Shown: one piece after another, positions 1 to 64,000 of the stretch
Numbering within the stretch: position 1 is the first letter of the stretch
Layout: each line of letters begins with the position of its first letter
IMG/VR virus record: IMGVR_UViG_3300020172_001601
Location: 190,198-254,197 of that record
Direction: 5' to 3' (one strand)
Length of the DNA: 64,000 nucleotides
Origin: a virus
Translations under genes and position numbers: made by a program
The notes under the pieces: generated by a model
Seen by the model: the letters and a program-made list of their open reading frames with translations, nothing else
The model's database searches: none
What the model was told of the DNA's origin: nothing

Positions 1-1
1 G

Positions 2-910
2 TGGGACTTCGACACACAATTACCGCATAACGAAGCCCAGGAGCTTGCGAACAAGCACCTGGGAGAATTTCCCAATCAGGATGGCCTCAACGACTTACGA
101 CTTGTAGTTCGCTTAGACAAACTCAAGGAGAAGGTCGAGAAGGTCAAACTTGGGGAATTCACAATCGAAGAAGTTATCCCCTTCATCACCAAAGAAGACA
201 GTAAACGAGAATACGAGTACGAGGGAGCCAAGCACGCAGTCAGGATGAATTCTCACAGGTATTTCATATTCCGTGAGTGCATGACCTGTGTATCGTGTGG
301 ATTGCCTGGAACTCGAATGTTTTTGGAATGTCACCCTGCGGATAAAAGCCCCCACTTCAACCTATATGGCGAAGAAGATGGCAAGCTGATATTGATGACC
401 AAGGACCATATTCACGCCAAGGCATTCGGTGGCGAAGACCGGCACTCCAATTACCAAACCATGTGTCTGGTATGCAACAACTTAAAAGGTCACTCCAATT
501 TGACCTTGGAGGGCGTTCGGGAACTGCGAAATGTCTATAATGAGAATAAGAACAAAGTCACCAAAAAGAAACTGCATTTGCTCATTGAAGAAACACGAGT
601 AAAGCTGGAACAGCCCTGGCCTAGTGCGAAGCTATCCGGGACTCAGCGAAGGAAGCGGCTGGCGAAGATGAAGGCCACTGCTGATGCAGTAATGACTGCC
701 TGCGACATTAACCTATATTCGGCTCAAAACATAGAGATATACGGCAAGTCTGTTTATGATGCAGTAGATGATGGCCACAAGCACGTTGGCTGCATTAAAA
801 AGGGAACTTGTCTGGAGCCTCTGGTTGCGACTAAAGAAAAGGTGATGTGCAAATTGTTCGAGCATGATGTTGTGGTATTGCACCACAGTCTCGTTAAAGC
901 AAAGGAATAG
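2..910 (+). CDS. HNH endonuclease-like protein, 5' end outside the window
   Basis: The frame is open from base 2 to the stop at 908-910 (302 codons visible), so the gene begins upstream of the window and the internal ATG at 245 is not its start. A CxxC pair (CVSC) near visible residue 95 is followed by a DHIHAKAFGGED segment and a CLVC pair. This is the layout of an HNH nuclease with a zinc-binding shell. The C-terminal part is rich in Lys and Glu and may be helical. It is a paralogue of the HNH protein at 56398-57120, which has the same order of elements. The family nicks or cuts DNA; whether this one is a homing, packaging or defence nuclease cannot be told. The next gene starts 3 bases downstream. 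Confidence 0.75.
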   Translation, partial: WDFDTQLPHNEAQELANKHLGEFPNQDGLNDLRLVVRLDKLKEKVEKVKLGEFTIEEVIPFITKEDSKREYEYEGAKHAVRMNSHRYFIFRECMTCVSCGLPGTRMFLECHPADKSPHFNLYGEEDGKLILMTKDHIHAKAFGGEDRHSNYQTMCLVCNNLKGHSNLTLEGVRELRNVYNENKNKVTKKKLHLLIEETRVKLEQPWPSAKLSGTQRRKRLAKMKATADAVMTACDINLYSAQNIEIYGKSVYDAVDDGHKHVGCIKKGTCLEPLVATKEKVMCKLFEHDVVVLHHSLVKAKE

Positions 911-913
911 GCA

Positions 914-1477
914 ATGCCTATCTCAATCAGAGGCGTCAGCGACCATTTCCCACTCAAAGAACTCCGAGTGATGCAGGATGATCTGCGTCATTGGGACACA
1001 ATGAAAGAAATGGTCGCCTTCGTTAAGGAAGGTGGTTTCTGGACTCAGGAGTATCTTGAAAAATATTCCAAGAAAAAGAAACTAACCAGGGTTTCCCCTT
1101 TGATTGCCATTTCTCGGTTCGAGGATGGCCTTGATTTTGTTCACGACGGACACCATCGGTGTGTCGCCACTTGGCTGGGTGGACGTGAATTCCTGATACC
1201 AGAAGAGTTTCAGATCACTCCCTGGGTATATGACGATTACCTGGATATTGCCCCACAAAACAACTGGTATACGCCATTTAACCCCAAAACCCACGTCCGC
1301 ACCGCCGACTTTGCAAAGTTCAAAGCCGAGGCCAAGGAACGCTTCCAGAAGGACCAAAAAGAAGCTGTTGATTGGCTCTACGATCATCTTGATGATTTTC
1401 GTGCAGTTCGCACTATTAAGAATGTGCCGGAACTGGCTGCTATTATCAATAAACAAAAACGATTGGTGACACACTAA
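914..1477 (+). CDS. ParB-fold (DGHHR motif) protein
   Basis: 187 aa. A central segment reads DFVHDGHHRCVATWLGG, matching the DGxHR signature of the ParB/sulfiredoxin-like nucleotide-binding fold; it follows a strand-like ISRF segment as in ParB N-terminal domains. There is no recognisable helix-turn-helix or dimerisation domain, so it is a stand-alone ParB-like domain and not a partition protein. The C-terminal third is charged and probably helical. The start follows a GGAAT-like site overlapping the end of the HNH gene, so the two are probably co-translated. Function in phage is unknown; relatives act as nucleases, CTPases or DNA modification factors. Confidence 0.6.
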   Translation: MPISIRGVSDHFPLKELRVMQDDLRHWDTMKEMVAFVKEGGFWTQEYLEKYSKKKKLTRVSPLIAISRFEDGLDFVHDGHHRCVATWLGGREFLIPEEFQITPWVYDDYLDIAPQNNWYTPFNPKTHVRTADFAKFKAEAKERFQKDQKEAVDWLYDHLDDFRAVRTIKNVPELAAIINKQKRLVTH

Positions 1478-1480
1478 ATA
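1474..1480 (+). promoter_or_regulatory. Late-type promoter box CTAAATA
   Basis: CTAAATA lies 28 nt before the ATG at 1509, with a normal Shine-Dalgarno (AAAGGAGGAG) between. It is the same heptamer as in front of the capsid-targeted genes, but here it gives a conventional 5' leader. Confidence 0.5.
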
Positions 1481-1508
1481 TGAGTGCATGACTACTAAAG
1501 GAGGAGTA

Positions 1509-2111
1509 ATGGCACTCGAACAGTGGGAAATTGACCTTCGCCGACAACTAGAAGGTAAAGTCAACAACACCAAGCCGACACAAACTTGGGAAGAAAAACT
1601 GGTGGAAGAAATTCAACCTCTGCCTCGCAATACAGAAAAGCCGAAAGATACGAACAACACAATTGTAATGTTAGTGCTGCTCATTATCCTGGGCTGTGCT
1701 ACGCTTTTTGCCTATGACGCCAAGAGTGGCGGCAGGATTCAATCCTGGTTTGCTTCATTAGGTACAAAATCAAGTGATGAGCCTATTGTTCAGCAACCTT
1801 CTGTAAGTGGCGGGCCGAATAACTACGACGCCGAGATTGCATCGTTGCGTTCTGATATTCAAAGAATAGACGCTGACAATAAAGCCAAGCTAGACAAGCT
1901 GACCACTAAGGTTCAATGGAACAGTGATCGCTTGACCCTAATGGGCTTATTGTTAAACGAAAACTTCATGATTGTTCGCAACAACTACAACAAGGGTCAC
2001 TTGATATTTTTCAATCGTGATTGGACCCTCGATCAGATGCCGCACTATTTGGAACTATCGGATGACGACAAGGAATACTTGAAGAAGTTCGTAAAGCCAA
2101 GCGGTCAGTAA
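1509..2111 (+). CDS. Single-pass membrane protein with coiled-coil segment
   Basis: 200 aa. I chose ATG 1509 over the in-frame start at 1488 because AAAGGAGGAGTA sits directly before it. The N-terminus (MALEQWEIDLRRQLEG) is amphipathic and charged. A hydrophobic segment at about residues 54-70 (IVMLVLLIILGCATLFAY) is a transmembrane helix, and a coiled-coil-like stretch follows around residues 110-140. The topology suggests a membrane-anchored protein with a long outer domain. Its CTAAATA box suggests late expression, which would fit a virion or lysis-related role, but no family is recognised. Its 3' end overlaps the convergent gene 2105-2794 by 7 bases. Confidence 0.65.
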   Translation: MALEQWEIDLRRQLEGKVNNTKPTQTWEEKLVEEIQPLPRNTEKPKDTNNTIVMLVLLIILGCATLFAYDAKSGGRIQSWFASLGTKSSDEPIVQQPSVSGGPNNYDAEIASLRSDIQRIDADNKAKLDKLTTKVQWNSDRLTLMGLLLNENFMIVRNNYNKGHLIFFNRDWTLDQMPHYLELSDDDKEYLKKFVKPSGQ

Positions 2112-2794
2112 GCCTTGTAGCTTTTGCTTGGGCTGAAGCTCTTAACAGACAACATATCTTTCACGGCAGCAGCAATATACTCTGCCGTTAGGATTGCCAT
2201 ATCCTTGCAATTCCTTAAATCATGCACAATCTCTATTTGCATAGAATGCACATCAGGTTCAGGATACCATTTTCTGAATAGCTGATTCATGTTCGATCTG
2301 GCCCAGCCACTCATTGGTCCACCCTTCTTGCCCTCGAAGGCATTGATGCCAGACTCGTGCAATAAATGGCAAAGTAAATCCTTATGCCAGACTTCGCAGG
2401 TGTGGCTATTGGGAGCGCCTGCTCCATATCCGATTACCATGTCCATATCATCACCAGCAATTTTGCGGTGCCTGTTTCCCATTCCGTGGATGTGGTAAAT
2501 GTACACAGCCTCGTGGGTTTGCAGGATTCTGTTCTTATATCGCAAAATTGGGTCTAGGAACTCTTCCTTGACCACATCTTCATGGCAGTGGTTCACATCG
2601 TTGCAGTCGGCCTTGTCGAGCATATAATCGACCTCATCGGCCCGCTCCCAGCCTCTATTGATGACCGCATAAGCATTGATGCTCCTGGCGATATGCTCTG
2701 CGACGATTGATGTATTTTCATCATTGTCATTGAAGCCGTGGGGAGCCACAATGATAATGGGCAGTTTCCCCGAAATGATGCTGACTCTTTCCAT
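2105..2794 (-). CDS. N-formylglutamate amidohydrolase-like / poly-gamma-glutamate hydrolase-like protein
   Basis: 229 aa on the minus strand. Near the N-terminus is IIIVAPHGFNDNDENT, followed by a conserved-looking acidic and aromatic region, then IYHIHGMGN. This is the layout of the zinc-dependent FGase/PGA-hydrolase fold, in which an early His, a Glu and a later His bind metal. Phage members degrade poly-gamma-glutamate capsules; others hydrolyse N-formylglutamate. The substrate cannot be assigned. The start has a strong Shine-Dalgarno (GAGGAGG) and a late-type GATATAAAAG box upstream, which would fit a virion-associated or lysis-phase enzyme. Confidence 0.55.
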   Translation of the reverse strand: MERVSIISGKLPIIIVAPHGFNDNDENTSIVAEHIARSINAYAVINRGWERADEVDYMLDKADCNDVNHCHEDVVKEEFLDPILRYKNRILQTHEAVYIYHIHGMGNRHRKIAGDDMDMVIGYGAGAPNSHTCEVWHKDLLCHLLHESGINAFEGKKGGPMSGWARSNMNQLFRKWYPEPDVHSMQIEIVHDLRNCKDMAILTAEYIAAAVKDMLSVKSFSPSKSYKAY

Positions 2795-2810
2795 TTTTTG
2801 CCTCCTCGAC

Positions 2811-2820
2811 CTTTTATATC
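2811..2820 (-). promoter_or_regulatory. Late-type promoter box GATATAAAAG
   Basis: Read on the minus strand, GATATAAAAG lies just before GAGGAGG and the ATG at 2794. It resembles the T4 late TATAAATA box but is not identical to the CTAWATA form used elsewhere here. Confidence 0.4.
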
Positions 2821-2847
2821 GAAATATCTATCCCCACTCAATATGAG

Positions 2848-3237
2848 TTATGGGTTCGTAGGTAATTCTGGCAGCAAAGCACGAATCGCTTCAATTCCAT
2901 ATTCAGCAGCAGAGGCAAGCTGTTCGTCGTGATCGTCATAGTGCTTTACAGCCCCAATTTTCTTTAAGTATGGGCCTTTTGGTTCATGGTTGGTGAAATG
3001 GCATTGCTTGATGGGTAGTTGATGATCTTTGATGAAGTCTTTGACTCTGACTCTGGTGCCGCCATTCTTGTTGATCCATTTCACAGACTCGTGTGCCTTG
3101 TTCCGAGCAGTCACGATATAGCACTTGAATCCCTCGGCAGCATATTTGTGAACAAGACCCATCATTACAAGATTAGGCGTTCCATCTTCCATGCAAAGGG
3201 TGTCATCAAAATCGAAGGTGACAATTGGCTTGGGCAT
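2848..3237 (-). CDS. HAD-superfamily phosphatase
   Basis: 129 aa on the minus strand. Motif I is FDFDDTL (residues 7-13), with the nucleophile and acid/base aspartates; motif II is the Thr of VTARN (residues 43-47). A YDDHDEQ segment near residue 99 fits the acidic motif IV. There is little cap domain, as in phage polynucleotide 3'-phosphatase-like or magnesium-dependent phosphatase HADs. The start is set by AAGGGGAG. It sits in a minus-strand block with the amidohydrolase-like gene and the capsid-targeted gene. The substrate is unknown; a nucleotide or a DNA/RNA end phosphate is most likely. Confidence 0.75.
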   Translation of the reverse strand: MPKPIVTFDFDDTLCMEDGTPNLVMMGLVHKYAAEGFKCYIVTARNKAHESVKWINKNGGTRVRVKDFIKDHQLPIKQCHFTNHEPKGPYLKKIGAVKHYDDHDEQLASAAEYGIEAIRALLPELPTNP

Positions 3238-3248
3238 AAAGCTCCCCT

Positions 3249-3668
3249 TTATTGTTTAATTGTATTGTATTCTTTGTCTAACAGGATGGCATATTTTAAC
3301 CAATCCGGTGGGAGCAAAACATAACCTTGTGGAGATATTGAACCAGGAGTTTCGTCTTCCGGCAGAATGCCAGATTCTTTTGCTATTGAGCCGATCATAA
3401 GACGTGCCTTTTGATCTCGCACCAGATACTCACTGCTGCCAGGAATTGGCGCTACAAACTTGGCTCCATATCCAATGAGCTTGTTCCAGTCGAACCCACC
3501 TTTTGGATAGAACTCAAACCGCATGTCGATCATGCCAACTTGTTGTCCAGGTACGCAAGGTAGCTCAAGTCCAGCAGCAATAAGCGCCGGACATGGTATG
3601 GTCATGTCACCACTTACAGAGAAGTGGGGCATCTCGTCTAATCGTAGCCAATTCTTAAACTTCATCAT
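3249..3668 (-). CDS. Capsid-targeting-peptide protein (MMKFKNWLRLDE)
   Basis: 139 aa on the minus strand. The N-terminus MMKFKNWLRLDE matches the FKxWL pattern shared by five proteins in the window and resembles the T4 internal-protein capsid-targeting peptide (MKTYQEFIAEA). The rest, with a Pro-rich C-terminus (LLPPDWLKY), matches no family I recognise. A CTAAATA box ends 5 nt before the first ATG and no Shine-Dalgarno is present, so the mRNA is probably leaderless. I infer a protein packaged in the head, possibly cleaved after the acidic residues near position 12. A second in-frame ATG at 3665 is equally usable. Confidence 0.65.
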   Translation of the reverse strand: MMKFKNWLRLDEMPHFSVSGDMTIPCPALIAAGLELPCVPGQQVGMIDMRFEFYPKGGFDWNKLIGYGAKFVAPIPGSSEYLVRDQKARLMIGSIAKESGILPEDETPGSISPQGYVLLPPDWLKYAILLDKEYNTIKQ

Positions 3669-3673
3669 GCGGT

Positions 3674-3680
3674 TATTTAG
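3674..3680 (-). promoter_or_regulatory. Late-type leaderless promoter CTAAATA
   Basis: On the minus strand CTAAATA is followed by ACCGC and then ATG (3668). The 5-nt gap puts the expected transcription start at the initiation codon. It is divergent from the CTAAATA at 3700-3706. Confidence 0.6.
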
Positions 3681-3699
3681 GGTTTTTGAATTGAAATGT

Positions 3700-3706
3700 C
3701 TAAATA
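3700..3706 (+). promoter_or_regulatory. Late-type promoter box CTAAATA, divergent
   Basis: CTAAATA on the + strand, 33 nt before the ATG at 3740, with AGGAGAAAGG as ribosome-binding site between. Together with the minus-strand box it forms a divergent late promoter pair about 20 nt apart. Confidence 0.5.
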
Positions 3707-3739
3707 ATAGTCCAACCCTAAACAGGAGAAAGGTGGTTA

Positions 3740-3919
3740 ATGCAAAAAGGTTCAGTTAATAGTCCCATCCGTATAGATTTATCCGAAAAAGCACCGGATG
3801 AGATAGCTGAATATCTGCAAGCCCTCCTTGCTATCCGCTATGCCCTGCACAAAAAGGGCCTCAAATTGAAAATTGACCGCCGCCCACGGCCCGCCAAGGT
3901 CAAAATTACTCCCGCTTGA
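3740..3919 (+). CDS. Small basic protein, 59 aa
   Basis: ATG to TGA encodes 59 aa. It is supported by AGGAGAAAGG upstream and a late-type CTAAATA box. The N-terminal half is acidic and helical (DEIAEYLQALLAIRYAL); the C-terminal half is strongly basic with Pro and Arg (LKIDRRPRPAKVK), suggesting nucleic-acid contact. No family is recognised. A class 2 element begins 16 nt after its stop. Confidence 0.55.
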   Translation: MQKGSVNSPIRIDLSEKAPDEIAEYLQALLAIRYALHKKGLKLKIDRRPRPAKVKITPA

Positions 3920-3935
3920 GTTTTTCAAAATCGCA

Positions 3936-3964
3936 TTGAACCAAAGCGATTTTCGCTCTCTAGG
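3936..3964 (+). promoter_or_regulatory. TTGAAC-N14-CTCTCTAGG element (class 2)
   Basis: TTGAAC at 3936-3941 and CTCTCTAGG at 3956-3964, gap 14, one base shorter than the other copies. It lies 40 nt before the ATG at 4005. AGCGA-TTT-TCGCT inside can form a short hairpin. Confidence 0.6.
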
Positions 3965-4004
3965 TTTGTGAACACTCTTTTCACAACTCACCGAGAGGTC
4001 CATC

Positions 4005-4328
4005 ATGTCTACTGATCGTTCCGTTCCAGACGGCGGTATTAAGGTTGGTCAAGGTGCCACTTATGGCATCGGCAGCGACCGCTACCCGTATACCGTCATT
4101 GAAGTCTCAAGCCCAACTCGTGTTGTGGTTCAGGCCGACAATTATCGGCGAACCGACAATAATGGGTTCTCCGAGTCTCAGACCTACGAATACACCCCTA
4201 ACCCGGATGCTTGCCAAACCATCGTGACTCGTCGTAAAGACGGTCGCTGGCGAAAGAAGGGCGATACCAAGGGTGGCGGCGTATTTTCGTTCCACGGTCG
4301 AAATGCCTACCAAGACCCCAGCTTCTAG
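4005..4328 (+). CDS. Hypothetical protein, 107 aa
   Basis: The start is set by GAGAGG 9 nt upstream. A Gly/Tyr-rich N-terminal part (VGQGATYGIGSDRYPYTVIEV) followed by alternating strands (TRVVVQADNYRR) suggests a small beta domain, possibly SH3-like. The C-terminus is basic (RRKDGRWRKKGDTKGGG). No signal peptide or membrane segment is seen and no family is recognised. It is the first gene of the 4-8.8 kb block in which each transcription unit has its own class 2 element. Confidence 0.6.
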   Translation: MSTDRSVPDGGIKVGQGATYGIGSDRYPYTVIEVSSPTRVVVQADNYRRTDNNGFSESQTYEYTPNPDACQTIVTRRKDGRWRKKGDTKGGGVFSFHGRNAYQDPSF

Positions 4329-4342
4329 TCAATTTGGAAAAT

Positions 4343-4391
4343 ACCAGAGAGGCGACGTGAACTAAACTCACGTTCGCCTCTCTTGGTTTTT
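4343..4391 (+). terminator. Strong hairpin with U-run that also contains a class 2 element
   Basis: A near-perfect stem of about 17 bp (left arm from 4344, right arm ending at 4386) with a 7-nt loop is followed by TTTTT, so it can end transcription of 4005-4328. The loop side holds TGAAC (4358-4362), and CTCTCTTGG (4378-4386) follows after 15 nt, so the class 2 motif is embedded in the stem. Its downstream gene starts at 4425. Confidence 0.6.
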
Positions 4392-4424
4392 GTGGACAGC
4401 ACAATACTCCAAAAAGGCAATACC

Positions 4425-5051
4425 ATGTCGAATGTAACGAAACAATTCGTTCTTGCGGGTCGTTCGATCTTCACTATTGAAATCCCCGAAGGCTACCGAG
4501 CCGAACATAATCTCAAGCCACACTACACTTTCCGAGTGGACCATAAGGCCCCGGAAGGCAAGTGGAAGGAAACGTGGTTCGTCAAGTACCTTACCGGGTC
4601 TGACAATACTCGTGACTACTCCTATCTCGGCCTATTGAATGTCGAGAACGGACAGGTTCGGACTACTGCCAAGAGCAAGTTGAACGACAACAATCTTGTT
4701 GTGAAATTGCTCAATCGCACCTTGGCTCTTATTTGGGCCGGTGATGTAAACCCCATGACCGAAAAGGGGTTCGGGCTTCACCATGAGGGTCGATGTGGCA
4801 AGTGTGGTCGGGTATTGACCACGCCAGAAAGCGTTCAGCGAGGCATTGGTCCAGAATGCTGGATCAATATGAATGGTGGGCATTATCCTCATTTAGCTGT
4901 CAAAGGCGAATTTGAGGATCAGGCCCGCCAGGAAATGGAAGCCGAAGATCGTGAAGAACAACGGGCTGAAGACGGTGAATATGAGGCCGATATTGCCGAG
5001 CGTGAGGCCGTTCGGAATGCTTACTTGCATCTTTCTAACGGAACCGTGTGA
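4425..5051 (+). CDS. DUF6011-like zinc-binding protein
   Basis: 208 aa from ATG 4425 (AAAAGG upstream); the earlier in-frame start at 4383 falls inside the terminator/class 2 element. The diagnostic segment is GRCGKCGRVLTTPESVQRG followed by IGPECW, matching the DUF6011 zinc motif (CxxCxRxL...S...G.GP.C) common in phage and plasmid proteins. The N-terminal domain (about residues 1-110) is strand-rich. The C-terminal 50 residues are very acidic (EMEAEDREEQRAEDGEYEAD). The role is unknown; the zinc module usually suggests nucleic-acid binding. Its TGA overlaps the next ATG. Confidence 0.65.
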   Translation: MSNVTKQFVLAGRSIFTIEIPEGYRAEHNLKPHYTFRVDHKAPEGKWKETWFVKYLTGSDNTRDYSYLGLLNVENGQVRTTAKSKLNDNNLVVKLLNRTLALIWAGDVNPMTEKGFGLHHEGRCGKCGRVLTTPESVQRGIGPECWINMNGGHYPHLAVKGEFEDQARQEMEAEDREEQRAEDGEYEADIAEREAVRNAYLHLSNGTV

Positions 5052-5620
5052 TGGACGAAGACGAATTCATCTTTGGATATGACAACGACAATCCTTATTA
5101 TGCCATTCATGATTATGCTCGAAGGAATGGCTACGGCAAGTATAAGCGTCCGGTCATTCGCAGTGAAGACGCTGTTCTTGAAACCTACACGAATTGGAAT
5201 TCGCCACAGGCCGATAAAGAGCGAACCATCTTCGGCGACAAGGAAGCCGATCTGTTCTACAACTATTCAGATCGCCTAGCTCAATGGGACTACGACAAGG
5301 ATCGCCGGGCCAATGAATATGCAGCGTTAGTGGCACAGCCAAAAACCGCTAAGTATTTCACTGCCATGTTGTCGTATTTTCACGACGGGGCTGAAGTATC
5401 TCTCCGGCATATTGTTGCTGGCTGCAATCGCTCAAATGGTTTTCCGTATTTGGTTTACGGATACAAGTATACGACAAAGCCAGAAGATGCTGGTCGCCTT
5501 GCTGAATACGACAAGATTCGGCTGGGCAGGACCGCAGCACTGGAACAGGCAAAAACAGAATTCACTGCCAAGTTCGATGAAGCGATGGCAGACGTTTTGA
5601 AAAATACCAATTCGGCTTGA
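5051..5620 (+). CDS. Hypothetical protein, 189 aa
   Basis: It starts in a TGATG overlap with the DUF6011 gene, implying translational coupling. It is rich in Tyr, Asp and Arg, with an acidic N-terminus (MDEDEFIFGYDNDNPYY) and a helical C-terminus (AALEQAKTEFTAKFDEAMADV). A Cys/His pair in RHIVAGCNRSNGFPY is not enough for a metal site. No family is recognised. Its TGA overlaps the left half of the next class 2 element. Confidence 0.55.
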   Translation: MDEDEFIFGYDNDNPYYAIHDYARRNGYGKYKRPVIRSEDAVLETYTNWNSPQADKERTIFGDKEADLFYNYSDRLAQWDYDKDRRANEYAALVAQPKTAKYFTAMLSYFHDGAEVSLRHIVAGCNRSNGFPYLVYGYKYTTKPEDAGRLAEYDKIRLGRTAALEQAKTEFTAKFDEAMADVLKNTNSA

Positions 5621-5646
5621 ACCAATAGCGTATTTGGTTCTCTAGG
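5617..5646 (+). promoter_or_regulatory. TTGAAC-N15-TTCTCTAGG element (class 2)
   Basis: TTGAAC at 5617-5622 overlaps the previous stop codon; TTCTCTAGG lies at 5638-5646 after 15 nt. It is 44 nt upstream of the ParB-like start at 5691. GAACCAA and TTGGTTC inside could pair. Confidence 0.6.
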
Positions 5647-5690
5647 TGTCTGTAACGAACTTAACCCCTTCAGTTTCTCGGAGAATGGTC

Positions 5691-6818
5691 ATGTCGCAGC
5701 GAGTTGTCAATTACACGGCTGGTGAAAAGGTTGAAGAATTGGTGGCTCTTGGCGATATTACCGTCAGCCACAATCCTCGTGCTTCTCTTCGTGGTGTTCT
5801 CGATCTCTTCCACAGCGACGGTAGTGCGAGCCAGTCGCCGGAAACTCGGCAGGCATTCGTCTCGTATATGAAGGAAGAACACCCGGAAATTGACGGCCTT
5901 CGTCATTCCATCGAAGAACACGGTCTGCTTCAGCCGCCAGTGGTTCGTGCCTTCCGTGCCAAGCAGGATGGTGAATATGTCCAACGCTATGGCATCGTAT
6001 TGGGCGAAGGGCGTATTCTTTCTTACGCTCTGACCGAAGCGATTACCGGCGTGGCTCAAAAGGTTCGTGTCCGTATTGAATCTCGTCTCGGCGTCGATGC
6101 CGCTTTCGAGCAGGGTTTGGCCGAAAACCTTGACCGCAACGACATGAACCCCGTCGATCTGGCGACGGCATTCCACGAGATGTTGACAATCCGCATCAAT
6201 CCGGCTACAAAGTCCCCCGAAGTAAATGGGGAACCCAACCCGCTGTATTCTTCTGACAGCCCGAAGGGTCGCCCATATACGCTCAAGGAACTGGCCGAAC
6301 GTGTCAATAAGACATATTGGTGGGTTCGGGATCACGAAGCGATTTCGTACCTCCCGGATAACCTGAAGTCACAGTGTATCAAGTCGTGGCAGTCGGGCAA
6401 GCGCAATGTCACCCGGTTCTGCAAGTTGGGATTGAAGTACAAGGCTCAGGTCACGGGACAGCCGGAAGAAACCGGGCTTGACAGCCAGACTGGAACAAAC
6501 GATACTGTTGTCGCAAATGACGGAACCACGACGCAACTTGTCGGAACTTCGTCGGAAACAACCCAGGTTACGCAGCTTACCGCTGCCGTGGAAACTTCGA
6601 TTTCCCTCGAACCTGCACAACGTCGTCGTGTCCTTAGTCTGAAGTCGGTGGTGGGACTGTTCGACGGAACGGCATTGGAAAACAAGGAGCGGCTGGCAAC
6701 GCTGGCTGAAGTGATGGGAATCACGCTTGAAGAAGCACTGACCGAACGAGATTTACGTCTCGCTAATCAGGCCGATACCCAGGCTCGCAAGCAGCAGCGA
6801 CAACTGGCAACTGCTTGA
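5691..6818 (+). CDS. ParB/RepB/Spo0J-family DNA-binding protein
   Basis: 375 aa from ATG 5691, preceded by CGGAGAA; the longer in-frame GTG at 5646 lies at the end of the class 2 element. A ParB N-terminal domain is visible: HSIEEHGLLQPPVV, then GEGRILSYAL near residue 104 and AENLDRNDMNPVDLA near 143. A KorB-like helix-turn-helix (TLKELAERVNKTYWWVRDH) is near residue 196. A Thr/Gln-rich linker and a helical C-terminus follow. Chromosomal and plasmid members load on centromere sites and act with ParA. No ParA is visible here, so a phage role in genome maintenance or transcription control is possible. It lies immediately upstream of the sigma factor. Confidence 0.8.
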   Translation: MSQRVVNYTAGEKVEELVALGDITVSHNPRASLRGVLDLFHSDGSASQSPETRQAFVSYMKEEHPEIDGLRHSIEEHGLLQPPVVRAFRAKQDGEYVQRYGIVLGEGRILSYALTEAITGVAQKVRVRIESRLGVDAAFEQGLAENLDRNDMNPVDLATAFHEMLTIRINPATKSPEVNGEPNPLYSSDSPKGRPYTLKELAERVNKTYWWVRDHEAISYLPDNLKSQCIKSWQSGKRNVTRFCKLGLKYKAQVTGQPEETGLDSQTGTNDTVVANDGTTTQLVGTSSETTQVTQLTAAVETSISLEPAQRRRVLSLKSVVGLFDGTALENKERLATLAEVMGITLEEALTERDLRLANQADTQARKQQRQLATA

Positions 6819-6822
6819 AATA

Positions 6823-6868
6823 AACCAAGAGAGCGCTGAACCAAACGGCATCGGCGCTCTCTTGGTTC
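6823..6868 (+). promoter_or_regulatory. 14-bp perfect hairpin containing a class 2 element, upstream of the sigma gene
   Basis: The arms 6823-6836 and 6855-6868 are perfect complements (AACCAAGAGAGCGC and its reverse complement) with an 18-nt loop. TGAACC starts at 6837 and CTCTCTTGG occupies 6857-6865, so the element has the usual 15-nt gap. There is no U-run, so it is more likely regulatory than a terminator. If class 2 is read by the phage sigma factor, this is an autoregulatory site. Confidence 0.6.
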
Positions 6869-6922
6869 ATAGGATGACCGAACTTAATCAGGATGAATCC
6901 CCAACCGTCAAAGGAGAAGATC

Positions 6923-7948
6923 GTGGACTTTCAAGAAATTCCTTACGTCAAGTTGTCAGGTGGCCAGAAGAAGAAAGCCCTCGAAATTCTTGGTCGTGGA
7001 AACGTCCTCTTGAAGAAGTGGGCTGCGTTCTTCCCACCGAAGAAGTATCGCCTGTTTCGCAACGCAGTGATGGAAGGCAGCACGAACCCTCAGCACGATG
7101 GCAAGGCGGCGATCCCGTCCAATATGCTGAAAGAGTTCCACTCGGACTTACCGTTCATGACGGCGATCCGTCACAACAAATACGATGATCTCGACGGTCG
7201 TTCTGTCGAACAGGCGATCCTCGAAGGGTTCAGCGCTCTCGCCAAACGGCACGCCCGCAAGTGGTCACTCGAAGGTGATCCGGTCGGATTGACCAAGCAA
7301 GACTTCCTACAGGAAGCCTACATGCAGGTCATCGAAGCGATGTACTCGTGGATGCCCGAACACAATGTCGATATTTCGACGTTCATTTGGGTGTCGTTGA
7401 AGAACCGGATGAGCAATGTCGTCAACCAACAGGGCAATATGCTCTGTCCGTTGACCAACTCCGACTTGGAGTTGATGAGCCGATTCGAGCAGACGAAGCG
7501 TGGTATGCCACAGTATGTCACGTTCGATCAGATCATCAACCAACTTGGGTTGTCGGCTGAAGAAGGGAAGCATCTGAATACGCTGTTGACTCGTGTATTC
7601 GCCGAGAATCAGTTGGGTGGTCAACAGGGCGATCAGCACGACGATATGAGCGCCACGGGCAACGATTACACCGGGCATCGTGTTGGTGTGGATCGTGAGT
7701 CGGAAACCGAAACCGTTCTGCAAGAGCAGCACGTCTTCGATACTCTGAGCCGGGCTGGACTGTCGGTACTGGAACGACAAGTGATTGAAGCGGCGATGGA
7801 ACCATTCCACGGATGGCAGACTGAATTCGCCAAGACACACATCAATCCGGCTACCAACAAGCCATACTCACGAATGAGAATCACACAGGTTCTCGAAATG
7901 GCACGAGAAAAGGTCGCAAAGACCTTAGAGCGACAAGAAGCGGCCTAA
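6923..7948 (+). CDS. Phage-encoded RNA polymerase sigma factor
   Basis: 341 aa from GTG 6923, chosen because AAAGGAG lies 6 nt upstream; the ATG at 6893 has no usable ribosome-binding site. Sigma region 2 is clear: DFLQEAYMQVIEAMYSW (about residue 126) and STFIWVSLKNRMSNVV (about 151), matching the DLIQEG...FSTYA pattern that binds core polymerase and the -10 element. A 100-residue, Gln/Asp-rich linker follows. Region 4 starts at LSVLERQVIEAA (about 279) and holds a helix-turn-helix expected to read the -35. It probably redirects host RNA polymerase to one of the phage promoter classes. A strong terminator follows. Confidence 0.8.
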   Translation: MDFQEIPYVKLSGGQKKKALEILGRGNVLLKKWAAFFPPKKYRLFRNAVMEGSTNPQHDGKAAIPSNMLKEFHSDLPFMTAIRHNKYDDLDGRSVEQAILEGFSALAKRHARKWSLEGDPVGLTKQDFLQEAYMQVIEAMYSWMPEHNVDISTFIWVSLKNRMSNVVNQQGNMLCPLTNSDLELMSRFEQTKRGMPQYVTFDQIINQLGLSAEEGKHLNTLLTRVFAENQLGGQQGDQHDDMSATGNDYTGHRVGVDRESETETVLQEQHVFDTLSRAGLSVLERQVIEAAMEPFHGWQTEFAKTHINPATNKPYSRMRITQVLEMAREKVAKTLERQEAA

Positions 7949-7968
7949 CCGATGATGGGTCAAAGAGA

Positions 7969-7998
7969 AAGCCGGGGATAAAACCCCGGCTTTTTTAT
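7969..7998 (+). terminator. Rho-independent terminator after the sigma gene
   Basis: GCCGGGG (7971-7977), 6-nt A/T loop, CCCCGGC (7984-7990), then TTTTTTA. It is the best textbook terminator in the left half of the window. Confidence 0.9.
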
Positions 7999-8005
7999 TG
8001 CGCCG

Positions 8006-8034
8006 TGAACTAAAGAGAGGTTTGACTCTCTAGG
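8006..8034 (+). promoter_or_regulatory. TGAAC-N15-CTCTCTAGG element (class 2)
   Basis: TGAAC at 8006-8010, CTCTCTAGG at 8026-8034. It lies between a terminator and an ATG only 5 nt downstream (8040), so it must act as promoter or as the whole translation-start region of that gene. The AGGA of the element could double as Shine-Dalgarno. Confidence 0.65.
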
Positions 8035-8039
8035 ATTTT

Positions 8040-8732
8040 ATGAACTACCAAATCATCACCGACGAAGCCAAGCTGGACGAATTCATCAGCTTCCTGCCCG
8101 ATATTGAAGACACAGAGGTTTACTACCTCTGTCTATTCGGTCGGCACAAGTATGCTGCTGAGTTTCCCAATACAAAAGACAGTGGGCAACTGGCTCGTAT
8201 TGCTTCTCGTAAGAGTGATCTCAAAGAGAAGATTCGTCGGCTGGAATCCCCGCTGGGTTCTTTCTCACGGGACGGTGCTGTGGCTCCGCAGGAAGCATTG
8301 GCTGTCTATATCGGCCTGAACCCCAGGTCGCTTATTCAGGCCAATAAGAAGCTATTGGTTGAATTGGCGACTCGTATTGCCGAAGGCGATCTGAGTTTCA
8401 ATCCGATCTCTGCCGCAACCACCGAAATTCATCGTGCCGTTTCTCGTAAGTTCTTTGTGGACTTCGACTACGATCATGTTGAGCCTGCTGATTATCTTCC
8501 CAAAATCAAGGAAATTCTGCCTGCCGGGGCTTATAAAGTCCTGAAAACACGGGGCGGTTTTCACCTGATTATTGAATTGGCGAAGATGAATAAGCCTCTC
8601 AAGAAGGATTGGCATAAGCTATTGGCTTCTCTGCCAAATTGTGATGTTCGAGGGTCTAAGAATCTGACCCCGGTTCCCGGATGTACACAGGGAGGTTTCA
8701 CGCCGTATTTTGTCGCCTTGAACCAAGAGTGA
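8040..8732 (+). CDS. Possible minimal archaeo-eukaryotic-type primase (AEP-like)
   Basis: 230 aa. Three segments in the right order resemble AEP catalytic motifs. KFFVDFDYDH (about residues 138-147) fits the hDhD metal motif; KTRGGFHLIIEL (about 169-180) fits the sxH motif; CDVRGSKNLTPVPG (about 200-213) fits the third acidic motif and the arginine/proline loop. The N-terminal 130 residues are helical and unassigned. AEPs make primers or act as PrimPols in plasmids and phages. The context (ParB-like, sigma, nucleotidyltransferase) fits nucleic-acid metabolism. The call rests on motif reading alone; no helicase is fused. Confidence 0.45.
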   Translation: MNYQIITDEAKLDEFISFLPDIEDTEVYYLCLFGRHKYAAEFPNTKDSGQLARIASRKSDLKEKIRRLESPLGSFSRDGAVAPQEALAVYIGLNPRSLIQANKKLLVELATRIAEGDLSFNPISAATTEIHRAVSRKFFVDFDYDHVEPADYLPKIKEILPAGAYKVLKTRGGFHLIIELAKMNKPLKKDWHKLLASLPNCDVRGSKNLTPVPGCTQGGFTPYFVALNQE

Positions 8733-8747
8733 ACTTCGCTCTCTTGG
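8718..8747 (+). promoter_or_regulatory. TTGAAC-N15-CTCTCTTGG element (class 2)
   Basis: TTGAAC at 8718-8723 inside the end of the upstream gene, CTCTCTTGG at 8739-8747. A late-type CTATATA follows within 2 nt, so the next gene has both signals. Confidence 0.6.
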
Positions 8748-8748
8748 C

Positions 8749-8755
8749 CTATATA
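8749..8755 (+). promoter_or_regulatory. Late-type leaderless promoter CTATATA
   Basis: CTATATA, then 5 nt, then the ATG at 8761 of a capsid-targeted gene; no Shine-Dalgarno can fit in the gap. The geometry is the same as at 3668, 15982 and 39837. Confidence 0.6.
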
Positions 8756-8760
8756 CCAAC

Positions 8761-9399
8761 ATGATGACCTTCAAGGAATTTTTAATGGCCGACACCGTAA
8801 ACCTTCGGGAAGTTGCCCTGTTTGACTCGCCGTCTTTGTTCAAGGAAATGGCCGTTCTGAACCAGAACGCTATTGCCAAGACTCAGACGGCGATGCAATT
8901 CATTCATAACAACAATATCCCCGGTGTCATTATCGGCGGTATTGCCGTCGCCAACTATACCCATGACCGGGCGCTGACCCCGGACGTGGATTTTTTGACG
9001 CCCAATATCGCTGGTTTGAAGACCCTGCTACAACAGCAGAATATTCCTTTCCAGCCATTAGCTTCCAGTGGTGAGTTTGGTGGTATCTATGTTCCGTCGC
9101 TCGATGCCGACTTCTTGGACGTGTCCGAGGGCAATGTCGGATTGAACCGTTATATCATGCAGACCGCTACGACTGCCAAAATTGGTGGCGTGTCTTTCCC
9201 GATTATTGACGCAGCAGTATTGACCATCATGAAGTTCATTATCGGTCGTGACAAAGATCAGACTGATGCCTTCAAACTGCTGCCTACTGTGCCGAAGGCG
9301 ACTCTCAAGACTCACCTGAAGGCGTTGGGTCGATACTTGCCGGAAGACATGAATGCACAAACGATCTGGAGCTATGCCAAGGCAATGTCTCCAGGTTAA
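8761..9399 (+). CDS. Capsid-targeted nucleotidyltransferase-fold protein
   Basis: 212 aa. The N-terminus MMTFKEFLMAD is the closest of the five to T4 capsid-targeting peptides. The body carries a nucleotidyltransferase signature: VIIGGIAVANYTHDRALTP followed by DVDFLT (about residues 56-80), with GG, then Arg-x-Thr-like spacing and paired Asp, and a third acidic position in DADFLD (about 117). It resembles MNT/AbiEii-type enzymes, which transfer nucleotides to proteins or tRNA. If packaged in the head it could be injected with the DNA and act on the host at once. The late-type box has no leader; a second ATG is at 8764. Confidence 0.65.
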   Translation: MMTFKEFLMADTVNLREVALFDSPSLFKEMAVLNQNAIAKTQTAMQFIHNNNIPGVIIGGIAVANYTHDRALTPDVDFLTPNIAGLKTLLQQQNIPFQPLASSGEFGGIYVPSLDADFLDVSEGNVGLNRYIMQTATTAKIGGVSFPIIDAAVLTIMKFIIGRDKDQTDAFKLLPTVPKATLKTHLKALGRYLPEDMNAQTIWSYAKAMSPG

Positions 9400-9400
9400 T

Positions 9401-9429
9401 TTTACAGTTCCCTTATTCTGTGGTAAAAT
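9401..9429 (+). promoter_or_regulatory. Class 1 promoter TTTACA-N17-GGTAAAAT
   Basis: -35 TTTACA 9401-9406, -10 TAAAAT 9424-9429 preceded by GG, 17-nt spacer. It drives the gene starting at ATG 9450. Confidence 0.75.
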
Positions 9430-9449
9430 CCCAAATAAGGGGCATTGCG

Positions 9450-10268
9450 ATGCCTTTTTCAAATGCTCAAGAAAGACCAACAATGCCTTCGATCCATATC
9501 AGCAATTTCGTGCGCCGTCAGACCGTTCAAAGCGGTTTCTCTCATTGGACTCTCACTGACGAGGAATTGCTGGCACGCATTCAGGCCAACTTCGACAAAG
9601 CCAAGCCGGGCTATCGGCCCGATGTATTGCTTGTGCCTATTGAGCCAGACGGCTTCTTCAGCAGCACTGTATTGCTCCGTGAGGGCGACAAGTTCGTGGG
9701 CGAGTATGTTGCTCGCAAGGCCGGGGAAGACCCCCGCAAGTCCACCTACGTCGTCTCCAACAGCCTTGGCGAGCCTGTAGAGAAGATTGAGGCAGTTCGT
9801 GTCGATGTTGTTCTCTATTCGCACGCTGCACTGGCCGAAAACAACGAGAATGACACTGACGCTGACTATGAAATCATTAGCGTCAATGCCAGCGCCACGG
9901 ACGAAGAGGCTCCGATTCCTACTGGTGCATTGATTGCTAACCACTTGCAACTGAGTGGTGGGACTTCTACCAAAATGACCGACACTGAATTTGTGGAATT
10001 GCTCCGCAAATCAGTGATGTACTGGAAAGACAAGTCACTGGCTTGCCCCGAACATCTGAAGCCGCCGAAGGATGATCGCATTGATCGAATCAACGGTTTT
10101 ATGCAAGAAACCGTTGCCCGGCTTTATGATGATATTGAAAAGTTGGGGACCAAGGTTCAAGATGAATTAGGGCATTTGCTGCCTCAGCCGCAGAACGACC
10201 GAGAACGGGTAATGTTCCTGTCTGGTCAGATTAGTTTGGGATTGTTCGTTCAGGGAGCTACGTCGTGA
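9450..10268 (+). CDS. Hypothetical protein, 272 aa
   Basis: The start ATG 9450 is preceded by AAGGGG and lies downstream of a class 1 promoter; the earlier GTG at 9420 is inside that promoter. The N-terminal half is strand-rich with a cluster of hydrophobic segments (DVLLVPIEPDGFFSSTVLL; VRVDVVLYSHAAL). The C-terminal half is helical and acidic-basic mixed, ending LGLFVQGATS. The layout suggests a two-domain cytoplasmic protein. No family is recognised. It overlaps the next gene by GTGA. Confidence 0.6.
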   Translation: MPFSNAQERPTMPSIHISNFVRRQTVQSGFSHWTLTDEELLARIQANFDKAKPGYRPDVLLVPIEPDGFFSSTVLLREGDKFVGEYVARKAGEDPRKSTYVVSNSLGEPVEKIEAVRVDVVLYSHAALAENNENDTDADYEIISVNASATDEEAPIPTGALIANHLQLSGGTSTKMTDTEFVELLRKSVMYWKDKSLACPEHLKPPKDDRIDRINGFMQETVARLYDDIEKLGTKVQDELGHLLPQPQNDRERVMFLSGQISLGLFVQGATS

Positions 10269-10885
10269 AGACTACAGAGGTTGGCGTGGTTTGTTCTTCG
10301 TCATTTTGCAAGAAAGTTCGTGGCAAGGGCGCAAAGCCTTGGCGATGCTGTAATCAGTGTGGCTCTCCCGTTTGTTTCAATTGTCGAGGGAGTCATATTC
10401 CTGAAGAAGAAATTCTATGCAACGCTTGTGATAAGATTGCATATGAACAAAAAGTCGCTTTAAGAAAAGCGACTCCTGTGGAATGCAAAGGGTGCAAAGC
10501 AAATGTACTCCCCGATGAAACAAAGACGCATTATTTTCTTGGCACACACGGATTTCAACTTTGTAAATCCTGCATTCAGGTTGTCGAAAATGTTCGTGAC
10601 TTCGAGGCGAAAGAAAGCAGGAAGTTAAAAGCCCAGCCCGGTCTAGTGGAAGTTACTTATGGAATTTGTCAACCAAAAGAAGACGGCGGCACAGGCTATG
10701 CTTACCGTAAAGGCAATCTCGATTTGCAACTTGGAGACATTGTTCTGCTTCCTCCTACTTGCCTGGATCGAGAAATAAATGGCAAGTACGACAACCACGA
10801 GGGAACGGTGGTGTCCACTTACTCGGACTATTCTGGAATTGCTTCATCAATCGTTGGATTGGTAAGAAAGGCACAAAATGGCTGA
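10265..10885 (+). CDS. Multi-cysteine zinc-finger protein
   Basis: 206 aa from a GTG that overlaps the previous stop (GTGA). The first 100 residues contain about 14 Cys in pairs: CCNQCGSPVCFNCRG, ILCNAC, VECKGCK, LCKSC. This is the pattern of two or three zinc ribbons or a RING-like treble clef. The C-terminal 70 residues form a probable beta-barrel (GDIVLLPPTCL; HEGTVVS; GLVRKA) of SH3/KOW type. The combination suggests a nucleic-acid or RNA-polymerase-binding regulator. The function is inferred only from composition. Confidence 0.6.
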   Translation: MKTTEVGVVCSSSFCKKVRGKGAKPWRCCNQCGSPVCFNCRGSHIPEEEILCNACDKIAYEQKVALRKATPVECKGCKANVLPDETKTHYFLGTHGFQLCKSCIQVVENVRDFEAKESRKLKAQPGLVEVTYGICQPKEDGGTGYAYRKGNLDLQLGDIVLLPPTCLDREINGKYDNHEGTVVSTYSDYSGIASSIVGLVRKAQNG

Positions 10886-11420
10886 TACTATTCCAACACG
10901 CATCGTAGTTAATGGTCAAGAAATGACCCTCGATGCCGCTCCACGTTTCACTTGTATTGTTCATCAGCAGGGCTTCCGGGTAAACATCCCGGAGTTCGTT
11001 GAGATCAATAGTCGCAATACTATTGAGTGCATGGAGAAGATGAGTCAACGTGCCTGGGAGCATATCAGCACCGGGCAATTGTTTCAGGTTCTTTTTCGTG
11101 AAATCTTCCCCGAAGAAGATTGTTCTGTGCCGATCCCAGCAACTATTGCCGAGTTGAATGCTGGTGACTTTGGTGTTGTCCACGCAGCCGGGATGATTAC
11201 ATTGGGCTGTGAAGCCATCTTTGAGGGCAAGACCAAACTGTTCTTTCGCACGCCAGAAGATCATCTTCACCCGAAGGCCGAACGTCGTATCATCGGAATG
11301 TTCAGAAAGATGCAAGAGCTATTGGCTCCTGATGAAGAAGCCGGAGTAGCTACTACTGAGTCACCAGATGATGAAGATGGCGACGAAGACGCCATTGAAT
11401 CAGAACAGAAGGATACATAG
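10878..11420 (+). CDS. Hypothetical protein with acidic tail, 180 aa
   Basis: It overlaps the preceding gene by 8 nt. A mixed alpha/beta core is followed by a C-terminal tail of about 30 residues made mostly of Asp, Glu and Ser. No catalytic motif is evident. Together with 10265-10885 it looks like part of one operon driven from the class 1 promoter at 9401. Confidence 0.55.
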   Translation: MADTIPTRIVVNGQEMTLDAAPRFTCIVHQQGFRVNIPEFVEINSRNTIECMEKMSQRAWEHISTGQLFQVLFREIFPEEDCSVPIPATIAELNAGDFGVVHAAGMITLGCEAIFEGKTKLFFRTPEDHLHPKAERRIIGMFRKMQELLAPDEEAGVATTESPDDEDGDEDAIESEQKDT

Positions 11421-11424
11421 TGTT

Positions 11425-12303
11425 GTGTCAAATCAACAAAAAATCCGCAGTGACATTTCTGATCGGGTGCTAGAAGCACTCAAGGCTGGCGCACCGCCTT
11501 GGCGTTCTAAGTACAACCGTGGATTCCCTACGAACCCTCAAACGGGTCGTAAGTTCACAGGCATCAATCCACTTATATTGGATGCCGTCGCTGATAAACA
11601 CAAATACCGTAGCAGGTATTGGGCCACTTATCATCAATGGCATGTATTGGGCATTCAGGTGCCTAAGCGTCCAGCAAACATTGAGGCTGGCGACTTCGGC
11701 ATCTGTATCGTCAATTGGCAATCGTTTGTCAAGACGGTTGACCGAGGCGACATTCTACGAATGGAGCGATTTCCATTATTGCAAACACACTTGGTATTCA
11801 ATGCCGAGCAGTGCTTTGGTAAGACCTGTGGGAAATATCTAATCCTCAAGGAAAACACACAAGAGCCGGATTACACCCAGGCCGAGGCCATTATTGAGGC
11901 GACACGGGCCAATATCCGTGAACATGGTTCCGTTAGGAAGCCTCGATATGATCGCCCTACGGATCGCATTCTCTTTCCGACTCGGAAGAACTTCTTGAAT
12001 GATGCCCAATATTGGGCAACCAAATTTCATGAAGTAATTCACTGGACAGAAGGTCGCATTGGGTGGGTTGGCACTGTCGATCAGGGCGAGTTGATTGCAG
12101 AAATCGCCACTGGCTATCTGGAATCGGAATTGGCTCTGCCGCACGACATGGATACGGCAAACCACGACAAGTGGATGCCGACGTGGATTGAAAACATCGA
12201 GAAGAATCCCAAGTATCTCTTTGATGCAGCGGCCCAGGCCGCTCGTGCCGTGGATTATATCCTTGGCTTCACTAGAGTTCAGGAACGAGAAGACGTGATT
12301 TGA
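11425..12303 (+). CDS. ardC-like: ArdC-like antirestriction protein with zincin peptidase domain
   Basis: 292 aa. I chose GTG 11425 because an AAGGA lies 11 nt upstream and the residues from there align with the family start; the ATG at 11368 lies deep inside the previous gene. The N-terminal domain (SDRVLEALKAGAPPWRSKY) is the ssDNA-binding DUF1738-type domain of ArdC/TraC. It continues with FTGINPLIL and YWATYHQW. The C-terminal domain carries KFHEVIHWTEGR (about residues 199-210), a HExxH zinc-protease motif. ArdC proteins protect incoming DNA from restriction and are spread by plasmids and phages. Confidence 0.75.
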   Translation: MSNQQKIRSDISDRVLEALKAGAPPWRSKYNRGFPTNPQTGRKFTGINPLILDAVADKHKYRSRYWATYHQWHVLGIQVPKRPANIEAGDFGICIVNWQSFVKTVDRGDILRMERFPLLQTHLVFNAEQCFGKTCGKYLILKENTQEPDYTQAEAIIEATRANIREHGSVRKPRYDRPTDRILFPTRKNFLNDAQYWATKFHEVIHWTEGRIGWVGTVDQGELIAEIATGYLESELALPHDMDTANHDKWMPTWIENIEKNPKYLFDAAAQAARAVDYILGFTRVQEREDVI

Positions 12304-12309
12304 TCTGGT

Positions 12310-12338
12310 TTTACAACAGACTTTTTCCGTGGTATAAT
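12310..12338 (+). promoter_or_regulatory. Class 1 promoter TTTACA-N17-GGTATAAT
   Basis: -35 12310-12315, -10 TATAAT 12333-12338, 17-nt spacer. It is the only promoter visible for the gene starting at 12397, giving a leader of about 50 nt. Confidence 0.8.
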
Positions 12339-12396
12339 CTGTCGTTTTCCCCTTGAACATAGACATTGGACTATAACCAAAAGACAAGGTGCTTTG

Positions 12397-13755
12397 ATGA
12401 AAGACATGCAAACGTGGGTTGATTTCGCCAAGCAACAGAAGAGTTGGGCGGTCGATTCCACAAATCGTGGAGACATTCCTCCGACCATTATTGTTGAGCG
12501 TGATGGCGAAGTTCTGGCCATCGTGATTTCGCCGGAGATTGACAAGCGATACGGTCTGCAAGCTGCATCCATGTGTCAGGCTGGGTTCGACCCCGACGCC
12601 TTGACTATGGTTGTGGATGCTCACATCCATCAAGGCAAAAGCAAGGAAGGCCAGACAATCGAAGAGGCCAAAGAGGAATATCATAAGAAATTCCCCAAGG
12701 GTATGCAACATGCCTGTGACAATGAAGACGCATGTGCCACTGGTGAAATCACCGATTGTCTGGTGTGCCACCGCATCACTCGTGATGGCAAGATCACGAT
12801 GGTAACACTGCCATATTCATATCACGGCAAGGACGGCGGCGTGCCATTCAAGTGGCTCGATGAAGATGAACGCTACAAGGACATGGGCAATATGTCCGAA
12901 AACAACGAAGGCGTTCGGTTGGAAGGCTTCATTCCCGACAGTCTTCGTCAAATCATGCAGACTCCTTCCATCCTTGAACACATTCCTCAGTTGCAGCAGA
13001 TGGCTGATGCCAACGAGTTCACGCCAGAGCGTGTTCGTTACCATACGGCACGAGCTATTATGGCGATGATGACCGCCAAGAAGTTCGTGGTCGCCGACTT
13101 CCTTTCGGGCAGACACCCGGAATGGACCGGAGCCAAAGAGACTGGCAAGGAAATGCTCTCCAAGATGATTGAAGGCGGCATCTTCCCGAAGGAAGCCTAC
13201 GAACCGATCAAAGACATTATCGACAACCATATTGGCACCAGAGCGTTCGCTGACAAGTTGACGGCTTTGCTTACAGCCAACTCGTATTGGTTGCCGGGTG
13301 AAATCCGTGAGGATATTCCCAAGTTCGTTTCGGAACTCGAAAGCATCTGCATGTCTCCTGTCATCCCGAAGGGCTTTGGTCCAGATGGCGACGGAGACGA
13401 AGAAGACGAAGAAGATGAAGACGATGACTCCGAACCGCAGCGGGTCCGAGTTTGGAATGGCGATCAGAGTGAGTTTTTGGGCGAAGGCAACTATGTCGGC
13501 AATGTGGCAATCTATGCCATTGAAATGCCAGATGGTTCCCTCCGATCCAATACGAATGCTGAAGTCGAACCTGAAGAAGTGCCTGAAGGTGGTGTTGTTC
13601 GGAAAATGAAGAACAATCCCAAGATCGTTCTGGACAACGGCCAGACTGTGTATGGCTGTCAGGTCTGGTGGGAACCAGTTGAAGATGAAGGGCCGGGTGC
13701 TGCTAGTGCAGCCAGTCCTCACCAACACGGTCCTGGGTGTAAGCACAATCACTAA
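12397..13755 (+). CDS. Large hypothetical protein with acidic linker and His-rich C-terminus
   Basis: 452 aa from ATG 12397 (AAGGTG upstream). An N-terminal alpha/beta domain (TIIVERDGEVLAIVIS) is followed by a Cys/His segment (ACDNEDACATGEITDCLVCH). A helical middle (residues about 180-320), an acidic linker of Asp/Glu runs near residue 335 and a C-terminal beta domain come next. It ends PHQHGPGCKHNH, a possible metal-binding tail. Size and modularity suggest a structural or scaffold role, but no homologue is recognised. A dedicated class 1 promoter suggests early expression. Confidence 0.65.
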   Translation: MKDMQTWVDFAKQQKSWAVDSTNRGDIPPTIIVERDGEVLAIVISPEIDKRYGLQAASMCQAGFDPDALTMVVDAHIHQGKSKEGQTIEEAKEEYHKKFPKGMQHACDNEDACATGEITDCLVCHRITRDGKITMVTLPYSYHGKDGGVPFKWLDEDERYKDMGNMSENNEGVRLEGFIPDSLRQIMQTPSILEHIPQLQQMADANEFTPERVRYHTARAIMAMMTAKKFVVADFLSGRHPEWTGAKETGKEMLSKMIEGGIFPKEAYEPIKDIIDNHIGTRAFADKLTALLTANSYWLPGEIREDIPKFVSELESICMSPVIPKGFGPDGDGDEEDEEDEDDDSEPQRVRVWNGDQSEFLGEGNYVGNVAIYAIEMPDGSLRSNTNAEVEPEEVPEGGVVRKMKNNPKIVLDNGQTVYGCQVWWEPVEDEGPGAASAASPHQHGPGCKHNH

Positions 13756-13768
13756 TTGAAGGGCAACA

Positions 13769-14062
13769 ATGGAAATCGAGATTAAAGTTAGTCCTCGATG
13801 GGAAGAGGCTGATCTTGCCAAGCGTATTGCTCGCATTGTTGCCAGTGACGATACCTGTTGTGAAAAGAAGTCTGGCGGCTATGAATGGGCGCTAGACTAT
13901 CGTGGCAACGATTGGTGGATGACCGGCATTCAAGACGTTGAGGGCCAGAAATACAAAATCGTCAAGGTGGCATATCGCTACGGTGGCGGCGGCAGCAACA
14001 AAGATATGATGGAAGCCCTCAAGGTCTTTTTGCAATGGGAGGTTGGGATTCATGAAGATTGA
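13769..14062 (+). CDS. Hypothetical protein, 97 aa
   Basis: Small alpha/beta protein beginning MEIEIKVSPRW, with GNDWWMTG and a Gly-run (YRYGGGGSNK) before a final helix. It follows the previous gene by 13 nt with GAAGGGCAACA as ribosome-binding site. No family is recognised. Confidence 0.55.
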   Translation: MEIEIKVSPRWEEADLAKRIARIVASDDTCCEKKSGGYEWALDYRGNDWWMTGIQDVEGQKYKIVKVAYRYGGGGSNKDMMEALKVFLQWEVGIHED

Positions 14063-14255
14063 ATACATCGTGATGGAAGGTGATCCTTGTAGTGGCACGC
14101 AGACACTATTTGAGTCCTTGCCTATTGACAACACCTTCACTAGCGAAGAAGCAGCGGAAGCTGCAATCGCTAATTACTTTGAGAAAGAGGCAGGCGGTTT
14201 GCTGGGTCCAGGCCCGGTTTTGTTTGTCTTGAAGGTTTTCAAGGGAAAAAACTAA
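14052..14255 (+). CDS. Hypothetical protein, 67 aa
   Basis: ATG 14052 with GGGAGG upstream; overlaps the previous gene by 11 nt. Acidic, with a short Ala/Glu helix (SEEAAEAAIANYF) and a hydrophobic strand near the end (VLFVLKVF). No family is recognised. Confidence 0.5.
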   Translation: MKIEYIVMEGDPCSGTQTLFESLPIDNTFTSEEAAEAAIANYFEKEAGGLLGPGPVLFVLKVFKGKN

Positions 14256-14315
14256 AGTTTGGCAATACTCAGCCGATATAACTTTCAACCACTAAACACT
14301 AAACAAGAAACAATC

Positions 14316-15503
14316 ATGGCTAACGATCACGAACAACAGCAGCAACTACTCATTCCCACGACCATTAAGGTCGGCTATCAAAACCGCAGCGACACATACA
14401 CCGGCAAGTTGGCCTATGTGATTTACACAGATCACAAAGGCGTACTCCGCAAAGAGAAGTCCTGGGAAAGCTGGCGAGATAAGAAGATCAAAGCCAGTGA
14501 TTATGACAATGAGCCTACTGATGGCTTCGTTCTCAACCGTGGTGTGGGTGGCGCTCGTCGTTCCTATGGTTGGAATGCTCGCAACGAATACATTCGGGTC
14601 TACGATCCCCGTGGATTCGAGTTCGAGATTTCCATTGCCAACCTTCTCTTCATTCTTCGAGAAGGTGCCTGTAGCCCCGGCAAAGGACTCGAAGGCCAGT
14701 TCGTCTATGCTTGGGACGGCACGGAGCTAGTGTTGCTCCCCGTCGCATCGCAGGACTATCAGAACTGCAAGAACTTCACCGATCTTCAGTCTCAAGGCGT
14801 TCACGCAAAAGACCTTGTTGACGGAGCCAGCTATACAACCAAGAAGCAGGACGTTCTTACTTATCTCGGTAAGTTCGACTACCATTTCATGCTGGAAATG
14901 CAGCACCGTTCTGATTACTCCAACGGCAATCGCTCGGTTACTCTTCAGCCAAGGACCAAGGCCGATACCAAAGGCCAGATTAAGGTGTATGTGTTCTGGA
15001 GCGGCAAGGAATTTGTTTACCTGAAAGAACTGAAGTCACTGGCTGTTCGCAATGGCGACACCATTGCCGATGACTACGCCAAGCTGGTTGACAAGTACAA
15101 CAAGTCAGCCCACGGTGCCAAGGCCGTCAAGATGTTCTTGAAGGATGTTGCTGAGTCCAAAAAGGACAAAGACGGATATTACTACAACGATGATCCTTGG
15201 TACATCGAGGACGAAGACGGTTCTTTCATTGAGTGTCGAACCAACTACGATAGAAAGTGGAATCACACCACCGGCAAATACGACGACCACAAGATTTCTG
15301 GAATATCGGCAGTTCATCGTTATTACATCAATGATGATGGAGTGTTCACTCAAGAGCCTTGTTCTCGTGATGTGCCGAAATCAACAAAGCCTACAATCGC
15401 TCGTCTCTTTGTTGAGACGGAAAATGGTGGCAAAATCCGTGTGGATAAAGTCACTAACACTCTTTACGGATACCGCAGCAACTCCTTCTCAAAGGACATT
15501 TAA
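14316..15503 (+). CDS. Conserved-looking phage protein, 395 aa
   Basis: Start at ATG 14316; its Shine-Dalgarno is weak (AAGAAA). The N-terminal half is Trp/Gly/Arg-rich with recognisable blocks: KSWESWRDKKI, RSYGWNARNEYIRVYDPRG and FVYAWDGTELVLLPV. I recall similar blocks from unannotated proteins of large phages, but I cannot name the family. The C-terminal half is Lys/Asp/Tyr-rich. The downstream gene at 15509 follows by 5 nt, so the pair probably works together. Confidence 0.6.
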   Translation: MANDHEQQQQLLIPTTIKVGYQNRSDTYTGKLAYVIYTDHKGVLRKEKSWESWRDKKIKASDYDNEPTDGFVLNRGVGGARRSYGWNARNEYIRVYDPRGFEFEISIANLLFILREGACSPGKGLEGQFVYAWDGTELVLLPVASQDYQNCKNFTDLQSQGVHAKDLVDGASYTTKKQDVLTYLGKFDYHFMLEMQHRSDYSNGNRSVTLQPRTKADTKGQIKVYVFWSGKEFVYLKELKSLAVRNGDTIADDYAKLVDKYNKSAHGAKAVKMFLKDVAESKKDKDGYYYNDDPWYIEDEDGSFIECRTNYDRKWNHTTGKYDDHKISGISAVHRYYINDDGVFTQEPCSRDVPKSTKPTIARLFVETENGGKIRVDKVTNTLYGYRSNSFSKDI

Positions 15504-15508
15504 CCACT

Positions 15509-15952
15509 ATGGCAGCTACAGACAAAAAGACGCTTGAACTGATTGCTCAGGTCAAGGCAAAGAAGGCGGCAATCGCCAAGGCCGAGAAGCCTGCATACAA
15601 GACCAACCTATCTTTTTCCTACATTGAAGGGAACAAGAGCAGCGCAACCAATCTGAACATCGAAACCGATGTAAGGAAGTTGATCTGTATTGCAGCTTTT
15701 CTCACCGAACGCAGTGCCACCTACTCGATGGTCGCCACCAAGGTATTGGGCGTTGACAAGCCGCCTGAGTTTACCTGGGATGGCTACACGGTGGACGATT
15801 GGATCGGCGATCTGAAGTTGAAGATTACGAAAATCCAAATCGTCGCCGAAAAGAAGAAGCTGGAAGCGTTGGAAGAACGCCTCAACAAGATTATCAGCCC
15901 TGAAAAACGTGCTGAACTCGAACTTGAGGCCATTGCCAACGAGTTGGGATAA
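15509..15952 (+). CDS. Hypothetical protein partner of 14316-15503, 147 aa
   Basis: It has a basic, helical N-terminus (LIAQVKAKKAAIAKAEK), a central alpha/beta part and a C-terminal coiled-coil-like helix rich in Lys and Glu (AEKKKLEALEERLNKII). It is linked by 5 nt to the upstream gene. No family is recognised; the composition suits a chaperone or adaptor. Confidence 0.55.
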   Translation: MAATDKKTLELIAQVKAKKAAIAKAEKPAYKTNLSFSYIEGNKSSATNLNIETDVRKLICIAAFLTERSATYSMVATKVLGVDKPPEFTWDGYTVDDWIGDLKLKITKIQIVAEKKKLEALEERLNKIISPEKRAELELEAIANELG

Positions 15953-15969
15953 TTTTCCCAATTCTCACG

Positions 15970-15976
15970 CTAAATA
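15970..15976 (+). promoter_or_regulatory. Late-type leaderless promoter CTAAATA
   Basis: CTAAATA, 5 nt (AAAGC), ATG at 15982. The surrounding bases (GCTAAATAAAAGCATG) are almost identical to those at 57770-57784. Confidence 0.65.
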
Positions 15977-15981
15977 AAAGC

Positions 15982-17334
15982 ATGAGATTTAGTTTCCGCA
16001 AATGGCTAGAAGCCGAAGATAACCCACAAATCCAGTGGCGTAATGATGTTCCCACCTACCATCGAGGTTTGGTTCGGGCAAATCAATTACGCCCTGGATT
16101 TGTGCATGTATATGATCCTGACCACTATAACTTGGGTGGCCGAAAGGTATTTCATGATGAACACGGCGAAGTCGGATATTCTCTATTGCCGCAAGAAGGC
16201 CCTTTACAAACACCAGAGAATCCAGGTAAGATAGAAATAGCTGGGGTGTACAACCACGGTGGGGATCGAACAAAAGGCTGGGGAGTTCATGCCATCAAGC
16301 ACGCCGTCCAACAAGGCGGCAATTACTTAGAAGCCTTTGAGGGCAATGAACGATTTTCTCTGCCTTTGTATTATCATGCCCACTTAGGAGTTGAGCCAAT
16401 TGGCTATTTGCCTTGGGATAATCAATATGCCCCAGCGGGTTGGAATGCCGAAAGAGACAATGAGCCAGGGATTGTCCAGATGCAAATCCCGCCAGAAGGA
16501 TTGGCTGATTTAGACACTTGGCTAAGTACAAGGCATGATGACGATCAAGCTCTGTTTATGGCCAAACTAAAACGATTGAAGCAACAAGCAGGTGTTCAAA
16601 TGGACGAAAACAAAAAGCGTGGTGGTCATGATGCTAAAAAGCATAGGGACCATTGTGCATCTCCAGAGGAATACAAGCGATTGGTCGATGGAGTTGACGA
16701 ATTCTATTTCGGTTCTGGCGATGACACACCTATGCCTGATCCAGACGACAAGATTGGCCGCTTCATTCATATGAAGGCCCATGAATGGAACGTCGGCATC
16801 ACCGAGGCTGCTGAACGCTCTATGGCTCGTCTTTATGGGCAAATTGCCAAGAACGACAAGACCGTGATTATTCTCACTGCATTCCGGCACGAGAATGACC
16901 TGAAGACCAATCGTCAACTGAATGTATCCTTGGGTGCCGACCTTCGTAAGTTGGGCTGGGGATATACACCAGTCATGGGTGGTTTTGTCGAGAAGGGCGA
17001 AGGCGGCAAAGACGTTCACGTTCAAGAAGAATCTATGTTCGTCAATGCAACTGGCGATCCAGGACAGGTTGTATCCACGATTCATAAGCTGTTACAGAAA
17101 TATCAGCAGCAGGCCGCATTGGTTAAGCTGCCTGATGATCCTGTAGCTGTATTGCTTTGGGATGATGGGCATACCACTCCAGCCGGTCAATGGCACGCTG
17201 ACCCTCAGCAAATGGCCCAATACTACACTCAGATGAGAAGTGGCCCTCCGGGTCGTCAATTCAAGTTCGAGGCCGCAGGCGACGATTCAGTGATGACTCG
17301 CATGGCAGTCGAGAACTACTTCAAATCGCTCTAA
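15982..17334 (+). CDS. Capsid-targeted two-domain protein with DUF3293-like C-terminal part
   Basis: 450 aa. It begins MRFSFRKWLEAED, the capsid-targeting-like peptide. The N-terminal domain (about residues 20-180) carries NYLEAFEGNERFSLPLYYHA and then a PWDNQYAPAGWN block. I associate this pattern with phage toxin- or transferase-like domains but cannot assign it. From about residue 295 the segment VIILTAFRHENDLKTNRQLN, then LGWGYTPVMGGFVE and EES, matches DUF3293. I infer an injected effector packaged in the head. Transcription would be late and leaderless. Confidence 0.65.
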   Translation: MRFSFRKWLEAEDNPQIQWRNDVPTYHRGLVRANQLRPGFVHVYDPDHYNLGGRKVFHDEHGEVGYSLLPQEGPLQTPENPGKIEIAGVYNHGGDRTKGWGVHAIKHAVQQGGNYLEAFEGNERFSLPLYYHAHLGVEPIGYLPWDNQYAPAGWNAERDNEPGIVQMQIPPEGLADLDTWLSTRHDDDQALFMAKLKRLKQQAGVQMDENKKRGGHDAKKHRDHCASPEEYKRLVDGVDEFYFGSGDDTPMPDPDDKIGRFIHMKAHEWNVGITEAAERSMARLYGQIAKNDKTVIILTAFRHENDLKTNRQLNVSLGADLRKLGWGYTPVMGGFVEKGEGGKDVHVQEESMFVNATGDPGQVVSTIHKLLQKYQQQAALVKLPDDPVAVLLWDDGHTTPAGQWHADPQQMAQYYTQMRSGPPGRQFKFEAAGDDSVMTRMAVENYFKSL

Positions 17335-17343
17335 ATGTTGTCC

Positions 17344-17372
17344 TTTACAATGAGCGGATTTTACGGTAAAAT
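17344..17372 (+). promoter_or_regulatory. Class 1 promoter TTTACA-N17-GGTAAAAT, leaderless
   Basis: -35 17344-17349, -10 TAAAAT 17367-17372. The ATG at 17379 lies 6 nt after the -10, at the expected transcription start. Confidence 0.75.
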
Positions 17373-17378
17373 CCTCCC

Positions 17379-18038
17379 ATGAAAGGCTACATCCTCCCCA
17401 ACGAAAATGTCGATTATCTGGACGATCTGTTCCTTGTGAATGGATTGCTCCAGGTTCTTCCGGCATCTGTTCTCGCAGCGATCCCCCAACTCCATCTGAG
17501 CATTTGGGGAAACAAGCGTGGCGTATATTGTTTTCCATCCACCGAACTAATCGAGTGGCTGAGAGAGCAGGTCGCTGGTCGCAGTGCCATTGAAATCTGT
17601 TCTGGCACTGGTGTTATCGGTCGGGCATTGGGAATTACCAGCACCGACTCGTATATCCAAACCACGCCCGAAATGATTGCATATTATGCTCTGTATAATC
17701 AGAAGCCCATCTTCCCGCCGCAAGACGTGCATAAGTTTGAAGCCAACGAAGCAGTGGATAACTTCAAGCCTGCCGTTGTTCTTGGCTCATATATCACGCA
17801 GAAATATCTGCCCGGTGATGAAGACGCCGTGCCAAAAATTGGTTCATCCTTTTACGGGGTTGATGAACTAGCTCTGTTGCCCAAGGTGGAGACTTATATT
17901 GCCATTGGCAATAAGACTTCGCATGGCGATAAGCGAATTCGTAAATTCCCACACACAACACATCAGTTTCCTTGGTTGTTTACCCGGTCGGTAAAGCCAG
18001 AGGAAAATGAAATTTCAGTCTGGAACCGAAATGAATGA
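17379..18038 (+). CDS. Class I SAM-methyltransferase-like protein
   Basis: 219 aa. AIEICSGTGVIGRALGI (about residues 70-86) is a convincing motif I (E/DxGxGxG) of Rossmann methyltransferases; VVLGSYITQKYLPG could supply the later motif. The N-terminal 60 residues (ENVDYLDDLFLVNGLLQ) are helical. No catalytic DPPY/NPPY is visible, so a DNA adenine or cytosine methylase is unlikely; a protein, RNA or small-molecule substrate is more probable, or the fold may have lost activity. Its start is leaderless behind a class 1 promoter. The next gene overlaps its 3' end. Confidence 0.55.
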   Translation: MKGYILPNENVDYLDDLFLVNGLLQVLPASVLAAIPQLHLSIWGNKRGVYCFPSTELIEWLREQVAGRSAIEICSGTGVIGRALGITSTDSYIQTTPEMIAYYALYNQKPIFPPQDVHKFEANEAVDNFKPAVVLGSYITQKYLPGDEDAVPKIGSSFYGVDELALLPKVETYIAIGNKTSHGDKRIRKFPHTTHQFPWLFTRSVKPEENEISVWNRNE

Positions 18039-18300
18039 GCCTTTGAGCAACGAACAAATTGAGTGTCTGAATAGCTGGCCTGAGATTTGTCGTGGACATG
18101 CCAAGGACCAAAAACTCGTTCAACTCTTGAATGAGTTGTGCATCAATCACGGCTATGGTCGTATTAGTCAGCTTGCCCAGGCTCTCGAAGAAATCTGGAG
18201 GAATCCAGAAGAGGGCGGCAAGAAGTGGCAGGAATTCCACGCTGAACGAATGGAATTGCTCAAGGGAACCATCGAGCATTTCAATAAAGCGGAGAAATAG
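18031..18300 (+). CDS. Hypothetical helical protein, 89 aa
   Basis: ATG 18031 (8-nt overlap with the upstream gene) is preferred over ATG 18007. Trp- and Glu-rich helices (QLAQALEEIWRNPEEGGKKW) and no strands are evident. No family is recognised. Confidence 0.5.
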   Translation: MNEPLSNEQIECLNSWPEICRGHAKDQKLVQLLNELCINHGYGRISQLAQALEEIWRNPEEGGKKWQEFHAERMELLKGTIEHFNKAEK

Positions 18301-18303
18301 TTG

Positions 18304-18501
18304 ATGTTATTGATTATGTTGGGTGTGTTTTTAGGGAACTGGCTAATTGTTCCTTACTTCACCAGAAGCAAGCAGCATAAGTCGATGTATCCCAATAGTG
18401 GCCCTTCTCGTGTGGACCATACTAAGGGATTCTTCGTCGGCTTAATTGCTGCTGCTATTGTTTTCTTATTCTCTTGGCTCTTTGGGTTAAGGATGTTATG
18501 A
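18304..18501 (+). CDS. Small two-pass membrane protein, 65 aa
   Basis: It starts with a hydrophobic helix (MLLIMLGVFLGNWLIVPYF), then a basic loop (RSKQHK), then a second helix (GFFVGLIAAAIVFLFSWLFG). CGGAGA precedes the ATG. It could be holin-like or an inner-membrane modulator; size and topology fit but nothing is specific. It overlaps the next gene by ATGA. Confidence 0.55.
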   Translation: MLLIMLGVFLGNWLIVPYFTRSKQHKSMYPNSGPSRVDHTKGFFVGLIAAAIVFLFSWLFGLRML

Positions 18502-19100
18502 GAAACGTAGCGCTATTCGATTTGGATGGTTCTCTTGCGAACTATGTTGACGCATTAGTGCGTGACGTGCAGTTGTTGGCTAGTCCCGAAGACGAACCAA
18601 TAACTGCTGAGAATTTATACACGCTCGAAAAACAACAACATATTCGCAATCGACTGCGACTCATCAAGCGACAGACCAATTGGTGGTTGGACTTGGAGCC
18701 TATTGAAGCTGGCATGAGGGCAATGCACATTGCCAAGCAGATTGGCTTTGACATTCATGTGTTGACCAAAGGCCCTAAGAAGGCCCCGATTGCCTGGAAA
18801 GAAAAGCTGGAATGGTGTCAGCGTCACATCCATGAAGACGCCGATGTTCACATTACCAGTGACAAGGGCCTCGTGTATGGCAAAGTGTTATATGATGACT
18901 ATCCCGAATACATGGACACATGGTTGAAGGATCGTTCTCGTGGATTGGGCATTATGCCTATTACTTCATACAACAAAGACTATACGCATCCCAATGTGGT
19001 CAGGTGGGACGGCACCAATGTTGAAGAATTGACTACTGCGTTGACAATAGCATTTAACCGTCAGTCAGGAGAAGAATTGTGGCTACCCGTAAAAAAGTAA
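18498..19100 (+). CDS. HAD-family 5'(3')-deoxyribonucleotidase-like protein
   Basis: 200 aa starting in an ATGA overlap. Motif I is FDLDGSLANY (residues 7-16); a TKGP segment (about 87-90) supplies motif II; VLYDDYPEYMDTWL (about 132-145) fits motif III/IV of the NT5C-type enzymes, in which the DDYP loop is typical. Such enzymes dephosphorylate dNMPs and are common in phages that remodel nucleotide pools. Residues 40-70 form an Arg-rich helical cap. The longer reading from 18474 lies inside the upstream membrane gene and is not the start. Confidence 0.7.
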   Translation: MRNVALFDLDGSLANYVDALVRDVQLLASPEDEPITAENLYTLEKQQHIRNRLRLIKRQTNWWLDLEPIEAGMRAMHIAKQIGFDIHVLTKGPKKAPIAWKEKLEWCQRHIHEDADVHITSDKGLVYGKVLYDDYPEYMDTWLKDRSRGLGIMPITSYNKDYTHPNVVRWDGTNVEELTTALTIAFNRQSGEELWLPVKK

Positions 19101-19897
19101 AAGAAGAACAGCCCCTCAGCCCATTCGCCAGCACGGAAAATCACAGCAGCAATGAACCGCTGTTGATTGATGCCGATGCCAGGGCTTCTTCTTTGGAATC
19201 GCTCAAGAGCATTATTGGCGCTCTGAGTTTTTTGCATGAATTGATTACGAAGGGAACGGCCACGGTTGGCACTCGGCATAATACGCTCGGAATTAGCCGT
19301 GCCGAACTGAGTCATCTTGAGAAGTTCCTTGGCGCAAAGGACGATCTGAAGCAAGAAGAGGAATTGAAAAAGAATCTTCTTCGCCAAGCCAATATGGAAG
19401 TCCATCGCCTTCGTGAAGAAATGGGCAAGGGCGTCACCATCGAGGCTATTGGCAGTAAGCTATATCAGCTTGATCGGTCAATTTACAACTGGTGGCAGAA
19501 CCTTGGGTTCACCTACAGCAAGTCTAGCTTGCAGCCCCATTCCCGTGGTGCTTCTTTTCATGTAGAATTTTCCGTTAGTGTGGAACGGCACATTGGCAGT
19601 CATGAAGCGAAGCCTGTGACTGCCAGAGCCAGAGTTGATGCCAAGCGTGCTGCTTTGGGTGCCGAGTTGGAAATCGTATACAAAAGCGATGAACCATATG
19701 TGGTGGACAATGCCAATAACCGGGCATGGCTCACCAATAAGTTCAAAGAACGATTTCCGACGTGTCGTATTTGGAAGTGGGAAGCGATCTCTGCCCACGG
19801 CCTGGACGGTGTATTCCAGATTCGGCATGTAGAAGTTAACATCGACATGACTGATGTTGGAGACGTGATTGAAAAAAATGAAAAGTATGACGAGTAA
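19079..19897 (+). CDS. Hypothetical coiled-coil protein, 272 aa
   Basis: GTG 19079 with an ideal AGGAGAAG 7 nt upstream, overlapping the HAD gene by 22 nt. The N-terminal half is helical (LESLKSIIGALSFLHELI; KQEEELKKNLLRQANMEVHRLREEM is split by charged turns). The C-terminal half is a beta-rich domain with SFHVEFSVSVERHIGSH, ending in acidic residues. No family is recognised. Confidence 0.6.
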   Translation: MATRKKVKEEQPLSPFASTENHSSNEPLLIDADARASSLESLKSIIGALSFLHELITKGTATVGTRHNTLGISRAELSHLEKFLGAKDDLKQEEELKKNLLRQANMEVHRLREEMGKGVTIEAIGSKLYQLDRSIYNWWQNLGFTYSKSSLQPHSRGASFHVEFSVSVERHIGSHEAKPVTARARVDAKRAALGAELEIVYKSDEPYVVDNANNRAWLTNKFKERFPTCRIWKWEAISAHGLDGVFQIRHVEVNIDMTDVGDVIEKNEKYDE

Positions 19898-19967
19898 CCG
19901 AACCTGAAGGTCGAGTTGAGCGTCTGTCTTATTGGGTTCCCCCTCTACTCATTAAAGGACAGTAAGC

Positions 19968-20204
19968 GTGAAAGATGTAGATCAGGCAGTACGCCTCCAT
20001 TACAATGGACACACTGGTAAATGGACGGCTATGTGCAAGAAGGATGGAGCCGTGCTTTGTCACGGTTCCAAGCAAAATATCGAAGACTTCCTTGATTTTC
20101 AAGAGAATCAAGAGGCCGAGAAGGAGCGCAAAAGACAAGCCAGAATTCGACGACGTATGTGCAAGCTCTTGAATTGGCTTTACAACAACAAAAAACGACG
20201 GTAG
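19968..20204 (+). CDS. Small basic protein, 78 aa
   Basis: GTG start with AAAGGA 9 nt upstream. The N-terminal half has HYNGHTGKWTAMCKKDGAV; the C-terminal half is Arg/Lys-rich (KERKRQARIRRRM), suggesting RNA or DNA binding. The -35 and -10 of the next promoter lie inside its last 25 bases. Confidence 0.55.
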   Translation: MKDVDQAVRLHYNGHTGKWTAMCKKDGAVLCHGSKQNIEDFLDFQENQEAEKERKRQARIRRRMCKLLNWLYNNKKRR

Positions 20205-20207
20205 AAT
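20179..20207 (+). promoter_or_regulatory. Class 1 promoter TTTACA-N17-GGTAGAAT
   Basis: -35 20179-20184, -10 TAGAAT 20202-20207, inside the 3' end of the upstream gene. It is 38 nt before ATG 20246. Confidence 0.75.
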
Positions 20208-20245
20208 CTCGACAGGGCAAATACCTTTAACCTGGAGAGAATGTT

Positions 20246-20890
20246 ATGCCGAAGAGTCGAAACGATTACATCCGTGAAGAGTTGGAAAAAGACTTCGATG
20301 CGCCTGCTGCCGACATCGTAGATCGGGTCACAAAGAAGGGGCATCGCTGTGCAGCACAGCATGTCTATCAACTTCGCAGCACGTTGCGACACTCTCAGAG
20401 TCGTATTCGTGAACAGCAGGCCGCAACCCTTGCCGCCGCTCGTCAGACTCGTGAGGAAAATGCCACGTCTCTCGGCCAGCATATCCTCAACATTTTGACT
20501 GCCCATCCTGAAGGTCTTTCTGACCGGGATTTGGCAGCAGCCATTCAGAAGGCTGGCTATAGCAGCCGGGCGTCCGATTTCTTGACGGTTGTTCGTCAGA
20601 AGTTGTATGACATGGTTGAGAAGGGGCATATCGCCAAGAACGGATTGCAGTACAAACTGCAAGGCTCGGCTTTGGAAAAAGCCCAACAGCATGTTGCCCA
20701 GGTCGCCGCCGAAGCGTCTGATTACGCTTTGCTCCGAGAAGCAGTGGTCGATCTCGCCAGGGCCAAAGGCTTTGCCAACCCGGATGTTTTCCCCGATATT
20801 CTGATTACTCAGCGACGGGAATTTACCCAGGTGCAGAAGCAATACTTCACTTTGTTCGAGGCTGGGTCAACCAATGGCATCGTCAAGTGA
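20246..20890 (+). CDS. Winged-helix-like protein, 214 aa
   Basis: Two helical DNA-binding-like modules are visible. Residues 1-50 resemble a short helix-turn-helix (AADIVDRVTKKGHRC). Residues about 70-135 form a winged helix (ILTAHPEGLSDRDLAAAIQK, AGYSSRASDF, then a VEKGHIAKNGLQYKL wing). The latter pattern is frequent in planctomycete proteins, where two or more copies occur. The C-terminal part is helical. It is probably a transcription or chromatin regulator with its own class 1 promoter. Confidence 0.55.
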   Translation: MPKSRNDYIREELEKDFDAPAADIVDRVTKKGHRCAAQHVYQLRSTLRHSQSRIREQQAATLAAARQTREENATSLGQHILNILTAHPEGLSDRDLAAAIQKAGYSSRASDFLTVVRQKLYDMVEKGHIAKNGLQYKLQGSALEKAQQHVAQVAAEASDYALLREAVVDLARAKGFANPDVFPDILITQRREFTQVQKQYFTLFEAGSTNGIVK

Positions 20891-21113
20891 GTTTTTCCCA
20901 AAGGATCGTCACCCCCAATCATTGGTTCCCCGACCCGGCTTTTTGAGGCGACTCTATTGCTGGACCACCGGGGGCCATGTTTGGAGGAAGTTTCTTTGGG
21001 GCGGCGTCGATCACCCGTTCGACTGCGATTGCTGCACAAAATGCTTCAAATTCAATGGTCCTTTGGACCCCAATAGAGACACCGAAATATTTCCGTGTCA
21101 TATTCCGTGGTAG
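20874..21113 (+). CDS. Small Cys-rich protein, 79 aa (uncertain)
   Basis: It overlaps the previous gene by 17 nt. GGHVWRKF and CDCCTKCFKF suggest a small zinc site; the N-terminus is basic and Pro-rich. Its ribosome-binding site is weak, so the call is tentative. It is the only coding candidate between 20890 and 21184. Confidence 0.4.
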   Translation: MASSSEFFPKDRHPQSLVPRPGFLRRLYCWTTGGHVWRKFLWGGVDHPFDCDCCTKCFKFNGPLDPNRDTEIFPCHIPW

Positions 21114-21115
21114 CC

Positions 21116-21145
21116 CTGAACTTGGGGAACACTTCACTCTCTAGG
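21116..21145 (+). promoter_or_regulatory. CTGAAC-N15-CTCTCTAGG element (class 2)
   Basis: CTGAAC 21116-21121 and CTCTCTAGG 21137-21145, gap 15. It shows no internal pairing, which argues against an obligatory hairpin. It precedes the SNF2 gene by 38 nt. Confidence 0.65.
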
Positions 21146-21183
21146 CAGTTGACAGAATGAGCAACTCAACCGGAGCCAGTGAT

Positions 21184-23361
21184 ATGTTCACCAACAAATT
21201 TGCGGGAACTTGTAATAATCCTACTTGCAAGTGCAAAGTCGAAGCCCAAGCTGGCTTCACTCAGAAAATCAACGGTCGATGGGCCGTATGGTGCAAGCAA
21301 TGCGTTCCAGGTCGTATTGAGGCTGCGCCTGCTGTCCGTCGTATTCTTACGACTGATGGAAAGATCATTACGCCGTATGAGCCTCAGAATCTTGATCTTA
21401 TTCGGTCAATTCCAGGCGCACGCTGGGAAAAAGACAATCAGTGGTGGAGCGTCAGCCTCGAAATGGCCGACCGTCACCGTCTTTTGGAAGTGGCCGAGAA
21501 AATTGGCCTCGAAGTTCCTCCGTCTCTTCGTATCATTGAAGTGACCGAGGAAGCACAGAACGCCACCAATGCCGGTCTGTATCCCTTCCAAGTGGAAGGC
21601 GTCAACTTCCTTGCCCACAAGGACAAGGCGTTGCTAGGCGACGAAATGGGCCTTGGTAAGAGTGTTCAGTCACTCATGGGCATTCCTGCTCGTGGTGCTG
21701 CCCTTGTTATTTGCCGTGCCGGTCTGAAGTACAACTGGCTCGATGAAGTCAGCAAGTGGCGTCCCGACTTGAAGCCTGTTGTTCTGAACGGTCGCAAGAG
21801 CTTCCGTTGGCCTGCTGCTGGCGAAGTCGTTATCATCAATAACGATATTCTGCCTGAAGAATTCAATACGCCCAAGAAGAACAAGGGCGAAGCAATGCAA
21901 GCCTATTGGGATCGTCTCAAGACGTATCGCAATGGCCTGAAGGAACGTCACCCACAAGCTGCCAGCGTCAACCTTATCGTTGACGAAGCACACGATTACA
22001 AGAATCGTGATGCTGCACGCAGCCGCAAGGTGAAGGAATTCTCCAAGCTGGCTCGCAAGCTGACTGGTTTGACTGGTTCGCCGTTGACCAATCGTCCTGA
22101 AGACCTGTTCGGTGTATTGGATGTATTGGGATTAGCAAAAGAAGTGTTCGGAACGTGGGAACGGTTCCAGCTATTGTTCAATGCCTACTCGGAGCGGGTG
22201 TGGACTGGCAAGGGCTACATTAACAAGATTGTATGGGGTAAGCCTCAGCCTATTGTTCCTGAATTGCTTCGTCGTTCGATGCTTCGTCGTCGCCGTGCCG
22301 ATGTATTGCCGGACCTTCCTGCTAAGACCTACACTAACCTGTTGGTCGGGCCGGTTGACCCTGCACTCCAGAAAGCACTGGATGAAATGTGGGAAGAATG
22401 GGGAACCGCTGTTCAAATTGAAGGCGAACTTCCTCCGTTCGAGAAGTTCAGTGAAATTCGTGAAAAGCTGGCCCGCAGTCGGGTCGATGCTATGATCGAA
22501 TACGTTGAAAACGCTGAAGAACAAGACGTTCCTTTGGTGGTGTTCAGCGCTCACTTGGCTCCGCTTGATGCCCTATTGGGTCGTCCGGGGTGGGCAGTGA
22601 TTACTGGTGTGACTTCTCCATTAAAACGTCAAGAAATTGTTCGGGCCTTTCAAGCCGGGCAATTGAAGGGCGTCGGAGTTAGCATCAAGGCTGGTGGTGT
22701 TGGGATTAACCTAACTCACGCTTGGAAGGCGTTGTTTGTTGACCTTGATTGGACTCCTGCTGCCAACTGGCAAGCAGAAGACCGTATTGCTCGTATTGGG
22801 CAATTGTCCAATAAAGTGGAAATCATTCGCATGGTGAGCGATCACCCACTCGATCTGCATATTCAGAACATGCTGGTCGATAAGATCGACACGATCATCA
22901 AGGCGATTGATTCGTCGGTCCACGGTGAGAAGGTTGAAGTCAAACCCGGCGTACAGGGCGAGACTGAAGAAGAGTTTCAAGCCCGTATTAACAAACTATT
23001 GGAGCGTGCTGAGGCCGACATTAAAGAACGCAAGGCACGAGCCGAGAGTGATCGTAAGATCGCAGCCAAGGGCAAGGTGGGCGTCATCCATAGCCGTGAG
23101 AAGGCACGACTAACGAAGAAGGTATTGCCCCTGACTGCCGAAAGAACCGAAGCTGTTCGTGATTCTTTCAAGTATATGCTGTCCGTTTGTGACGGGGCGC
23201 ATACTTGGGATAACGTCGGCTTCAATAAACCTGACGCATCGGTGGCACACTGGTTGTTGTCGGCTGGTCTGGAAACAGATCAGGAAGTTGAAGCAGCATA
23301 CTATATGCTGACTCGATACCACCGACAGCTTGCTCCCAAGTACCCGGTGCTTTTCAAGTAA
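21184..23361 (+). CDS. SNF2-family DNA translocase, SMARCAL1/HARP-like
   Basis: 725 aa from ATG 21184 (CCGGAG 8 nt upstream); the in-frame ATG at 21157 has no good site. An N-terminal zinc motif (CNNPTCKC ... VWCKQC) precedes a HARP-like domain (IPGARWEKDNQWWSV). Helicase motifs follow: I GDEMGLGKS (about 151-159), II DEAH (about 266-269), III-like GLTGSPLTNR, V GGVGINLT (about 502) and VI AEDRIARIGQ (about 531). The C-terminal 120 residues are charged and helical. SMARCAL1-like enzymes anneal or remodel forked DNA. In a phage this may aid replication restart or recombination. A class 2 element lies upstream and a hairpin terminator downstream. Confidence 0.85.
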   Translation: MFTNKFAGTCNNPTCKCKVEAQAGFTQKINGRWAVWCKQCVPGRIEAAPAVRRILTTDGKIITPYEPQNLDLIRSIPGARWEKDNQWWSVSLEMADRHRLLEVAEKIGLEVPPSLRIIEVTEEAQNATNAGLYPFQVEGVNFLAHKDKALLGDEMGLGKSVQSLMGIPARGAALVICRAGLKYNWLDEVSKWRPDLKPVVLNGRKSFRWPAAGEVVIINNDILPEEFNTPKKNKGEAMQAYWDRLKTYRNGLKERHPQAASVNLIVDEAHDYKNRDAARSRKVKEFSKLARKLTGLTGSPLTNRPEDLFGVLDVLGLAKEVFGTWERFQLLFNAYSERVWTGKGYINKIVWGKPQPIVPELLRRSMLRRRRADVLPDLPAKTYTNLLVGPVDPALQKALDEMWEEWGTAVQIEGELPPFEKFSEIREKLARSRVDAMIEYVENAEEQDVPLVVFSAHLAPLDALLGRPGWAVITGVTSPLKRQEIVRAFQAGQLKGVGVSIKAGGVGINLTHAWKALFVDLDWTPAANWQAEDRIARIGQLSNKVEIIRMVSDHPLDLHIQNMLVDKIDTIIKAIDSSVHGEKVEVKPGVQGETEEEFQARINKLLERAEADIKERKARAESDRKIAAKGKVGVIHSREKARLTKKVLPLTAERTEAVRDSFKYMLSVCDGAHTWDNVGFNKPDASVAHWLLSAGLETDQEVEAAYYMLTRYHRQLAPKYPVLFK

Positions 23362-23367
23362 CCGACA

Positions 23368-23402
23368 CGAGAGGGGATGTTAAACCATCCCCTTTCGTCT
23401 TT
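23368..23402 (+). terminator. Terminator after the SNF2 gene
   Basis: 12-bp stem (one G-U) 23368-23379 / 23386-23397, loop TTAAAC, then TCTTT. The U-run is short. Confidence 0.65.
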
Positions 23403-23413
23403 GAGGGTAGTGA

Positions 23414-23626
23414 ATGATTCCGGGCAATTGTCTGGTTTGCGCACTAGCAATCTGGCTAGTGCATGGCGGGGAAATCATTAGGAGTTATCGACCGGGAACG
23501 AGAATACCGCATTGGCTAGTCAAGTGTCGAGACGGCCTGATTAGGCACTTCACGGTTGAAAAGAACATACTCCCTAAGCCATTTTGCTATCTCGTTTTCC
23601 TTGGCCGATTTGAAAGATCGGGTTGA
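23414..23626 (+). CDS. Small hydrophobic protein, 70 aa (uncertain)
   Basis: ATG 23414 with GAGGG 6 nt before it. The N-terminal segment CLVCALAIWLVHGGEIIRSY could be a short membrane helix; the rest is basic. It lies between a terminator and the next class 2 element. If it is not a gene, the stretch from 23402 to 23622 holds nothing else I can see. Confidence 0.4.
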   Translation: MIPGNCLVCALAIWLVHGGEIIRSYRPGTRIPHWLVKCRDGLIRHFTVEKNILPKPFCYLVFLGRFERSG

Positions 23627-23652
23627 ACCAACCGTGGCGTCTGCTCTCTTGG
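23623..23652 (+). promoter_or_regulatory. TTGAAC-N15-CTCTCTTGG element (class 2)
   Basis: TTGAAC 23623-23628, CTCTCTTGG 23644-23652, 40 nt before ATG 23693. AACCAA and TTGGTT within it can pair. Confidence 0.65.
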
Positions 23653-23692
23653 TTTACAGGAAGAAACCAACCTTAACTAAGAAAGCAATCAA

Positions 23693-24004
23693 ATGCCTCA
23701 GCAACTTGCAGTTCAGCCCGCACGATTCATCAATGCTGAACCCGGTATTCTCCCCTTCGCCGAGGGACCAGTGCCGGTCGTGCTTCTGTCCTTTGGTGCA
23801 GAAGAAGGCCCAATCGAAGATCGAGCCATTGGCATCATTGAAGCTCGTCAGATGGTGATGGACATTTTGGAATCGCTGGCTACGATGGGCGATCCGCTGG
23901 CCCAGGCTATTGGCAGTCAATTCTTCGGACAGGGCAGCGAGGCTCCTGATGACGGTGGCCAATACGACGATGGCTATTCCGACTGTGGCGATTGTGGGCA
24001 ATAA
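23693..24004 (+). CDS. Hypothetical acidic protein, 103 aa
   Basis: It follows a class 2 element. The protein starts MPQQLAVQPARFINAEPG, has a helical centre (IIEARQMVMDILESLATMG) and ends in an Asp/Gly/Cys tail (SDCGDCGQ). No family is recognised. The next ATG is 1 nt after its stop. Confidence 0.5.
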   Translation: MPQQLAVQPARFINAEPGILPFAEGPVPVVLLSFGAEEGPIEDRAIGIIEARQMVMDILESLATMGDPLAQAIGSQFFGQGSEAPDDGGQYDDGYSDCGDCGQ

Positions 24005-24005
24005 C

Positions 24006-24236
24006 ATGGTTAATCCAAAGAACGCATCTTCTGCAAAACAAATGCTCGAACTCATTGCTCAACGTAGCGGTGAGGATCGGGCTAATGTTTTTTTAGACAT
24101 CATCATCGACACGATATTGCACAAGGGCGATGATGATGTTTGGACGCAGCAACAAGTTCTCAATCGTATTGCTGGAATATATGGCGTTGCACCACCAACT
24201 CTCAAGTTGAGTGCCAATAACGATATTCCGTTTTGA
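24006..24236 (+). CDS. Hypothetical protein, 76 aa
   Basis: ATG 24006 lies directly after the previous stop, suggesting coupling; its own ribosome-binding site is weak. Helical and slightly acidic (ANVFLDIIIDTILHKG). No family is recognised. A class 1 promoter starts at its stop codon. Confidence 0.5.
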   Translation: MVNPKNASSAKQMLELIAQRSGEDRANVFLDIIIDTILHKGDDDVWTQQQVLNRIAGIYGVAPPTLKLSANNDIPF

Positions 24237-24265
24237 TTTACAACATACTGATTGTGTGGTACAAT
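24237..24265 (+). promoter_or_regulatory. Class 1 promoter TTTACA-N17-GGTACAAT
   Basis: -35 24237-24242, -10 TACAAT 24260-24265. The first gene is at ATG 24288, and it heads the operon to about 26453. Confidence 0.75.
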
Positions 24266-24287
24266 CCTGTTGGACGAGGGAAATTCG

Positions 24288-24764
24288 ATGAACAATTCGG
24301 CATATTGGATTGCCGTGAGAGGCATTGCGAAGAAAGCACTGTACGCATTCGGCACCGGCCCGCTATACGACTTTGTTCATGGAACCGTTACCAGAAGTCC
24401 TGAACATGGAGAAAAGGTTCGTGCCTATTTGCGTGAACAGGTTGAATATTCAAGCTGGGTTGTTTCCCACAGAGTCGTTCTTGAGTCTATGCAAGAGGAT
24501 GTCCGGCAGCAAGCTGACTTGTTGTTGAAGGCCAATGCTCCTACTTACTATCGCCTCCGATTTGGTGGCGTGCGGTTTGTAGTGGCTCCAGATTTCGATG
24601 ACACCGATAGTGATGATTACGAAACACCGATGCGGTGGAACCATCCCGATGAAATCGGAACGGCGATGGTTAAGTTGGAGAATCAATACAAGCAGGCCAA
24701 GTTGTCTTTGCCCACTATTGAAATCGTGGCATTCAACAAAGAACATCAGGAAATACCAAAATGA
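24288..24764 (+). CDS. Hypothetical protein, 158 aa
   Basis: ATG 24288 with GAGGG upstream, chosen because the longer frame from 24252 starts inside the -10. Helical N-terminal half (LREQVEYSSWVVSHRVVLES) and alternating C-terminal strands (RFVVAPDFDDTDSDDYE). No family is recognised. It overlaps the next gene by ATGA. Confidence 0.55.
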   Translation: MNNSAYWIAVRGIAKKALYAFGTGPLYDFVHGTVTRSPEHGEKVRAYLREQVEYSSWVVSHRVVLESMQEDVRQQADLLLKANAPTYYRLRFGGVRFVVAPDFDDTDSDDYETPMRWNHPDEIGTAMVKLENQYKQAKLSLPTIEIVAFNKEHQEIPK

Positions 24765-25645
24765 AAAACAAAATTGATCCAAGCTGGATTTCCTGGGCCG
24801 AGACTCAAGTTCGCTTGCTGAAGGATGGTGGATATATCATCTTCCCGTCTGACGGCGCTATCTTCCAACTCAACAAGACCAGCCAGACTCTCACGTTGGT
24901 TTGTTGCGTGCCGTCGTGGATTGGCTCGGACATTGAGACGATCAACCGTCAAGTGTTTGCCAAGATTCAATACCGATACGAGCGGCCTGTTGATGTGCCG
25001 ACTACTCCTGACGCCATCATTGACAAGATTTTCGCTAACCTACAAAAGTATGCGTCGGATATTCCTACGCTGCTACATGGCATTGGCGTGATCTTCAAAC
25101 TCAAGCGAGAGAATGAGTCGCAGGACGACAAGGTATTGGACCTGATTGCCAAGAAGGGCAAGAAGCTGCCCATCAATCCCGTGACCATTAGGGGCGAAGG
25201 AAACTTCACTGTCGGTCGTTTGTGGATCGGCGTGGACTCTGTGCCTGATACGGCTCACCGCTTCAATCCAGCGGTGCAGCGTGGTCCACGATGGGAGAAG
25301 CCCGTCACTATCCTTCTGTGGAAGGAAGGGCAAAGCCTCAACGTCGATGACCCTAATCGCCCGGCGATGATTGTGGACGAGCCAGACTTCATTCAGTTCG
25401 TCAATTCACTGAATGATTCACTGGCAGCACACGTCAAGCTATGGGGGCAGGCTGATCGAGTGAATGAACATCAGAAGATGTTTGCTCTATTCGATAAGCA
25501 TGAAGAGGATTCACGCCTTGAAGTCAAGTTGTATAGAACCAACGATGACTACACTGAGCAAACTCTGGTCGGTGAGGCGGTCCTTAACTCCAAGAAGTTC
25601 TTTGAAGGGCTGGGGCATTTATTCCCCAATGGAGAATTGTCGTGA
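24761..25645 (+). CDS. Hypothetical protein, 294 aa
   Basis: ATGA overlap with its neighbour. The N-terminal 80 residues form a small beta sheet with Cys pairs (TLVCCVPSWIG); the middle is basic and helical; the C-terminal part holds VTILLWKEGQSLNVD and an aromatic helix. No catalytic signature is seen. It is the largest gene of the 24.2-26.4 kb operon. Confidence 0.55.
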   Translation: MKNKIDPSWISWAETQVRLLKDGGYIIFPSDGAIFQLNKTSQTLTLVCCVPSWIGSDIETINRQVFAKIQYRYERPVDVPTTPDAIIDKIFANLQKYASDIPTLLHGIGVIFKLKRENESQDDKVLDLIAKKGKKLPINPVTIRGEGNFTVGRLWIGVDSVPDTAHRFNPAVQRGPRWEKPVTILLWKEGQSLNVDDPNRPAMIVDEPDFIQFVNSLNDSLAAHVKLWGQADRVNEHQKMFALFDKHEEDSRLEVKLYRTNDDYTEQTLVGEAVLNSKKFFEGLGHLFPNGELS

Positions 25646-26007
25646 TACCACTTGGAATTTTCCTAGCAATAGTTGTTTTGATTTTTGCTGGGCTATTTTT
25701 ACTTATGTGGTTCTTGGTCAGAGAAGAACCACCTTGCCTTTCACTAGGCGAACCAGAAAGAGTTACAGGTGGCTTTTCTGTAATTTCACGACCAAAGATT
25801 GTTGATTATCTGATCGACCCCGATACCAGATTATCGCATATCTTTGTAATGCCTGATGCTTTGGCAACAGGACAAATAACTGGATATATGCCCTTTACTG
25901 AAGAGGCACAAGGCATCAGCAATATCAAGCTGGTGCGATCTGGCACGGGCTTCAGGGTCTATAACCATCCGACCGTCAAAGAGGGGCAATGGTTGCCATG
26001 TCGATAA
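25642..26007 (+). CDS. Membrane-anchored protein, 121 aa
   Basis: GTGA overlap start. Residues 4-28 form one transmembrane helix (LGIFLAIVVLIFAGLFLLMW). The remaining 90 residues (GFSVISRPKIVDYLIDP) are soluble and mixed. It probably faces the outside or the periplasm. No family is recognised. Confidence 0.55.
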   Translation: MIPLGIFLAIVVLIFAGLFLLMWFLVREEPPCLSLGEPERVTGGFSVISRPKIVDYLIDPDTRLSHIFVMPDALATGQITGYMPFTEEAQGISNIKLVRSGTGFRVYNHPTVKEGQWLPCR

Positions 26008-26453
26008 GGAACTACCAAGTCCGAGATTTGGTAAATACTACTGACGAGTTCGGCGCACGAACTTTCGCCTTGGTTTCCATCACCGAAACCGGCTATCGTG
26101 CTGTTGCCATGAAGGACAAAAAACGGTATAACCTAACCGACGAGCAGATCGCTTGTAAAGTTGGAACTATATCAGAAGACAGTCCTTTACTCATCGAAGA
26201 CGAATATGATGCTCAACGAGGCAAAGAATATTGTCTTCAACAGGCTCGTGAGTTTCCAGCCGAGGCCGTTAAATGGCGTGCCTTGGCGAACCTCAAACCC
26301 GGCAGCACGGTCTGTCTTGTTCACCGGCGCACGATCTTTCGAGACGCCGTGTTCCTCGCAGTAAATTTCAAAAAGCCTCTTTATCCGATTCGGGCCAAGA
26401 TCAAAGGTCTGGCCCATGACTTCCGGCTTGACGCCATGCTCCCTGAAGATTGA
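25989..26453 (+). CDS. Hypothetical protein, 154 aa
   Basis: Either ATG 25989 (GAGG 4 nt upstream) or ATG 25998 could start it; it overlaps the membrane gene by 19 nt. Beta-rich N-terminal domain (NYQVRDLVNTTDEFG) and a C-terminal segment with FRDAVFLAVNFKKPLYPI. No family is recognised. A class 1 promoter overlaps its stop. Confidence 0.5.
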   Translation: MVAMSIRNYQVRDLVNTTDEFGARTFALVSITETGYRAVAMKDKKRYNLTDEQIACKVGTISEDSPLLIEDEYDAQRGKEYCLQQAREFPAEAVKWRALANLKPGSTVCLVHRRTIFRDAVFLAVNFKKPLYPIRAKIKGLAHDFRLDAMLPED

Positions 26454-26482
26454 TTTACAACCAATCGAAATCAGGGTATAAT
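26454..26482 (+). promoter_or_regulatory. Class 1 promoter TTTACA-N17-GGTATAAT
   Basis: -35 26454-26459, -10 TATAAT 26477-26482, 23 nt before ATG 26506. Confidence 0.8.
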
Positions 26483-26505
26483 CGACTGAAACGAAAGGGA
26501 ACCAC

Positions 26506-26880
26506 ATGCCAATTGAATTTGAAGATGGCTCGTCGCTTGCTACGGAAGACTGGTTCCGAATTATGTCCGTCATCAAACAACGGGCAAAAGAAGGCAAGCC
26601 GAAGCCTGTTGAGATCAAACAGAACAACGTCACCGTGAAGGTCAAGGGATTCGATCCTGTCGCAACTGGCGGCAAGGTTGTCAGTCCAGAATATGCCAAC
26701 TATATCGAATCGACACACAATGGATGGAAAGTCCGTGTGTGGCGAAAAGAGGAAGAAGGTGTATATGGCTGCAATTACTTTCAGGGCGAAGACATTCGTT
26801 ACCTCGAAGTGCCATTCGGTGATGTTCGGGACGAGAACGGGGTATTCAAATACGCTTCCTCAATCATCGACGATATTTGA
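26506..26880 (+). CDS. Hypothetical protein, 124 aa
   Basis: First gene after a class 1 promoter, with AAAGGGAA as ribosome-binding site. Acidic N-terminus (MPIEFEDGSSLATEDW), a basic centre and a C-terminal sheet with VWRKEEEGVYGCNYFQG. No family is recognised. Confidence 0.55.
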   Translation: MPIEFEDGSSLATEDWFRIMSVIKQRAKEGKPKPVEIKQNNVTVKVKGFDPVATGGKVVSPEYANYIESTHNGWKVRVWRKEEEGVYGCNYFQGEDIRYLEVPFGDVRDENGVFKYASSIIDDI

Positions 26881-26890
26881 AAGAAATGAA

Positions 26891-27265
26891 ATGAACAAAT
26901 CCAAAACCAAAATTTGGTTATATGTTGTAGCTGCCATCTTTCTGTTTGGGTTCGGCATTCGTGGTTGCATGTATGTCGGAACCTTCACATATTCCGAGGG
27001 CGAGCGAACCGGCACTATTGCCAAATTCAGCAACAAAGGTTTGTTCATCAAAACCTGGGAAGGCGAACTTCATCAAGGTGGCTTGGACCAAGGTGGTGTG
27101 GCCAAAGTGTGGAGCTTCAGTGTAATTGACCCTGGCGTTGTCGAAAAGATTCATGCAGCCCAACGCTCCGGTGGTCAACACACTCTGAAGTATCGTCAAC
27201 AAATGATGAAGCAAAGCTGGCGAGGCGAAACAGACTACTTCATCGTTGATGTGATAGCAGAATGA
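26891..27265 (+). CDS. Membrane-anchored protein of the SEGERTG family
   Basis: 124 aa. One N-terminal transmembrane helix (IWLYVVAAIFLFGFGIRG) is followed by YSEGERTGTIAKFSNKG and WEGELHQGGL. I know this pattern from a widespread small family of membrane-bound bacterial proteins of unknown function (often mislabelled as 6-phosphogluconate dehydrogenase). The full family length is present. It faces the periplasm or outside. A phage copy is a likely acquisition from a bacterium. It overlaps the next gene by ATGA. Confidence 0.6.
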   Translation: MNKSKTKIWLYVVAAIFLFGFGIRGCMYVGTFTYSEGERTGTIAKFSNKGLFIKTWEGELHQGGLDQGGVAKVWSFSVIDPGVVEKIHAAQRSGGQHTLKYRQQMMKQSWRGETDYFIVDVIAE

Positions 27266-27558
27266 AACCTCAAAAAAAGTTCGACATGACGATCCGAGAT
27301 AAGTCCCAGGTCGCTCATGACGGTCAACATAGACATGGCAATGAACATGCCACGATTGAAGTTGAAAACGAAGGCTTGAGGTTGGTCGCCCGCCACATAA
27401 AAGTGAGCGGGTGCTTGCCTTTGCCGATAACGCCAGATATGCAGTTGCCGCTCCATTTTGAAATGAACAGTGACATGACGGGGTTGGCAACTGTCATTTG
27501 CGGGATATGCAGGAAGAAACTCGGCACTTGTTCCGTCAGACACATAAAGAAGAAATAA
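27262..27558 (+). CDS. Small zinc-like protein with DGQHRHG motif, 98 aa
   Basis: ATGA overlap. Residues 20-26 are DGQHRHG, a heptamer shared with three other unrelated proteins here. Near the C-terminus CGICRKKLGTC could bind zinc. Otherwise a small beta-rich protein. No family is recognised. Confidence 0.5.
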   Translation: MKPQKKFDMTIRDKSQVAHDGQHRHGNEHATIEVENEGLRLVARHIKVSGCLPLPITPDMQLPLHFEMNSDMTGLATVICGICRKKLGTCSVRHIKKK

Positions 27559-27896
27559 TGTCCAAAGTATATCACGACAAGCAATTTCCCGCCATTGAAG
27601 CACAGGAGCGTAAGTTCCCTGATGACTTCGTGGAAGTCGCTGAGTGTGCTACTGAAGACTTGGGTGAGATATTCCAACTCACGAATCACATTGACAAAGC
27701 ATGGTGGTTGAACGAGGGCGTTCTCAAGACAGTTGATGCCCAAATCCGATCCACTTCGGTTGGTGATGTTGTAGTGCTGTCGGAAGGCACTGCGTATGTT
27801 TGCCGTACTTTGGGTTGGACCGCTATTGGCAAAGTCAATGACGGCCCATTGCCCCTTGTGTTCACAACCGGGATGGGAATATTCGATGGACAATAA
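27558..27896 (+). CDS. Hypothetical protein, 112 aa
   Basis: TAATG overlap with the previous gene. Helical and acidic N-terminal half, then strands (VGDVVVLSEGTAYVCRTLGW) ending LVFTTGMGIFDGQ. The second half resembles a small beta domain found in many phage proteins of unknown role. No firm assignment. Confidence 0.5.
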   Translation: MSKVYHDKQFPAIEAQERKFPDDFVEVAECATEDLGEIFQLTNHIDKAWWLNEGVLKTVDAQIRSTSVGDVVVLSEGTAYVCRTLGWTAIGKVNDGPLPLVFTTGMGIFDGQ

Positions 27897-28338
27897 TCAA
27901 AATCATTCCAAGCCATTGCCTAAATGGACCGAGAAACTGTTTGCCTTGATTCACAAGCATTGGCAGTATCACGCTCCATGTGTGCATATCAACATTCAGG
28001 CGTTCTTTGACCATGAAAATAAGGTGTGGCAGGTGAAGGCCGCACCTGTATATCAGGAGGTCTACGGGGGCGACGAGGATGGCAAGAAGGTATGGGCTGG
28101 GTTCGTCTTCGACATGGGAGACTTCAGCCGAGAAACCGGCGTATGGATTCAAGAATACGCAATTTCCTCTTTCTGTCTGGAGTGTACGCAACACCCAAAA
28201 TTGATGGCACGAGGTAAGTTCCAAGGCCATCAGATGTTCTTGCATATTTTCTTGGAGCCGGTCGCCGAAACTGATGCTGTTGAAGTGATCGACACCATTC
28301 AACAGGAAATTCGGGACATGCCTGATAGGGAAGAATGA
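27886..28338 (+). CDS. Hypothetical protein, 150 aa
   Basis: ATG 27886 overlaps the previous gene by 11 nt. It contains HINIQAFFDHENKVWQVKAA, KVWAGFVFDMGDFSRE and FLHIFLEPV, giving an alpha/beta impression. There are two Cys in SSFCLECTQ. No family is recognised. Confidence 0.5.
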   Translation: MDNNQNHSKPLPKWTEKLFALIHKHWQYHAPCVHINIQAFFDHENKVWQVKAAPVYQEVYGGDEDGKKVWAGFVFDMGDFSRETGVWIQEYAISSFCLECTQHPKLMARGKFQGHQMFLHIFLEPVAETDAVEVIDTIQQEIRDMPDREE

Positions 28339-28763
28339 TGCAAGAGCCTGAACTAGAAGAAATGTTGAATGAAATGACTCTCGATGAACGAGAGGCCCAA
28401 GTATTATTGGGTGGGCGTCTTTGGACGCCCAAGCCCGATTATATTCAATATTTTCCTCAGACCCTATACACTGACGCCGAACTGGTGGACGCTTTTGTTG
28501 ATACCACATACACTTGGTATGCGGATCAAACAAACACCATGTACGGCTGGCAAGATGAAGTACGGGCAGAACTGATTCGCTGCCTTGCAGAAAACGACGA
28601 ACCAGAATCGACCCACCAGTTAATCTATGCTGAAATGAAATTCAGCAAAGAGTGGACAGGTCCAGAAGGAATGTTCACGGAATACCACCCGAAAGGAATG
28701 CTTGATGTTATATGCAAAACTGAAAGAGCGATTGACGCAGGCCATGAAAGCCAGCGACACTAG
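28335..28763 (+). CDS. Hypothetical protein, 142 aa
   Basis: Starts in an ATGATG overlap. Acidic, helical, with several Tyr and Trp (TTYTWYADQTNTMYGW). No family is recognised. It overlaps the YqeY-like gene by 59 nt. Confidence 0.5.
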   Translation: MMQEPELEEMLNEMTLDEREAQVLLGGRLWTPKPDYIQYFPQTLYTDAELVDAFVDTTYTWYADQTNTMYGWQDEVRAELIRCLAENDEPESTHQLIYAEMKFSKEWTGPEGMFTEYHPKGMLDVICKTERAIDAGHESQRH

Positions 28764-29181
28764 CGCCAAGAACGCCGTGCGAGCGGTGCTGTCGAAACTT
28801 CAAACCTCCGGTCAAGAAACCGACGAGGCTGTGATTTCTTCTGTCAAGATGCTCATCAAGCAAAATGAAGAAGAAATTGAGACACGCAATGGTCGAGTCA
28901 AGATGGCTGACGGTTCCATCAAGGAAGTTGCTATCTCCGGCCAGGAGAATGAGATCGCACGTCTCAATGCTGAGATTGTGGTCTACAACGAGTTCTTGCC
29001 TGACTTCTTGAGTGCCGACAAGATCAAAGAGATTTTGGCCTTGCCGCTCCACCAGTCGCAGATCAACGCCGCCAAGAATGCTGGTGCTGCTACGGGTGTT
29101 GCCATGAAGATTCTGAAGCCGCATGGTGCGGTGGAAGGTGGCACTGTCAAAGACGTTGTTGCTGCTATTTACGGGCAATAA
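28705..29181 (+). CDS. yqeY: GatB/YqeY-domain protein
   Basis: 158 aa from ATG 28705 (AAAGGA 7 nt upstream). The whole length matches YqeY: helical N-terminus (LKERLTQAMKASDTSAKNAV), the hallmark KQNEEEIETR, IVVYNEFLPDFLS, and the final GATGVAMKILKP with GGTVKDVV. YqeY-like proteins are thought to act with tRNA or glutaminyl-tRNA amidotransferase chemistry, but their reaction is unproven. A phage copy together with SmpB at 55.3 kb suggests some remodelling of translation. It overlaps the preceding gene by 59 nt. Confidence 0.85.
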   Translation: MLYAKLKERLTQAMKASDTSAKNAVRAVLSKLQTSGQETDEAVISSVKMLIKQNEEEIETRNGRVKMADGSIKEVAISGQENEIARLNAEIVVYNEFLPDFLSADKIKEILALPLHQSQINAAKNAGAATGVAMKILKPHGAVEGGTVKDVVAAIYGQ

Positions 29182-29195
29182 TGAAGGACAATATC

Positions 29196-29462
29196 ATGAG
29201 CGACACACCAGATAATGTCAAAGAAATTGCTTTGTATGCGTGGCTTGGCGAAGATGAGTTCGGCTCTGGTGTAGTCGGACTCAAACAGGCATTAGTGCCT
29301 GCTGGGATGATCCCTTTGGTTGCGGTGGATAACAACAAGATCGACAGGGAATATATCCGACAGGCCATGCAAGCACAGGCTAATGCCTATGGCAAAACCA
29401 TACGCTTCTGCAAATTCACTTTTGTAGAAGAAATCATCACGATTGAACCGGAGAAGAAGTGA
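29196..29462 (+). CDS. Hypothetical protein, 88 aa
   Basis: ATG 29196 has AAGGAC 8 nt before it; the earlier in-frame ATG at 29181 has none. Alpha/beta, acidic, with YAWLGEDEFGSGVVGLKQA and PAGMIPLVAVDNNKI. I recall similar LGEDEF...GS...LKQ proteins in phages but no function. TGATG link to the next gene. Confidence 0.55.
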   Translation: MSDTPDNVKEIALYAWLGEDEFGSGVVGLKQALVPAGMIPLVAVDNNKIDREYIRQAMQAQANAYGKTIRFCKFTFVEEIITIEPEKK

Positions 29463-30145
29463 TGTTTGGAGCAATGGGCAGCATACGAAAAGACAAAATC
29501 CCCGAAGGAACCAAAGTGGATACTTTGCATTTGCCCGGCATTGCCGAGCGTAGCAACGAATCTTTGGTTGTGCAGGGGAGAGACACCAGTAAACTTCATT
29601 TGATTGTGGATATGAGCCGCATCGGTGCGGGTCTATTCAACGTCAAGATGGAATATACTTACTTCGCTCCCAGGTCGGGCAGGAACTACCTGTTTGAAAT
29701 GGTGATGATGCGGTGGCCGGACGCCAATACTTTCTTGTGGGCTATTGCTTCGTTCCCCATCGAGTATCGGCCCCAGGCTGAAGCGATGGCGAAAGAGTGT
29801 GGTCTTCGGTTGGCTGATGGCATTCCTACCATCTTCGATCATAAAGGCGCACACCAGTTCCCATTGGAAGGCCCTACGGTCTTTACCCTTGAGAACGTCA
29901 ATGGTCATCAAGTGTATGGAAATGACAGAGATGCAGTCGAGAAACTGAAGAAGGAAGAACACGCCGCTATTGATGCCATCATCGGTGCTGATCGGGCCAA
30001 ACTTCATGCTGAAATGAAGGGGCAAGGCTACACCGATGAACAGATCAAACGTATCCTGAATCATTGGGAATCAGGCGACGAAGCATATGACGAGCCGCCA
30101 GCCGCAGCCAGTGATGGTCAGCATCGTCACAAGGCTCCGTTGTAA
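29462..30145 (+). CDS. Hypothetical protein ending in DGQHRHK, 227 aa
   Basis: ATG 29462 in a TGATG overlap. A strand-rich domain (LHLIVDMSRIGAGLFNVKME) is followed by VMMRWPDANTFLWAIASFP. A helical UBA-like segment near the end (LHAEMKGQGYTDEQIKRIL) may bind a partner. The last residues are SDGQHRHKAPL, one of four DGQHRH copies in the window. No enzyme motif is seen. Confidence 0.55.
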   Translation: MFGAMGSIRKDKIPEGTKVDTLHLPGIAERSNESLVVQGRDTSKLHLIVDMSRIGAGLFNVKMEYTYFAPRSGRNYLFEMVMMRWPDANTFLWAIASFPIEYRPQAEAMAKECGLRLADGIPTIFDHKGAHQFPLEGPTVFTLENVNGHQVYGNDRDAVEKLKKEEHAAIDAIIGADRAKLHAEMKGQGYTDEQIKRILNHWESGDEAYDEPPAAASDGQHRHKAPL

Positions 30146-30180
30146 GAAATGTGCCTAACATTGGCACTAAGGAATGTACT

Positions 30181-30393
30181 ATGTCCGTCGAGAAGTTCAG
30201 CAAAGCCTTTGGCATTTACCATTGGGATACGTTCGACAACGAAACGATCCTGATTGGCGAAGCCGATACGCTTGTAGAAGCACAACAATTCGTTCAAGAG
30301 AGGTACAAGGGTAGGCTTGGTTCCGATGGAGCAGATCGAGTTGATATTGTAGATCAACTTGGCGAAGTTGTGGACCATTATTCAACCCGGTAA
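30181..30393 (+). CDS. Hypothetical protein, 70 aa
   Basis: ATG 30181 with AAGGA 7 nt upstream. A compact alpha/beta fold is likely (FGIYHWDTFDNETILIGEAD; TLVEAQQFVQERYKG). No family is recognised. Confidence 0.5.
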   Translation: MSVEKFSKAFGIYHWDTFDNETILIGEADTLVEAQQFVQERYKGRLGSDGADRVDIVDQLGEVVDHYSTR

Positions 30394-30405
30394 GGTGGGT
30401 GTAGC

Positions 30406-30642
30406 GTGAATGACTTTCAAAGATATTTTGCTCAAAAGAATCGTGCTGCCACTTTGCCACAAGTCAGAGTGAGCAAGGACGAATTTGTTCGTCGTCTTGT
30501 ACTGCAAGGCGAGTCACAAGACAAAGCAGAGCAGATGGCGATGGTCGCCGAGTCATTGGGAAGCCGTATCGAAATAAACAATGAAATGGTCGGCATCAAC
30601 ACCAAGTACGATGAACTTTTGGAGTCTTCGACCAATGACTGA
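30406..30642 (+). CDS. Hypothetical protein, 78 aa
   Basis: GTG 30406, GGTGGG upstream. Basic N-terminus and a helix with QDKAEQMAMVAESLG. No family is recognised; it overlaps the next gene by 8 nt. Confidence 0.5.
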   Translation: MNDFQRYFAQKNRAATLPQVRVSKDEFVRRLVLQGESQDKAEQMAMVAESLGSRIEINNEMVGINTKYDELLESSTND

Positions 30643-31081
30643 CAAAACCGAGTTTGAAAAGATTGGCGTGAATACTATTCGCCCGTTCAAGTCGAACGGG
30701 CGATGGGTGTTTAAGCACAACAATCAAACATACGATATGGCTCCAGCCGGTATTATGGATACCGTATTGAGTCCGTTGGTTATTGGCGCTGATCGGTTGA
30801 TCGCTCTCGGCTGTCAGATGAAAGGCATACCGAATCCTGAAGCTGGCTTTAATTTGTTGTTTTCGGAAGAATATTTTCCGAATGCCGATGTTAAGTTCAA
30901 CTTCTTGGAAGTCAAGCATAGTGGCTGGATTTATGCCGTTGAGGAACTGAACCTCAAAGGCTTAATGCCCGGTCAATCTGCCTGGATTTGCCCGTACATG
31001 ACGTTCTATTACCCTCAGCCGCCCAAGACGTTATATCTCAAGGTCGAACCATTGGAGTCTGGTGATGGAATTCCTGAGTGA
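30635..31081 (+). CDS. Hypothetical protein, 148 aa
   Basis: ATG 30635. Beta-rich, aromatic C-terminal half with AWICPYMTFYYP and KTLYLKVEPLE; the ICPYM-like block recalls WVCPMYEPF in the protein at 42436-42804, so the two may be distant paralogues. No family is recognised. It overlaps the following gene by 17 nt. Confidence 0.5.
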   Translation: MTDKTEFEKIGVNTIRPFKSNGRWVFKHNNQTYDMAPAGIMDTVLSPLVIGADRLIALGCQMKGIPNPEAGFNLLFSEEYFPNADVKFNFLEVKHSGWIYAVEELNLKGLMPGQSAWICPYMTFYYPQPPKTLYLKVEPLESGDGIPE

Positions 31082-31388
31082 CGGCCAGCATCGGCACGGC
31101 GGCGAGAGAATGAACTGTTTCTTCTGTGTCAAACAGAAACAGAACTGTCAGTTGTTCCGATTGGGCGAAAATCCTTCTCATCCTCCTGAGTATGCAGCAC
31201 TATATAAACAAAGATTTGTCATCTGTCCAGAATGCCATGCAAGAGGGCCAAAACATCTTGCACAGCATTTGATGCACTGGATAAAGGTACAAGGGTTCTT
31301 GGCCGATCACGGTGTTGGACTCCCCGAAATTGAACGACATAAGACAACCGGGGAACTGCCTATGCTCAATAAGAGGAAAAAAAGATGA
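31065..31388 (+). CDS. Zinc-ribbon-like protein with DGQHRHG near its start, 107 aa
   Basis: ATG 31065 with TTGGAG 6 nt upstream; ATG 31110 is an alternative. It starts MEFLSDGQHRHGGER, then CFFCVKQKQNC and VICPECHARG, so two CxxC-type pairs probably bind one zinc. The C-terminus is basic. The DGQHRHG peptide lies exactly at the junction with the upstream gene. Confidence 0.5.
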   Translation: MEFLSDGQHRHGGERMNCFFCVKQKQNCQLFRLGENPSHPPEYAALYKQRFVICPECHARGPKHLAQHLMHWIKVQGFLADHGVGLPEIERHKTTGELPMLNKRKKR

Positions 31389-31885
31389 AGTGCTTCGTTC
31401 ACGTTGGGTTTGACCCTAAACCCCACGAGGCTGACGACCCCGCTGAAGCAATAAGTTTGGCCGAAAGGCGATTGCTTGCCAGCAATGAAGGAGAAGAGGA
31501 ACATTTACCCGTCAGATGGAGACGGGATGATTTATATCCAGATAACTTTCTGGAATACACACAAGACCAACTGGTATCTCACCTAAGCCAGAAGGGTGAA
31601 GTTGTTTTGCAACTCGCCGAACTCGATTCGGACGGCTTGCCAATTATGGGTGAAATTGCTAACATCTTTACGGCTTCTGAAGAAGAGAAGAACGCACAAG
31701 AAGCTGATGAGGCTTTGGAAAAATTGTTGGCGATTGATTCCGCAGTTGCCTCCACTTACAAAAAGCCCAAGTCGTTACCAAGAGCAAAGCCCAATCCTCC
31801 TGGAAACAAACAACGTGTTCTCAACAAACGAACCATGAAGCCTAACACGAGGCGTGTCAAGCGAAGAAGCAATCCATCCAATTAA
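31385..31885 (+). CDS. Hypothetical protein with basic tail, 166 aa
   Basis: ATGA overlap. The N-terminal 100 residues are acidic and mixed; the last 45 are Lys/Arg/Pro-rich (KPKSLPRAKPNPPGNKQR then RRVKRRSN). The tail suggests nucleic-acid binding. No family is recognised. Confidence 0.5.
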   Translation: MKCFVHVGFDPKPHEADDPAEAISLAERRLLASNEGEEEHLPVRWRRDDLYPDNFLEYTQDQLVSHLSQKGEVVLQLAELDSDGLPIMGEIANIFTASEEEKNAQEADEALEKLLAIDSAVASTYKKPKSLPRAKPNPPGNKQRVLNKRTMKPNTRRVKRRSNPSN

Positions 31886-31895
31886 GGACAGAATC

Positions 31896-32363
31896 ATGGG
31901 TCGTGAGGACTATGAAGTTTTTAAGCTCTTGCAGCAAGATCGAATTCAAGAGGGCGCTGAACGGCGTGCGGTGAGCAATAACGAGTTCGGCGCAGCCAGT
32001 CAATTGGCGACTCAATCAGGGATGACTCTTGTTCGTCACAGCGAGGTTCACTATCAATTGCGAGGTCAAGCTGGTTGGTTGCTCAACATCTATCCGGGCA
32101 ATCGCAGGCTGTATCATGACCGTAATAGACCCAAGCCACCATACTTGAAGGTTGATCCTAATTGGACTCTTATTGACATTGTTCGCACCGCTATTGCTGC
32201 ATCGAACAATACAGATTCCTTCGCTAAGGAAATCGCCAAGAGGGTTGTGACCGACGATCAAATCCAGATTCGTGCTTACTACTTGTGGGAAGCGGCTGGT
32301 TGTCCTGGTGGGGACGGCAAAGATTTCTGGTTCCAGGCAGAGAAAGAGATGCGAGGCCAATAA
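31896..32363 (+). CDS. DUF2934-containing protein
   Basis: 155 aa from ATG 31896 (AAGGAC). The C-terminal segment IQIRAYYLWEAAGCPGGDG, followed by FWFQAEKE, is the DUF2934 signature (helical, with a Gly/Pro turn and a final QAE). The N-terminal 100 residues are basic, with SQLATQSGMTLVRH and LLNIYPGNRRLYHD. DUF2934 occurs in proteobacteria, planctomycetes and phages; its role is unknown. Confidence 0.65.
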   Translation: MGREDYEVFKLLQQDRIQEGAERRAVSNNEFGAASQLATQSGMTLVRHSEVHYQLRGQAGWLLNIYPGNRRLYHDRNRPKPPYLKVDPNWTLIDIVRTAIAASNNTDSFAKEIAKRVVTDDQIQIRAYYLWEAAGCPGGDGKDFWFQAEKEMRGQ

Positions 32364-32890
32364 TGGACTTGTTGTGTTTATCATTGGCTACTGATATGAC
32401 AGACGCCGAGATCAAGGAGTGCATTCAGGAAATGATTCCTGTATGCACTGTTAAGGGTCAAGGATTTTGTTTAACCATCAGTGGATACGATGACGACCAT
32501 CGTGAATTGTGGCAGATTCCAGAGGCCCTTGGCTTCATGAAGCGTCTTTGTGACCTGGGATTTATATCCACACTCGAAGTGTCTACGACCTGTCCCGATT
32601 TATTGCGGGAAGAATACAAGATCGACAAATTGCCCGGCTTTGGCGCACTCGAAGTCTGGATGTGTGCCACCAATAGAATGGGTACGGGCAAGAACGATAT
32701 TGATAAAGCAACTATGGATTCATTTCAAGAAGACCTTGGCATCTCCAATAGGCGTGCTGAAGCAGTAATGAAAGAACCATCCTACCGAACTGGCATCAAG
32801 AAGTCTGGTTATCGAACACAAATACCAGATGCCTCAATCAAACACCACGGCTTCAATAAAGATCGTGGTCCCCGTTGGAAACCCAGGTGA
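32363..32890 (+). CDS. Hypothetical protein, 175 aa
   Basis: TAATG overlap. N-terminal alpha/beta (AEIKECIQEMIPVCTVKGQG) with scattered Cys; the C-terminal 40 residues are basic. No family is recognised. Confidence 0.5.
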   Translation: MDLLCLSLATDMTDAEIKECIQEMIPVCTVKGQGFCLTISGYDDDHRELWQIPEALGFMKRLCDLGFISTLEVSTTCPDLLREEYKIDKLPGFGALEVWMCATNRMGTGKNDIDKATMDSFQEDLGISNRRAEAVMKEPSYRTGIKKSGYRTQIPDASIKHHGFNKDRGPRWKPR

Positions 32891-32893
32891 TAT

Positions 32894-33103
32894 ATGATCC
32901 CAACAATCACTGACTCCAGAGATATGGTGATGCTTCGGTGTATGACCAATTGCACAATTGGTGGTAGAATCACTTTGCCGTCTGGTTTGGAAATTCCACC
33001 ACCACCAGCAGGCAAAGTGTGGCACGTCAATAACGGCGTCATCACCGAACAAACCAAACAAGAAAAGCGGCACGATCACTGCCATACTTGCAAAAGGCGA
33101 TAA
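32894..33103 (+). CDS. Hypothetical protein, 69 aa
   Basis: Begins 3 nt after the previous stop. Pro-rich turn (PSGLEIPPPPAGKVWHV) and a C-terminus with HDHCHTCKRR that could bind a metal. No family is recognised. Confidence 0.45.
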   Translation: MIPTITDSRDMVMLRCMTNCTIGGRITLPSGLEIPPPPAGKVWHVNNGVITEQTKQEKRHDHCHTCKRR

Positions 33104-33104
33104 C

Positions 33105-33482
33105 ATGCAATACCGGACACGGAAGCTGGTAAAGCCCGGCGATCTCAATGGCGAAAATACACTCTTCGGTGGCCGTCTCATGGAGTGGCTTGATGAAGAG
33201 TGTGCGATATATGCTATTTGCCAACTTGAATCAACAAAGTTGAGAACCAAGATCATTGGCGAGATTGATTTCAAAGCTGCCGCCCATCAAGGCGAAGTAA
33301 TCGAGATTGGTGTAGAGGCAATTAAATTTGGCACCACCAGTCTCACCATGCGTGCTGAGGTTCGTAACAAAACTACTAAACAGGTCATCGTCACAATTGA
33401 CAAGATTGTGATGGTAATGGTGGATGAAAATGGAAAGCCAACACCCCACGGAAAAACTGCTGTCAAAGCCGAGGTCAATTAG
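33105..33482 (+). CDS. Hotdog-fold acyl-CoA thioesterase (YciA-like)
   Basis: 125 aa from ATG 33105 (AAAGGCG). NTLFGGRLMEWLDEECAI (about residues 18-35) is the acyl-CoA thioesterase signature: FGG turn, then the catalytic Asp of WLDE at the head of the hotdog helix. VIEIGVEAIKFGTTSLTM and VIVTIDKIVMVMVD form the sheet. The family hydrolyses acyl-CoA to free CoA, usually as a hexamer. Length is typical of a single-domain member. In a phage it might alter host lipid or acyl pools; that is inference. Confidence 0.8.
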   Translation: MQYRTRKLVKPGDLNGENTLFGGRLMEWLDEECAIYAICQLESTKLRTKIIGEIDFKAAAHQGEVIEIGVEAIKFGTTSLTMRAEVRNKTTKQVIVTIDKIVMVMVDENGKPTPHGKTAVKAEVN

Positions 33483-33483
33483 T

Positions 33484-33756
33484 GTGACAGGTTGTTTGTC
33501 CCCCTTCAGGGATGGACAACCTTGTTTCATTCAGATGCCCGGCAACCCACATTTTTGGGTTGCAGTTTTTACCACAAAAGATAAACTGGAAGAATCGTGT
33601 GCCGACCTTGGCATTACAGATTACACCATTAAGCAAGTGACTGATGGAAAAGATTTCATCGAGTCAATTGTTGAAGGTGGCGTAAGGATCATGCTTGATC
33701 CATATGCAGTTAGGAGTGAGAACAAGACTCGTTGGACAGAAATCATATTGGAGTGA
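33484..33756 (+). CDS. Hypothetical protein, 90 aa
   Basis: GTG 33484 with GAGGTC 8 nt upstream; ATG 33535 is an alternative. Contains FWVAVFTTKDKLEES and GVRIMLDPY; resembles a small SseB-like or immunity-type alpha/beta domain but not firmly. No family is claimed. Confidence 0.45.
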   Translation: MTGCLSPFRDGQPCFIQMPGNPHFWVAVFTTKDKLEESCADLGITDYTIKQVTDGKDFIESIVEGGVRIMLDPYAVRSENKTRWTEIILE

Positions 33757-33758
33757 CC

Positions 33759-34067
33759 ATGAACGAACCGTTTAATTACACCGTGGTCATTCGTGGCCTT
33801 GACGGTGTTCCATTGAGGACTACTTCTCAAGGCGCAAAAGCATTGATGAAGTCTTTCCATGAAGAACCCAATATGGAACAACTCTTGTTGGAAGCGGTGG
33901 ACTCCGGTACGCCGTTCAAGAACAAGCTGGTCAGCGTTACTGCTGTGTTTCCACGTCCAAAGATCAAACAAGCCACTGTTATGACAGCGGCGGTTGCTGC
34001 GAAGGCCAAAGCAGCACCGAAGAAAGCTGTTAAGAAGGCCGTCAAAAAAACCACTAAGAGGAATTGA
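33759..34067 (+). CDS. Protein with histone-H1-like Lys/Ala tail, 102 aa
   Basis: ATG 33759 (TGGAG 6 nt upstream). The N-terminal 75 residues are mixed alpha/beta with no known motif. The last 25 or so are a run of Ala, Lys and Pro (AKAKAAPKKAVKKAVKK), the composition of histone H1 tails and bacterial H1-like proteins. I infer DNA binding or compaction. Such tails evolve quickly by repeat slippage. Confidence 0.5.
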   Translation: MNEPFNYTVVIRGLDGVPLRTTSQGAKALMKSFHEEPNMEQLLLEAVDSGTPFKNKLVSVTAVFPRPKIKQATVMTAAVAAKAKAAPKKAVKKAVKKTTKRN

Positions 34068-34071
34068 ACAC

Positions 34072-34365
34072 ATGGCGAAGGTTACAGTAACATTTGAAGA
34101 CATTGACGAAGGCGTAAGCGTCAAGGTTGAATCGGACCCAGCATTTCCCGGTCCTGCGGCTACTCAAGAGGAACAAGACAGCCTCACTGACGCCCAACAA
34201 ATGGGTTTGCGTATGACTCACCTATTGACCGAAGAAATGGCGTCCCAAGAAGGACACCATCATGAACACGACCACGATCATGAACACGACGAACATTGCA
34301 CCCGCCATCACCATGCCGCCGAGGTTCCGAGCGACGGGACGCCTGCGGTACAGTCCAACGAATAA
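34072..34365 (+). CDS. Protein with His-rich C-terminal tail, 97 aa
   Basis: ATG 34072 with AGAGGAA. The first 60 residues are acidic (TFEDIDEGVSVKVESD) and end in a short helix. Then comes a His/Glu/Asp cluster (GHHHEHDHDHEHDEHC), a likely Zn, Ni or Co binding tail. The last 104 bases overlap the start of the 2H gene in another frame; the His-rich tail is encoded exactly there. Confidence 0.5.
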   Translation: MAKVTVTFEDIDEGVSVKVESDPAFPGPAATQEEQDSLTDAQQMGLRMTHLLTEEMASQEGHHHEHDHDHEHDEHCTRHHHAAEVPSDGTPAVQSNE

Positions 34366-34741
34366 TGGCAAGATTATTCGTCGTGATGGCGGCACAACCA
34401 AGTGGTGGCTCGTAATCGACTGTGATCCCAATATCGGCAGGTATTATCGTGAACTATATCGAATTGACAATTACAGTGTTAGGACAATACAACGTCCTGC
34501 CTGGGATGCTCACATTTCGGTAATTGCAAACGAACGACCGCCTGATGAGACTCACTGGCGAAAATACGAGGGGCGACGGATTGAATATGAGTATATCCAT
34601 TACGCACAAAGCAATGGCACATATTTTTGGTTGCCTGTTTGGTGCGAAGAAGCCCTCGATATACGGGAAGAATTGGGACTGAAAAGAACCCCATACCATC
34701 CGTTGCACTTGACCGTGGGAAATTGCAAAGAGACTCAATAA
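34262..34741 (+). CDS. 2H phosphoesterase-superfamily protein (phage RNA-repair-like type)
   Basis: 159 aa. Two HxS/T-hydrophobic motifs are present with the right spacing: HISV (residues 84-87) and HLTV (149-152). The other recognisable block is WRKYEGRRIEYEYIHYAQSN, with REELGLKRTPYHPLHLTVG. This is the phage group annotated in large phages as Swiss-army-knife RNA-repair-like. T4 57B (Acb1), an anti-CBASS enzyme, is a 2H member as well, so cyclic-nucleotide degradation is possible. I kept ATG 34262 because AAGGA lies 7 nt upstream; a start at 34313 would shorten the overlap. Confidence 0.7.
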   Translation: MNTTTIMNTTNIAPAITMPPRFRATGRLRYSPTNNGKIIRRDGGTTKWWLVIDCDPNIGRYYRELYRIDNYSVRTIQRPAWDAHISVIANERPPDETHWRKYEGRRIEYEYIHYAQSNGTYFWLPVWCEEALDIREELGLKRTPYHPLHLTVGNCKETQ

Positions 34742-34744
34742 AAG

Positions 34745-34771
34745 AAGGGGACGTGCCGACACGTCCCCTTC
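34745..34771 (+). terminator. Hairpin after the 2H gene
   Basis: AAGGGGACGTG-CCGA-CACGTCCCCTT, an 11-bp perfect stem without a following U-run. Either a weak terminator or a 3'-end stabiliser. Confidence 0.55.
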
Positions 34772-34842
34772 AAGCGTTTAATGTGATTATATCCTTGGTG
34801 GATACTTATATAGCTACTCGATCTGTAAATCTGCGGATCGGC

Positions 34843-34872
34843 TTTACAAGAATACCATAATCGTGGTAGAAT
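34843..34872 (+). promoter_or_regulatory. Class 1 promoter TTTACA-N18-GGTAGAAT
   Basis: -35 34843-34848, -10 TAGAAT 34867-34872, spacer 18. Next ATG 34886; the predicted start would give a leader of only a few nt that includes part of AAAGGAG. Confidence 0.7.
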
Positions 34873-34885
34873 CCAAAGGAGCCTC

Positions 34886-35122
34886 ATGAAGTTCAAGATC
34901 ACTGTGGAATTGCTGCAAGGCGACGTGCCGGTTGCACCAAAAGACCTCAAAGCCTTCGGTACAATCAACTTCGTCAAGGCTGCTCCCAAAGCCTTTAAGC
35001 GGGCTATGAAGGCGACTTGTTGGCCCTTCAATGCGAATGTCACGGTGGACTTGGTTGACGAACATTCCTCCCCCAAGAAGCGAAAGAAAAAGGGCAAGAA
35101 AAATGGTGGAGAAAAAATTTAA
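34886..35122 (+). CDS. Small basic protein, 78 aa
   Basis: AAAGGAG 4 nt before the ATG. Short alpha/beta core and a Lys-rich end (SPKKRKKKGKKNGG). Probable nucleic-acid binder. It overlaps the next gene by 20 nt. Confidence 0.55.
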   Translation: MKFKITVELLQGDVPVAPKDLKAFGTINFVKAAPKAFKRAMKATCWPFNANVTVDLVDEHSSPKKRKKKGKKNGGEKI

Positions 35123-35555
35123 CCGAATTGGTCTTCGGGACCAACGTGTGGCAAATATTGAGTCGCATGAAGTAACCGATCTCAATAAGACCTATTGCCC
35201 TTGCTGCACTGCCGGTCCTATGGACGGCGTGACAGGCGCAGAGATCGAAGATGTTGATCCTTATTTGGACGACGCTTCAATCCGACATGCTGGATACAAA
35301 GAGCCACGGAAGGTATTTCCCCACGATGGCTCGCCAACCATTTGTGCATATTGTGGTGAACTTCTGGTGTTTCGTGTCGTTGATAACGCCCTTACTCTGG
35401 CGTATCCGACTGACGCCGAGCTTGATGTTTGGAAGTCTGATTCGCAAGCATGGAATTTGATTTCCAAGATACAAGAAAGAATGAAGCAAGAGGCCCGTGA
35501 GGGTCGATTACGGGGAGACAAACGATATGCAAAATCAAAACCAAGACGATTCTGA
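35103..35555 (+). CDS. Zinc-binding protein, 150 aa
   Basis: ATG 35103. YCPCCTAGPMDG and TICAYCGELLVF give two CxxC pairs about 60 residues apart, enough for one zinc knuckle or ribbon. A helical, basic C-terminus follows. No family is recognised. Confidence 0.55.
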   Translation: MVEKKFNRIGLRDQRVANIESHEVTDLNKTYCPCCTAGPMDGVTGAEIEDVDPYLDDASIRHAGYKEPRKVFPHDGSPTICAYCGELLVFRVVDNALTLAYPTDAELDVWKSDSQAWNLISKIQERMKQEAREGRLRGDKRYAKSKPRRF

Positions 35556-35946
35556 GCGGCTGGCACTTGATCTGCCGCCACTTCCTAAGTTGCCACCAAT
35601 GCCGCCGATGATTCCCACTAGCACAGTGCTGATGATTGTATTTGTGGGATCAATAGCCGCATGGTGCTTCTCACGATCCAATTGGATTGGTGGATGTGCT
35701 GACCTGGGCATCATTGCTTTGAGTGTCACGTTTGCTGTGATACGATATAGAAGCATGAAGGAACTCTATCGACACCACCGCAACCTACTTACTATTCAGA
35801 AAATCCTGACGAAACCAGTAGAAATGGTCGAGGAAGGAAATTCTATGATCCTGACATTCCTCAGACCGTCTGATCGGCTCATGGATGAAATGAATAAGAT
35901 TGCTGCGGAAGTCATCAGCAAAAAGAGTCCCAAAAGTGACACCTGA
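35527..35946 (+). CDS. Two-pass membrane protein, 139 aa
   Basis: ATG 35527 (GGGGAG upstream). A Pro-rich N-terminus (LPPLPKLPPMPPMIP) leads into two transmembrane helices (VLMIVFVGSIAAWCF; DLGIIALSVTFAVI) and a cytoplasmic helix. No family is recognised. Confidence 0.55.
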   Translation: MQNQNQDDSERLALDLPPLPKLPPMPPMIPTSTVLMIVFVGSIAAWCFSRSNWIGGCADLGIIALSVTFAVIRYRSMKELYRHHRNLLTIQKILTKPVEMVEEGNSMILTFLRPSDRLMDEMNKIAAEVISKKSPKSDT

Positions 35947-36502
35947 TGAATTGAACACTCTCTATCAAGAAAGCTGCGCCATCATCATGCCTCATATTCG
36001 ACTCGAAGAGTCGGAGCAGGGCGATCCTGTTCAGGGGCAAGCCAATCTACAGAAAGGCGTAGAGGGCCTGGAAACGGTCCTCAAATTCAATCCAACCAAC
36101 TGGCCCGCTCGATGGATGCTTGGCAAGGCCAAGCAAGCCCTGGGCCTCCACGAAGAATCGTACACAGCATTCCTTACAGCACACCGCAATGTATTGACCG
36201 ATCAAAACGTCATGCGGGAGTTGGCTCTGGAGTGTCTACAAACCAAACGATTCAAGCAAGCCGTCCACTATTGCCATGTGGCGATGGAGTTCGATCCCGA
36301 CGACTATTCGCTGTGGCCCAATATGGCTGTTGCTCAACTGTTCAACGGCAGTATTGATGAAGCTGAATCTTGGGCCAACAAATCGTTGGTAAAGATTCCA
36401 GGCGATGAACCTGCAATGAACGTCTTGAAAATCATTAGTGAAATCAGAGCGGGCAAACGAGGCATCCCAACTGATTTTGCACTTATGGAGAAAGAGTCGT
36501 AG
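35936..36502 (+). CDS. Tetratricopeptide-repeat protein
   Basis: 188 aa from GTG 35936 (AAAGAG). About four TPR-like units are visible: GLETVLKFNPTNWPARWMLG, KQALGLHEESYTAFLTAH, LECLQTKRFKQAVHYCHVAM and NMAVAQLFNGSIDEAESWAN. They show the expected helix pairs with W/L/G/Y/A positions. TPRs form protein-binding superhelices; the partner is unknown. Confidence 0.75.
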   Translation: MTPDELNTLYQESCAIIMPHIRLEESEQGDPVQGQANLQKGVEGLETVLKFNPTNWPARWMLGKAKQALGLHEESYTAFLTAHRNVLTDQNVMRELALECLQTKRFKQAVHYCHVAMEFDPDDYSLWPNMAVAQLFNGSIDEAESWANKSLVKIPGDEPAMNVLKIISEIRAGKRGIPTDFALMEKES

Positions 36503-36504
36503 AC

Positions 36505-36804
36505 ATGATGTACTTTCTCAAAATTCTCGACAATCGCTTATTCAAATGCCTGGGAATGCCCATCGTAAGCGGATTGCTTTGCTGGGCATGGTTTGTTTCT
36601 CAATTCGACAATTTTGAGAATGAATGGCCATATTGCATATTCGGTGCTTTGATTGGTGCCAACATTACTGAAGTGGCCAAGCTATGGAGTAAAAGACGTG
36701 AGCGAAAATTGGAAACTCCACGACCTAGTAATAGTGAAACAACAACCCAAGATGCAGCCTTTTGTGCAGATCGAGGGATTGATAGCAGTAATCACCGAGA
36801 TTGA
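36505..36804 (+). CDS. Small membrane protein, 99 aa
   Basis: Two hydrophobic helices (MPIVSGLLCWAWFVSQF; YCIFGALIGANITEV) and a Ser/Thr/Asn tail. The last 107 bases overlap the next gene in another frame, so the true 3' end could be shorter in related genomes. ATG 36508 is an alternative start. Confidence 0.45.
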   Translation: MMYFLKILDNRLFKCLGMPIVSGLLCWAWFVSQFDNFENEWPYCIFGALIGANITEVAKLWSKRRERKLETPRPSNSETTTQDAAFCADRGIDSSNHRD

Positions 36805-37105
36805 TGGCGACTACGCTACAATCACCGAATTGCAGCTTTCTGGTCGTGCCGAAGGTGGCAGTGGCGCTGTTGAATTGGCGTGCCTGGAGCGACCTACGAA
36901 GGTCAGCGGCCCAATGCGAGCAGCTTACGCTGTGTACAAGCAAGGCGTCATTGAGGCAATGGACGACATAGACGACAGTGAAGACGCTCGCAAACGTCGC
37001 CGTCGATCCTTAAAGGTTGTTGCTCAAAACAACAATATTGACCCAAAGGCATTACATAAAATACTCAAAGACCTCGATGCCGCAGGAGTCATTAACTATT
37101 TATGA
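36698..37105 (+). CDS. Hypothetical protein, 135 aa
   Basis: GTG 36698 with TGGAG 9 nt upstream; overlap with 36505-36804 is 107 nt. Small sheet (LIAVITEIDGDYATITELQ), an acidic-basic helix (EDARKRRRRSLKVVAQ) and a helix-turn-helix-like end (DPKALHKILKDLDAAGVI). ATG 36752 would halve the overlap. No family is recognised. Confidence 0.5.
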   Translation: MSENWKLHDLVIVKQQPKMQPFVQIEGLIAVITEIDGDYATITELQLSGRAEGGSGAVELACLERPTKVSGPMRAAYAVYKQGVIEAMDDIDDSEDARKRRRRSLKVVAQNNNIDPKALHKILKDLDAAGVINYL

Positions 37106-37413
37106 ACGGAAGCGAACTGGACGAGATTTTAACCCGGAGCAGAAACTTCCGCAATAGATTGCTGAGGATTCATGGCTTAACAGTTTTGGCTTTATTGGCT
37201 ATACAAATAACCATTGTTGTATTTGACCTATTGCCAAAGTGGACCATCGGCATTCTTCCAATGGCAATCATCATTTGGGGAGTATTCGTTACGGTTCTAT
37301 TTGAAATGCACTCTCGTCGCTCTCAAAAAGAGATTGACGACTACTTCGATAAAGCCTACTCGAAAACCAGAGTCAAAAATGAAAAGCATATTCGATCAAG
37401 TCTGGAGGAATAA
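37102..37413 (+). CDS. Two-pass membrane protein, 103 aa
   Basis: ATGA overlap. Two adjacent transmembrane helices (TVLALLAIQITIVVFDLL; IGILPMAIIIWGVFVTVLF) with a basic C-terminus. Overlaps the next gene by 35 nt. Confidence 0.55.
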   Translation: MNGSELDEILTRSRNFRNRLLRIHGLTVLALLAIQITIVVFDLLPKWTIGILPMAIIIWGVFVTVLFEMHSRRSQKEIDDYFDKAYSKTRVKNEKHIRSSLEE

Positions 37414-37984
37414 TCTCGTCGGCCAAGGGTATTATCTCTTGGACGTTGGGATCGTGGATTCCAAAACACTGCGACAACGCATGTTTGAAGTCAAAGATAA
37501 GCTGAGTGAGTTTGTTCCATTTGGCTTCCGGTCAATGGCTCGATTCGACCAGCAAGAAACCACACGCTACCACCAAGATGGTGGCCCTGATCTCAATATC
37601 CTGATGCTTGGCTATGAATCATCCAAGGTCAAGAGCAGGCTGTTCATTGCAGACCATGTGTGCGCTGCCAATGATATTCGAGAGATTCCACCAATCAAGG
37701 TGACGCCCGAATACATCATCACCGAAGCCCTGTTTGGCCGTGATGAACTATTGGACTTCTACACCAGTGAACTGCCTCAACCCAAAGAAGGACACTCATA
37801 CATTCTGCTCATCAATAACTCCAAAGAACTTGGAGTATTGCACAAGGCTATTGTTGAGAAGAACCCAAGCGAACGACGCATCATTAACTCGATCATGCTC
37901 TCGGTAGGCGAAGACGAAGTTGGCATTGAACAACAACAAGACTTCCTTACTACAGACAATATCAGCGAAAAGTCATATGACTAA
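37379..37984 (+). CDS. Hypothetical protein with HxD motif, possibly oxygenase-like
   Basis: 201 aa from ATG 37379. TTRYHQDGGPDLNILMLGYE contains an HxD that would suit iron binding in a 2OG-Fe(II)-type double-stranded beta-helix; VLHKAIVEKNPSERRIINSI later carries a candidate distal His and Arg. The overall strand pattern is compatible, but similarity is too weak for an enzyme name. Overlaps the upstream membrane gene by 35 nt. Confidence 0.45.
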   Translation: MKSIFDQVWRNNLVGQGYYLLDVGIVDSKTLRQRMFEVKDKLSEFVPFGFRSMARFDQQETTRYHQDGGPDLNILMLGYESSKVKSRLFIADHVCAANDIREIPPIKVTPEYIITEALFGRDELLDFYTSELPQPKEGHSYILLINNSKELGVLHKAIVEKNPSERRIINSIMLSVGEDEVGIEQQQDFLTTDNISEKSYD

Positions 37985-38579
37985 GAGAGGCCACTTCCCA
38001 GGCAACAACATCTACAGAGGCTTCCGAATTATTCGGGAAGACTCGGTGTTGATTGTAAGCGACTCAATATCCTTCAGTGATGTTGAGTCCGCTATACGCA
38101 AGGTATTGAAGTGCATAAACGGCAAATGCTCCAATCGGCGTATTGAATTTCCAGACGATGAAACAATTGAATCTGTTGTCAATAATAGTATGGGGCTTTA
38201 TGCCCTATATGGTCCCGTACCAGAAGTCAAAGGGCAAACATCACGTCTTGCTATTGCATGGTGGACTGATGACAATTTAATCAAACATTTGAGAGTCTTC
38301 GGCGACCGTATTCATTGCACCGAGCCGCACGCCGAAGTGCCTCGATTGTATTCTTTTGGACACGAATCCTATTATGTCATCTACCCTACTAATCATCCTC
38401 ATCATTGTCTTCATTGTAAATGCCAACTCAAGAAGGGCGAGGGAACGTGGCATAAGAATGAGAAGGAGATCGACCCGATGGAAATAGAGCCAATAATTGC
38501 ATATTTCTTATGCAATGGCTGTCAATACGAACACGACACGGGTTTCCGGCAAGGCAATTTGAGAAAAAGAGCTAGATAA
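37977..38579 (+). CDS. Hypothetical protein with C-terminal zinc site, 200 aa
   Basis: ATG 37977. The core is alpha/beta (FRIIREDSVLIVSDSISFSD). Near the end HHCLHCKCQLKKGEG and FLCNGCQYEH provide four or more Cys for a zinc ribbon. Its 3' end overlaps the convergent glycosyltransferase gene by 8 nt. Confidence 0.55.
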   Translation: MTKRGHFPGNNIYRGFRIIREDSVLIVSDSISFSDVESAIRKVLKCINGKCSNRRIEFPDDETIESVVNNSMGLYALYGPVPEVKGQTSRLAIAWWTDDNLIKHLRVFGDRIHCTEPHAEVPRLYSFGHESYYVIYPTNHPHHCLHCKCQLKKGEGTWHKNEKEIDPMEIEPIIAYFLCNGCQYEHDTGFRQGNLRKRAR

Positions 38580-39234
38580 ACTTCTCGCCGAATCGCAATC
38601 CGCAATTAGTTGGATTGGGTAGGTTGTTGTATCCTGAGTTGTATAATCCCACATGCTCGACCAAACTAGGTGCGGCATAATAGCAATCCAATCCTTGATG
38701 TAAAAAGAATTCGCCCAATACAGCATCAGCGGCGAACCACTCGGTATTGAGCTTGGGTGCCTTCGAGAACAACTCCATTGATTTACGTTGCATCACAATG
38801 CACTGACACCCCCATGTGTCCCAGCCTCGATTGATTCTTGCCCAGCCATGATGCTTTTGTAGCCAAGGCCATGTTTTCACATATGCTTTCGGAGTATACG
38901 CTGAGATAAAACCTATTTGCTTTCTAATTGATGAACATAATCCAGCTATGTGTTTCATTGTGTCTGGCGCACACAATATGTCATCTTCTGCGAACATATA
39001 CCACGGCTCATTGCTTGTTTCCAACAAGCGTTCCATGTTGATCTTCCACTGTTGACAATTTCCAATAGGAGCCTTGTTGTAAAAGATTTCAACATTGTCA
39101 TGTTTGCCAATTATCGCACCAGGATCAGCCGAAATGTTTATTTTTTGACTGAAACCACTATGTCGCAATGATGAAATGGTGTTGTCAATAGTAGGCACTG
39201 GACGGGTGCCGGTAATCACAGTGATCGCTATCAT
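38572..39234 (-). CDS. GT-A-type glycosyltransferase-like protein
   Basis: 220 aa on the minus strand. The N-terminus AITVITGTRPVPTIDNTISS is typical of nucleotide-sugar binding. YMFAEDDILCAPD (about residues 79-91) supplies the acidic DxD-like motif; WDTWGCQCIVMQRKS and AADAVLGEF match later conserved positions of small GT-A enzymes. It likely moves a sugar to a glycan, protein or modified base. CAGGAGAA precedes the ATG. The upstream CTTATATATCC box is shared with the divergent CAP gene, so it is expected late. Confidence 0.65.
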   Translation of the reverse strand: MIAITVITGTRPVPTIDNTISSLRHSGFSQKINISADPGAIIGKHDNVEIFYNKAPIGNCQQWKINMERLLETSNEPWYMFAEDDILCAPDTMKHIAGLCSSIRKQIGFISAYTPKAYVKTWPWLQKHHGWARINRGWDTWGCQCIVMQRKSMELFSKAPKLNTEWFAADAVLGEFFLHQGLDCYYAAPSLVEHVGLYNSGYNNLPNPTNCGLRFGEKFI

Positions 39235-39248
39235 TTGAAGTTCTCCTG

Positions 39249-39260
39249 GATATATAAGAG
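39249..39260. promoter_or_regulatory. Bidirectional late-type box GATATATAAG
   Basis: GATATATAAGAG on the + strand and CTTATATATCC on the minus strand share a near-palindromic TATATA core. It sits between the divergent glycosyltransferase (ATG 39234) and CAP lipoprotein (ATG 39291), both with good Shine-Dalgarno sites. Confidence 0.45.
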
Positions 39261-39290
39261 TAGGCTATTAGCCGAAGACAAGGAGGTTTT

Positions 39291-39791
39291 ATGCGTCACT
39301 GGATTTTAGCTTTGTTTGTATTGTCTATTGCAGGTTGTCTGCCTACGGGCCAATCTCAATATGACCCGGTTGATTGGAATTCTCAGGCACCACCAATGCC
39401 AGAGAAGCCACAGCCGACCCCAGAAACCCATGAAGTACCGGCTACGTTACAAGCCCTATTAAAGCTCCACAATGAGCAACGTGAGCTTAAAGGGCGTCCC
39501 GGTTTTCAACTTGACCCATATCTTTGCAAATACGCTCAGAACCACTCAGACTGGATGGCAAAGAAGAATAACTTAAAGCACTCAGACATTGGTGCCTTAA
39601 TGGGCAAGTATTCAACAGCAGGTGAGAATATTGCCTGGAATCAAAAAACAGAAGCCGAAGTGGTAGATGCGTGGATGCGCTCGTCGGGCCACAGAGCGAA
39701 TATCATGAACCGAGCGTTCACCAAAGTTGGCTTTGGTGTGGCGTACAACAGTAATGGTGAGCCATATTGGTGTACATGCTTTGGTGGCTAA
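39291..39791 (+). CDS. CAP/SCP-domain lipoprotein
   Basis: 166 aa. A signal peptide ends in a lipobox (LSIAGC; Cys 16), so it is a predicted lipoprotein. A Pro-rich linker follows, then a CAP domain: LLKLHNEQRELKGR, CKYAQNHSDWMAKK, GENIAW, VVDAWMRSSGHRANIM and GFGVAYNSNGEPYWCTCFG. The His and Glu of the CAP cavity are present. Bacterial CAP proteins are secreted with varied or unknown roles. In a phage, an envelope-anchored CAP could take part in superinfection exclusion or lysis. A late-type box and AAGGAGG precede it and a terminator follows. Confidence 0.8.
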   Translation: MRHWILALFVLSIAGCLPTGQSQYDPVDWNSQAPPMPEKPQPTPETHEVPATLQALLKLHNEQRELKGRPGFQLDPYLCKYAQNHSDWMAKKNNLKHSDIGALMGKYSTAGENIAWNQKTEAEVVDAWMRSSGHRANIMNRAFTKVGFGVAYNSNGEPYWCTCFGG

Positions 39792-39796
39792 TGCCG

Positions 39797-39825
39797 GGCC
39801 AGTGATGAAAGTCGCTGGCCTTTTC
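39797..39825 (+). terminator. Terminator after the CAP gene
   Basis: 9-bp stem (one G-U), loop TGAAAG, then TTTTCT; the late-type CTATATA starts at its last base. Confidence 0.75.
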
Positions 39826-39831
39826 TATATA
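39825..39831 (+). promoter_or_regulatory. Late-type leaderless promoter CTATATA
   Basis: CTATATA, 5 nt (CATTC), ATG 39837 of a capsid-targeted gene. It is identical to the heptamer at 8749-8755. Confidence 0.6.
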
Positions 39832-39836
39832 CATTC

Positions 39837-40277
39837 ATGCCAATCTTGAAATTCAAACAATGGATATGCGAATCAGCCGACTTCCCGGAGCCTGAAGACC
39901 TCAGTGCGTTCCTGTCTCATGCGGCTACGGTTTGTATTCGCACCCACCAAGAAATGTTCAAGATGGCCCAAACTCAAAAACAAAAGGATTTGGTGGGCGA
40001 AATAAGCAGCCTTGGTGAATTACTTCAACATATCCATCAGAGTTTGGAAGACAAAATTCCAAATGAGCCATTCGATACTGACAAGTTTCAAGGCAGACCG
40101 TCTCCGACATTGAATAAGCCGCAATATCCCATCAAATATCCTACGTTACAGTCGATCATTCCCATTCTGAGAACTATCGGCGGCAACCCAGCCATCGACA
40201 AGCCAACTTCGCAGGCTCTTTCCGACAAAATCCAGTCGTTGATGCGTGCTTGGAAATCTGCTTTACAGCAAAGCTGA
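39837..40277 (+). CDS. Capsid-targeted protein, 146 aa
   Basis: Begins MPILKFKQWICESADF, matching the FKxW(I/L)xxE/S pattern. The rest is helical (DLSAFLSHAATVCIRTHQEM, LVGEISSLGELLQHIHQSL) with a Pro-rich centre (FQGRPSPTLNKPQYP). No catalytic residues stand out. I infer a small internal head protein. The class 1 promoter of the next gene begins inside its last codons. Confidence 0.6.
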   Translation: MPILKFKQWICESADFPEPEDLSAFLSHAATVCIRTHQEMFKMAQTQKQKDLVGEISSLGELLQHIHQSLEDKIPNEPFDTDKFQGRPSPTLNKPQYPIKYPTLQSIIPILRTIGGNPAIDKPTSQALSDKIQSLMRAWKSALQQS

Positions 40278-40290
40278 AATACGGTAGAAT
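40262..40290 (+). promoter_or_regulatory. Class 1 promoter TTTACA-N17-GGTAGAAT
   Basis: -35 40262-40267, -10 TAGAAT 40285-40290, 27 nt before ATG 40318. It probably drives the long run of small genes to about 43541. Confidence 0.75.
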
Positions 40291-40317
40291 CTGCTGCAAG
40301 GAACGGTGGAGCCGAAC

Positions 40318-40704
40318 ATGGGATGGAAATGGTGGGCGAAGACATATTTCAAAGTGCTTTTCAGCCGTGATTTATGGCTTTCGACCTTTTTCGTCATCTT
40401 GGAAGTCTTGATGGTTCTCGGCTGTTTTGACAGCGATAGATTTCGACAACAACCAGTCATCCATGTTTCCATGTGCCTTGGAAGCCTTTTCGCCCTTGCG
40501 GTCACATTCACGACCCTGGGGATTGTTCAGGCTTATATCACACACAGAGGTAAAGAGAAGTTTCGTCTTGAACGTGAGCGGCGGGAACAGGAATTTCAGG
40601 ACCGAATTCGTCAGCCAGTGCCTATACCAGAGCAACCACCAGAGCCAGAAATCAGTCCGTGGCTTTTAGGTGGTTGGGATAAACATTTGACTAAGGGTGA
40701 ATAA
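40318..40704 (+). CDS. Two-pass membrane protein, 128 aa
   Basis: ATG 40318 (GGTGGAG 7 nt upstream). Two hydrophobic helices (LSTFFVILEVLMVLGCF; MCLGSLFALAVTFTTLGIV), then a charged helix and a Pro-rich end. No family is recognised; it overlaps the next start by TAATG. Confidence 0.55.
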   Translation: MGWKWWAKTYFKVLFSRDLWLSTFFVILEVLMVLGCFDSDRFRQQPVIHVSMCLGSLFALAVTFTTLGIVQAYITHRGKEKFRLERERREQEFQDRIRQPVPIPEQPPEPEISPWLLGGWDKHLTKGE

Positions 40705-41309
40705 TGCCTGCTGAATCCAGTAATGCACAAGGATACGGACTCGTTTTGGTCCCACAGCCACCGATGGTCAGGACCATCTTTTTCGCTGAAGGTGGCAAGC
40801 GGCAGTTGTCCTTTCCTTATACTCTATTCGGGTTGTTCTATTTTAGAACCCCTGAATACAAGTATCACTTGAAGCGACTGCATGTTATTTTTGGACAGAA
40901 GCCATTTACCGGCACCGATCTGACCGAAGAGTTCTTCGGCCTGCCTCTCCGTAATCACGACGGCGCATTTGCCACCTGCTTCTATCAGTGGGACGTGGAA
41001 CAGACGGCTGAGAAGTTCGCCGAGAAGATCATCGGCCAGTATTGGATGAGTCCTTACGCCGAATATAACGATTGGGCATCATGGTGGACCAATCGTTATG
41101 GCGCTCTGAATCCCAATTTCCTCAAGCAGTGGCAAGAAGCTACCGATAAGAAGGACTATGACTTCATCATGAACGAGCCTTTGCTCAAGGCCGATCACCA
41201 CGTTAATCTTGGGAAATTGCTCGAAGCCAATAAGAGCCATTATTCCCAAGGCGGTATTGAAGTCGTGACCCTTGGACCCAAACTGGATTTGGTTAAGGAA
41301 ATCGAATGA
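40704..41309 (+). CDS. Hypothetical protein, 201 aa
   Basis: N-terminal sheet of aromatic strands (YTLFGLFYFRTPEYKYHLKR), a Trp/Tyr-rich centre (YAEYNDWASWWTNRYGALN) and a charged C-terminus. No motif I can place. ATGA overlap with the next gene. Confidence 0.5.
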   Translation: MPAESSNAQGYGLVLVPQPPMVRTIFFAEGGKRQLSFPYTLFGLFYFRTPEYKYHLKRLHVIFGQKPFTGTDLTEEFFGLPLRNHDGAFATCFYQWDVEQTAEKFAEKIIGQYWMSPYAEYNDWASWWTNRYGALNPNFLKQWQEATDKKDYDFIMNEPLLKADHHVNLGKLLEANKSHYSQGGIEVVTLGPKLDLVKEIE

Positions 41310-41530
41310 CCCGCTTCTTTTACTATTCCGTGGCTAAGTTGCCTGGGGACATGACTCCAGATGAATTGGAACAAGAAATCACAGCAGCACTTCAATACGA
41401 AGACCGCTGCCGTGAGATCGGCCAAGGCGTCAACACAAAGGAATCGCTCCGTAAACGATCCTGTGAGTTGGAGTTAGTCAAACACCCAAATGGTATCGAC
41501 CGCTGGACAGCACTTGTGGTAAACGTGTAA
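41306..41530 (+). CDS. Hypothetical protein, 74 aa
   Basis: ATGA overlap start. Acidic helix (TPDELEQEITAALQYEDRC) between two strands. No family is recognised. Confidence 0.5.
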   Translation: MTRFFYYSVAKLPGDMTPDELEQEITAALQYEDRCREIGQGVNTKESLRKRSCELELVKHPNGIDRWTALVVNV

Positions 41531-41532
41531 AA

Positions 41533-41895
41533 ATGGAACTAAAGACTCTTGCATCCGAAATGACGGCGCAAGCTGAGGCAATGCCAATGACCATCGAACG
41601 TATGATGGAGGGCATTGCCTCGCAGTCATTTCCAGCCGAGCTTAAACGCAAAGAAACAATTGATGGCATTGGTGCTGTTCAGGTGCAATACAGCCATGAC
41701 CATCTAAGTCCCGGCAAATACATTAAGCATTTGTCTTTTTCACGGGATGATTTGGAACGTCCAAGTATTGAAGTCCAAAAGGCGTTTCAAGAAGCGTTCT
41801 TTGATAACAACAAAGATATTCTCGAACTGCCCTCAACCCTGCCATATGTCATTCAGATGGCAAGACTGGTGAGTTTCGATGTTCGCAATAACTGA
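41533..41895 (+). CDS. Hypothetical protein, 120 aa
   Basis: Met-rich helical N-terminus (SEMTAQAEAMPMTIERMMEG), mixed C-terminus. No family is recognised. Overlaps the next gene by 17 nt. Confidence 0.5.
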   Translation: MELKTLASEMTAQAEAMPMTIERMMEGIASQSFPAELKRKETIDGIGAVQVQYSHDHLSPGKYIKHLSFSRDDLERPSIEVQKAFQEAFFDNNKDILELPSTLPYVIQMARLVSFDVRNN

Positions 41896-42193
41896 ATTCA
41901 CTGAAGGCAAATATTATCTGCTCACTGGCTCAGGAGAGAAGTGGTCGGACTATGATGGCCCATTTGACACTGCACGAGAAGCCGTCCAGCACATGGCTGT
42001 ATTGTGCGGTGAATACACGACGCCAGAAATGGTGAATTCTGCCGTATTGACATACTTCAGCAATAACATGCTGGACTTGTTGAAAGACGACAACGGTAGC
42101 CCAATCAACGGCAACCAAATTTACTGGAAGAACACCATCTGGAAGGATGGGGAAATCATTTGGGAAGGTAGCGATGCACGATCCAACACATGA
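41879..42193 (+). CDS. Hypothetical protein, 104 aa
   Basis: Begins MFAITEFTEGKYYLLTGS, with paired Trp later (YWKNTIWKDGEIIWEG). Probably a small alpha/beta domain. No family is recognised. Overlaps the next gene by 20 nt. Confidence 0.5.
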   Translation: MFAITEFTEGKYYLLTGSGEKWSDYDGPFDTAREAVQHMAVLCGEYTTPEMVNSAVLTYFSNNMLDLLKDDNGSPINGNQIYWKNTIWKDGEIIWEGSDARSNT

Positions 42194-42467
42194 ATACGAT
42201 GATAACTGCGAAGGTTGTCAGCCAGCGATGATGGACATAAAGACTGGCAAGCCAATGGAGCAAGACCATCCTGTAATGGTTGCTCTTATGAAGGCTTGGA
42301 GGGAAAAAACTACGTTGACTGAGCGTCGTGCGACCAGCCGGGTATGGATGGGACAATCCCAAAACCCCATTGATTTTGAAATCATGCACAGGGTCGGCGG
42401 CATCATTCAAAAGGCCATAGACGAGGTTGAAGGCAATGCAAACGAAGTTCATGGAAGTGACGAATAA
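42174..42467 (+). CDS. Hypothetical protein, 97 aa
   Basis: ATG 42174 with GGAAGG. N-terminus MHDPTHEYDDNCEGCQPA holds a His/Cys group that could bind metal; the rest is helical and basic. Overlaps the next gene by 32 nt. Confidence 0.45.
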   Translation: MHDPTHEYDDNCEGCQPAMMDIKTGKPMEQDHPVMVALMKAWREKTTLTERRATSRVWMGQSQNPIDFEIMHRVGGIIQKAIDEVEGNANEVHGSDE

Positions 42468-42804
42468 CAACAAGAATTGGGGCAAGTTCCTGCTGTTTCG
42501 TTTTGACAACGAATGGCAATACAAGTCTGCATTCACTGGTCGTTCGTTGCTTCATGAAGTTGGTTGGAACCAAGAGAATATTTTCGTCTTGGACCTTCAA
42601 ACTGGCGAAGGCGCTCGATTCATGCCCGGTGGCCTCGCCAGTGCTGATTTGGATAAACACAAAATATGGGTTTGTCCAATGTACGAGCCTTTCTTAAACT
42701 GGCTCTACAGACAAAACTTGGAAGACCTTACCAAGTTGCCTGACTCCCTGGATATTCCAGAGGCAGAGTTCGCAATGAGAGGCTACAGAAGGGGCGGCAA
42801 ATGA
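42436..42804 (+). CDS. Hypothetical protein, 122 aa
   Basis: ATG 42436 (or 42451). Aromatic strands (GKFLLFRFDNEWQY), then IWVCPMYEPFLNWLY, a block that recalls the protein at 30635-31081. No family is recognised. Confidence 0.45.
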   Translation: MQTKFMEVTNNNKNWGKFLLFRFDNEWQYKSAFTGRSLLHEVGWNQENIFVLDLQTGEGARFMPGGLASADLDKHKIWVCPMYEPFLNWLYRQNLEDLTKLPDSLDIPEAEFAMRGYRRGGK

Positions 42805-43124
42805 ATCAGCCTGATCTGCACCATGAAGGCCCGCTCACCGTTGAATTGGTGCGTGGCCTCATGGACAAACTCAAAGTGGCATTGGATGAGATTGTGGCGT
42901 TCGTCCCGCCTGATGCCGATATTGAATGGGTGTTCTGCAAGAGCAATTGGGCAGAGGCACTGCAATATGCAGGCATTCGCTGTGCCGCCATATTGACGAA
43001 ACTGGAATGCCAAATTGAATATCGCCTGGAAGACGATCACAAGAGTATTGACATTACTTTGTGTATTCTTCGAGACTATGAAGCAGCTAAGGCAAAGGGG
43101 TTCGAGCGTGATAACAACGTATAA
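42801..43124 (+). CDS. Hypothetical protein, 107 aa
   Basis: ATGA overlap. Helical (VRGLMDKLKVALDEIVAFVP) with Cys and Trp in WVFCKSNWAEAL. No family is recognised. Overlaps the next gene by 17 nt. Confidence 0.5.
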   Translation: MNQPDLHHEGPLTVELVRGLMDKLKVALDEIVAFVPPDADIEWVFCKSNWAEALQYAGIRCAAILTKLECQIEYRLEDDHKSIDITLCILRDYEAAKAKGFERDNNV

Positions 43125-43314
43125 CCCAAAGACAGGCAAATGGGAACCTGAATCCAAAGAGGACGTTCTCAAAAAAGAAGACATTGAAGGCAATAGGCCC
43201 TGCGATCTATGCTGGGAAGCAGCCAGAGATCAAGGCGTTTATTCTTTCCCATTGAAGGAAACAGTTACACTAAAGCGATGCCCTTGTGGTCGCATGATTG
43301 GAGTTGAAAAATGA
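43108..43314 (+). CDS. Small zinc-ribbon-like protein, 68 aa
   Basis: GTG 43108 with AAGGGG. CDLC and CPCGR near the two ends of a 40-residue core make a four-cysteine zinc ribbon likely. ATGA overlap with another zinc-ribbon gene. Confidence 0.55.
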   Translation: MITTYNPKTGKWEPESKEDVLKKEDIEGNRPCDLCWEAARDQGVYSFPLKETVTLKRCPCGRMIGVEK

Positions 43315-43541
43315 CCGATCAATGGTGGTGTTCGAGTTGCCCAAAGTGCAAAGAGAAAAATTGGATCAACAATGGCGATCCATCTGATATGACCGCAATG
43401 GATGTAGAGGGCATTCGTTGCTGGAATTGCAAGCACTGTTGGCGGCTGTCCGAGGAATTGGACTACGCCGACGAAATGGAAGAAGACGACGATCCGTACT
43501 ACGAGGATGGCCGTCACTTTGTAGAGGTCAAACACGAATAG
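43311..43541 (+). CDS. Small zinc-ribbon-like protein with acidic tail, 76 aa
   Basis: WWCSSCPKCKEKN and IRCWNCKHCWRL give two CxxC sets, a zinc ribbon; the C-terminus is strongly acidic (YADEMEEDDDPYYEDG). Paired with 43108-43314. Such pairs may bind nucleic acid or RNA polymerase; unproven. Confidence 0.55.
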   Translation: MTDQWWCSSCPKCKEKNWINNGDPSDMTAMDVEGIRCWNCKHCWRLSEELDYADEMEEDDDPYYEDGRHFVEVKHE

Positions 43542-43570
43542 TTTACAAGTCTTTTAATGCGTGGTAGAAT
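43542..43570 (+). promoter_or_regulatory. Class 1 promoter TTTACA-N17-GGTAGAAT, leaderless
   Basis: -35 43542-43547, -10 TAGAAT 43565-43570. ATG 43576 begins 5 nt after the -10, so the transcript should start at or within its first codon. Confidence 0.75.
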
Positions 43571-43575
43571 CGGCT

Positions 43576-43965
43576 ATGAAAACACTCACCACTGAAAACA
43601 TGGGCGTTTACGTCGGCGGGCAGGTTGAAATCCTGGGGACCGGCGCAAACGAATACCGATACCGAGGTCAGATCAGCAAGATCGAAGTGCTGCCTGAGCC
43701 TGAACGACCAAAGCCGGTCGGCGCAGGTCAAGACGCCACGCTTCATGTTGAGTTCGAGTACATCTGCGAATTCAAACATGGCGAGGGATACAAGCCGTCC
43801 GAGAATAAGCCGTATGATCTTGGGCTGCTTATTTGCGCACCGAGCGATATAGGCATGGATCGGCTTTGCATCAACTCCAGTATCCTTGGTGAAATGGCGA
43901 TCTTTTACCCGCCCGCCCACAACAAGCGGGTGTTGCCAGATGGGGATATGGAACACAATGAGTAA
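43576..43965 (+). CDS. Hypothetical protein, 129 aa
   Basis: Leaderless start behind a class 1 promoter. Beta-rich (NMGVYVGGQVEILGTG; HVEFEYICEFKHGEG), suggesting an SH3-like or OB-like barrel. No family is recognised. ATG of the next gene overlaps its stop by 8 nt. Confidence 0.55.
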   Translation: MKTLTTENMGVYVGGQVEILGTGANEYRYRGQISKIEVLPEPERPKPVGAGQDATLHVEFEYICEFKHGEGYKPSENKPYDLGLLICAPSDIGMDRLCINSSILGEMAIFYPPAHNKRVLPDGDMEHNE

Positions 43966-44344
43966 AGTTCGACTCGATATTGGTCGCCCTTCGCCTATGC
44001 CCGGTCGGTATCGCCCTGATTATTGGGTGGTTCGACATGAAGGCACGCTTATTGTTAGATACAATAGCGACCTTAATCGTTTCGGATGGGAACGGCTGAA
44101 GGCAATCGCCGAGAAAGCCCTCAAAGAATGCGACCTGTGGGACTCACACGGTACGCATCGTGCCGAGATCGGCAATCTTGATGGCATTCTCTATATTGCC
44201 TTCCCCATTAAAGACCCTGATGGCAAAGTCAACGTCTGCATTGAAACGCAGGCAGGCTTTGAATCAGGCTTGGGCGTTAAGCTGTCTGACCTTGCGGAGT
44301 TCAATTACATTAGCGACGGACAACACAAACATGGCAATAACTAA
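43958..44344 (+). CDS. Hypothetical protein ending in DGQHKHG, 128 aa
   Basis: Alpha/beta protein with WVVRHEGTLIVRYNSDLN and ERLKAIAEKALKECDLW. It ends YISDGQHKHGNN; the ATG of the next gene is embedded in the codons of the final HGNN. No family is recognised. Confidence 0.5.
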   Translation: MSKVRLDIGRPSPMPGRYRPDYWVVRHEGTLIVRYNSDLNRFGWERLKAIAEKALKECDLWDSHGTHRAEIGNLDGILYIAFPIKDPDGKVNVCIETQAGFESGLGVKLSDLAEFNYISDGQHKHGNN

Positions 44345-44606
44345 AGTCGATGATGTTTGCCCAATATGCAACAAAGAAATAGAGCCAGGACTGGCGATCT
44401 ATATCACCAAGGTCAACTTGACTGATAATGGTCGCACTGGCCCAGGTGATGGTGGTATGTCTTTTGGTGGCACATATAGGCCAACACCAGAAGGCAAACT
44501 CCGAATTCAATATCTTGGTAGTTCCAAACCAAGGGTATGCGTCCATCAAGGATGCTACGAGGCAAAGATCGAAGGCATCCTGTTTGGAAAGAAGAAAAAG
44601 AAATGA
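44331..44606 (+). CDS. Small zinc-binding protein, 91 aa
   Basis: VCPICNKEIEPG and VCVHQGCYEAK provide the four ligands of a treble-clef or ribbon zinc site, as in small phage proteins of unknown role. A Lys run closes the protein. Overlaps its neighbours on both sides. Confidence 0.55.
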   Translation: MAITKVDDVCPICNKEIEPGLAIYITKVNLTDNGRTGPGDGGMSFGGTYRPTPEGKLRIQYLGSSKPRVCVHQGCYEAKIEGILFGKKKKK

Positions 44607-45019
44607 GAAAGTCAGAACCATTGTCGCCTGAAGCCCAAGAAGACTTCGGCAAAGCATTGGAAGACGTATGCTCCAATCTGCTCAAGCGAGCCGACGAAGA
44701 GCGCAAACAAACAGAGCCTTGGAAGAACCTGTTTGCTGCTTCTGAGCAAGGACTGAAGGGTATTCTGAGTGAATCCAAGAATCAAATGATGACGATTGCA
44801 CTCAATACCACCAAGGTAATTACAGAGAAATTCGGCATCAGATGCAGCGACAAATTGTTCGGTTTGATTAAGGCGTTGCCATATGCCATGAGCTATGCAG
44901 GTGACGCCATCCACGATCAACAAGGGCTGTCTTGCTGTGTCGATAAGGCCCGTGAGGTTTACTACCGAGAAGTCTTGGAAGAAATCAGGAAGTTGATTGA
45001 GGAAAAGGCCAATGCCTAA
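44603..45019 (+). CDS. Hypothetical helical protein, 138 aa
   Basis: Almost all helix (FGKALEDVCSNLLKRADEER; VYYREVLEEIRKLIEEK). No family is recognised. ATGA overlap at its start, 8-nt overlap at its end. Confidence 0.5.
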   Translation: MRKSEPLSPEAQEDFGKALEDVCSNLLKRADEERKQTEPWKNLFAASEQGLKGILSESKNQMMTIALNTTKVITEKFGIRCSDKLFGLIKALPYAMSYAGDAIHDQQGLSCCVDKAREVYYREVLEEIRKLIEEKANA

Positions 45020-45257
45020 AATCACTGGAGAAATACCAGCCGGGGAACTAGAGATCAAGCATCTTTATTTCCCCGGCGTTGTCATTAGTGATACTTGTCC
45101 CAATTGCGGCAAGGAGTGTTCGACCGATCTATCCCGCCATTCTACATCGTATCCCGTTGTCAATAAGCCAAGTACATTTGGCATGTATTGTGGCGATGGC
45201 TGCGAACATGAATGGGAAGTCCCAATTCTCTTTACGTTAAAGCTGGAAGCTCAATAG
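45012..45257 (+). CDS. Small zinc-binding protein, 81 aa
   Basis: TCPNCGKECSTDLSRH followed by MYCGDGCEHEW suggests a Cys4 or Cys3His zinc site. No family is recognised. Confidence 0.5.
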   Translation: MPKITGEIPAGELEIKHLYFPGVVISDTCPNCGKECSTDLSRHSTSYPVVNKPSTFGMYCGDGCEHEWEVPILFTLKLEAQ

Positions 45258-45265
45258 GTCTAATA

Positions 45266-45403
45266 GTGATTCGATTTCTTATTGGTTGGTTTATCTTGTC
45301 TGTGATTCTTACTTTGTTTCTTGGAAGGCTGTTTGCCATCCAAAAAGAAGGTGATCGGACAGCCCTGCGTCGAGACGACTTGCCCCCAAAGAAAATTGAG
45401 TAA
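45266..45403 (+). CDS. Tiny membrane protein, 45 aa
   Basis: GTG 45266, AGG upstream. One transmembrane helix (FLIGWFILSVILTLFLGRLF) then a basic tail (TALRRDDLPPKK). The gap of 8 nt before and 2 nt after it supports a real gene. Confidence 0.5.
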   Translation: MIRFLIGWFILSVILTLFLGRLFAIQKEGDRTALRRDDLPPKKIE

Positions 45404-45405
45404 TC

Positions 45406-45954
45406 ATGAAGTATATCGAAGGCGATTTGTTTGACCACGTTCCAAACGACTCAGATGAAGTCGTTATCATTGCCCACGTCTGCAATGATATTGGAGCATG
45501 GGGCGCAGGATTTGTGGTGCCGCTGGGTCGCAAATATCCATCGGCCAGAGAGTCCTATATGACCATGACCGAGAGAAATCTCGGCGAAGTCATGTTCGTG
45601 CCAATGGCTGAGAAGGTTGTTGTCGCCAATATGATCGGACAAGAAGGCGTAGGCCCGAAGTTCGATGGCAACAAGATGATCCCGCCAATACGCTATGAAG
45701 AACTCAAGAAGTGTATGCACCATGTCCATGACATGGCGAAGCTACTTCAGAAGCAAGGCAAGAAGGTTCGCATTGCTTGCCCCATGTTCGGTGCTGGCTT
45801 GGCTGGTGGTGATTGGGACACTATTGCTCTCATGATATTTTTGATCTGGTCTGAGCAAGGCATTGAGACTAACATCTATTATCTTCCTCAATTCCTTCCC
45901 CCAGGTTTTACACCCCCAGGAGCAGATGATGGCAAGCAAGAAATCCCCGCTTGA
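45406..45954 (+). CDS. Macro-domain protein, ALC1/TARG1-like
   Basis: 182 aa. MKYIEGDLFDHV starts the fold; IAHVCNDIGAWGAGFVVPL (about residues 22-40) is the ADP-ribose-binding loop of ALC1/TARG1-type macro domains; PMFGAGLAGGDW (about 126-137) is the phosphate-binding loop. Related enzymes remove ADP-ribose from proteins or DNA or bind ADP-ribose derivatives. In a phage it could reverse host ADP-ribosylation defences or process NAD-derived signals; that is inference. The C-terminal Pro-rich tail is extra. Confidence 0.85.
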   Translation: MKYIEGDLFDHVPNDSDEVVIIAHVCNDIGAWGAGFVVPLGRKYPSARESYMTMTERNLGEVMFVPMAEKVVVANMIGQEGVGPKFDGNKMIPPIRYEELKKCMHHVHDMAKLLQKQGKKVRIACPMFGAGLAGGDWDTIALMIFLIWSEQGIETNIYYLPQFLPPGFTPPGADDGKQEIPA

Positions 45955-46186
45955 ATGGTCGCCTGAAGAAATGGCTCAATATGTCGGCACTGTGCGAGAT
46001 GCCGTTGAGTTATTCTTGAAAGAGTCAGGTGTCGGCAGTAAGTTTTCAGACCTTGTGGAATTCATGAATACACGGTTCCGCACTGCGGACGAACAAATGT
46101 TCAAAGAATGGACCCAAAAGGAATTTCCTGGTCAATTCACTTACACCCACACTCACACGGCAACCTACGATGGCGACGAAGATTGA
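45929..46186 (+). CDS. Hypothetical protein, 85 aa
   Basis: ATG 45929 (AGGAG 6 nt upstream; ATG 45926 also possible). Helical with a His/Thr tail (GQFTYTHTHTATYDGDED). Overlaps the macro gene by 26 nt and the next gene by 17 nt. Confidence 0.5.
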   Translation: MASKKSPLEWSPEEMAQYVGTVRDAVELFLKESGVGSKFSDLVEFMNTRFRTADEQMFKEWTQKEFPGQFTYTHTHTATYDGDED

Positions 46187-46394
46187 TTACACTGAGGCCG
46201 CAAGAGTTGTTGACGAATCCATTGTATGGGTAGATGGAGTCGTCAACCGCCTCAAGACCACGCCTTGGCCGGGTGTAGAAAATCTATTGGAGAATAGATC
46301 GTCTCGTGCTATAAAGGAAGCCGAGATATATTTGACCTCTGCGTTAGAGGCATTACAGAAAGCCAAGCGACGATTGGAGTCCACGGATGAATGA
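46170..46394 (+). CDS. Hypothetical helical protein, 74 aa
   Basis: Two helices (EAARVVDESIVWVDGVVNRL; AEIYLTSALEALQKAKRRL). No family is recognised. Confidence 0.5.
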   Translation: MATKIDYTEAARVVDESIVWVDGVVNRLKTTPWPGVENLLENRSSRAIKEAEIYLTSALEALQKAKRRLESTDE

Positions 46395-46782
46395 CATTGA
46401 AGAGGTATTAGGAAATGCCAAAGTAGTGTTCGGCCTCAAAAGGCAAGGTCACATTCCAGCAATCGAAAGAATGCTCAAAGAGGGCAAGAGTTGGAACGAT
46501 ATTGGTGAAGCAATTCATTGGTGTCCTATAACGGCCAGAGAACACTATGAACGATACCTACACCGTCCAGAAGCAATACAGACCGTATGGTTTGAAGTTG
46601 AAAATGAAGTTTGTCCCTTGCTCGCAAGAGCAGTCGAAATGCTGAGAAAATTCGGCAGCAAACCAGACGTGCCAGTTTGGGATCGCAACAACATTGCAAG
46701 CCTGATTTTCGAGGCAGAACAACATCTGCTTTCAACGCCAAGCAAGATACACCCTATTCTGAAGCCTCAAGATGACGAATGA
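46387..46782 (+). CDS. HTH-like protein, 131 aa
   Basis: LKEGKSWNDIGEAIHWCPIT then AREHYERYL resembles the SANT/HTH helix-turn-helix in which a basic helix follows DIG.AI. The remainder is helical. Probably a DNA-binding protein; no target is known. Confidence 0.5.
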   Translation: MNDIEEVLGNAKVVFGLKRQGHIPAIERMLKEGKSWNDIGEAIHWCPITAREHYERYLHRPEAIQTVWFEVENEVCPLLARAVEMLRKFGSKPDVPVWDRNNIASLIFEAEQHLLSTPSKIHPILKPQDDE

Positions 46783-46981
46783 CGAACGACTACAGCGGGG
46801 ACGACTGGCTTTTGCAGCCAGTTGTCTCAAGCTGGCACGACAAGAACTGAAGGATCATGGACGTGAGTTCATGAAGCCCGGCGAAGACGTTTATGACTCT
46901 GCCGTGCAATATGGCGGGAAGATTAACCTGACGAGAGATGAAATCATCGAGGCCGAAAAACTCTCCAAGAGGAAGAAATGA
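46772..46981 (+). CDS. Hypothetical protein, 69 aa
   Basis: Helical, basic, ending EAEKLSKRKK; overlaps the previous gene by 11 nt and the peptidase gene by ATGA. Confidence 0.5.
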   Translation: MTNDERLQRGRLAFAASCLKLARQELKDHGREFMKPGEDVYDSAVQYGGKINLTRDEIIEAEKLSKRKK

Positions 46982-47604
46982 AAGATTACAACATCATTAG
47001 GCGATTGTTCCCTGGCCTTGAAGGGGATTGGTCGAAGCTGAATGTCGATGATATTGCAGTTGATGCCTGCAAATTGTTGAACATTGGTCCTAATGATCCT
47101 AATCCTTTTCTTGATCCTGAAACCGTGGACAACTGGATGGGTTTTGTTCACAAGCTGTTGCGGTGCGATTATTCCTATGGTGGATACCTGGAAGATCGCT
47201 CGACCCTATGGCGAGGCCACTATCAGAAGCCAGGAGAACTGATTCACCTTGGCGTTGATTTCAATGTATCTGAAGGCGTAGTTGTTACGATGCCCACATG
47301 GGGCAAACTGGTGCATAGCTTTAACGACCCCGATCAAAACGGCGGCTGGGGCGGCAAGCTGATCTTCGAGTGCAAACAAGGATATTTGCTCTTTGGACAC
47401 CTGAAGGATATTCCCAATGATATTGGGACCAAATATAGCCCAGGTCATAAGATCGGCGTAGTTGCCGAGGCAGAATGCAATGGTGGCTGGGGGCCACACC
47501 TGCATCTGCAATTGATGAGAGAATTCAATCCCGATGTAGATGGATATGGTCCGTACTACGAAGGAATTCAAAAAGACTTTTTTGATCCGTTGGAGTTCCT
47601 GTGA
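46978..47604 (+). CDS. M23-family metallopeptidase-like protein
   Basis: 208 aa. The two M23 zinc motifs are present: HLGVD (H89, D93) and HLHL (H174, H176), with the typical GGWGGKLIFE and LLFGHL strands between. No signal peptide is visible, so export needs a holin or the protein acts from the virion. M23 enzymes cut peptide cross-links in peptidoglycan, so it is a candidate endolysin or tail lysin. Planctomycetes have peptidoglycan, so the substrate is available there. ATGA/GTGA overlaps tie it to its neighbours. Confidence 0.8.
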   Translation: MKDYNIIRRLFPGLEGDWSKLNVDDIAVDACKLLNIGPNDPNPFLDPETVDNWMGFVHKLLRCDYSYGGYLEDRSTLWRGHYQKPGELIHLGVDFNVSEGVVVTMPTWGKLVHSFNDPDQNGGWGGKLIFECKQGYLLFGHLKDIPNDIGTKYSPGHKIGVVAEAECNGGWGPHLHLQLMREFNPDVDGYGPYYEGIQKDFFDPLEFL

Positions 47605-47939
47605 GCGAATCAAGATTCATGTTCAAAGGCATTGAGTGCGTCTTCAGCGAGAAGGCCGAGGCTATCGTCCCATCTGACGACGCCAAGACATTTTTGCTGG
47701 AGACTTTCTTTTCTTATGAACCCATTAACTCCATTCGATGGGTAGATGCCAAATCTTTGGATGACGCCAGAAAAGATGATGGATCGTTGCCGATGTATAC
47801 GATTGGCAACGGTGAAAGCGAATTGCTGTTATGGCCTCTTTTGAATGATGGCGATCTTTGGATGGGAATTGAATCTGCTGAAGAAAGACCTGATTTGATT
47901 GGAGAACTTTTTGGGGGTAGATTAAAAACAAAAAGTTAA
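47601..47939 (+). CDS. Hypothetical protein, 112 aa
   Basis: GTGA overlap with the M23 gene. Mixed alpha/beta, acidic; LPMYTIGNGESELLLWPLL is its core. Co-translated with the peptidase, so an inhibitor or spanin-like partner is conceivable; it has no signal or membrane helix. Confidence 0.5.
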   Translation: MSESRFMFKGIECVFSEKAEAIVPSDDAKTFLLETFFSYEPINSIRWVDAKSLDDARKDDGSLPMYTIGNGESELLLWPLLNDGDLWMGIESAEERPDLIGELFGGRLKTKS

Positions 47940-47990
47940 CTATAATATCGGTGGCGTCTTAACCCTAGAGAAGAAGAAGGAGATAGAAAG

Positions 47991-48743
47991 ATGCAAGAAG
48001 AAGTAAAACCTGACACCACCAAAGAAATGAAGTCAAATCTCGGTGGCTCCCCCAACGTCGTATTCTCGTTTGATACGACCGGCTCGATGAACCCCTGTAT
48101 TCAACAGGTGCGTCAAAAACTGCGTGATCTCGTTGAAATGATGAGTGCTGATATTCCCGGCCTCAAGATCGGTTTGATTGCCCACGGCGATTATTGTGAT
48201 GGTGACAATGCCATTGCATTCCTCGATCTGACTGATGACCTCGAAAAGATCATGACATTCATCAATACTACGCCCAATACAAGCGGCGGTGATGCTCCTG
48301 AGTGCTATGAATACGCTCTCCAAACGGCAAGGCAAATGTCCTGGCCCAAGGAAGGCGGCAGCGTAGTTCTCATTGGCGATGATGAGCCACACGAAGTTAA
48401 TCCCAACAATATCAATTGGCGGGACGAAGTTCGGCAAATGCTTGAACTCAATGTTAAAGTGTTTCCGATGCAGTGTCTCTTCCGAGACAGCCGTGCTAAG
48501 GTCAACGCTTTTTGGGAAGAAGTTTCCCAAATTAGCGAAACTCCACTGTTGATGCTTGAATCGTTCGGCGATAGCGCCAATACTCTTGAAGCTGTTGCAT
48601 ATGCTTCATCGGGCGGTGCAGCATATGACACCTATAAGTCCAAGTTCGCTACGGAAGTCACTAGCGGTCTGCGAGCATGTGCCACCAGCAATCTTGTGGA
48701 CAATCAGTCCAAGCTGGAGGCGTTTGCAAAAAGGGGCGAGTAA
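47991..48743 (+). CDS. VWA-domain protein
   Basis: 250 aa, one von Willebrand A domain. VVFSFDTTGSMNPC holds the MIDAS D28-x-T-G-S32 variant; TSGGDAPECYEYAL provides the MIDAS Thr/Asp loop; VVLIGDDEPH is the core strand. It binds divalent metal and probably protein partners. GAAGGAG precedes the ATG. A TATAAT-like -10 (47941-47946) lies upstream but without a clear -35. The next gene overlaps by TAATG. Confidence 0.8.
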   Translation: MQEEVKPDTTKEMKSNLGGSPNVVFSFDTTGSMNPCIQQVRQKLRDLVEMMSADIPGLKIGLIAHGDYCDGDNAIAFLDLTDDLEKIMTFINTTPNTSGGDAPECYEYALQTARQMSWPKEGGSVVLIGDDEPHEVNPNNINWRDEVRQMLELNVKVFPMQCLFRDSRAKVNAFWEEVSQISETPLLMLESFGDSANTLEAVAYASSGGAAYDTYKSKFATEVTSGLRACATSNLVDNQSKLEAFAKRGE

Positions 48744-49012
48744 TGAGCATGAGAGAACAGGTAGAAGAAACGCTCAAAGAGGAAAATCCTGATGCTTTGT
48801 TTCTTGATGGTTTCGATGAAGCCATCATCGGCATTGCCAGACGAGCAAACCTTGCTGTCGTTGCATACAACGAATCGGCCTGCATTGATATTTTGATGAA
48901 AGATCAAGGCATGACCGAGGACGACGCCTGGGAATATTTTGGATTCAATGTCCAAGGTGCCTGGATGGGCGAACACACGCCAGTTCTCATCAGCTATGTT
49001 CGATGGGCATAG
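48743..49012 (+). CDS. Conserved phage protein with LDGFDEAIIG motif, 89 aa
   Basis: The whole protein follows a pattern I know from many phages: ALFLDGFDEAIIGIARR, then a helix, then GMTEDDAWEYFGFNVQGAWMGE and TP. The role is unknown; it is probably a small soluble protein. Coupled to the VWA gene, followed by a terminator. Confidence 0.65.
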   Translation: MSMREQVEETLKEENPDALFLDGFDEAIIGIARRANLAVVAYNESACIDILMKDQGMTEDDAWEYFGFNVQGAWMGEHTPVLISYVRWA

Positions 49013-49040
49013 CCCACTTCGCCACAATTCGATCTTCTTA

Positions 49041-49071
49041 AACCACCCGTGTACACCACGGGTGGTTTTTG
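49041..49071 (+). terminator. Rho-independent terminator
   Basis: AACCACCCGTG, TACA loop, CACGGGTGGTT with one extra C, then TTTTTG. Directly followed by a class 1 promoter. Confidence 0.85.
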
Positions 49072-49072
49072 T

Positions 49073-49101
49073 TTTACAGCCCATTATTTTCGTGGTAAAA
49101 T
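49073..49101 (+). promoter_or_regulatory. Class 1 promoter TTTACA-N17-GGTAAAAT
   Basis: -35 49073-49078, -10 TAAAAT 49096-49101. It is followed 20 nt later by a class 2 element, so the next gene has both signals. Confidence 0.8.
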
Positions 49102-49121
49102 CAGCTTTTCGGAATATCGGG

Positions 49122-49151
49122 TTGAACTCCATGAAGAGTTTGCTCTCTAGG
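49122..49151 (+). promoter_or_regulatory. TTGAAC-N15-CTCTCTAGG element (class 2)
   Basis: TTGAAC 49122-49127, CTCTCTAGG 49143-49151, within the leader of the class 1 transcript and next to the start codon. Confidence 0.65.
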
Positions 49152-49152
49152 G

Positions 49153-49389
49153 ATGCAGCAGATGCAATCACCACCACAAGCAGGCGAAGTTTGGATCAAC
49201 ATCCACACTAGCTCTAAGGTGACGATTCAACGTGTAGAAGAAGTTGCTCAAGCCAGGGGTGGGTTGGTTGTCGTATACGACCAACCCAATTGGAAGAGTC
49301 AACGATGCAATATTGAAACTTTCAATGTCAATTGGAAGCGTCACAAACCAGCCAGCAAGTGGTTCTTGGGAGCCTTCAATTCGGAGTGA
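49153..49389 (+). CDS. Hypothetical protein, 78 aa
   Basis: ATG 49153 or 49162; the AGGG of the class 2 element is the only ribosome-binding site and suits 49162 better. Contains AGEVWINIHTSSKVTIQRVE and KPASKWFLGAFN. No family is recognised. Confidence 0.5.
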   Translation: MQQMQSPPQAGEVWINIHTSSKVTIQRVEEVAQARGGLVVVYDQPNWKSQRCNIETFNVNWKRHKPASKWFLGAFNSE

Positions 49390-49393
49390 TAAA

Positions 49394-50404
49394 ATGGGCA
49401 TGTTCAGTTGGAAGTGCAAAGGCTGTGGCCACGAACTCATTGAACGAGAATTAGTCCGTTTGAACGGACAGGTTCAAGAGTATGATGGCTATGGTGGATC
49501 AGCCGCCAATAGTGGCGATTATGATCCTTCTGCATGGCACAACCGCTGTTACAAGAAGGCATCCCGTCCACACCAGCTTGAAGAGTCCGCAAGCAGCCAC
49601 GCCCCGAACCAAGGATTCGGCCCATCGAAGCTAGAGTTTTTGTCTGGATACGATGAAAATGTTCCTGTCGGTGAATTCACCGTTATGGTTTATGCAAGTC
49701 ATCATACGGAACAGGAAAGCCGTCAATTTGACTTTTACTACACCAACAACGGAAAGCTGGAAGACCAGCGTGAATATCAGGAGCAATACGACAAGGCTGG
49801 CGAAGATGCCGAATTCGACTACGACGCATGGCTGAAACTGTCAGATGCCGACCGGGAAATCGCACACAAAGAACATCAAGACAAGCTCCGATTGTCTGTT
49901 GAGGTATTGTTAGGCTCGGCTATGCCTCGAATCAATGCCAAGACCTTTGCATCATTGCAAGAGGCAATCGACGCAGTGGACGCTGTGTTGCCAGAACTCC
50001 CCGCTGAATTAGGTGGCGAATACGACTTAACCATTTATGGAAAGCAGGGCAAGATTGAAGGCGCTGTTTACCAACGCTCTGTTAGTCGAAAATACGACCG
50101 CACTGGCGAGAATTGGGTCAAGTTGGACGTATTGGAAGTCGAAGAATCATATCGTCTCGGCTCAGACAAAGCTGGCCTTGCCGATGAACAGTTGGATTTG
50201 GCAATAGAACGATTCAACGAAGCCCAACAAGCGCTCAATGATGCTTCCGAGGCACTTGGTCGTGCTGCACAACCGTTCGTCAACACAGACGACAAAGAAA
50301 AGCTACATGAATTGGCTGATCGTCTGCCAAAGGCGTGGTCAGGAGTTCGTAGGGTTTACGAAAAGCTAATTGGGCTTGAACCTGACAAAGAGCAAACTCT
50401 CTAG
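49394..50404 (+). CDS. Zinc-finger protein with long acidic helical body, 336 aa
   Basis: ATG 49394 (CGGAG 8 nt upstream). MGMFSWKCKGCGHELIE with DPSAWHNRCYKKA makes a zinc site at the N-terminus. The middle carries FTVMVYASHHTEQESRQFD and acidic helices; the C-terminal 90 residues are helical (ERFNEAQQALNDASEALG). The zinc module with this spacing recurs in phage proteins. No function is known. A class 2 element overlaps its stop. Confidence 0.6.
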   Translation: MGMFSWKCKGCGHELIERELVRLNGQVQEYDGYGGSAANSGDYDPSAWHNRCYKKASRPHQLEESASSHAPNQGFGPSKLEFLSGYDENVPVGEFTVMVYASHHTEQESRQFDFYYTNNGKLEDQREYQEQYDKAGEDAEFDYDAWLKLSDADREIAHKEHQDKLRLSVEVLLGSAMPRINAKTFASLQEAIDAVDAVLPELPAELGGEYDLTIYGKQGKIEGAVYQRSVSRKYDRTGENWVKLDVLEVEESYRLGSDKAGLADEQLDLAIERFNEAQQALNDASEALGRAAQPFVNTDDKEKLHELADRLPKAWSGVRRVYEKLIGLEPDKEQTL

Positions 50405-50405
50405 G
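50376..50405 (+). promoter_or_regulatory. TTGAAC-N15-CTCTCTAGG element (class 2)
   Basis: TTGAAC 50376-50381 inside the last codons of the upstream gene, CTCTCTAGG 50397-50405 across its stop. ATG 50436 follows after 30 nt. Confidence 0.6.
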
Positions 50406-50435
50406 AGATTGCAAACCAACAATAGGAGTAGCGAA

Positions 50436-50741
50436 ATGCCTTCAGTATACGAAATGGAACATGAGCCAGAAGTTGCCAAAGTCCTTGATGGGATGCGGCT
50501 GAAAATGGCTGAAGTGTTCGGCGTTACTGTCACAGGCAATCGCTGCACAGTTCGATGGACTATGGATGGGCAGTTGGTCGATGTTCACATGATTATTGAG
50601 AACGTCACCACGCCCGATGAACATCGCCAACATATGGAGCAATACGCTCGTATGGAGGCCCTGCTCAAGAAATACGAAAAGAAGTTTCCCGATCTCCGGG
50701 AAGAACTCGCTCACGCTGAAACTGGTGAATGGAGCAAGTGA
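50436..50741 (+). CDS. Hypothetical protein, 101 aa
   Basis: AGGAG 7 nt upstream. Helical ends and a central sheet (NRCTVRWTMDGQLVDVHMII). No family is recognised. TGATG link to the next gene. Confidence 0.5.
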   Translation: MPSVYEMEHEPEVAKVLDGMRLKMAEVFGVTVTGNRCTVRWTMDGQLVDVHMIIENVTTPDEHRQHMEQYARMEALLKKYEKKFPDLREELAHAETGEWSK

Positions 50742-51463
50742 TGAAAGACACAATTGAAGTTGGAATCTACTCGCACAATTTGTCAATTTCATTTCATGAA
50801 GTGGAAGGCGAAGAATATCAAGTAAATTTCTACGCCAGTCTAATGGGCTATTTAGGAGAAAGCGACGACGACGTTCAAGTTGCTCATGTGGAAGGAACCA
50901 TTGCCACATTGCCTCACAGGGTTGGAAAAGGAATAAACAGAATATTTCCATTAGAAGTTGGAGAGCATTTTTATGCTTATCCGGCACTGTCTCCATTGTA
51001 TCTTGCAAACGGTCATTTGAGTGACCGCATGTGGGCAAAAGTTGGTGGAGATGAGTTTTCAACAAGAGCAATCTATGTTGATAAAGTGGTAGTAGAAAAA
51101 GGCTTCACTTCCACCAATCTGGGAGCGAAGTTGGTAATCGCTGCCATGAAACTCATTTACAAAATTCTTCAGGAAGAACTGCCAGTCATTGCCATTCTTG
51201 GCAGTTACGATGGATATGCCGAACGTGGAAAATCGGTAAGAAAATATTTCAAGAGGCATGGGTTCAAACCACTCAAGCCGAAAGAAGAATTGGCTCATTT
51301 TTTGCCAATATCGACTATCAGAATGGCACCTAGCATTGAAGATGTTCAAGTTTTTTTTAGCGAACAAAAGAAAAACAGAAAGCTAAAGAAGAAGTCGCTT
51401 ACTTTGCGAGAGCAGCTTGCTCTTGCAAATGCAAATTCAAAAGGAGCAAGTGATGAAACGTAG
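50741..51463 (+). CDS. GNAT-like acetyltransferase, tentative
   Basis: 240 aa from ATG 50741 (GGAGC). The central segment AIYVDKVVVEKGFTSTNLGA, a following helix (KLVIAAMKLIYKIL) and KYFKRHGFKPL match the order of GNAT strand 4, helix 3 and the final strand, although the pyrophosphate loop (Q/RxxGxG/A) is degenerate (STNLGA). A basic tail follows. The gene is AT-richer than its neighbours. Acetyl-CoA-dependent activity is only suggested. Confidence 0.45.
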   Translation: MKDTIEVGIYSHNLSISFHEVEGEEYQVNFYASLMGYLGESDDDVQVAHVEGTIATLPHRVGKGINRIFPLEVGEHFYAYPALSPLYLANGHLSDRMWAKVGGDEFSTRAIYVDKVVVEKGFTSTNLGAKLVIAAMKLIYKILQEELPVIAILGSYDGYAERGKSVRKYFKRHGFKPLKPKEELAHFLPISTIRMAPSIEDVQVFFSEQKKNRKLKKKSLTLREQLALANANSKGASDET

Positions 51464-51899
51464 CAAGCCCTACATCGACCCCGAAAGAATCGAAGAACCA
51501 CCTGAAGTGGACCTGGCGCAACTGCGTCAACTCACTGAGCAGGCCATTCAGCGGGGCAAATGGAAAGAAGAAAAACGACTGGCTGACATTAAGGCCGAAG
51601 AAGAACGCAAGGCCAAACGTGACCAGTTGTTCGCAGCTACGGTATTGGCCGAGTTTCCCGACAAGTGTGAGAAGGAAGCAGGTCGAGGCCGATCCCACGC
51701 CATCATCATGGGTCTGAAATACGACCGAGATTACACCTACCAAGGCAGTAATTTCAATACGTTGTCGCATGACCGACTTACAGGCCCAGGAGCAATAGTC
51801 TGGAACTACCTGCAAGCAGCCGGACTCAAACCCACTATTGAGTATTGGCACGACGGCATGGGCATGGACAGTGGCTTTAACATCGTAGTTCATTGGTAA
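51453..51899 (+). CDS. Hypothetical protein, 148 aa
   Basis: ATG 51453 with a perfect AAAGGAG. The N-terminal helix is basic and acidic mixed (ADIKAEEERKAKRDQLFAAT); the C-terminal part has AIVWNYLQAAGLKPTIEYW. No family is recognised. Confidence 0.55.
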   Translation: MKRSKPYIDPERIEEPPEVDLAQLRQLTEQAIQRGKWKEEKRLADIKAEEERKAKRDQLFAATVLAEFPDKCEKEAGRGRSHAIIMGLKYDRDYTYQGSNFNTLSHDRLTGPGAIVWNYLQAAGLKPTIEYWHDGMGMDSGFNIVVHW

Positions 51900-51910
51900 G
51901 GTACTAATCC

Positions 51911-52435
51911 ATGTGCATGACTCAACGTGTTGCTTCTGAAAAGCTAGTCTCTTTGGTGCCGCAGAGTGCCTACAAGGTGTTCTCCCGCACCAAAGATGGA
52001 CAGCTTCAGTCTGTCTTTGTCCCGACCTTCAAAGCGGGATTGATCTATCCACCCAATCAACGCATTCGAGTGGATACTGAAGACGCCACGTTCTTCGCCT
52101 TCGAGAACTTCAAGAACGCAATATCCATTGCCCGGCAAGGCCGCAAGCGATGGAATATGGTCAACGGCGACCTAATCGTATTGCCTGTCACAATGCACGA
52201 AATCGTCGCAACAGGCAAGTACCACGTCCCCAGCGAAGACATTCAGTGCTTGGATGGGTATTACCCAGCCTTCGAGTCCAAAGAAATCGAAGTTCACGAC
52301 TCTGAGGAAAATCGCAACGCCTTCTACGACGCTGTATTGTCGCAGTGGTTGAAGACAGCACAATATGGCATGTCCAAGATCGACAAAGAGGCTTTTGCCG
52401 CTCGTGTTCCACACTTGGCCGAAGTTTTCAAATAG
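51911..52435 (+). CDS. Hypothetical protein, 174 aa
   Basis: N-terminus with YKVFSRTKDGQLQSVFVPTF and FFAFENFKNAISIARQGRKR, a pattern seen in phage proteins of unknown function. The last 60 residues are helical. It stands 11 nt after the previous stop and is followed by a class 2 element. Confidence 0.55.
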   Translation: MCMTQRVASEKLVSLVPQSAYKVFSRTKDGQLQSVFVPTFKAGLIYPPNQRIRVDTEDATFFAFENFKNAISIARQGRKRWNMVNGDLIVLPVTMHEIVATGKYHVPSEDIQCLDGYYPAFESKEIEVHDSEENRNAFYDAVLSQWLKTAQYGMSKIDKEAFAARVPHLAEVFK

Positions 52436-52437
52436 CC

Positions 52438-52467
52438 TTGAACCTGAGAGCTAAGTCGCTCTCTTGG
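52438..52467 (+). promoter_or_regulatory. TTGAAC-N15-CTCTCTTGG element (class 2)
   Basis: TTGAAC 52438-52443, CTCTCTTGG 52459-52467. GAGAGC and GCTCTC inside can pair. ATG 52486 follows with GGAG between. Confidence 0.65.
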
Positions 52468-52485
52468 TATTCAGGAGATCAAATC

Positions 52486-52866
52486 ATGTGTGGAATACGA
52501 GGCATCTGTGATGAGTGCGGAATAGAGTGCGATTCCGTCACTGTGGACGAAGGAATCGGCCCCTATGAGTATTGGGGCAGTCGTGGTGTTCATCACGATT
52601 ACGTCGAACGCTCGCCATGCTGTCATGCTGAAGTCGTTGAAGGTGGAAACTCACTGGTTCGGATCAGCGACCATACTGCTCGCCGTGACCATAAGCGTGG
52701 CGGCATCAAGAAGGGTGATCGTTATCGAGTTGTTGTTACTCGATGCTGGCGTCGGCATGGGCCACACTGGATTAGCACCCGCAAGATCAAGAGCAATACG
52801 CCTGCTCCGGTGTTTGGGAAATTCAAATTCCTGAAAGGGGCGCAAAGTGAAGGTCAAGTGGGATAA
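52486..52866 (+). CDS. Zinc-binding protein, 126 aa
   Basis: MCGIRGICDECGIECDSV and RSPCCHAEVVEGG give two Cys clusters around an acidic turn. The basic second half (RRDHKRGGIKKGDRYRVVVT) suggests nucleic-acid contact. No family is recognised. Confidence 0.5.
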   Translation: MCGIRGICDECGIECDSVTVDEGIGPYEYWGSRGVHHDYVERSPCCHAEVVEGGNSLVRISDHTARRDHKRGGIKKGDRYRVVVTRCWRRHGPHWISTRKIKSNTPAPVFGKFKFLKGAQSEGQVG

Positions 52867-52901
52867 ACAAACTCCAACCAAAACAGAAAAGGAACCTGAA
52901 C

Positions 52902-53315
52902 ATGCCTTGCCGATCTGATTACATGGAACCCAATGCACGAGAAATCGAAAGCAAGCGGGTTTGTCAATTGCTCAAGTATCTTTTCGCTGCCGCCAATATC
53001 CCGGCCACCGCTCAGGTGATCGGGCGAGTTGAACAAGGCGCAAAGGAATTCTACGGCAACCCCGACAGCCTCGATGCCGACACCGACCTGCTTTGCCAGT
53101 TGCTACGGACACTTCCAGATGACACGGCGGCGACAGTCGTGTATGATGGTCGTAATCCCGAAGCACGCAAGCTCGCCGATTGGTGGGATCATCACCAAGC
53201 CGCTGACACCGAGCGTGAGGCCGAGGAAGAACACCGTCGCAACAATGAAGTTCTTCGGCAGCAAGCACTCAGCAAGCTGACGCCCGAAGAAATCGCCGCC
53301 TTGAGAATTAAGTAG
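52902..53315 (+). CDS. Hypothetical protein, 137 aa
   Basis: AAGGAA upstream. MPCRSDYMEPNAREIESKRV then a helical Cys-containing segment (CQLLKYLFAAANI; LLCQLLRTLPDD) and an acidic helix (TEREAEEEHRRNNE). This N-terminal pattern (MPCRSDY.EP...E..) recurs in phage proteins of unknown role. Confidence 0.55.
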   Translation: MPCRSDYMEPNAREIESKRVCQLLKYLFAAANIPATAQVIGRVEQGAKEFYGNPDSLDADTDLLCQLLRTLPDDTAATVVYDGRNPEARKLADWWDHHQAADTEREAEEEHRRNNEVLRQQALSKLTPEEIAALRIK

Positions 53316-53326
53316 GATCGAGTCAG

Positions 53327-53719
53327 ATGTTCGCTCACGATTTTGCCAGAATAGTTGATGTTTTAACATTCAACACCAATTCTGGACATGACTTTTATAT
53401 CGCCACCGTCCAGACCAATGAGGGCGAGCTATACTTGGCTCGCCAAGCTGGGTCTACTCGGTGGAATAAAAGGCTGGCCGATGCCTTGGTGGGCGGCGGG
53501 TATTTCATCGGAGAGCGATACGCAAGGCAATGTGCCGATGAAATGTGTGGCATTTACAAAGATTTTCAGCCCGAACAAGTGGTTGTAAAGCAACTGGATA
53601 TTGATGATGCAGTGTCTCAATTGAACGCTGCATTTCAACAGGCCGTGTCAGAAATGGCAAAGGCCAAAGAGTTATCCAAGTCACAGAAGAGAACTTACCA
53701 ATATGACACTGGTAATTGA
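53327..53719 (+). CDS. Hypothetical protein, 130 aa
   Basis: Begins 11 nt after the previous stop. Alpha/beta with IVDVLTFNTNSGHDFYIATV and a C-terminal helix rich in Lys and Gln. No family is recognised; overlaps the next gene by 17 nt. Confidence 0.5.
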   Translation: MFAHDFARIVDVLTFNTNSGHDFYIATVQTNEGELYLARQAGSTRWNKRLADALVGGGYFIGERYARQCADEMCGIYKDFQPEQVVVKQLDIDDAVSQLNAAFQQAVSEMAKAKELSKSQKRTYQYDTGN

Positions 53720-54116
53720 CAAAAAAGGCCAACTATGGCAAATCGACAGGCGGGGTCACTATGTTATACATCGTGACCCCGCCCCTGCCGATGCAGTGGT
53801 TATACGGGCCGATTTCGAGGATGGCTTCACCGCCACTGCGGAAGAATATGCAACAGCTTTTGGCATAAGGAATTATAACATGCGTGTTTCAGCACAAACA
53901 ACAACATACGAACTGACAGTCACCGAACTCAAGAGCCTAATGGCAAAAGAATTGAATGTTGGTGAAGACAAAATCAACATTCGATTCTTGACTCGTGAGG
54001 TTGGCGACGACCGTTTTGGCCCAACCAGCCAAGAAACCTACGCTCTCGAAGTTATCGTGAGTGGACCCAAAGCAAATAACAATCCACATGACCTTATCAG
54101 TGGACAGCCTAGATGA
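53703..54116 (+). CDS. Hypothetical protein, 137 aa
   Basis: A short sheet domain (KGQLWQIDRRGHYVIHRDP) is joined to a second domain with ELTVTELKSLMAKELNVGED and a final strand (ALEVIVSGP). No family is recognised. Confidence 0.5.
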   Translation: MTLVIDKKGQLWQIDRRGHYVIHRDPAPADAVVIRADFEDGFTATAEEYATAFGIRNYNMRVSAQTTTYELTVTELKSLMAKELNVGEDKINIRFLTREVGDDRFGPTSQETYALEVIVSGPKANNNPHDLISGQPR

Positions 54117-54541
54117 TGACACCGCCATGCCCCATATGCAGTGAATATGTAAATGGTGGCATGACGCTCGTGCGTCACCTATGCAATAACCACGGACTCA
54201 CTACTGAAAAGGCCAACGATGTAGTTGATGATCTGTATGCGAAGATCAACGACAAAAGGAGAATAGGCGTGCCACCTGCTGCCCCACGAGAATTCACTGT
54301 GATGTACGAACACCTGACTGGCGATCAATGCGAAGCATTGAAAGAACGAGTCAGGGACAAAGAGAAGGAATTCACCTGGGGAACCTATGGTCCTGACCGG
54401 GATGAAGACCTTCAGAAGTACACCATCGACAAACTGTCTTCGCAGCACTTGGAAAACATCCTAATCACCCAGCCACAAATCCCCAATGAATTGGCGGCTG
54501 CAATCCTCATGCTTTTGAAGAAACGATACGGGGCCTTATGA
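54113..54541 (+). CDS. C2H2-like zinc protein, 142 aa
   Basis: PPCPICSEYVNGGMTLVRHL then CNNH forms a C2H2-type finger at residues 5-28. A helical, charged C-terminal part follows (LAAAILMLLKKRYG). ATG 54113 or 54116. Single C2H2 fingers in phage proteins often bind DNA or act in excision; the role here is unknown. Confidence 0.55.
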   Translation: MMTPPCPICSEYVNGGMTLVRHLCNNHGLTTEKANDVVDDLYAKINDKRRIGVPPAAPREFTVMYEHLTGDQCEALKERVRDKEKEFTWGTYGPDRDEDLQKYTIDKLSSQHLENILITQPQIPNELAAAILMLLKKRYGAL

Positions 54542-54678
54542 GAAAGAATACATCAGCCTTCGCAGGTTTCCTAATCATTTGGGGCTGCTGTATGATTGGC
54601 GCACACACCAAATGGCAATTGGGACTCGCATCGTTCTTCGTGGCATCTGGTGTTGCATTTTACGCAAGAGAAAAATGA
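54538..54678 (+). CDS. Small membrane protein, 46 aa
   Basis: Between two ATGA overlaps, which strongly supports it. Two short hydrophobic stretches (FAGFLIIWGCCMIGA; LGLASFFVASGVAFYA) suggest two membrane passes. Confidence 0.55.
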   Translation: MRKNTSAFAGFLIIWGCCMIGAHTKWQLGLASFFVASGVAFYAREK

Positions 54679-54956
54679 AAAAGAAAAAGAAACGTAAGGA
54701 ATTCAAACGTGGCACGGTTGTCGTGTTTGAGCCAAAGAACTTCAACCCGGAGTATTGGGACAAACTCTCCGAGGAAGATCGAGTCAAATACTATGGCGCT
54801 CTCGGCTATGGCAGCAAGAAGCCCAAGTTCTTTGTCTATTTGACTAAGATCAGAAACGCTCCCGGTCATTGTGTACTCGTCTCGCTCGATGACCAGACAA
54901 TCGAAACCATGAGACATGACAGTGACTTCAGAGAAGTGGAAGAGGATGAGTTCTAA
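54675..54956 (+). CDS. Hypothetical protein with Lys-rich start, 93 aa
   Basis: MKKKKKRKEFKRG, then a strand-rich core (TVVVFEPKNFNPEYW) and an acidic end (REVEEDEF). No family is recognised. Links by overlap to a membrane gene on each side. Confidence 0.5.
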   Translation: MKKKKKRKEFKRGTVVVFEPKNFNPEYWDKLSEEDRVKYYGALGYGSKKPKFFVYLTKIRNAPGHCVLVSLDDQTIETMRHDSDFREVEEDEF

Positions 54957-55225
54957 TGAATAACTTTTGGGATTATCACGGCTGGCTGTTCATCTTGGCA
55001 ATGTTCTTTTTTCCAAGACTCACCATGCTTTTCGCCACCACGGTCGGCGGTGGCTTTCTGTATTGGCTTGGCTGGCTGCTTGCCCCTCGACTGACTGTGG
55101 CCATCCTCGCCACCATCCTGTTCCATGAACACAATACAGTGTTGCTGATCTTCACATGGATATGGGCCTTGGGCGGCGAAACCACCGAGAAGACCGTGAT
55201 TCGATCCAAAACCTCTTCGAGCTAA
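54956..55225 (+). CDS. Membrane protein, 89 aa
   Basis: Three hydrophobic stretches (WLFILAMFFFPRLTMLF; GGGFLYWLGWLLAP; TVLLIFTWIWALGG), at least two of them transmembrane. Holin-like size and topology but no specific signature. Confidence 0.5.
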   Translation: MNNFWDYHGWLFILAMFFFPRLTMLFATTVGGGFLYWLGWLLAPRLTVAILATILFHEHNTVLLIFTWIWALGGETTEKTVIRSKTSSS

Positions 55226-55231
55226 ACAAGT

Positions 55232-55260
55232 TTTACAACGGCCTGTATTTGGGGTATAAT
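55232..55260 (+). promoter_or_regulatory. Class 1 promoter TTTACA-N17-GGTATAAT, near-leaderless
   Basis: -35 55232-55237, -10 TATAAT 55255-55260; ATG 55269 is 8 nt after the -10. No Shine-Dalgarno lies between. Confidence 0.8.
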
Positions 55261-55268
55261 CACTCACT

Positions 55269-55709
55269 ATGAGCAATAATCAGGTCGTATGCCAGAACCG
55301 CAAAGCCCGTTTCGAGTACGAAGTTCTCGAAACGCTTGAAGCCGGTATTGTCCTTAAAGGGACTGAAATCAAATCGGTGAGACAACACCACGTCTCGCTC
55401 GATGGTGCATTTGCCGTCGTTGCCAATGGCGAAGTCACGTTGGTAAATTGCAATATCGAACCATACAAACAGGGCAACGTCCACAACCACGAACCCAAGC
55501 GACAACGACGACTGCTCCTGAACAAGTCCGAGATCGCCAAGTTCGCTGAGAAGGCCAAAGTCAAAGGGTTCACCCTCGTTCCCCTGTCCATGTACATCAA
55601 GAATGGCAAGGCCAAGGTCGAACTGGCTGTATGCCGTGGCAAGCAAATTCACGACAAGCGACAGTCCATCAAGGACCGTGATCTTTCAAGGGAACTGAGG
55701 CAGCAATGA
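55269..55709 (+). CDS. smpB: SsrA-binding protein SmpB
   Basis: 146 aa, full length for the family. Signature blocks in order: NRKARFEYEVLETLEAGIVL, KGTEIKSVR, RRLLLNKSEI, GFTLVPLSMYIKNGKAKVEL, then the tail RGKQIHDKRQSIKDRDLSRE. SmpB binds tmRNA and brings it to stalled ribosomes; the C-terminal tail reads the empty mRNA channel and is intact here. No tmRNA gene is visible in the window, so it may use host tmRNA or one elsewhere in the genome. It has its own strong class 1 promoter and a nearly leaderless start, implying early expression. Confidence 0.95.
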   Translation: MSNNQVVCQNRKARFEYEVLETLEAGIVLKGTEIKSVRQHHVSLDGAFAVVANGEVTLVNCNIEPYKQGNVHNHEPKRQRRLLLNKSEIAKFAEKAKVKGFTLVPLSMYIKNGKAKVELAVCRGKQIHDKRQSIKDRDLSRELRQQ

Positions 55710-55975
55710 GTGAAGTAAAGTGTGTAAAAATTCGTGATATGGCGATTCTCGTTGACCGAGACATAGAGCCAGTAGGCAACAAATTGATTATCACTGGTTC
55801 TTACTTTTGCTTTACGATAGACAATGTAAAAGCAAATGAAATTATTCGTTTGGGAAAATACCTTCAACAAGAAGGATTGAAACTCGCCGACGAGGGTGAT
55901 TTGCCCGACGAACTTGAAGATGATGATGAGGAAGATTTGCCCGACGAACTTGAAGATGATGAGGAAGACGAATGA
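55706..55975 (+). CDS. Hypothetical protein with acidic repeats, 89 aa
   Basis: ATGA overlap with smpB. A small alpha/beta part, then a duplicated DLPDELEDDDEE block (two tandem copies) closing the protein. The duplication probably arose by slippage. Very acidic tails can mimic nucleic acid; function unknown. Confidence 0.5.
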   Translation: MSEVKCVKIRDMAILVDRDIEPVGNKLIITGSYFCFTIDNVKANEIIRLGKYLQQEGLKLADEGDLPDELEDDDEEDLPDELEDDEEDE

Positions 55976-56217
55976 CATTCAAATTTGAAGTTGGACAAGA
56001 ATACCAAACTCAAGCTGGTGAAACCGTCAAGGTTCTCGGAAGAACGGACAACCCTGGATATGAATGCTTGATTTGTAGTGACAATAAGCATCGCTACGAT
56101 AGGTCAACGCATTCTGATGACGCTGGACGAGTCACCGGAACCGATCACGATTATTCATGTCCAGATAACTTCGTGAGACAAGCAAATGAACAAGCGGGAA
56201 GCGTTCAAGCAAGCTAA
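55972..56217 (+). CDS. Hypothetical protein, 81 aa
   Basis: ATGA overlap. KFEVGQEYQTQAGETVKVLG resembles a short KOW/SH3-like strand set; later Cys and Tyr (YECLICSDNKHRYDRST). No family is recognised. Confidence 0.5.
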   Translation: MTFKFEVGQEYQTQAGETVKVLGRTDNPGYECLICSDNKHRYDRSTHSDDAGRVTGTDHDYSCPDNFVRQANEQAGSVQAS

Positions 56218-56401
56218 GGCCATCTATCCTGGCCTGAAGCCCACAAGAGCGAGTGGTTTCACCCTGACCCAAGATGGTCAGGGTGTTATCGTTGCGGGAT
56301 ACGATGAAGATGTAGTGATGGTCTTGCACAACGAGACTGACATATACAGACTCATGAATATGTGCCAGTTGGCTATTGAACGCAGAAAGAAAAAGAAATG
56401 A
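56186..56401 (+). CDS. Hypothetical protein, 71 aa
   Basis: Overlaps the previous gene by 32 nt. Basic helix at each end (KREAFKQAKAIYPGLK; LAIERRKKKK) around a sheet. No family is recognised. Confidence 0.45.
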   Translation: MNKREAFKQAKAIYPGLKPTRASGFTLTQDGQGVIVAGYDEDVVMVLHNETDIYRLMNMCQLAIERRKKKK

Positions 56402-57120
56402 CATTCATATTCTCGCCAGCAACACAAGCCGACTTGGTGATCGCTGAGTTGCCCTTTGAAGACACACTGTCGCAAATCACCAACGAAGACAATTATGTTG
56501 ACATTGATATTGCCGGGAAAGCATATCCTGTCAATATGGGTGCGTCACGGCTACGCATCATCAAGAAAAGCCCTGTTTGCGCCTGCTGTGGCATCCGAGC
56601 AACTGAATGCTCCCTCGATCTTGATGCCCAATCCACCAAAGAAGCTGGCGAACTCCGCTATCACGTCAATTTCTATGCTGCCACCGGGGTCAAGGATCAT
56701 GACCACCAACATATGATCCTGTTCACCAGGGACCATATTGTTCCGAAGTTCAAAGGCGGCGATGAATCTGAAGAGAATTCACAAACTCTCTGCTTCAATT
56801 GCAATTGCCTCAAAGACTCCACCGAAATGGACTTGGAACACATGAGGAAGGCCCTCTTCCCGGCCTACCGTGCCTACCAATCGTCCAAAGCCCTGAATCT
56901 CGCCAAAGATCGTCTGCACATGCACTACGTTCGTTTGGAAAAGGCCAATAGAGCCGTCGAGAACATCACACAGGCCCTCACTATTGTCACCGACCACCGG
57001 GCCGAAGGCTTAAAAGACAAGCGGGACAAGAGTGCAGAAACAGCGACGAAGTTGCTCTCTTATATTGAACAAGTTGAACGTCAATCCCAACTCAATGGTG
57101 TTGTTCCAAAGGTAGAATGA
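56398..57120 (+). CDS. HNH endonuclease-like protein (paralogue of the left-edge gene)
   Basis: 240 aa. CACCG (about residue 60) and a later CFNCNCLK zinc pair flank LFTRDHIVPKFKGGDESEEN, the HNH beta-beta-alpha-metal motif with DH and N. The preceding region (ELPFEDTLSQITNEDNYVDI) aligns in order with that of the gene at the left edge. The C-terminal part is helical. Probably DNA-nicking; it could be a homing enzyme or a domesticated one. ATGA overlaps on both sides argue against a recent insertion. Confidence 0.75.
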   Translation: MTFIFSPATQADLVIAELPFEDTLSQITNEDNYVDIDIAGKAYPVNMGASRLRIIKKSPVCACCGIRATECSLDLDAQSTKEAGELRYHVNFYAATGVKDHDHQHMILFTRDHIVPKFKGGDESEENSQTLCFNCNCLKDSTEMDLEHMRKALFPAYRAYQSSKALNLAKDRLHMHYVRLEKANRAVENITQALTIVTDHRAEGLKDKRDKSAETATKLLSYIEQVERQSQLNGVVPKVE

Positions 57121-57470
57121 AAATGAATACAATTGACAGAACAAAAAAATTATTGTTAGTTCTTTGGAACGGCAATTATGACCATGCCTTTATTTGCAGT
57201 GACAAAGTTGGATATTATGACAAGGGCGACCGTCATGAAAAAGAAATTGCAAAACATCTAAGCAAACCCGGCACTCAAGTTGTATTTCTGTCAGACAATA
57301 CAGAGCATGATGACACCGAAATCATCTTTGATGAGTATTTGCCCAATATCATTGAAGGGAAAAATTCCCCAGATGATTATGGTTTTGAAGTCACATCGGT
57401 CTTCAATACACTTGGCGAATGGGCTGGAGAAGACGAAGACGAAGACGAAGACGAGGAACTTGACGAATGA
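57117..57470 (+). CDS. Hypothetical protein with acidic tail, 117 aa
   Basis: KLLLVLWNGNYDHAFICSDK starts an alpha/beta domain; the C-terminus is a run of Glu-Asp (GEDEDEDEDEELDE). A -10-like GGTAGAAT at its start lacks a -35. ATG 57117 or 57123. No family is recognised. Confidence 0.5.
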   Translation: MKMNTIDRTKKLLLVLWNGNYDHAFICSDKVGYYDKGDRHEKEIAKHLSKPGTQVVFLSDNTEHDDTEIIFDEYLPNIIEGKNSPDDYGFEVTSVFNTLGEWAGEDEDEDEDEELDE

Positions 57471-57778
57471 TCGTATTAGAAGGTGGACAATATCGCAAGT
57501 TTAAGAGCAAAAAGCCTAAACTATGCGATTGCACGGTCGGTGTTGACCCTAATAGCCACCAACCACACCTGCTGAGATGTAAGAATGTGGCTCAGTATCT
57601 TTGGTTCTCTAGGCACTGGTTCCTGGAAATCACCAAAGAATCTACTGAGCCTATTTTCTTTAACATTCCAGCAATAGTCTGCGAATCTTGCCTCGAACGG
57701 CTCAAATTGACCAAACCGCCCAGCGACCTAGACAAATACCGGGAACTGCATAAAAAGAACAAAAGTGCGGCTAAATAA
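57467..57778 (+). CDS. Hypothetical Cys-containing protein, 103 aa
   Basis: KLCDCTVG, LLRCKNVAQYLW and IVCESCLERL provide five Cys that may bind one zinc. A late-type box overlaps its 3' end. No family is recognised. Confidence 0.5.
   Translation: MIVLEGGQYRKFKSKKPKLCDCTVGVDPNSHQPHLLRCKNVAQYLWFSRHWFLEITKESTEPIFFNIPAIVCESCLERLKLTKPPSDLDKYRELHKKNKSAAK
57771..57777 (+). promoter_or_regulatory. Late-type leaderless promoter CTAAATA
   Basis: CTAAATA across the previous stop, 4 nt, ATG 57782. The flanking bases match those at 15970. Confidence 0.65.
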
Positions 57779-57781
57779 AGC

Positions 57782-59236
57782 ATGTTGAAGTTCAAGACAT
57801 GGCTAGAAGCCGAACAACCAGTAACAAACCCTGCCGCCCCAATCCAGAAAGGCGTCGGATACTACCTGCGCCTTGCCGGACTACCCCAAGGTGTCGCCAA
57901 ACACCCTGATGCCTATAAACTCATTGAGCAGGCATACAAGCAACTCCAAGCCCAAGGCAATCCAGAAGCCCATGAAGCCTATATCCGACTGCACGGCTAT
58001 CTCGATAGACAACAGGGCGGCAAACACTTCAATAACTTCTTTACGGACGTAACACAAGGCAAAGAAGCATACGTTCCACACTCTGAGTTCCAGCCAGTCC
58101 TTGATATGTCACAACAACAAGACTGGATGAAAACAAGAGAACAATACCACGGCAACTTCGACAAGCATATCAAAACCAGCATCCCTACGTTCGGAGAACT
58201 ACAGGATAAGAAAGGCCATGCAATATCGACTGCCTTCAAAGACCAAGAACTCGATATGCTCGATATTGGTGGCTCTGAAGGATCATTCGCCCGCACCATC
58301 AGCCATATGACTAATGGTCAAATAAAGACTGAAGTGCTGGACCCTAACGATGCCATGCACGACTTCTACCACAGCAAGGGACAAACCCCAGGCAGCACAT
58401 ATAACAAAGCCGCTTTCATGAAGGGCTGGATCAATGACGATGGCTCGAAAACGCCCGAACTCAATAGCGAGACAACAGATAAACGATATGATATTATCCA
58501 CGAGTCTATGGCATTCCAGTTCATGAGCAACCAACGTGATGCCCAAGTCGCCGAGGCCAAGGCATTACTCAAGCCAACTGGCATGTTCCTCACCGAACAA
58601 AAGCTAAAGAACGATAATTGGGACGCCAATGAGAAGTTCAAAGACGAAAACCACAAGAACCTCTATTACAGCAATGAGGCACTGAAACAAAAAGAAAAGG
58701 TTGTCGCCTTCGCTGCGGAAAAGAAGCCACAGTTTGCTCAAAATCAAGACGAAGAAGAAGCAGTCGGCATGGTGAATAACATGGTTCACCACAATGAATA
58801 CGAACAAACCCTTGCCAAACACTTCCAAATCGTGTATCAGTATTGGGATAGCGGGAACTTCAAAGGCTACGCAGCCAGCGATCAACCCGATATGGTCACA
58901 AAGTTCCTGCACGCATTGGGCAACGTCAGTAGTAAATTCTCAAACGTCCCGCTCCCAAGAAGAATAACGGTCGGAGAATCCATCATGCCATCCTTCAAAG
59001 AATGGTCGAAACAACACAGCATCGAAGACGTGACCAACGGCATCCTCCCGCACCGGGACAAGCTGGAGAAAATGACCGGCCATGAGATCAAGAAGCTGTA
59101 CGGGGATAAACTCGTACACGCCGCTCGTAAACTCGATATGGACCTCAGCGACGACGATATTGATGAAATCATCGACAAGGCATGTGGAATCGAAGAAATC
59201 GAGCCGCACCACAGCCACTACCATCTGCACACTTAA
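57782..59236 (+). CDS. Capsid-targeted SAM-methyltransferase-like protein
   Basis: 484 aa. MLKFKTWLEAEQ is a capsid-targeting-like peptide. A helical region follows (to about residue 150), then a class I methyltransferase motif I (DMLDIGGSEGSFARTI, about 158-172), a motif II-like acidic strand (TEVLDPNDAMHDF) and motif IV/V-like YDIIHESMAFQF. The C-terminal 83 residues begin with a second peptide of the same type (MPSFKEWSKQ, residue 402) behind a good internal Shine-Dalgarno. A head-packaged methyltransferase would act on host or phage targets right after injection. The leaderless late-type promoter fits a virion protein. Confidence 0.65.
   Translation: MLKFKTWLEAEQPVTNPAAPIQKGVGYYLRLAGLPQGVAKHPDAYKLIEQAYKQLQAQGNPEAHEAYIRLHGYLDRQQGGKHFNNFFTDVTQGKEAYVPHSEFQPVLDMSQQQDWMKTREQYHGNFDKHIKTSIPTFGELQDKKGHAISTAFKDQELDMLDIGGSEGSFARTISHMTNGQIKTEVLDPNDAMHDFYHSKGQTPGSTYNKAAFMKGWINDDGSKTPELNSETTDKRYDIIHESMAFQFMSNQRDAQVAEAKALLKPTGMFLTEQKLKNDNWDANEKFKDENHKNLYYSNEALKQKEKVVAFAAEKKPQFAQNQDEEEAVGMVNNMVHHNEYEQTLAKHFQIVYQYWDSGNFKGYAASDQPDMVTKFLHALGNVSSKFSNVPLPRRITVGESIMPSFKEWSKQHSIEDVTNGILPHRDKLEKMTGHEIKKLYGDKLVHAARKLDMDLSDDDIDEIIDKACGIEEIEPHHSHYHLHT
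58985..59236 (+). CDS. Possible internal in-frame product of the methyltransferase gene
   Basis: ATG 58985 is in frame with 57782-59236 and has GGAG about 9 nt upstream. Translation from it gives an 83-aa helical protein starting MPSFKEWSKQ, itself resembling the capsid-targeting peptide. A separate short product is plausible but unproven; alternatively the sequence is an ancient gene fusion. Confidence 0.3.
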   Translation: MPSFKEWSKQHSIEDVTNGILPHRDKLEKMTGHEIKKLYGDKLVHAARKLDMDLSDDDIDEIIDKACGIEEIEPHHSHYHLHT

Positions 59237-59239
59237 AAG

Positions 59240-59315
59240 CTATCCTGATAGCCATTAAGCCCCTAAAAGACCGATAATAGCTATCCTGGTAGCTTTTATC
59301 GGTCTTCTTATTTTG
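59240..59315 (+). terminator. Intergenic hairpins and terminator
   Basis: An 11-bp stem, AAGACCGATAA with TTATCGGTCTT (about 59267-59309), is followed by CTTATTTTG. The sequence GCTATCCTGRTAGC occurs twice, once upstream and once in the loop of the main stem. The stretch 59236-59430 holds no gene. Confidence 0.7.
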
Positions 59316-59350
59316 CCTACTTTACTGATGATAAAATTGGCAAGTTATGA

Positions 59351-59380
59351 TTTACAGAAACACCATTACAGTGGTAAAAT
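59351..59380 (+). promoter_or_regulatory. Class 1 promoter TTTACA-N18-GGTAAAAT
   Basis: -35 59351-59356, -10 TAAAAT 59375-59380, spacer 18; drives the secreted protein at 59430. Confidence 0.7.
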
Positions 59381-59429
59381 GCCTTGGTCAACTTTTCGAC
59401 ACTCTCTGTCCCCCTTCTAGGACTGTCCC

Positions 59430-59807
59430 ATGCGATTGTTCACTGCCCTGATCGTTTCGTTGATTTTGTTCTCCACAGCCTCGACTGCTGAAGCTGGCAG
59501 AAAACACAGATGCCAGCCCCGATGCGTCCAATATCGTCAGCCTGTTCATTGCCAACCAAGATGCGTCCAATATCGTCAGCCTGTTCATTGCCAGCCCCGA
59601 TGCGTCCAGCCTCAGCCTCAGCCTCAGCCTCAGCCTATTTACGTCGATCCAATTCACTCAGAATCTCAAACCAAATACATCGCACAACCACAACTCAATC
59701 AGAATATCATCGAGAACCCACAGCCTGCTTCTGTTCCTGATAAAGACAAGCCGTTTATGCAGCGGCCATCAGACTTTGGCAGAGTGCCATACAATCAGGG
59801 CGTTTGA
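59430..59807 (+). CDS. Secreted Cys/Pro/Gln-rich repeat protein
   Basis: 125 aa. A signal peptide (LFTALIVSLILFSTASTAEA) should be cut near residue 22. The mature part has tandem CQPRCVQYRQPVH repeats, then a PQPQPQ run and a polar C-terminus. Small AEAG-type, Cys-repeat secreted proteins are typical of planctomycetes. I infer an envelope- or surface-located protein, maybe disulfide-linked. Its class 1 promoter suggests early transcription. Confidence 0.65.
   Translation: MRLFTALIVSLILFSTASTAEAGRKHRCQPRCVQYRQPVHCQPRCVQYRQPVHCQPRCVQPQPQPQPQPIYVDPIHSESQTKYIAQPQLNQNIIENPQPASVPDKDKPFMQRPSDFGRVPYNQGV
59521..59609 (+). repeat. 39-bp tandem repeat inside the secreted-protein gene
   Basis: The unit begins GATGCGTCCAATATCGTCAG. 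Copies start at 59521 and 59560 and a partial one at 59599; they encode 13-residue units. A CAGCCT hexamer run follows directly. Confidence 0.85.
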
Positions 59808-59836
59808 TTTACAGGCCGAAAATTTCGTGGTAGAAT
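59808..59836 (+). promoter_or_regulatory. Class 1 promoter TTTACA-N17-GGTAGAAT
   Basis: -35 59808-59813 (starting just after the previous stop), -10 TAGAAT 59831-59836, 27 nt before ATG 59864. Confidence 0.75.
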
Positions 59837-59863
59837 GACTCGTCAGCTTGAAAGGAGCCTGCC

Positions 59864-60157
59864 ATGAACCGCCAAGAAGTTATTGCCCTGATGCAGACCA
59901 GCAGGGACGAAAACGAGTGGAATGCCAACTGTGATACCGTCAAGCAGAAATGCTACGGCTATCCAGGCTTCTGGTATGAAGCCATCATGCTCTCCGGCAT
60001 CGCCAACAAGGTCCGCAATAGCTGGATGTCAACAGCCGTTCGTGGCAACCTTGCCGACATTATGCCAGCAGAAGTAGCTGGCAGCGTTCAATCAATCGAA
60101 CTCCTGCCACCAACCGACGAAGAGATCGCCGAAATCAAAAGAGCCAACAATGGATAA
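59864..60157 (+). CDS. Hypothetical protein, 97 aa
   Basis: Contains QTSRDENEWNANCDTVKQK and WYEAIMLSGIANKVRNSW; I know a comparable phage protein pattern with no function. GGAG precedes the ATG. Overlaps the next gene by 8 nt. Confidence 0.55.
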   Translation: MNRQEVIALMQTSRDENEWNANCDTVKQKCYGYPGFWYEAIMLSGIANKVRNSWMSTAVRGNLADIMPAEVAGSVQSIELLPPTDEEIAEIKRANNG

Positions 60158-60494
60158 TGGAAAAGATATTTCGCCCCGCAAGCCTTGGACTCATGAACAA
60201 CTGCAAGAGTTGCTACCAAAGCTGAAGGCCGAAATCGCCCGTGAAGAAGCGGAAGACCCCAATATCCGTCCACTGCCGCCAATGACCGTGGATGAATGCA
60301 AGGACTTCTTCTTCCGACTCAATGATATTGCCAGCCAGAGGCCATTCACCGCCGATGAATGCTGTATCATGGGCCAATTGCTTGCTGTATTCCAATATGC
60401 AGTCCGAGCCGAAACCCTGGGTCGCAAAGGTCGATACTTCGTCCTCAGTGAAGAAGACATTAACCGGATGATGCAAGAGCAAGGCGTGCAATGA
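60150..60494 (+). CDS. Hypothetical helical protein, 114 aa
   Basis: Helix-rich (HEQLQELLPKLKAEIAREEA; ECCIMGQLLAVFQYAVRAET). No family is recognised. ATGA overlap with the next gene. Confidence 0.5.
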   Translation: MDNGKDISPRKPWTHEQLQELLPKLKAEIAREEAEDPNIRPLPPMTVDECKDFFFRLNDIASQRPFTADECCIMGQLLAVFQYAVRAETLGRKGRYFVLSEEDINRMMQEQGVQ

Positions 60495-60787
60495 ACTTGG
60501 TAAAAGTCCAATATCGTCGTGTACACAACGACGCAAACGTATCCGACTGGAAAGATTGGCCAGACTTGGGTACGTTTGAATCATTGGACCAAGCCAAAGC
60601 CGCTGTGTCTCTCGAATTCCGTGGTTGCGCACTACAAGATGTATCGTTCGACCAAATAGGCGTCTATGAACCCATTGATTACCATCCTCGCTGGTGGCAA
60701 ATGAGATTCCAGCCTACAAAAGATAGACTTCCTCGAACACTGAGCGAACGAGAAAGTCCTTGGAAGGTGGGACTCAATGAAGCGTAA
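60491..60787 (+). CDS. Hypothetical protein, 98 aa
   Basis: Starts with strands (NLVKVQYRRVHNDANVS) and a helix (TFESLDQAKAAVSLEF). No family is recognised. Overlaps the next gene by 11 nt. Confidence 0.5.
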   Translation: MNLVKVQYRRVHNDANVSDWKDWPDLGTFESLDQAKAAVSLEFRGCALQDVSFDQIGVYEPIDYHPRWWQMRFQPTKDRLPRTLSERESPWKVGLNEA

Positions 60788-60986
60788 ACCCTATTGCCCC
60801 TGGTCAGGTTGCGGCAGACCTAATGGAGCCGCACCACCCTGTCCAGTCAAATGCAAACACTGCGGACATGGCACATACGACAAGCCATATACATTAACAA
60901 ACTTCGACAAGGTTTGCCCTATGTGCAAACACTGCTTGTCGTGTGGCAGATTGAGTAAAAAAGAACATGACAAAGCCCAAGCCTGA
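60777..60986 (+). CDS. Small zinc-binding protein, 69 aa
   Basis: Contains nine Cys and two His: CPWSGCGRPN, CPVKCKHCGHG, VCPMCKHCLSCGRL. At least two zinc sites are likely. Overlaps the next gene by 20 nt. Confidence 0.55.
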   Translation: MKRKPYCPWSGCGRPNGAAPPCPVKCKHCGHGTYDKPYTLTNFDKVCPMCKHCLSCGRLSKKEHDKAQA

Positions 60987-61803
60987 TAAACCCTTCGTTG
61001 AAGGTCTGAGTATCGCTGGGCTTCTCAAAGAGCCAGAGCAACCAAAGCAAGAGAAAACAGCCAAGGATTTCTCACGCACTCCGGGATGGTTCGATTACAA
61101 CAAAGAAATCCGTGACGATGAGGATGGCTGGATTTACCAGAAGCTACGCAATAACAAAAAGGGAAAGAAACTCCGTAAGTCCATGCAGCAGCTTCACCGT
61201 GGCTACAGCGGCGATGATAATATCTCGTTCTGGAAGCCAAAGCTGAATGACCTCGCCTTCTGCGAGGCCAAACGCTGGATGGCAGTTCAATATCAACAGA
61301 AGCAATTCCCCAAGATCACTGGCGTATTTGAAGACGTATTGAACAATACGCCCTTCTGTTGTATTCGCCTGACCGACTCTTCCCCAGGCTTCGAGTGGGT
61401 TGTCTTCCCGCACTACGAAGGCCATAATCGTGGCGTCTCGTGGGAATGGTGGGAAAGCAACCACAAACGAAGAAACAAAGAAGAACATCTCGAACGACCC
61501 AATTGCCAACTCCGGCAGGATATTGGCGATGCTTGGTTCCACTACGAAGACCGATCACGCCAAATCCGTCAACGAGTAGGCTATTTCGAGCAACTGTTCC
61601 ACATGGCGCTCGAAAAGCGATACTCATATGAGTTCTATCGGGACCGTGACCGATTCCACTACAAAAAGAAACTAATCATCAATGGCCGGGAATACCTCAT
61701 CGGTGAAACTAATGGTCGATCCTTCGGAGTAATCGCATATCCAGAAACCACCATCACCGAAATCGTTGAGCCAGGGCCACCACCACATCCAATCAAGGAA
61801 TGA
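60967..61803 (+). CDS. Hypothetical protein, 278 aa
   Basis: Basic, aromatic protein: helical N-terminal 80 residues (YQKLRNNKKGKKLRKSMQQL), a central sheet with CCIRLTDSSPGFEWVVFPHY, then RRNKEEHLERPNC and a charged C-terminal half. There is no recognisable nuclease or helicase motif. Size and charge suggest nucleic-acid binding. Confidence 0.5.
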   Translation: MTKPKPDKPFVEGLSIAGLLKEPEQPKQEKTAKDFSRTPGWFDYNKEIRDDEDGWIYQKLRNNKKGKKLRKSMQQLHRGYSGDDNISFWKPKLNDLAFCEAKRWMAVQYQQKQFPKITGVFEDVLNNTPFCCIRLTDSSPGFEWVVFPHYEGHNRGVSWEWWESNHKRRNKEEHLERPNCQLRQDIGDAWFHYEDRSRQIRQRVGYFEQLFHMALEKRYSYEFYRDRDRFHYKKKLIINGREYLIGETNGRSFGVIAYPETTITEIVEPGPPPHPIKE

Positions 61804-61806
61804 TAT

Positions 61807-62229
61807 GTGGACGACCCACACCTATTGCCATCCAGACAACGACGAATTGTTTTCTTTTTCCTTGTGTCGTTTTTTGCCATTAAACATGGACTGCATATTG
61901 CCGTCCATGTATTCCAAATAAATGCCATCTTTGGTGTCTTAATTGGAATAGCAATGGCAGCGATCATGATATACACCTTCAAAAGCATTTTCGATAGAGC
62001 AGACAGATCAGATCAACAAGCTGCATTTCTCGATGAACGCCTAGATGAAAGAAGACAACGCCTAGATGAAAGACTAAGGCGACTGCGTGATGAAATGAGT
62101 GAAGAACTCAGAAAACTAGAAGAACTCAATGCACGCAGACTTCAAGAAGAACAAATCGAAGAAGAACAAAAAATAAGCCCTTGGTATGTAGGATTGAATG
62201 ATGATCGCTCGCATCCTAAAGACCTCTGA
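61807..62229 (+). CDS. Membrane protein with cytoplasmic coiled coil, 140 aa
   Basis: GTG 61807 with AAGGA 8 nt upstream. Two membrane helices (IVFFFLVSFFAIKHGLHI; FGVLIGIAMAAIMIYTF) are followed by a long Arg/Glu/Leu coiled coil containing the repeat LDERRQRLDERLRRLRDE. Overlaps the K+ channel-like gene by 32 nt, so the two may interact, the coiled coil acting as assembly domain. Confidence 0.6.
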   Translation: MDDPHLLPSRQRRIVFFFLVSFFAIKHGLHIAVHVFQINAIFGVLIGIAMAAIMIYTFKSIFDRADRSDQQAAFLDERLDERRQRLDERLRRLRDEMSEELRKLEELNARRLQEEQIEEEQKISPWYVGLNDDRSHPKDL

Positions 62230-62941
62230 CCCTTACCTCAAGTTAATGGTCATATACAGCACCATCATCTATTTGCTCGAAATATCAACCGGGCAAAGAG
62301 ATCATGAGTTCTTCGTATGGTCACAGCGAATCATCGGAGTGGTATTCACCATCGAATACATCTTTCGATGGCTCGATGACATTAACGACAACAAAGGCTG
62401 GCACTATCCACACTCGCCACTAGGCATCATTGATCTTATATCAATCATCCCATTCTGGGCGCAGTTCTTCGTGCCACCACAATATCTGCACCTTGTTCGC
62501 ACTCTAAGAATATTTAGGTTGCTGAAGTTCTTCAGATACTCCCGAAGCCTCCAACTCGTTGCCCTTGGCTTCTATCGAGCAGCACCAGCACTCAAGCCAC
62601 TTGTATTTTCACAAATCATTGTCGGCCTGTTCTGCACCGTGGCAGTCTTTGAAGTCGAATCTCCAGCACAACCAGAGAAATTCGGCACACTGTTCGACGC
62701 CGCTTATTTCACGATGGTTACTGTTGCTACAGTTGGATATGGTGATCTAAGTCCCATCACCCCGTTGGGAAGAATGATTGCCATGTTTACATTCGTGACG
62801 GCATTGGCTATATTTGCAGGCATCTTGGGCGTACTCGGTTCCAGCTTCTTCAAGGTCATGGAAGAAGAAATTGATCCGACCATTGACCCTCTGGAAGAGT
62901 TCCATAAAGAGAAAGAACGAAGATTGCTTCTGAAGAAATGA
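62198..62941 (+). CDS. Voltage-gated-type potassium channel protein
   Basis: 247 aa. Six hydrophobic segments; S4-like RTLRIFRLLKFFRYSRS (about residues 101-117) has Arg every third position. The pore helix and K+ filter TVATVGYGDLSP (about 175-186) are canonical, followed by S6 (FTFVTALAIFAGILGVLG) and a charged C-terminus. It is full length for a prokaryotic Kv-like subunit; tetramers conduct K+ across membranes. No RCK or cyclic-nucleotide domain is fused. In a phage it could alter host membrane potential, maybe to time lysis or adsorption; that is inference. Confidence 0.85.
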   Translation: MMIARILKTSDPYLKLMVIYSTIIYLLEISTGQRDHEFFVWSQRIIGVVFTIEYIFRWLDDINDNKGWHYPHSPLGIIDLISIIPFWAQFFVPPQYLHLVRTLRIFRLLKFFRYSRSLQLVALGFYRAAPALKPLVFSQIIVGLFCTVAVFEVESPAQPEKFGTLFDAAYFTMVTVATVGYGDLSPITPLGRMIAMFTFVTALAIFAGILGVLGSSFFKVMEEEIDPTIDPLEEFHKEKERRLLLKK

Positions 62942-63027
62942 TCTGTCGCATCCCACTTGACTCTCATTGTCCCAGCCTGTAGACTTTACCCTGATTCACA
63001 ACCTCGTTTCCATGAAAGGAACATCCA

Positions 63028-63363
63028 GTGAAGAATCTCTTTGTTTTGGGCATCGTCGCCCTCGCCGCAGCCGCTTTCTCCGCATCTAGCGCAGAAGCCG
63101 GTCACAAGTCCCGTTGCTGCAAGCCAGCCCCGGTCGTTTGCTGCCCCGCTCCCGTAGTCGTTGTTTGTGAGCCAGCACCAGTTGCTTGCTGCCCAACCAA
63201 CTGCTGTGAAGTGGCCTGCCGTCGCCCGGTCAGAAACTTGCTCCACAAGCTCAAGAGCCGTCGCTGTTGCTGTGTTGTCGCAACCTGTTGCAACACCAAC
63301 ACTACCGGCGCAGCACCCGCCGAGCCGAAGACCGTTGTTATGCCAGCACCGGCATCCAACTAA
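63028..63363 (+). CDS. Secreted Cys-rich protein, planctomycete type
   Basis: 111 aa from GTG 63028 (AAAGGAA). A signal peptide (LFVLGIVALAAAAFSASSAEA) ends near residue 24. The mature protein carries about 17 Cys, mainly in CC pairs separated by Pro/Val segments (CCKPAPVVCCPAPVVVVC; ACCPTNCC), with a basic helix in the middle. The composition matches small exported proteins of planctomycetes. Disulfide or metal binding is likely. A strong terminator follows. Confidence 0.7.
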   Translation: MKNLFVLGIVALAAAAFSASSAEAGHKSRCCKPAPVVCCPAPVVVVCEPAPVACCPTNCCEVACRRPVRNLLHKLKSRRCCCVVATCCNTNTTGAAPAEPKTVVMPAPASN

Positions 63364-63382
63364 GTCTTACGATGACAACGCT

Positions 63383-63419
63383 AAAGGCCAGCAAGGTAAC
63401 ACTTGCTGGCCTTTTTTTG
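63383..63419 (+). terminator. Rho-independent terminator
   Basis: GGCCAGCAAG, GTAACA loop, CTTGCTGGCC, then TTTTTTT. Confidence 0.9.
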
Positions 63420-63448
63420 TTTACAGATGGTCAATATCGTGGTAGAAT
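63420..63448 (+). promoter_or_regulatory. Class 1 promoter TTTACA-N17-GGTAGAAT
   Basis: -35 63420-63425 begins at the end of the terminator; -10 TAGAAT 63443-63448. The predicted start is near 63455. Confidence 0.75.
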
Positions 63449-63454
63449 ATTGGC

Positions 63455-63600
63455 GTCGGATTCAATTTTGTAGCCGCTTGCTGATGCCGACAATACTGCC
63501 AACGAAGGACGACGGCTCGAACCCTTCCAAGCAAAGAAAGCCAAACAAGCAATCGAGCAATTGCCTTGTCTGATTTTCTTTGCTTGGAAGGGTTTTTTGT
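63455..63600 (+). ncRNA. Candidate small structured RNA
   Basis: Between a class 1 promoter and a terminator, about 145 nt with no ORF of note. GTCGG near 63455 can pair with CCGAC near 63487. A 20-bp perfect stem (63520-63539 with 63575-63594) closed by a 35-nt loop with its own short hairpin ends in TTTT. Such a length of perfect pairing is far beyond what a terminator needs. It could also be a long leader of the gene at 63613. Confidence 0.4.
63520..63598 (+). terminator. 20-bp stem-loop terminator or attenuator
   Basis: The arms AACCCTTCCAAGCAAAGAAA and its exact reverse complement are followed by TTTTG. It lies between the class 1 promoter and ATG 63613, so it could control read-through into that gene. 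Confidence 0.7.
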
Positions 63601-63612
63601 TGCTAGAGGTAA

Positions 63613-64000
63613 TGATGGAAACTTATTTCAGACACCAAACATCCCAGCCTGCCTATTGGGAATTGCAAACAAAGGTATTGGCGAGGGCTGAAAACATCGC
63701 CTTATATCGACGCTTGAGCGGAAACTATTCAATCCCTCAAAATCGAGGATATTGGACTCTTTGTCATCGCCAGCCACCAGATTCCCCAGGCAGCGAAATC
63801 AATCAGGTTTGTGATGCTGGACTCATCACTAAAGACCAATTCTTTGGCGTAGATCGAGACGACGACCCTGACTATCCCGAAATGATTGCTCAAAACGCAA
63901 TATGGCATCCTGAAGCAAATTGGTATAAGGGGGAATGGGTTGATGTGATTCAAGAACTCGATAATTTCAACCCCGCCCTGGTATATCTGGATACCACTAG
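63613..64000 (+). CDS. Hypothetical protein, truncated by the window end
   Basis: ATG 63613 (or 63616) with AGAGG upstream; the frame stays open to base 64000 (129 codons). It is acidic and aromatic (DQFFGVDRDDDPDYPEMI; IWHPEANWYKGEWVDVIQ). No family can be named from the visible part. Confidence 0.6.

Follow-up and report, generated by a model that had tools for sequence, protein, structure and literature searches.

A CTAWATA late-type promoter predicted to give leaderless mRNAs for candidate capsid-targeted cargo in T4-related huge phages

Introduction

The late promoters of phage T4 (gp55/gp33/gp45) carry a TATA-type box, TATAAATA, at -13 to -6, whereas those of Aeromonas phage Aeh1 carry CTAAATA from -12, i.e., at -12 to -6 (PMC1524935). 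The T4 internal proteins IPI-III and Alt begin with a capsid-targeting peptide (MKTYQEFIAE) with Ile/Leu at residue 8 and a Glu cleavage site for the gp21-type protease, and mutagenesis in T4 points to aromatic residues at positions 4 and 7 as its determinants (PMC9026906). Leaderless mRNAs of phages and mycobacteria begin with the start codon or have it immediately behind the 5' end; ATG is preferred, and a Shine-Dalgarno sequence is lacking. Here we analysed a stretch of 64,000 nucleotides (the window) of a 340,341-base (340-kb) contig of a T4-related huge phage, for which an original prediction from the letters alone had proposed leaderless late-type promoters in front of capsid-targeted genes. 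In our reading CTAWATA is probably a gp55-class late promoter element that gives leaderless mRNAs and is used preferentially for capsid-targeted cargo genes.

Results and Discussion

All five CTAWATA-N4/5-ATG sites that had been listed for the window are present (Table 1). The window holds 11 copies of CTAWATA, and an ATG follows at 4 or 5 nt in 5 of them, where 0.39 would be expected (Poisson P 6e-5); no further convincing tag-like N-termini were seen in the window beyond those of the five boxed genes. The product of 15982..17334 matched PF23780 (E 6.8e-12) and phrog_2226 (E 2.5e-11). A search of 2.9 million viral contigs, which reaches close relatives only, returned none for four of the five cargo genes, among them 3249..3668 and 39837..40277, and the comparison of orthologs was therefore limited to one gene, 8761..9399. 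Its ortholog L345 (71% identity) has different flanks and keeps the tag and, at the same place, a variant box, CATAGATA-N5-ATG.

Table 1. Promoter elements and predicted cargo genes in the window
Feature	Position	Strand	N-terminus	Remarks
Leadered box CTAAATA	1474..1480	+		28 nt with Shine-Dalgarno before gene starting at 1509
Predicted leaderless cargo gene, 139 aa, MMKFKNWLRLDE...	3249..3668	-	MMKFKNWL	family search without match
Box CTAAATA	3674..3680	-		spacer ACCGC (5 nt), ATG 3668; AT tract expected at about 3694-3698
Leadered box CTAAATA, divergent	3700..3706	+		33 nt with Shine-Dalgarno before gene starting at 3740
Box CTATATA	8749..8755	+		spacer CCAAC (5 nt), ATG 8761
Predicted leaderless cargo gene, 212 aa, MMTFKEFLMADT...	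8761..9399	+	MMTFKEFL	weak nucleotidyltransferase-like match, below family cut-off
AT tract, upstream promoter element	15952..15956	+		14-18 nt before box 15970..15976
Box CTAAATA	15970..15976	+		spacer AAAGC (5 nt), ATG 15982
Predicted leaderless cargo gene, 450 aa, MRFSFRKWLEAED...	15982..17334	+	MRFSFRKWLEAE	C-terminal S-adenosylmethionine lyase family domain
Box CTATATA	39825..39831	+		spacer CATTC (5 nt), ATG 39837
Predicted leaderless cargo gene, 146 aa, MPILKFKQWICES...	39837..40277	+	MPILKFKQW	family searches gave no function
AT tract, upstream promoter element	57753..57757	+		precedes box 57771..57777
Box CTAAATA	57771..57777	+		spacer AAGC (4 nt), ATG 57782
Predicted leaderless cargo gene, 484 aa, MLKFKTWLEAEQ...	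57782..59236	+	MLKFKTWLEAE	methyltransferase domain, phrog_4752 E 4e-13

The enrichment and the positional constraint are directly observed well beyond the window. The genome-wide search that the original prediction had proposed gave 13 sites in the contig compared to 1.39 expected (P 3e-9), and the reversed control pattern gave none or one. When eight sequences were pooled, 26 ATGs followed a spacer of 4 nt and 42 a spacer of 5 nt, with 4.9 expected for each, and both CTAAATA (28% vs. a median of 4%) and CTATATA ranked first among their 105 and 140 anagrams, respectively. Relatives that have diverged from this phage show the box-ATG-tag layout as well; among them are a 532-kb phage and LR756511 (595 kb, published), a huge phage of the type of Al-Shayeb et al. 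(2020), whose baseplate wedge is 46% identical and whose layout is alike. An apparent absence of the pattern from relatives such as G019 was rejected, since the tagged genes of these relatives were found to have a variant box, ATATATA, at unchanged spacing. No enrichment over the reversed control was seen in T4, P-SSM2, S-PM2, Syn9, KVP40, RaK2, phiKZ, phage G, Atu_ph07, phage 65, CC2, or Aeh1. By eye, terminator hairpins seemed common directly before the boxes, but they were not enriched (14% vs. 19%).

If the A of the ATG is taken as +1, CTAWATA occupies -12 to -6, and the heptamer is identical to that of the Aeh1 late promoters. The published T4 and Aeh1 geometry agrees, for the 5-nt spacer, with the claim that the box spacing would set the transcription start on the ATG, and the TATA-like box at the same place bears out its description as T4-late type. 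The -1 base is a pyrimidine in 67 of the 69 boxed genes counted across the family (background 50%), as well as in all 13 boxed genes of a hold-out contig, and 64/64 start codons are ATG. On the basis of promoter geometry, the -1 pyrimidine and the ATG-only starts, exact 5' ends on the start codon are predicted, and the earlier reading of these sites as leaderless fits all three. An alternative is a late promoter whose start lies 1-3 nt before the ATG, giving nearly leaderless mRNAs as part of a compact genome design with no special mechanism. Translation could likewise proceed from very short leaders, 1-2 nt long. RNA polymerase is able to initiate at more than one base, spacers of 4 and 5 nt both occur, and a conserved set of genes has spacers of 7-8 nt. 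Nevertheless, a -1 pyrimidine followed by A at +1 is the usual mark of a start exactly on that A, the restriction to ATG argues the same way, and a compact design leaves the concentration in tag-bearing genes unexplained, and we regard this alternative as unlikely.

The claim of capsid-targeting N-termini is upheld as a prediction, as a T4-type peptide is present in 41 of 69 boxed compared to 130 of 3177 other genes (4%; odds ratio 34, p 1e-36), by a tag pattern that was drawn up partly after the data were seen. Aromatic-type residues exactly at positions 4 and 7 occur in 29/69 boxed and 74/2823 other genes (OR 27), and the same spacing at a free position in 50/69 and 251/2823; in the hold-out contig 2/13 genes passed the strict residue 4/7 test and 5/13 a looser one. 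A protease-site-like [LIVFMW]xE follows the aromatic residue in 32 of the 41, compared to 18%. With the exception of one pair, the cargo proteins share no homology past residue 18, and the boxed genes therefore represent nearly independent cases. Recognized cargo types are SAM lyase, methyltransferase, ADP-ribosyltransferase and C39 peptidase. A direct scan of viral contigs for M-x-x-F-K-x-W-L-E-A returned mostly unrelated proteins, and a search of the tail region of 80 relatives gave no signal, because the cargo genes lie outside it. Most tagged proteins have no recognized function, and the peptide could accordingly be some other localization or stability signal. This is quite unlikely, since the peptide's aromatic residues 4 and 7 correspond to the targeting determinants of T4, the Glu that follows resembles a protease site in phages whose relatives encode a gp21-type protease, and the ADP-ribosyltransferase and SAM lyase types resemble known early-acting phage proteins.

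The link between box and peptide is strong, but it is not the one-to-one match first described, as 28 of the 69 boxed ORFs lack the peptide by the pattern used; among these is a conserved DNA-end-protector-like gene that is boxed in four relatives. Conversely, the peptide also occurs in several genes with a leadered box (41777, minus strand) or with a downstream place in an operon. The box also precedes ordinary leadered genes, and some non-cargo genes are leaderless. The original prediction had named as contrary evidence the occurrence of the motif in front of many genes without the peptide; this was found in part, mainly for leadered copies and for a minority of the leaderless ones.

The promoter is bipartite, with the box and an AT tract at both leaderless and leadered copies, which is new here. 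The tract lies at -18 to -14 from the box (0.80 at leaderless sites, 0.77 at leadered sites and 0.57 at boxes inside genes), i.e., at about -28 (about -30 to -26) relative to +1. It is absent at boxes inside genes and, by the same method, from T4 and Aeh1. T4-type late promoters have no conserved element upstream near -35, whereas here the AT tract lies upstream of the box. The AT tract was not part of the earlier reading.

Genes of the T4 type accompany these promoters. The T4-related myophage hallmarks, a gp23-type capsid protein and a gp6-type baseplate wedge, were both found: full-length Gp23 is encoded in seven relatives, and the contig of the window has a gp6-like baseplate wedge, with Gp23 as a fragment only. 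An S77 (gp21-type) prohead protease is present in 8/8 relatives tested and a gp55-type late sigma in G023, G021, and LR756511, while gp55 and gp21 homologs were sought in the window's own, incomplete contig and not found. A box directly upstream of the capsid-protein gene was sought and not found, and the probable late timing of the boxed genes is therefore based on the match of the box to Aeh1 and T4 and on leadered copies that two genomes have in front of the long tape-measure-like gene (~3,090 residues). The box might instead be a -10 element for host sigma70 or another factor, with expression that need not be late, as the AT-rich -10-like hexamer and an AT tract near -28 are untypical of T4 late promoters. 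We consider this decidedly unlikely, given that no TTGACA-like -35 was found at any offset, that the box agrees exactly with that of Aeh1, that relatives encode the gp55-type sigma, and that leadered copies precede the tape-measure-like gene. It is highly improbable that the box works in RNA that begins far upstream, either as a processing site or by enhancing translation. The upstream gene is only 18 nt (median) away for many boxed genes and read-through could occur, but leadered genes have the same box and, with an unchanged offset, the same AT tract; 25 of 66 boxed genes diverge from the gene upstream, and both the -1 pyrimidine bias and the match to the Aeh1 late promoter argue against this reading.

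Compared to T4 late promoters, those described here share a TATA-type box at the -10 position, the lack of a sigma70-like -35 and, in relatives, a gp55-class sigma. They differ in the first box base (C or A instead of T), in the AT tract near -28 and in the distance of 4-5 nt from box to start, as the spacers found in T4 were at least 12 nt. In Aeh1, 27 of 27 promoter-like copies have spacers of at least 18 nt, with no AT tract and no leaderless enrichment, although the heptamer and its position relative to +1 are identical. The N-terminal tag with its aromatic residues 4 and 7, the Ile/Leu at 8, the putative Glu cleavage site and, in relatives, the gp21-type protease are shared with T4 IPI-III and Alt. 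In contrast, T4 ipII and ipIII have Shine-Dalgarno leaders while most boxed tagged genes are predicted to be leaderless, and unlike T4 internal proteins these genes are numerous and scattered, with unrelated cargo. The predicted mRNAs resemble leaderless phage and mycobacterial mRNAs, yet in these phages the predicted lack of a leader goes with a single type of late promoter and, for the most part, with a single functional gene class. No description of a promoter architecture of this kind was found in the literature searched.

Conclusions

We propose that a clade of T4-related huge phages has gp55-class late promoters in which CTAWATA serves as the -10-type element. With the box 4-5 nt before the ATG, RNA polymerase would initiate on the A of the ATG itself; the mRNA would be leaderless, and ribosomes would have to bind directly to its 5' AUG to translate it. 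Such a layout would be preferred for proteins beginning with a T4-type capsid-targeting sequence, in which aromatic residues near positions 4 and 7 are followed by Leu and by a Glu where protease cleavage is expected. Synthesis of the cargo would take place late; the proteins would then enter the prohead, be trimmed there by the gp21-type protease and reach the next infected cell together with the DNA, as is the case for Alt and the internal proteins of T4. The promoter, the start codon and the tag would form a unit of ~60 bp on otherwise unrelated cargo genes, and it appears that almost any gene could be made into head-carried cargo by such a unit. More tentatively, and with the odds somewhat against it, the stretch from the AT tract through CTAWATA, the 4-5 nt and the ATG to the capsid-targeting codons may be a portable module grafted onto unrelated genes, each product being independent, late, leaderless, and head-packaged; it would give the phage a leaderless translation route of its own for injected cargo during late infection, which changes made by the phage to the host ribosome may favour.

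The findings predict a bipartite late promoter, a form not known from T4, and join three separately studied topics, namely gp55-type late promoters, leaderless translation, and capsid targeting. The combination of box-N4/5-ATG and tag provides a sequence rule by which putative injected cargo of huge phages may be read straight from their genomes, most of these proteins being otherwise unannotated and having few detectable relatives. The recognized cargo looks like counter-defence or host take-over factors, and the arrangement suggests a route by which new cargo genes could be recruited.

Results

The five boxed genes of the original prediction, in which the late-type promoter element CTAWATA (the box) lies 4-5 nt before an ATG, all matched its description exactly. 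The window spans bases 190198-254197 of a linear IMG/VR contig (G000:C1, 340,341 bases). This contig was read entire, in pieces, and a search found 39 CTAWATA boxes, with an ATG at a 4-nt spacer in five and at a 5-nt spacer in eight, compared with 0.69 expected per spacer.

The predicted match between box and T4-type N-terminal capsid-targeting peptide (tag) stood as a strong association but not one-to-one: 41 of 69 boxed ORFs were tagged by our in-house pattern, as were 130 of the remaining 3177 genes called (OR 34, p = 1e-36, in pooled, mutually related genomes with genes from a simple in-house caller), whereas some boxes precede untagged genes (see table). Since this pattern was drawn up after the data had been seen, we added a test of residues 4 and 7, the targeting determinants in T4 mutagenesis (PMC9026906); 29/69 boxed genes had an aromatic residue at both positions, compared with 74/2823 of the rest (OR 27, p = 1e-25). 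In a hold-out fetched after the main set (3300014202_001521 and its near-copy), 2/13 passed this strict test (p = 0.04) and 5/13 a looser one (p = 0.004), thus the association is weaker there. Common descent of entire genes does not account for the association, since the 41 tagged proteins are essentially non-homologous past residue 18, one pair excepted. In the relative G014, otherwise unrelated genes share up to 80% identity over the 30 nt preceding the start and up to 93% over the 30 nt following it, suggesting that promoter and tag form a shared, possibly mobile, module.

Several tagged genes (MSNFKEWLGASE, MESFKEWLEMME, MTSNFKEWMSDDE) lie behind a single leaderless box and apparently form one cargo operon. 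In four relatives, some only ~44% identical, an untagged DNA-end-protector-like gene has retained a leaderless box, and CTATATA with a 7-8 nt spacer, giving a 2-3 nt leader, precedes a gene for an acidic protein of ~180 residues in five relatives.

Features identified in the contig and its relatives
Feature	Sequence	Position	Remarks
Boxed genes	window	3668(-), 39837	
Boxed gene	window	8761	nucleotidyltransferase, weak match
Boxed gene	window	15982	S-adenosylmethionine lyase domain
Boxed gene	window	57782	methyltransferase domain
Further boxed, tagged genes	contig	26267, 120341, 263476(-), 300404 (box)	
Boxed, untagged genes (examples)	contig	55660(-), 298541(-), 311806	
Tagged gene cluster	contig	258246-263465, minus	
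DNA-end-protector-like gene	contig	311818-312339	phrog_429; relatives G001, G012, G021
Acidic protein	contig	308511-309059	relatives' entry names G001, G014, G009, G012
SNF2-type helicase	window	21157-23361	nearest named relatives in Thermus phages phiLo, MN1 and Rhodothermus phage RM378
Gp23 fragment	contig	124962-125219	outside window
Gp23 fragments	G023	58177-58380, 351378-351485, 453543-453695, 517826-517984	
Gp23 fragment	G021	198635-198961	
Second S77 protease-like ORF	LR756511 (W06)	242621-242989	
Second S77 protease-like ORF	G023	238352-238600	
Cargo gene	G009		ADP-ribosyltransferase domain
Cargo gene	G023		C39 peptidase domain

The late promoters of T4 (TATAAATA at -13 to -6) and Aeh1 (CTAAATA from -12) have published positions (PMC1524935) which, with a 5-nt spacer, place +1 at the A of the ATG. 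The base before the ATG was C or T in 67/69 boxed ORFs (background 50%, p = 4e-18) and in 13/13 of the hold-out. A pyrimidine at -1 and A at +1 are the customary preference of RNA polymerase. ATG was the start codon in 64/64 boxed genes tested, and a spacer of 4-5 nt is too short for a Shine-Dalgarno, as predicted. These features agree with a leaderless start, and the 5' ends would lie at the ATG.

Box-anchored alignment revealed a putatively bipartite promoter, with an AT tract lying 18-14 nt upstream of the box (approximately -30 to -26 from the likely start). Its A+T content was 0.80 for leaderless and 0.77 for leadered intergenic boxes, compared with 0.57 at intragenic boxes and 0.58 in flanks; hence leaderless and leadered copies look like one promoter, which copies within genes mostly do not resemble. 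The same alignment of T4 and Aeh1 showed no AT tract, and a T4 review describes upstream conservation as absent at late promoters (PMC2988020). Their shortest box-to-start spacers are 12 nt (T4) and 18 nt (Aeh1), in contrast to 4-5 nt in the leaderless genes here. Leadered boxes ahead of a tape-measure-like gene of ~3,090 residues in two genomes support late use of the box, and boxed genes are probably expressed late.

The contig encodes a gp6-like baseplate wedge protein with 308 relatives among viral contigs and one of 46% identity in LR756511, a 595-kb uncultured huge phage. In relatives carrying head genes, the capsid protein is of gp23 type and the prohead protease is S77 (gp21-type); three of these relatives encode a gp55-type late sigma. 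No full capsid, protease or sigma gene was found in the window's own contig, which is incomplete. Small separate ORFs correspond to different parts of the major capsid protein Gp23; G023 and G021 have these in addition to an intact capsid gene. LR756511 and G023 have a second protease-like ORF additional to that of the head cluster.

Discussion

Comparison with G023 (533 kb), G021, G014, G009, part of LR756511, most of G019 and others indicates that the box-ATG-tag architecture is a property of the clade. In G023 the ATG lies exactly 5 nt after 16 of 52 boxes, and G014 has eight boxed genes in a row within 8 kb, with N-termini (including MISFRIFLEN, MISFKKFIEN, MITFKQFLEG and MKTFKQFLES) closely similar to the T4 tag MKTYQEFIAE. 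Tagged genes follow ATATATA-type boxes at the equivalent position in G019, and also the variants CATAGATA and CATAAATA in G021. For only one window cargo gene were orthologs found; the ortholog L345 (71% identical) retains the tag, with MRKFKEY in place of MMTFKEF, and has CATAGATA at an unchanged 5-nt spacing amid unrelated flanks, thus box position is conserved while its exact sequence drifts. The box-ATG pattern did not exceed a reversed-pattern control in T4, Aeh1, cyanophages or other large phages, and no earlier description of this architecture was found in searchable papers, where coverage of subscription journals is poor.

T4 Alt is a packaged protein with ADP-ribosyltransferase activity, the activity also predicted for the G009 cargo protein. 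The tagged proteins are probably packaged into heads, and would then act at the outset of the next infection.
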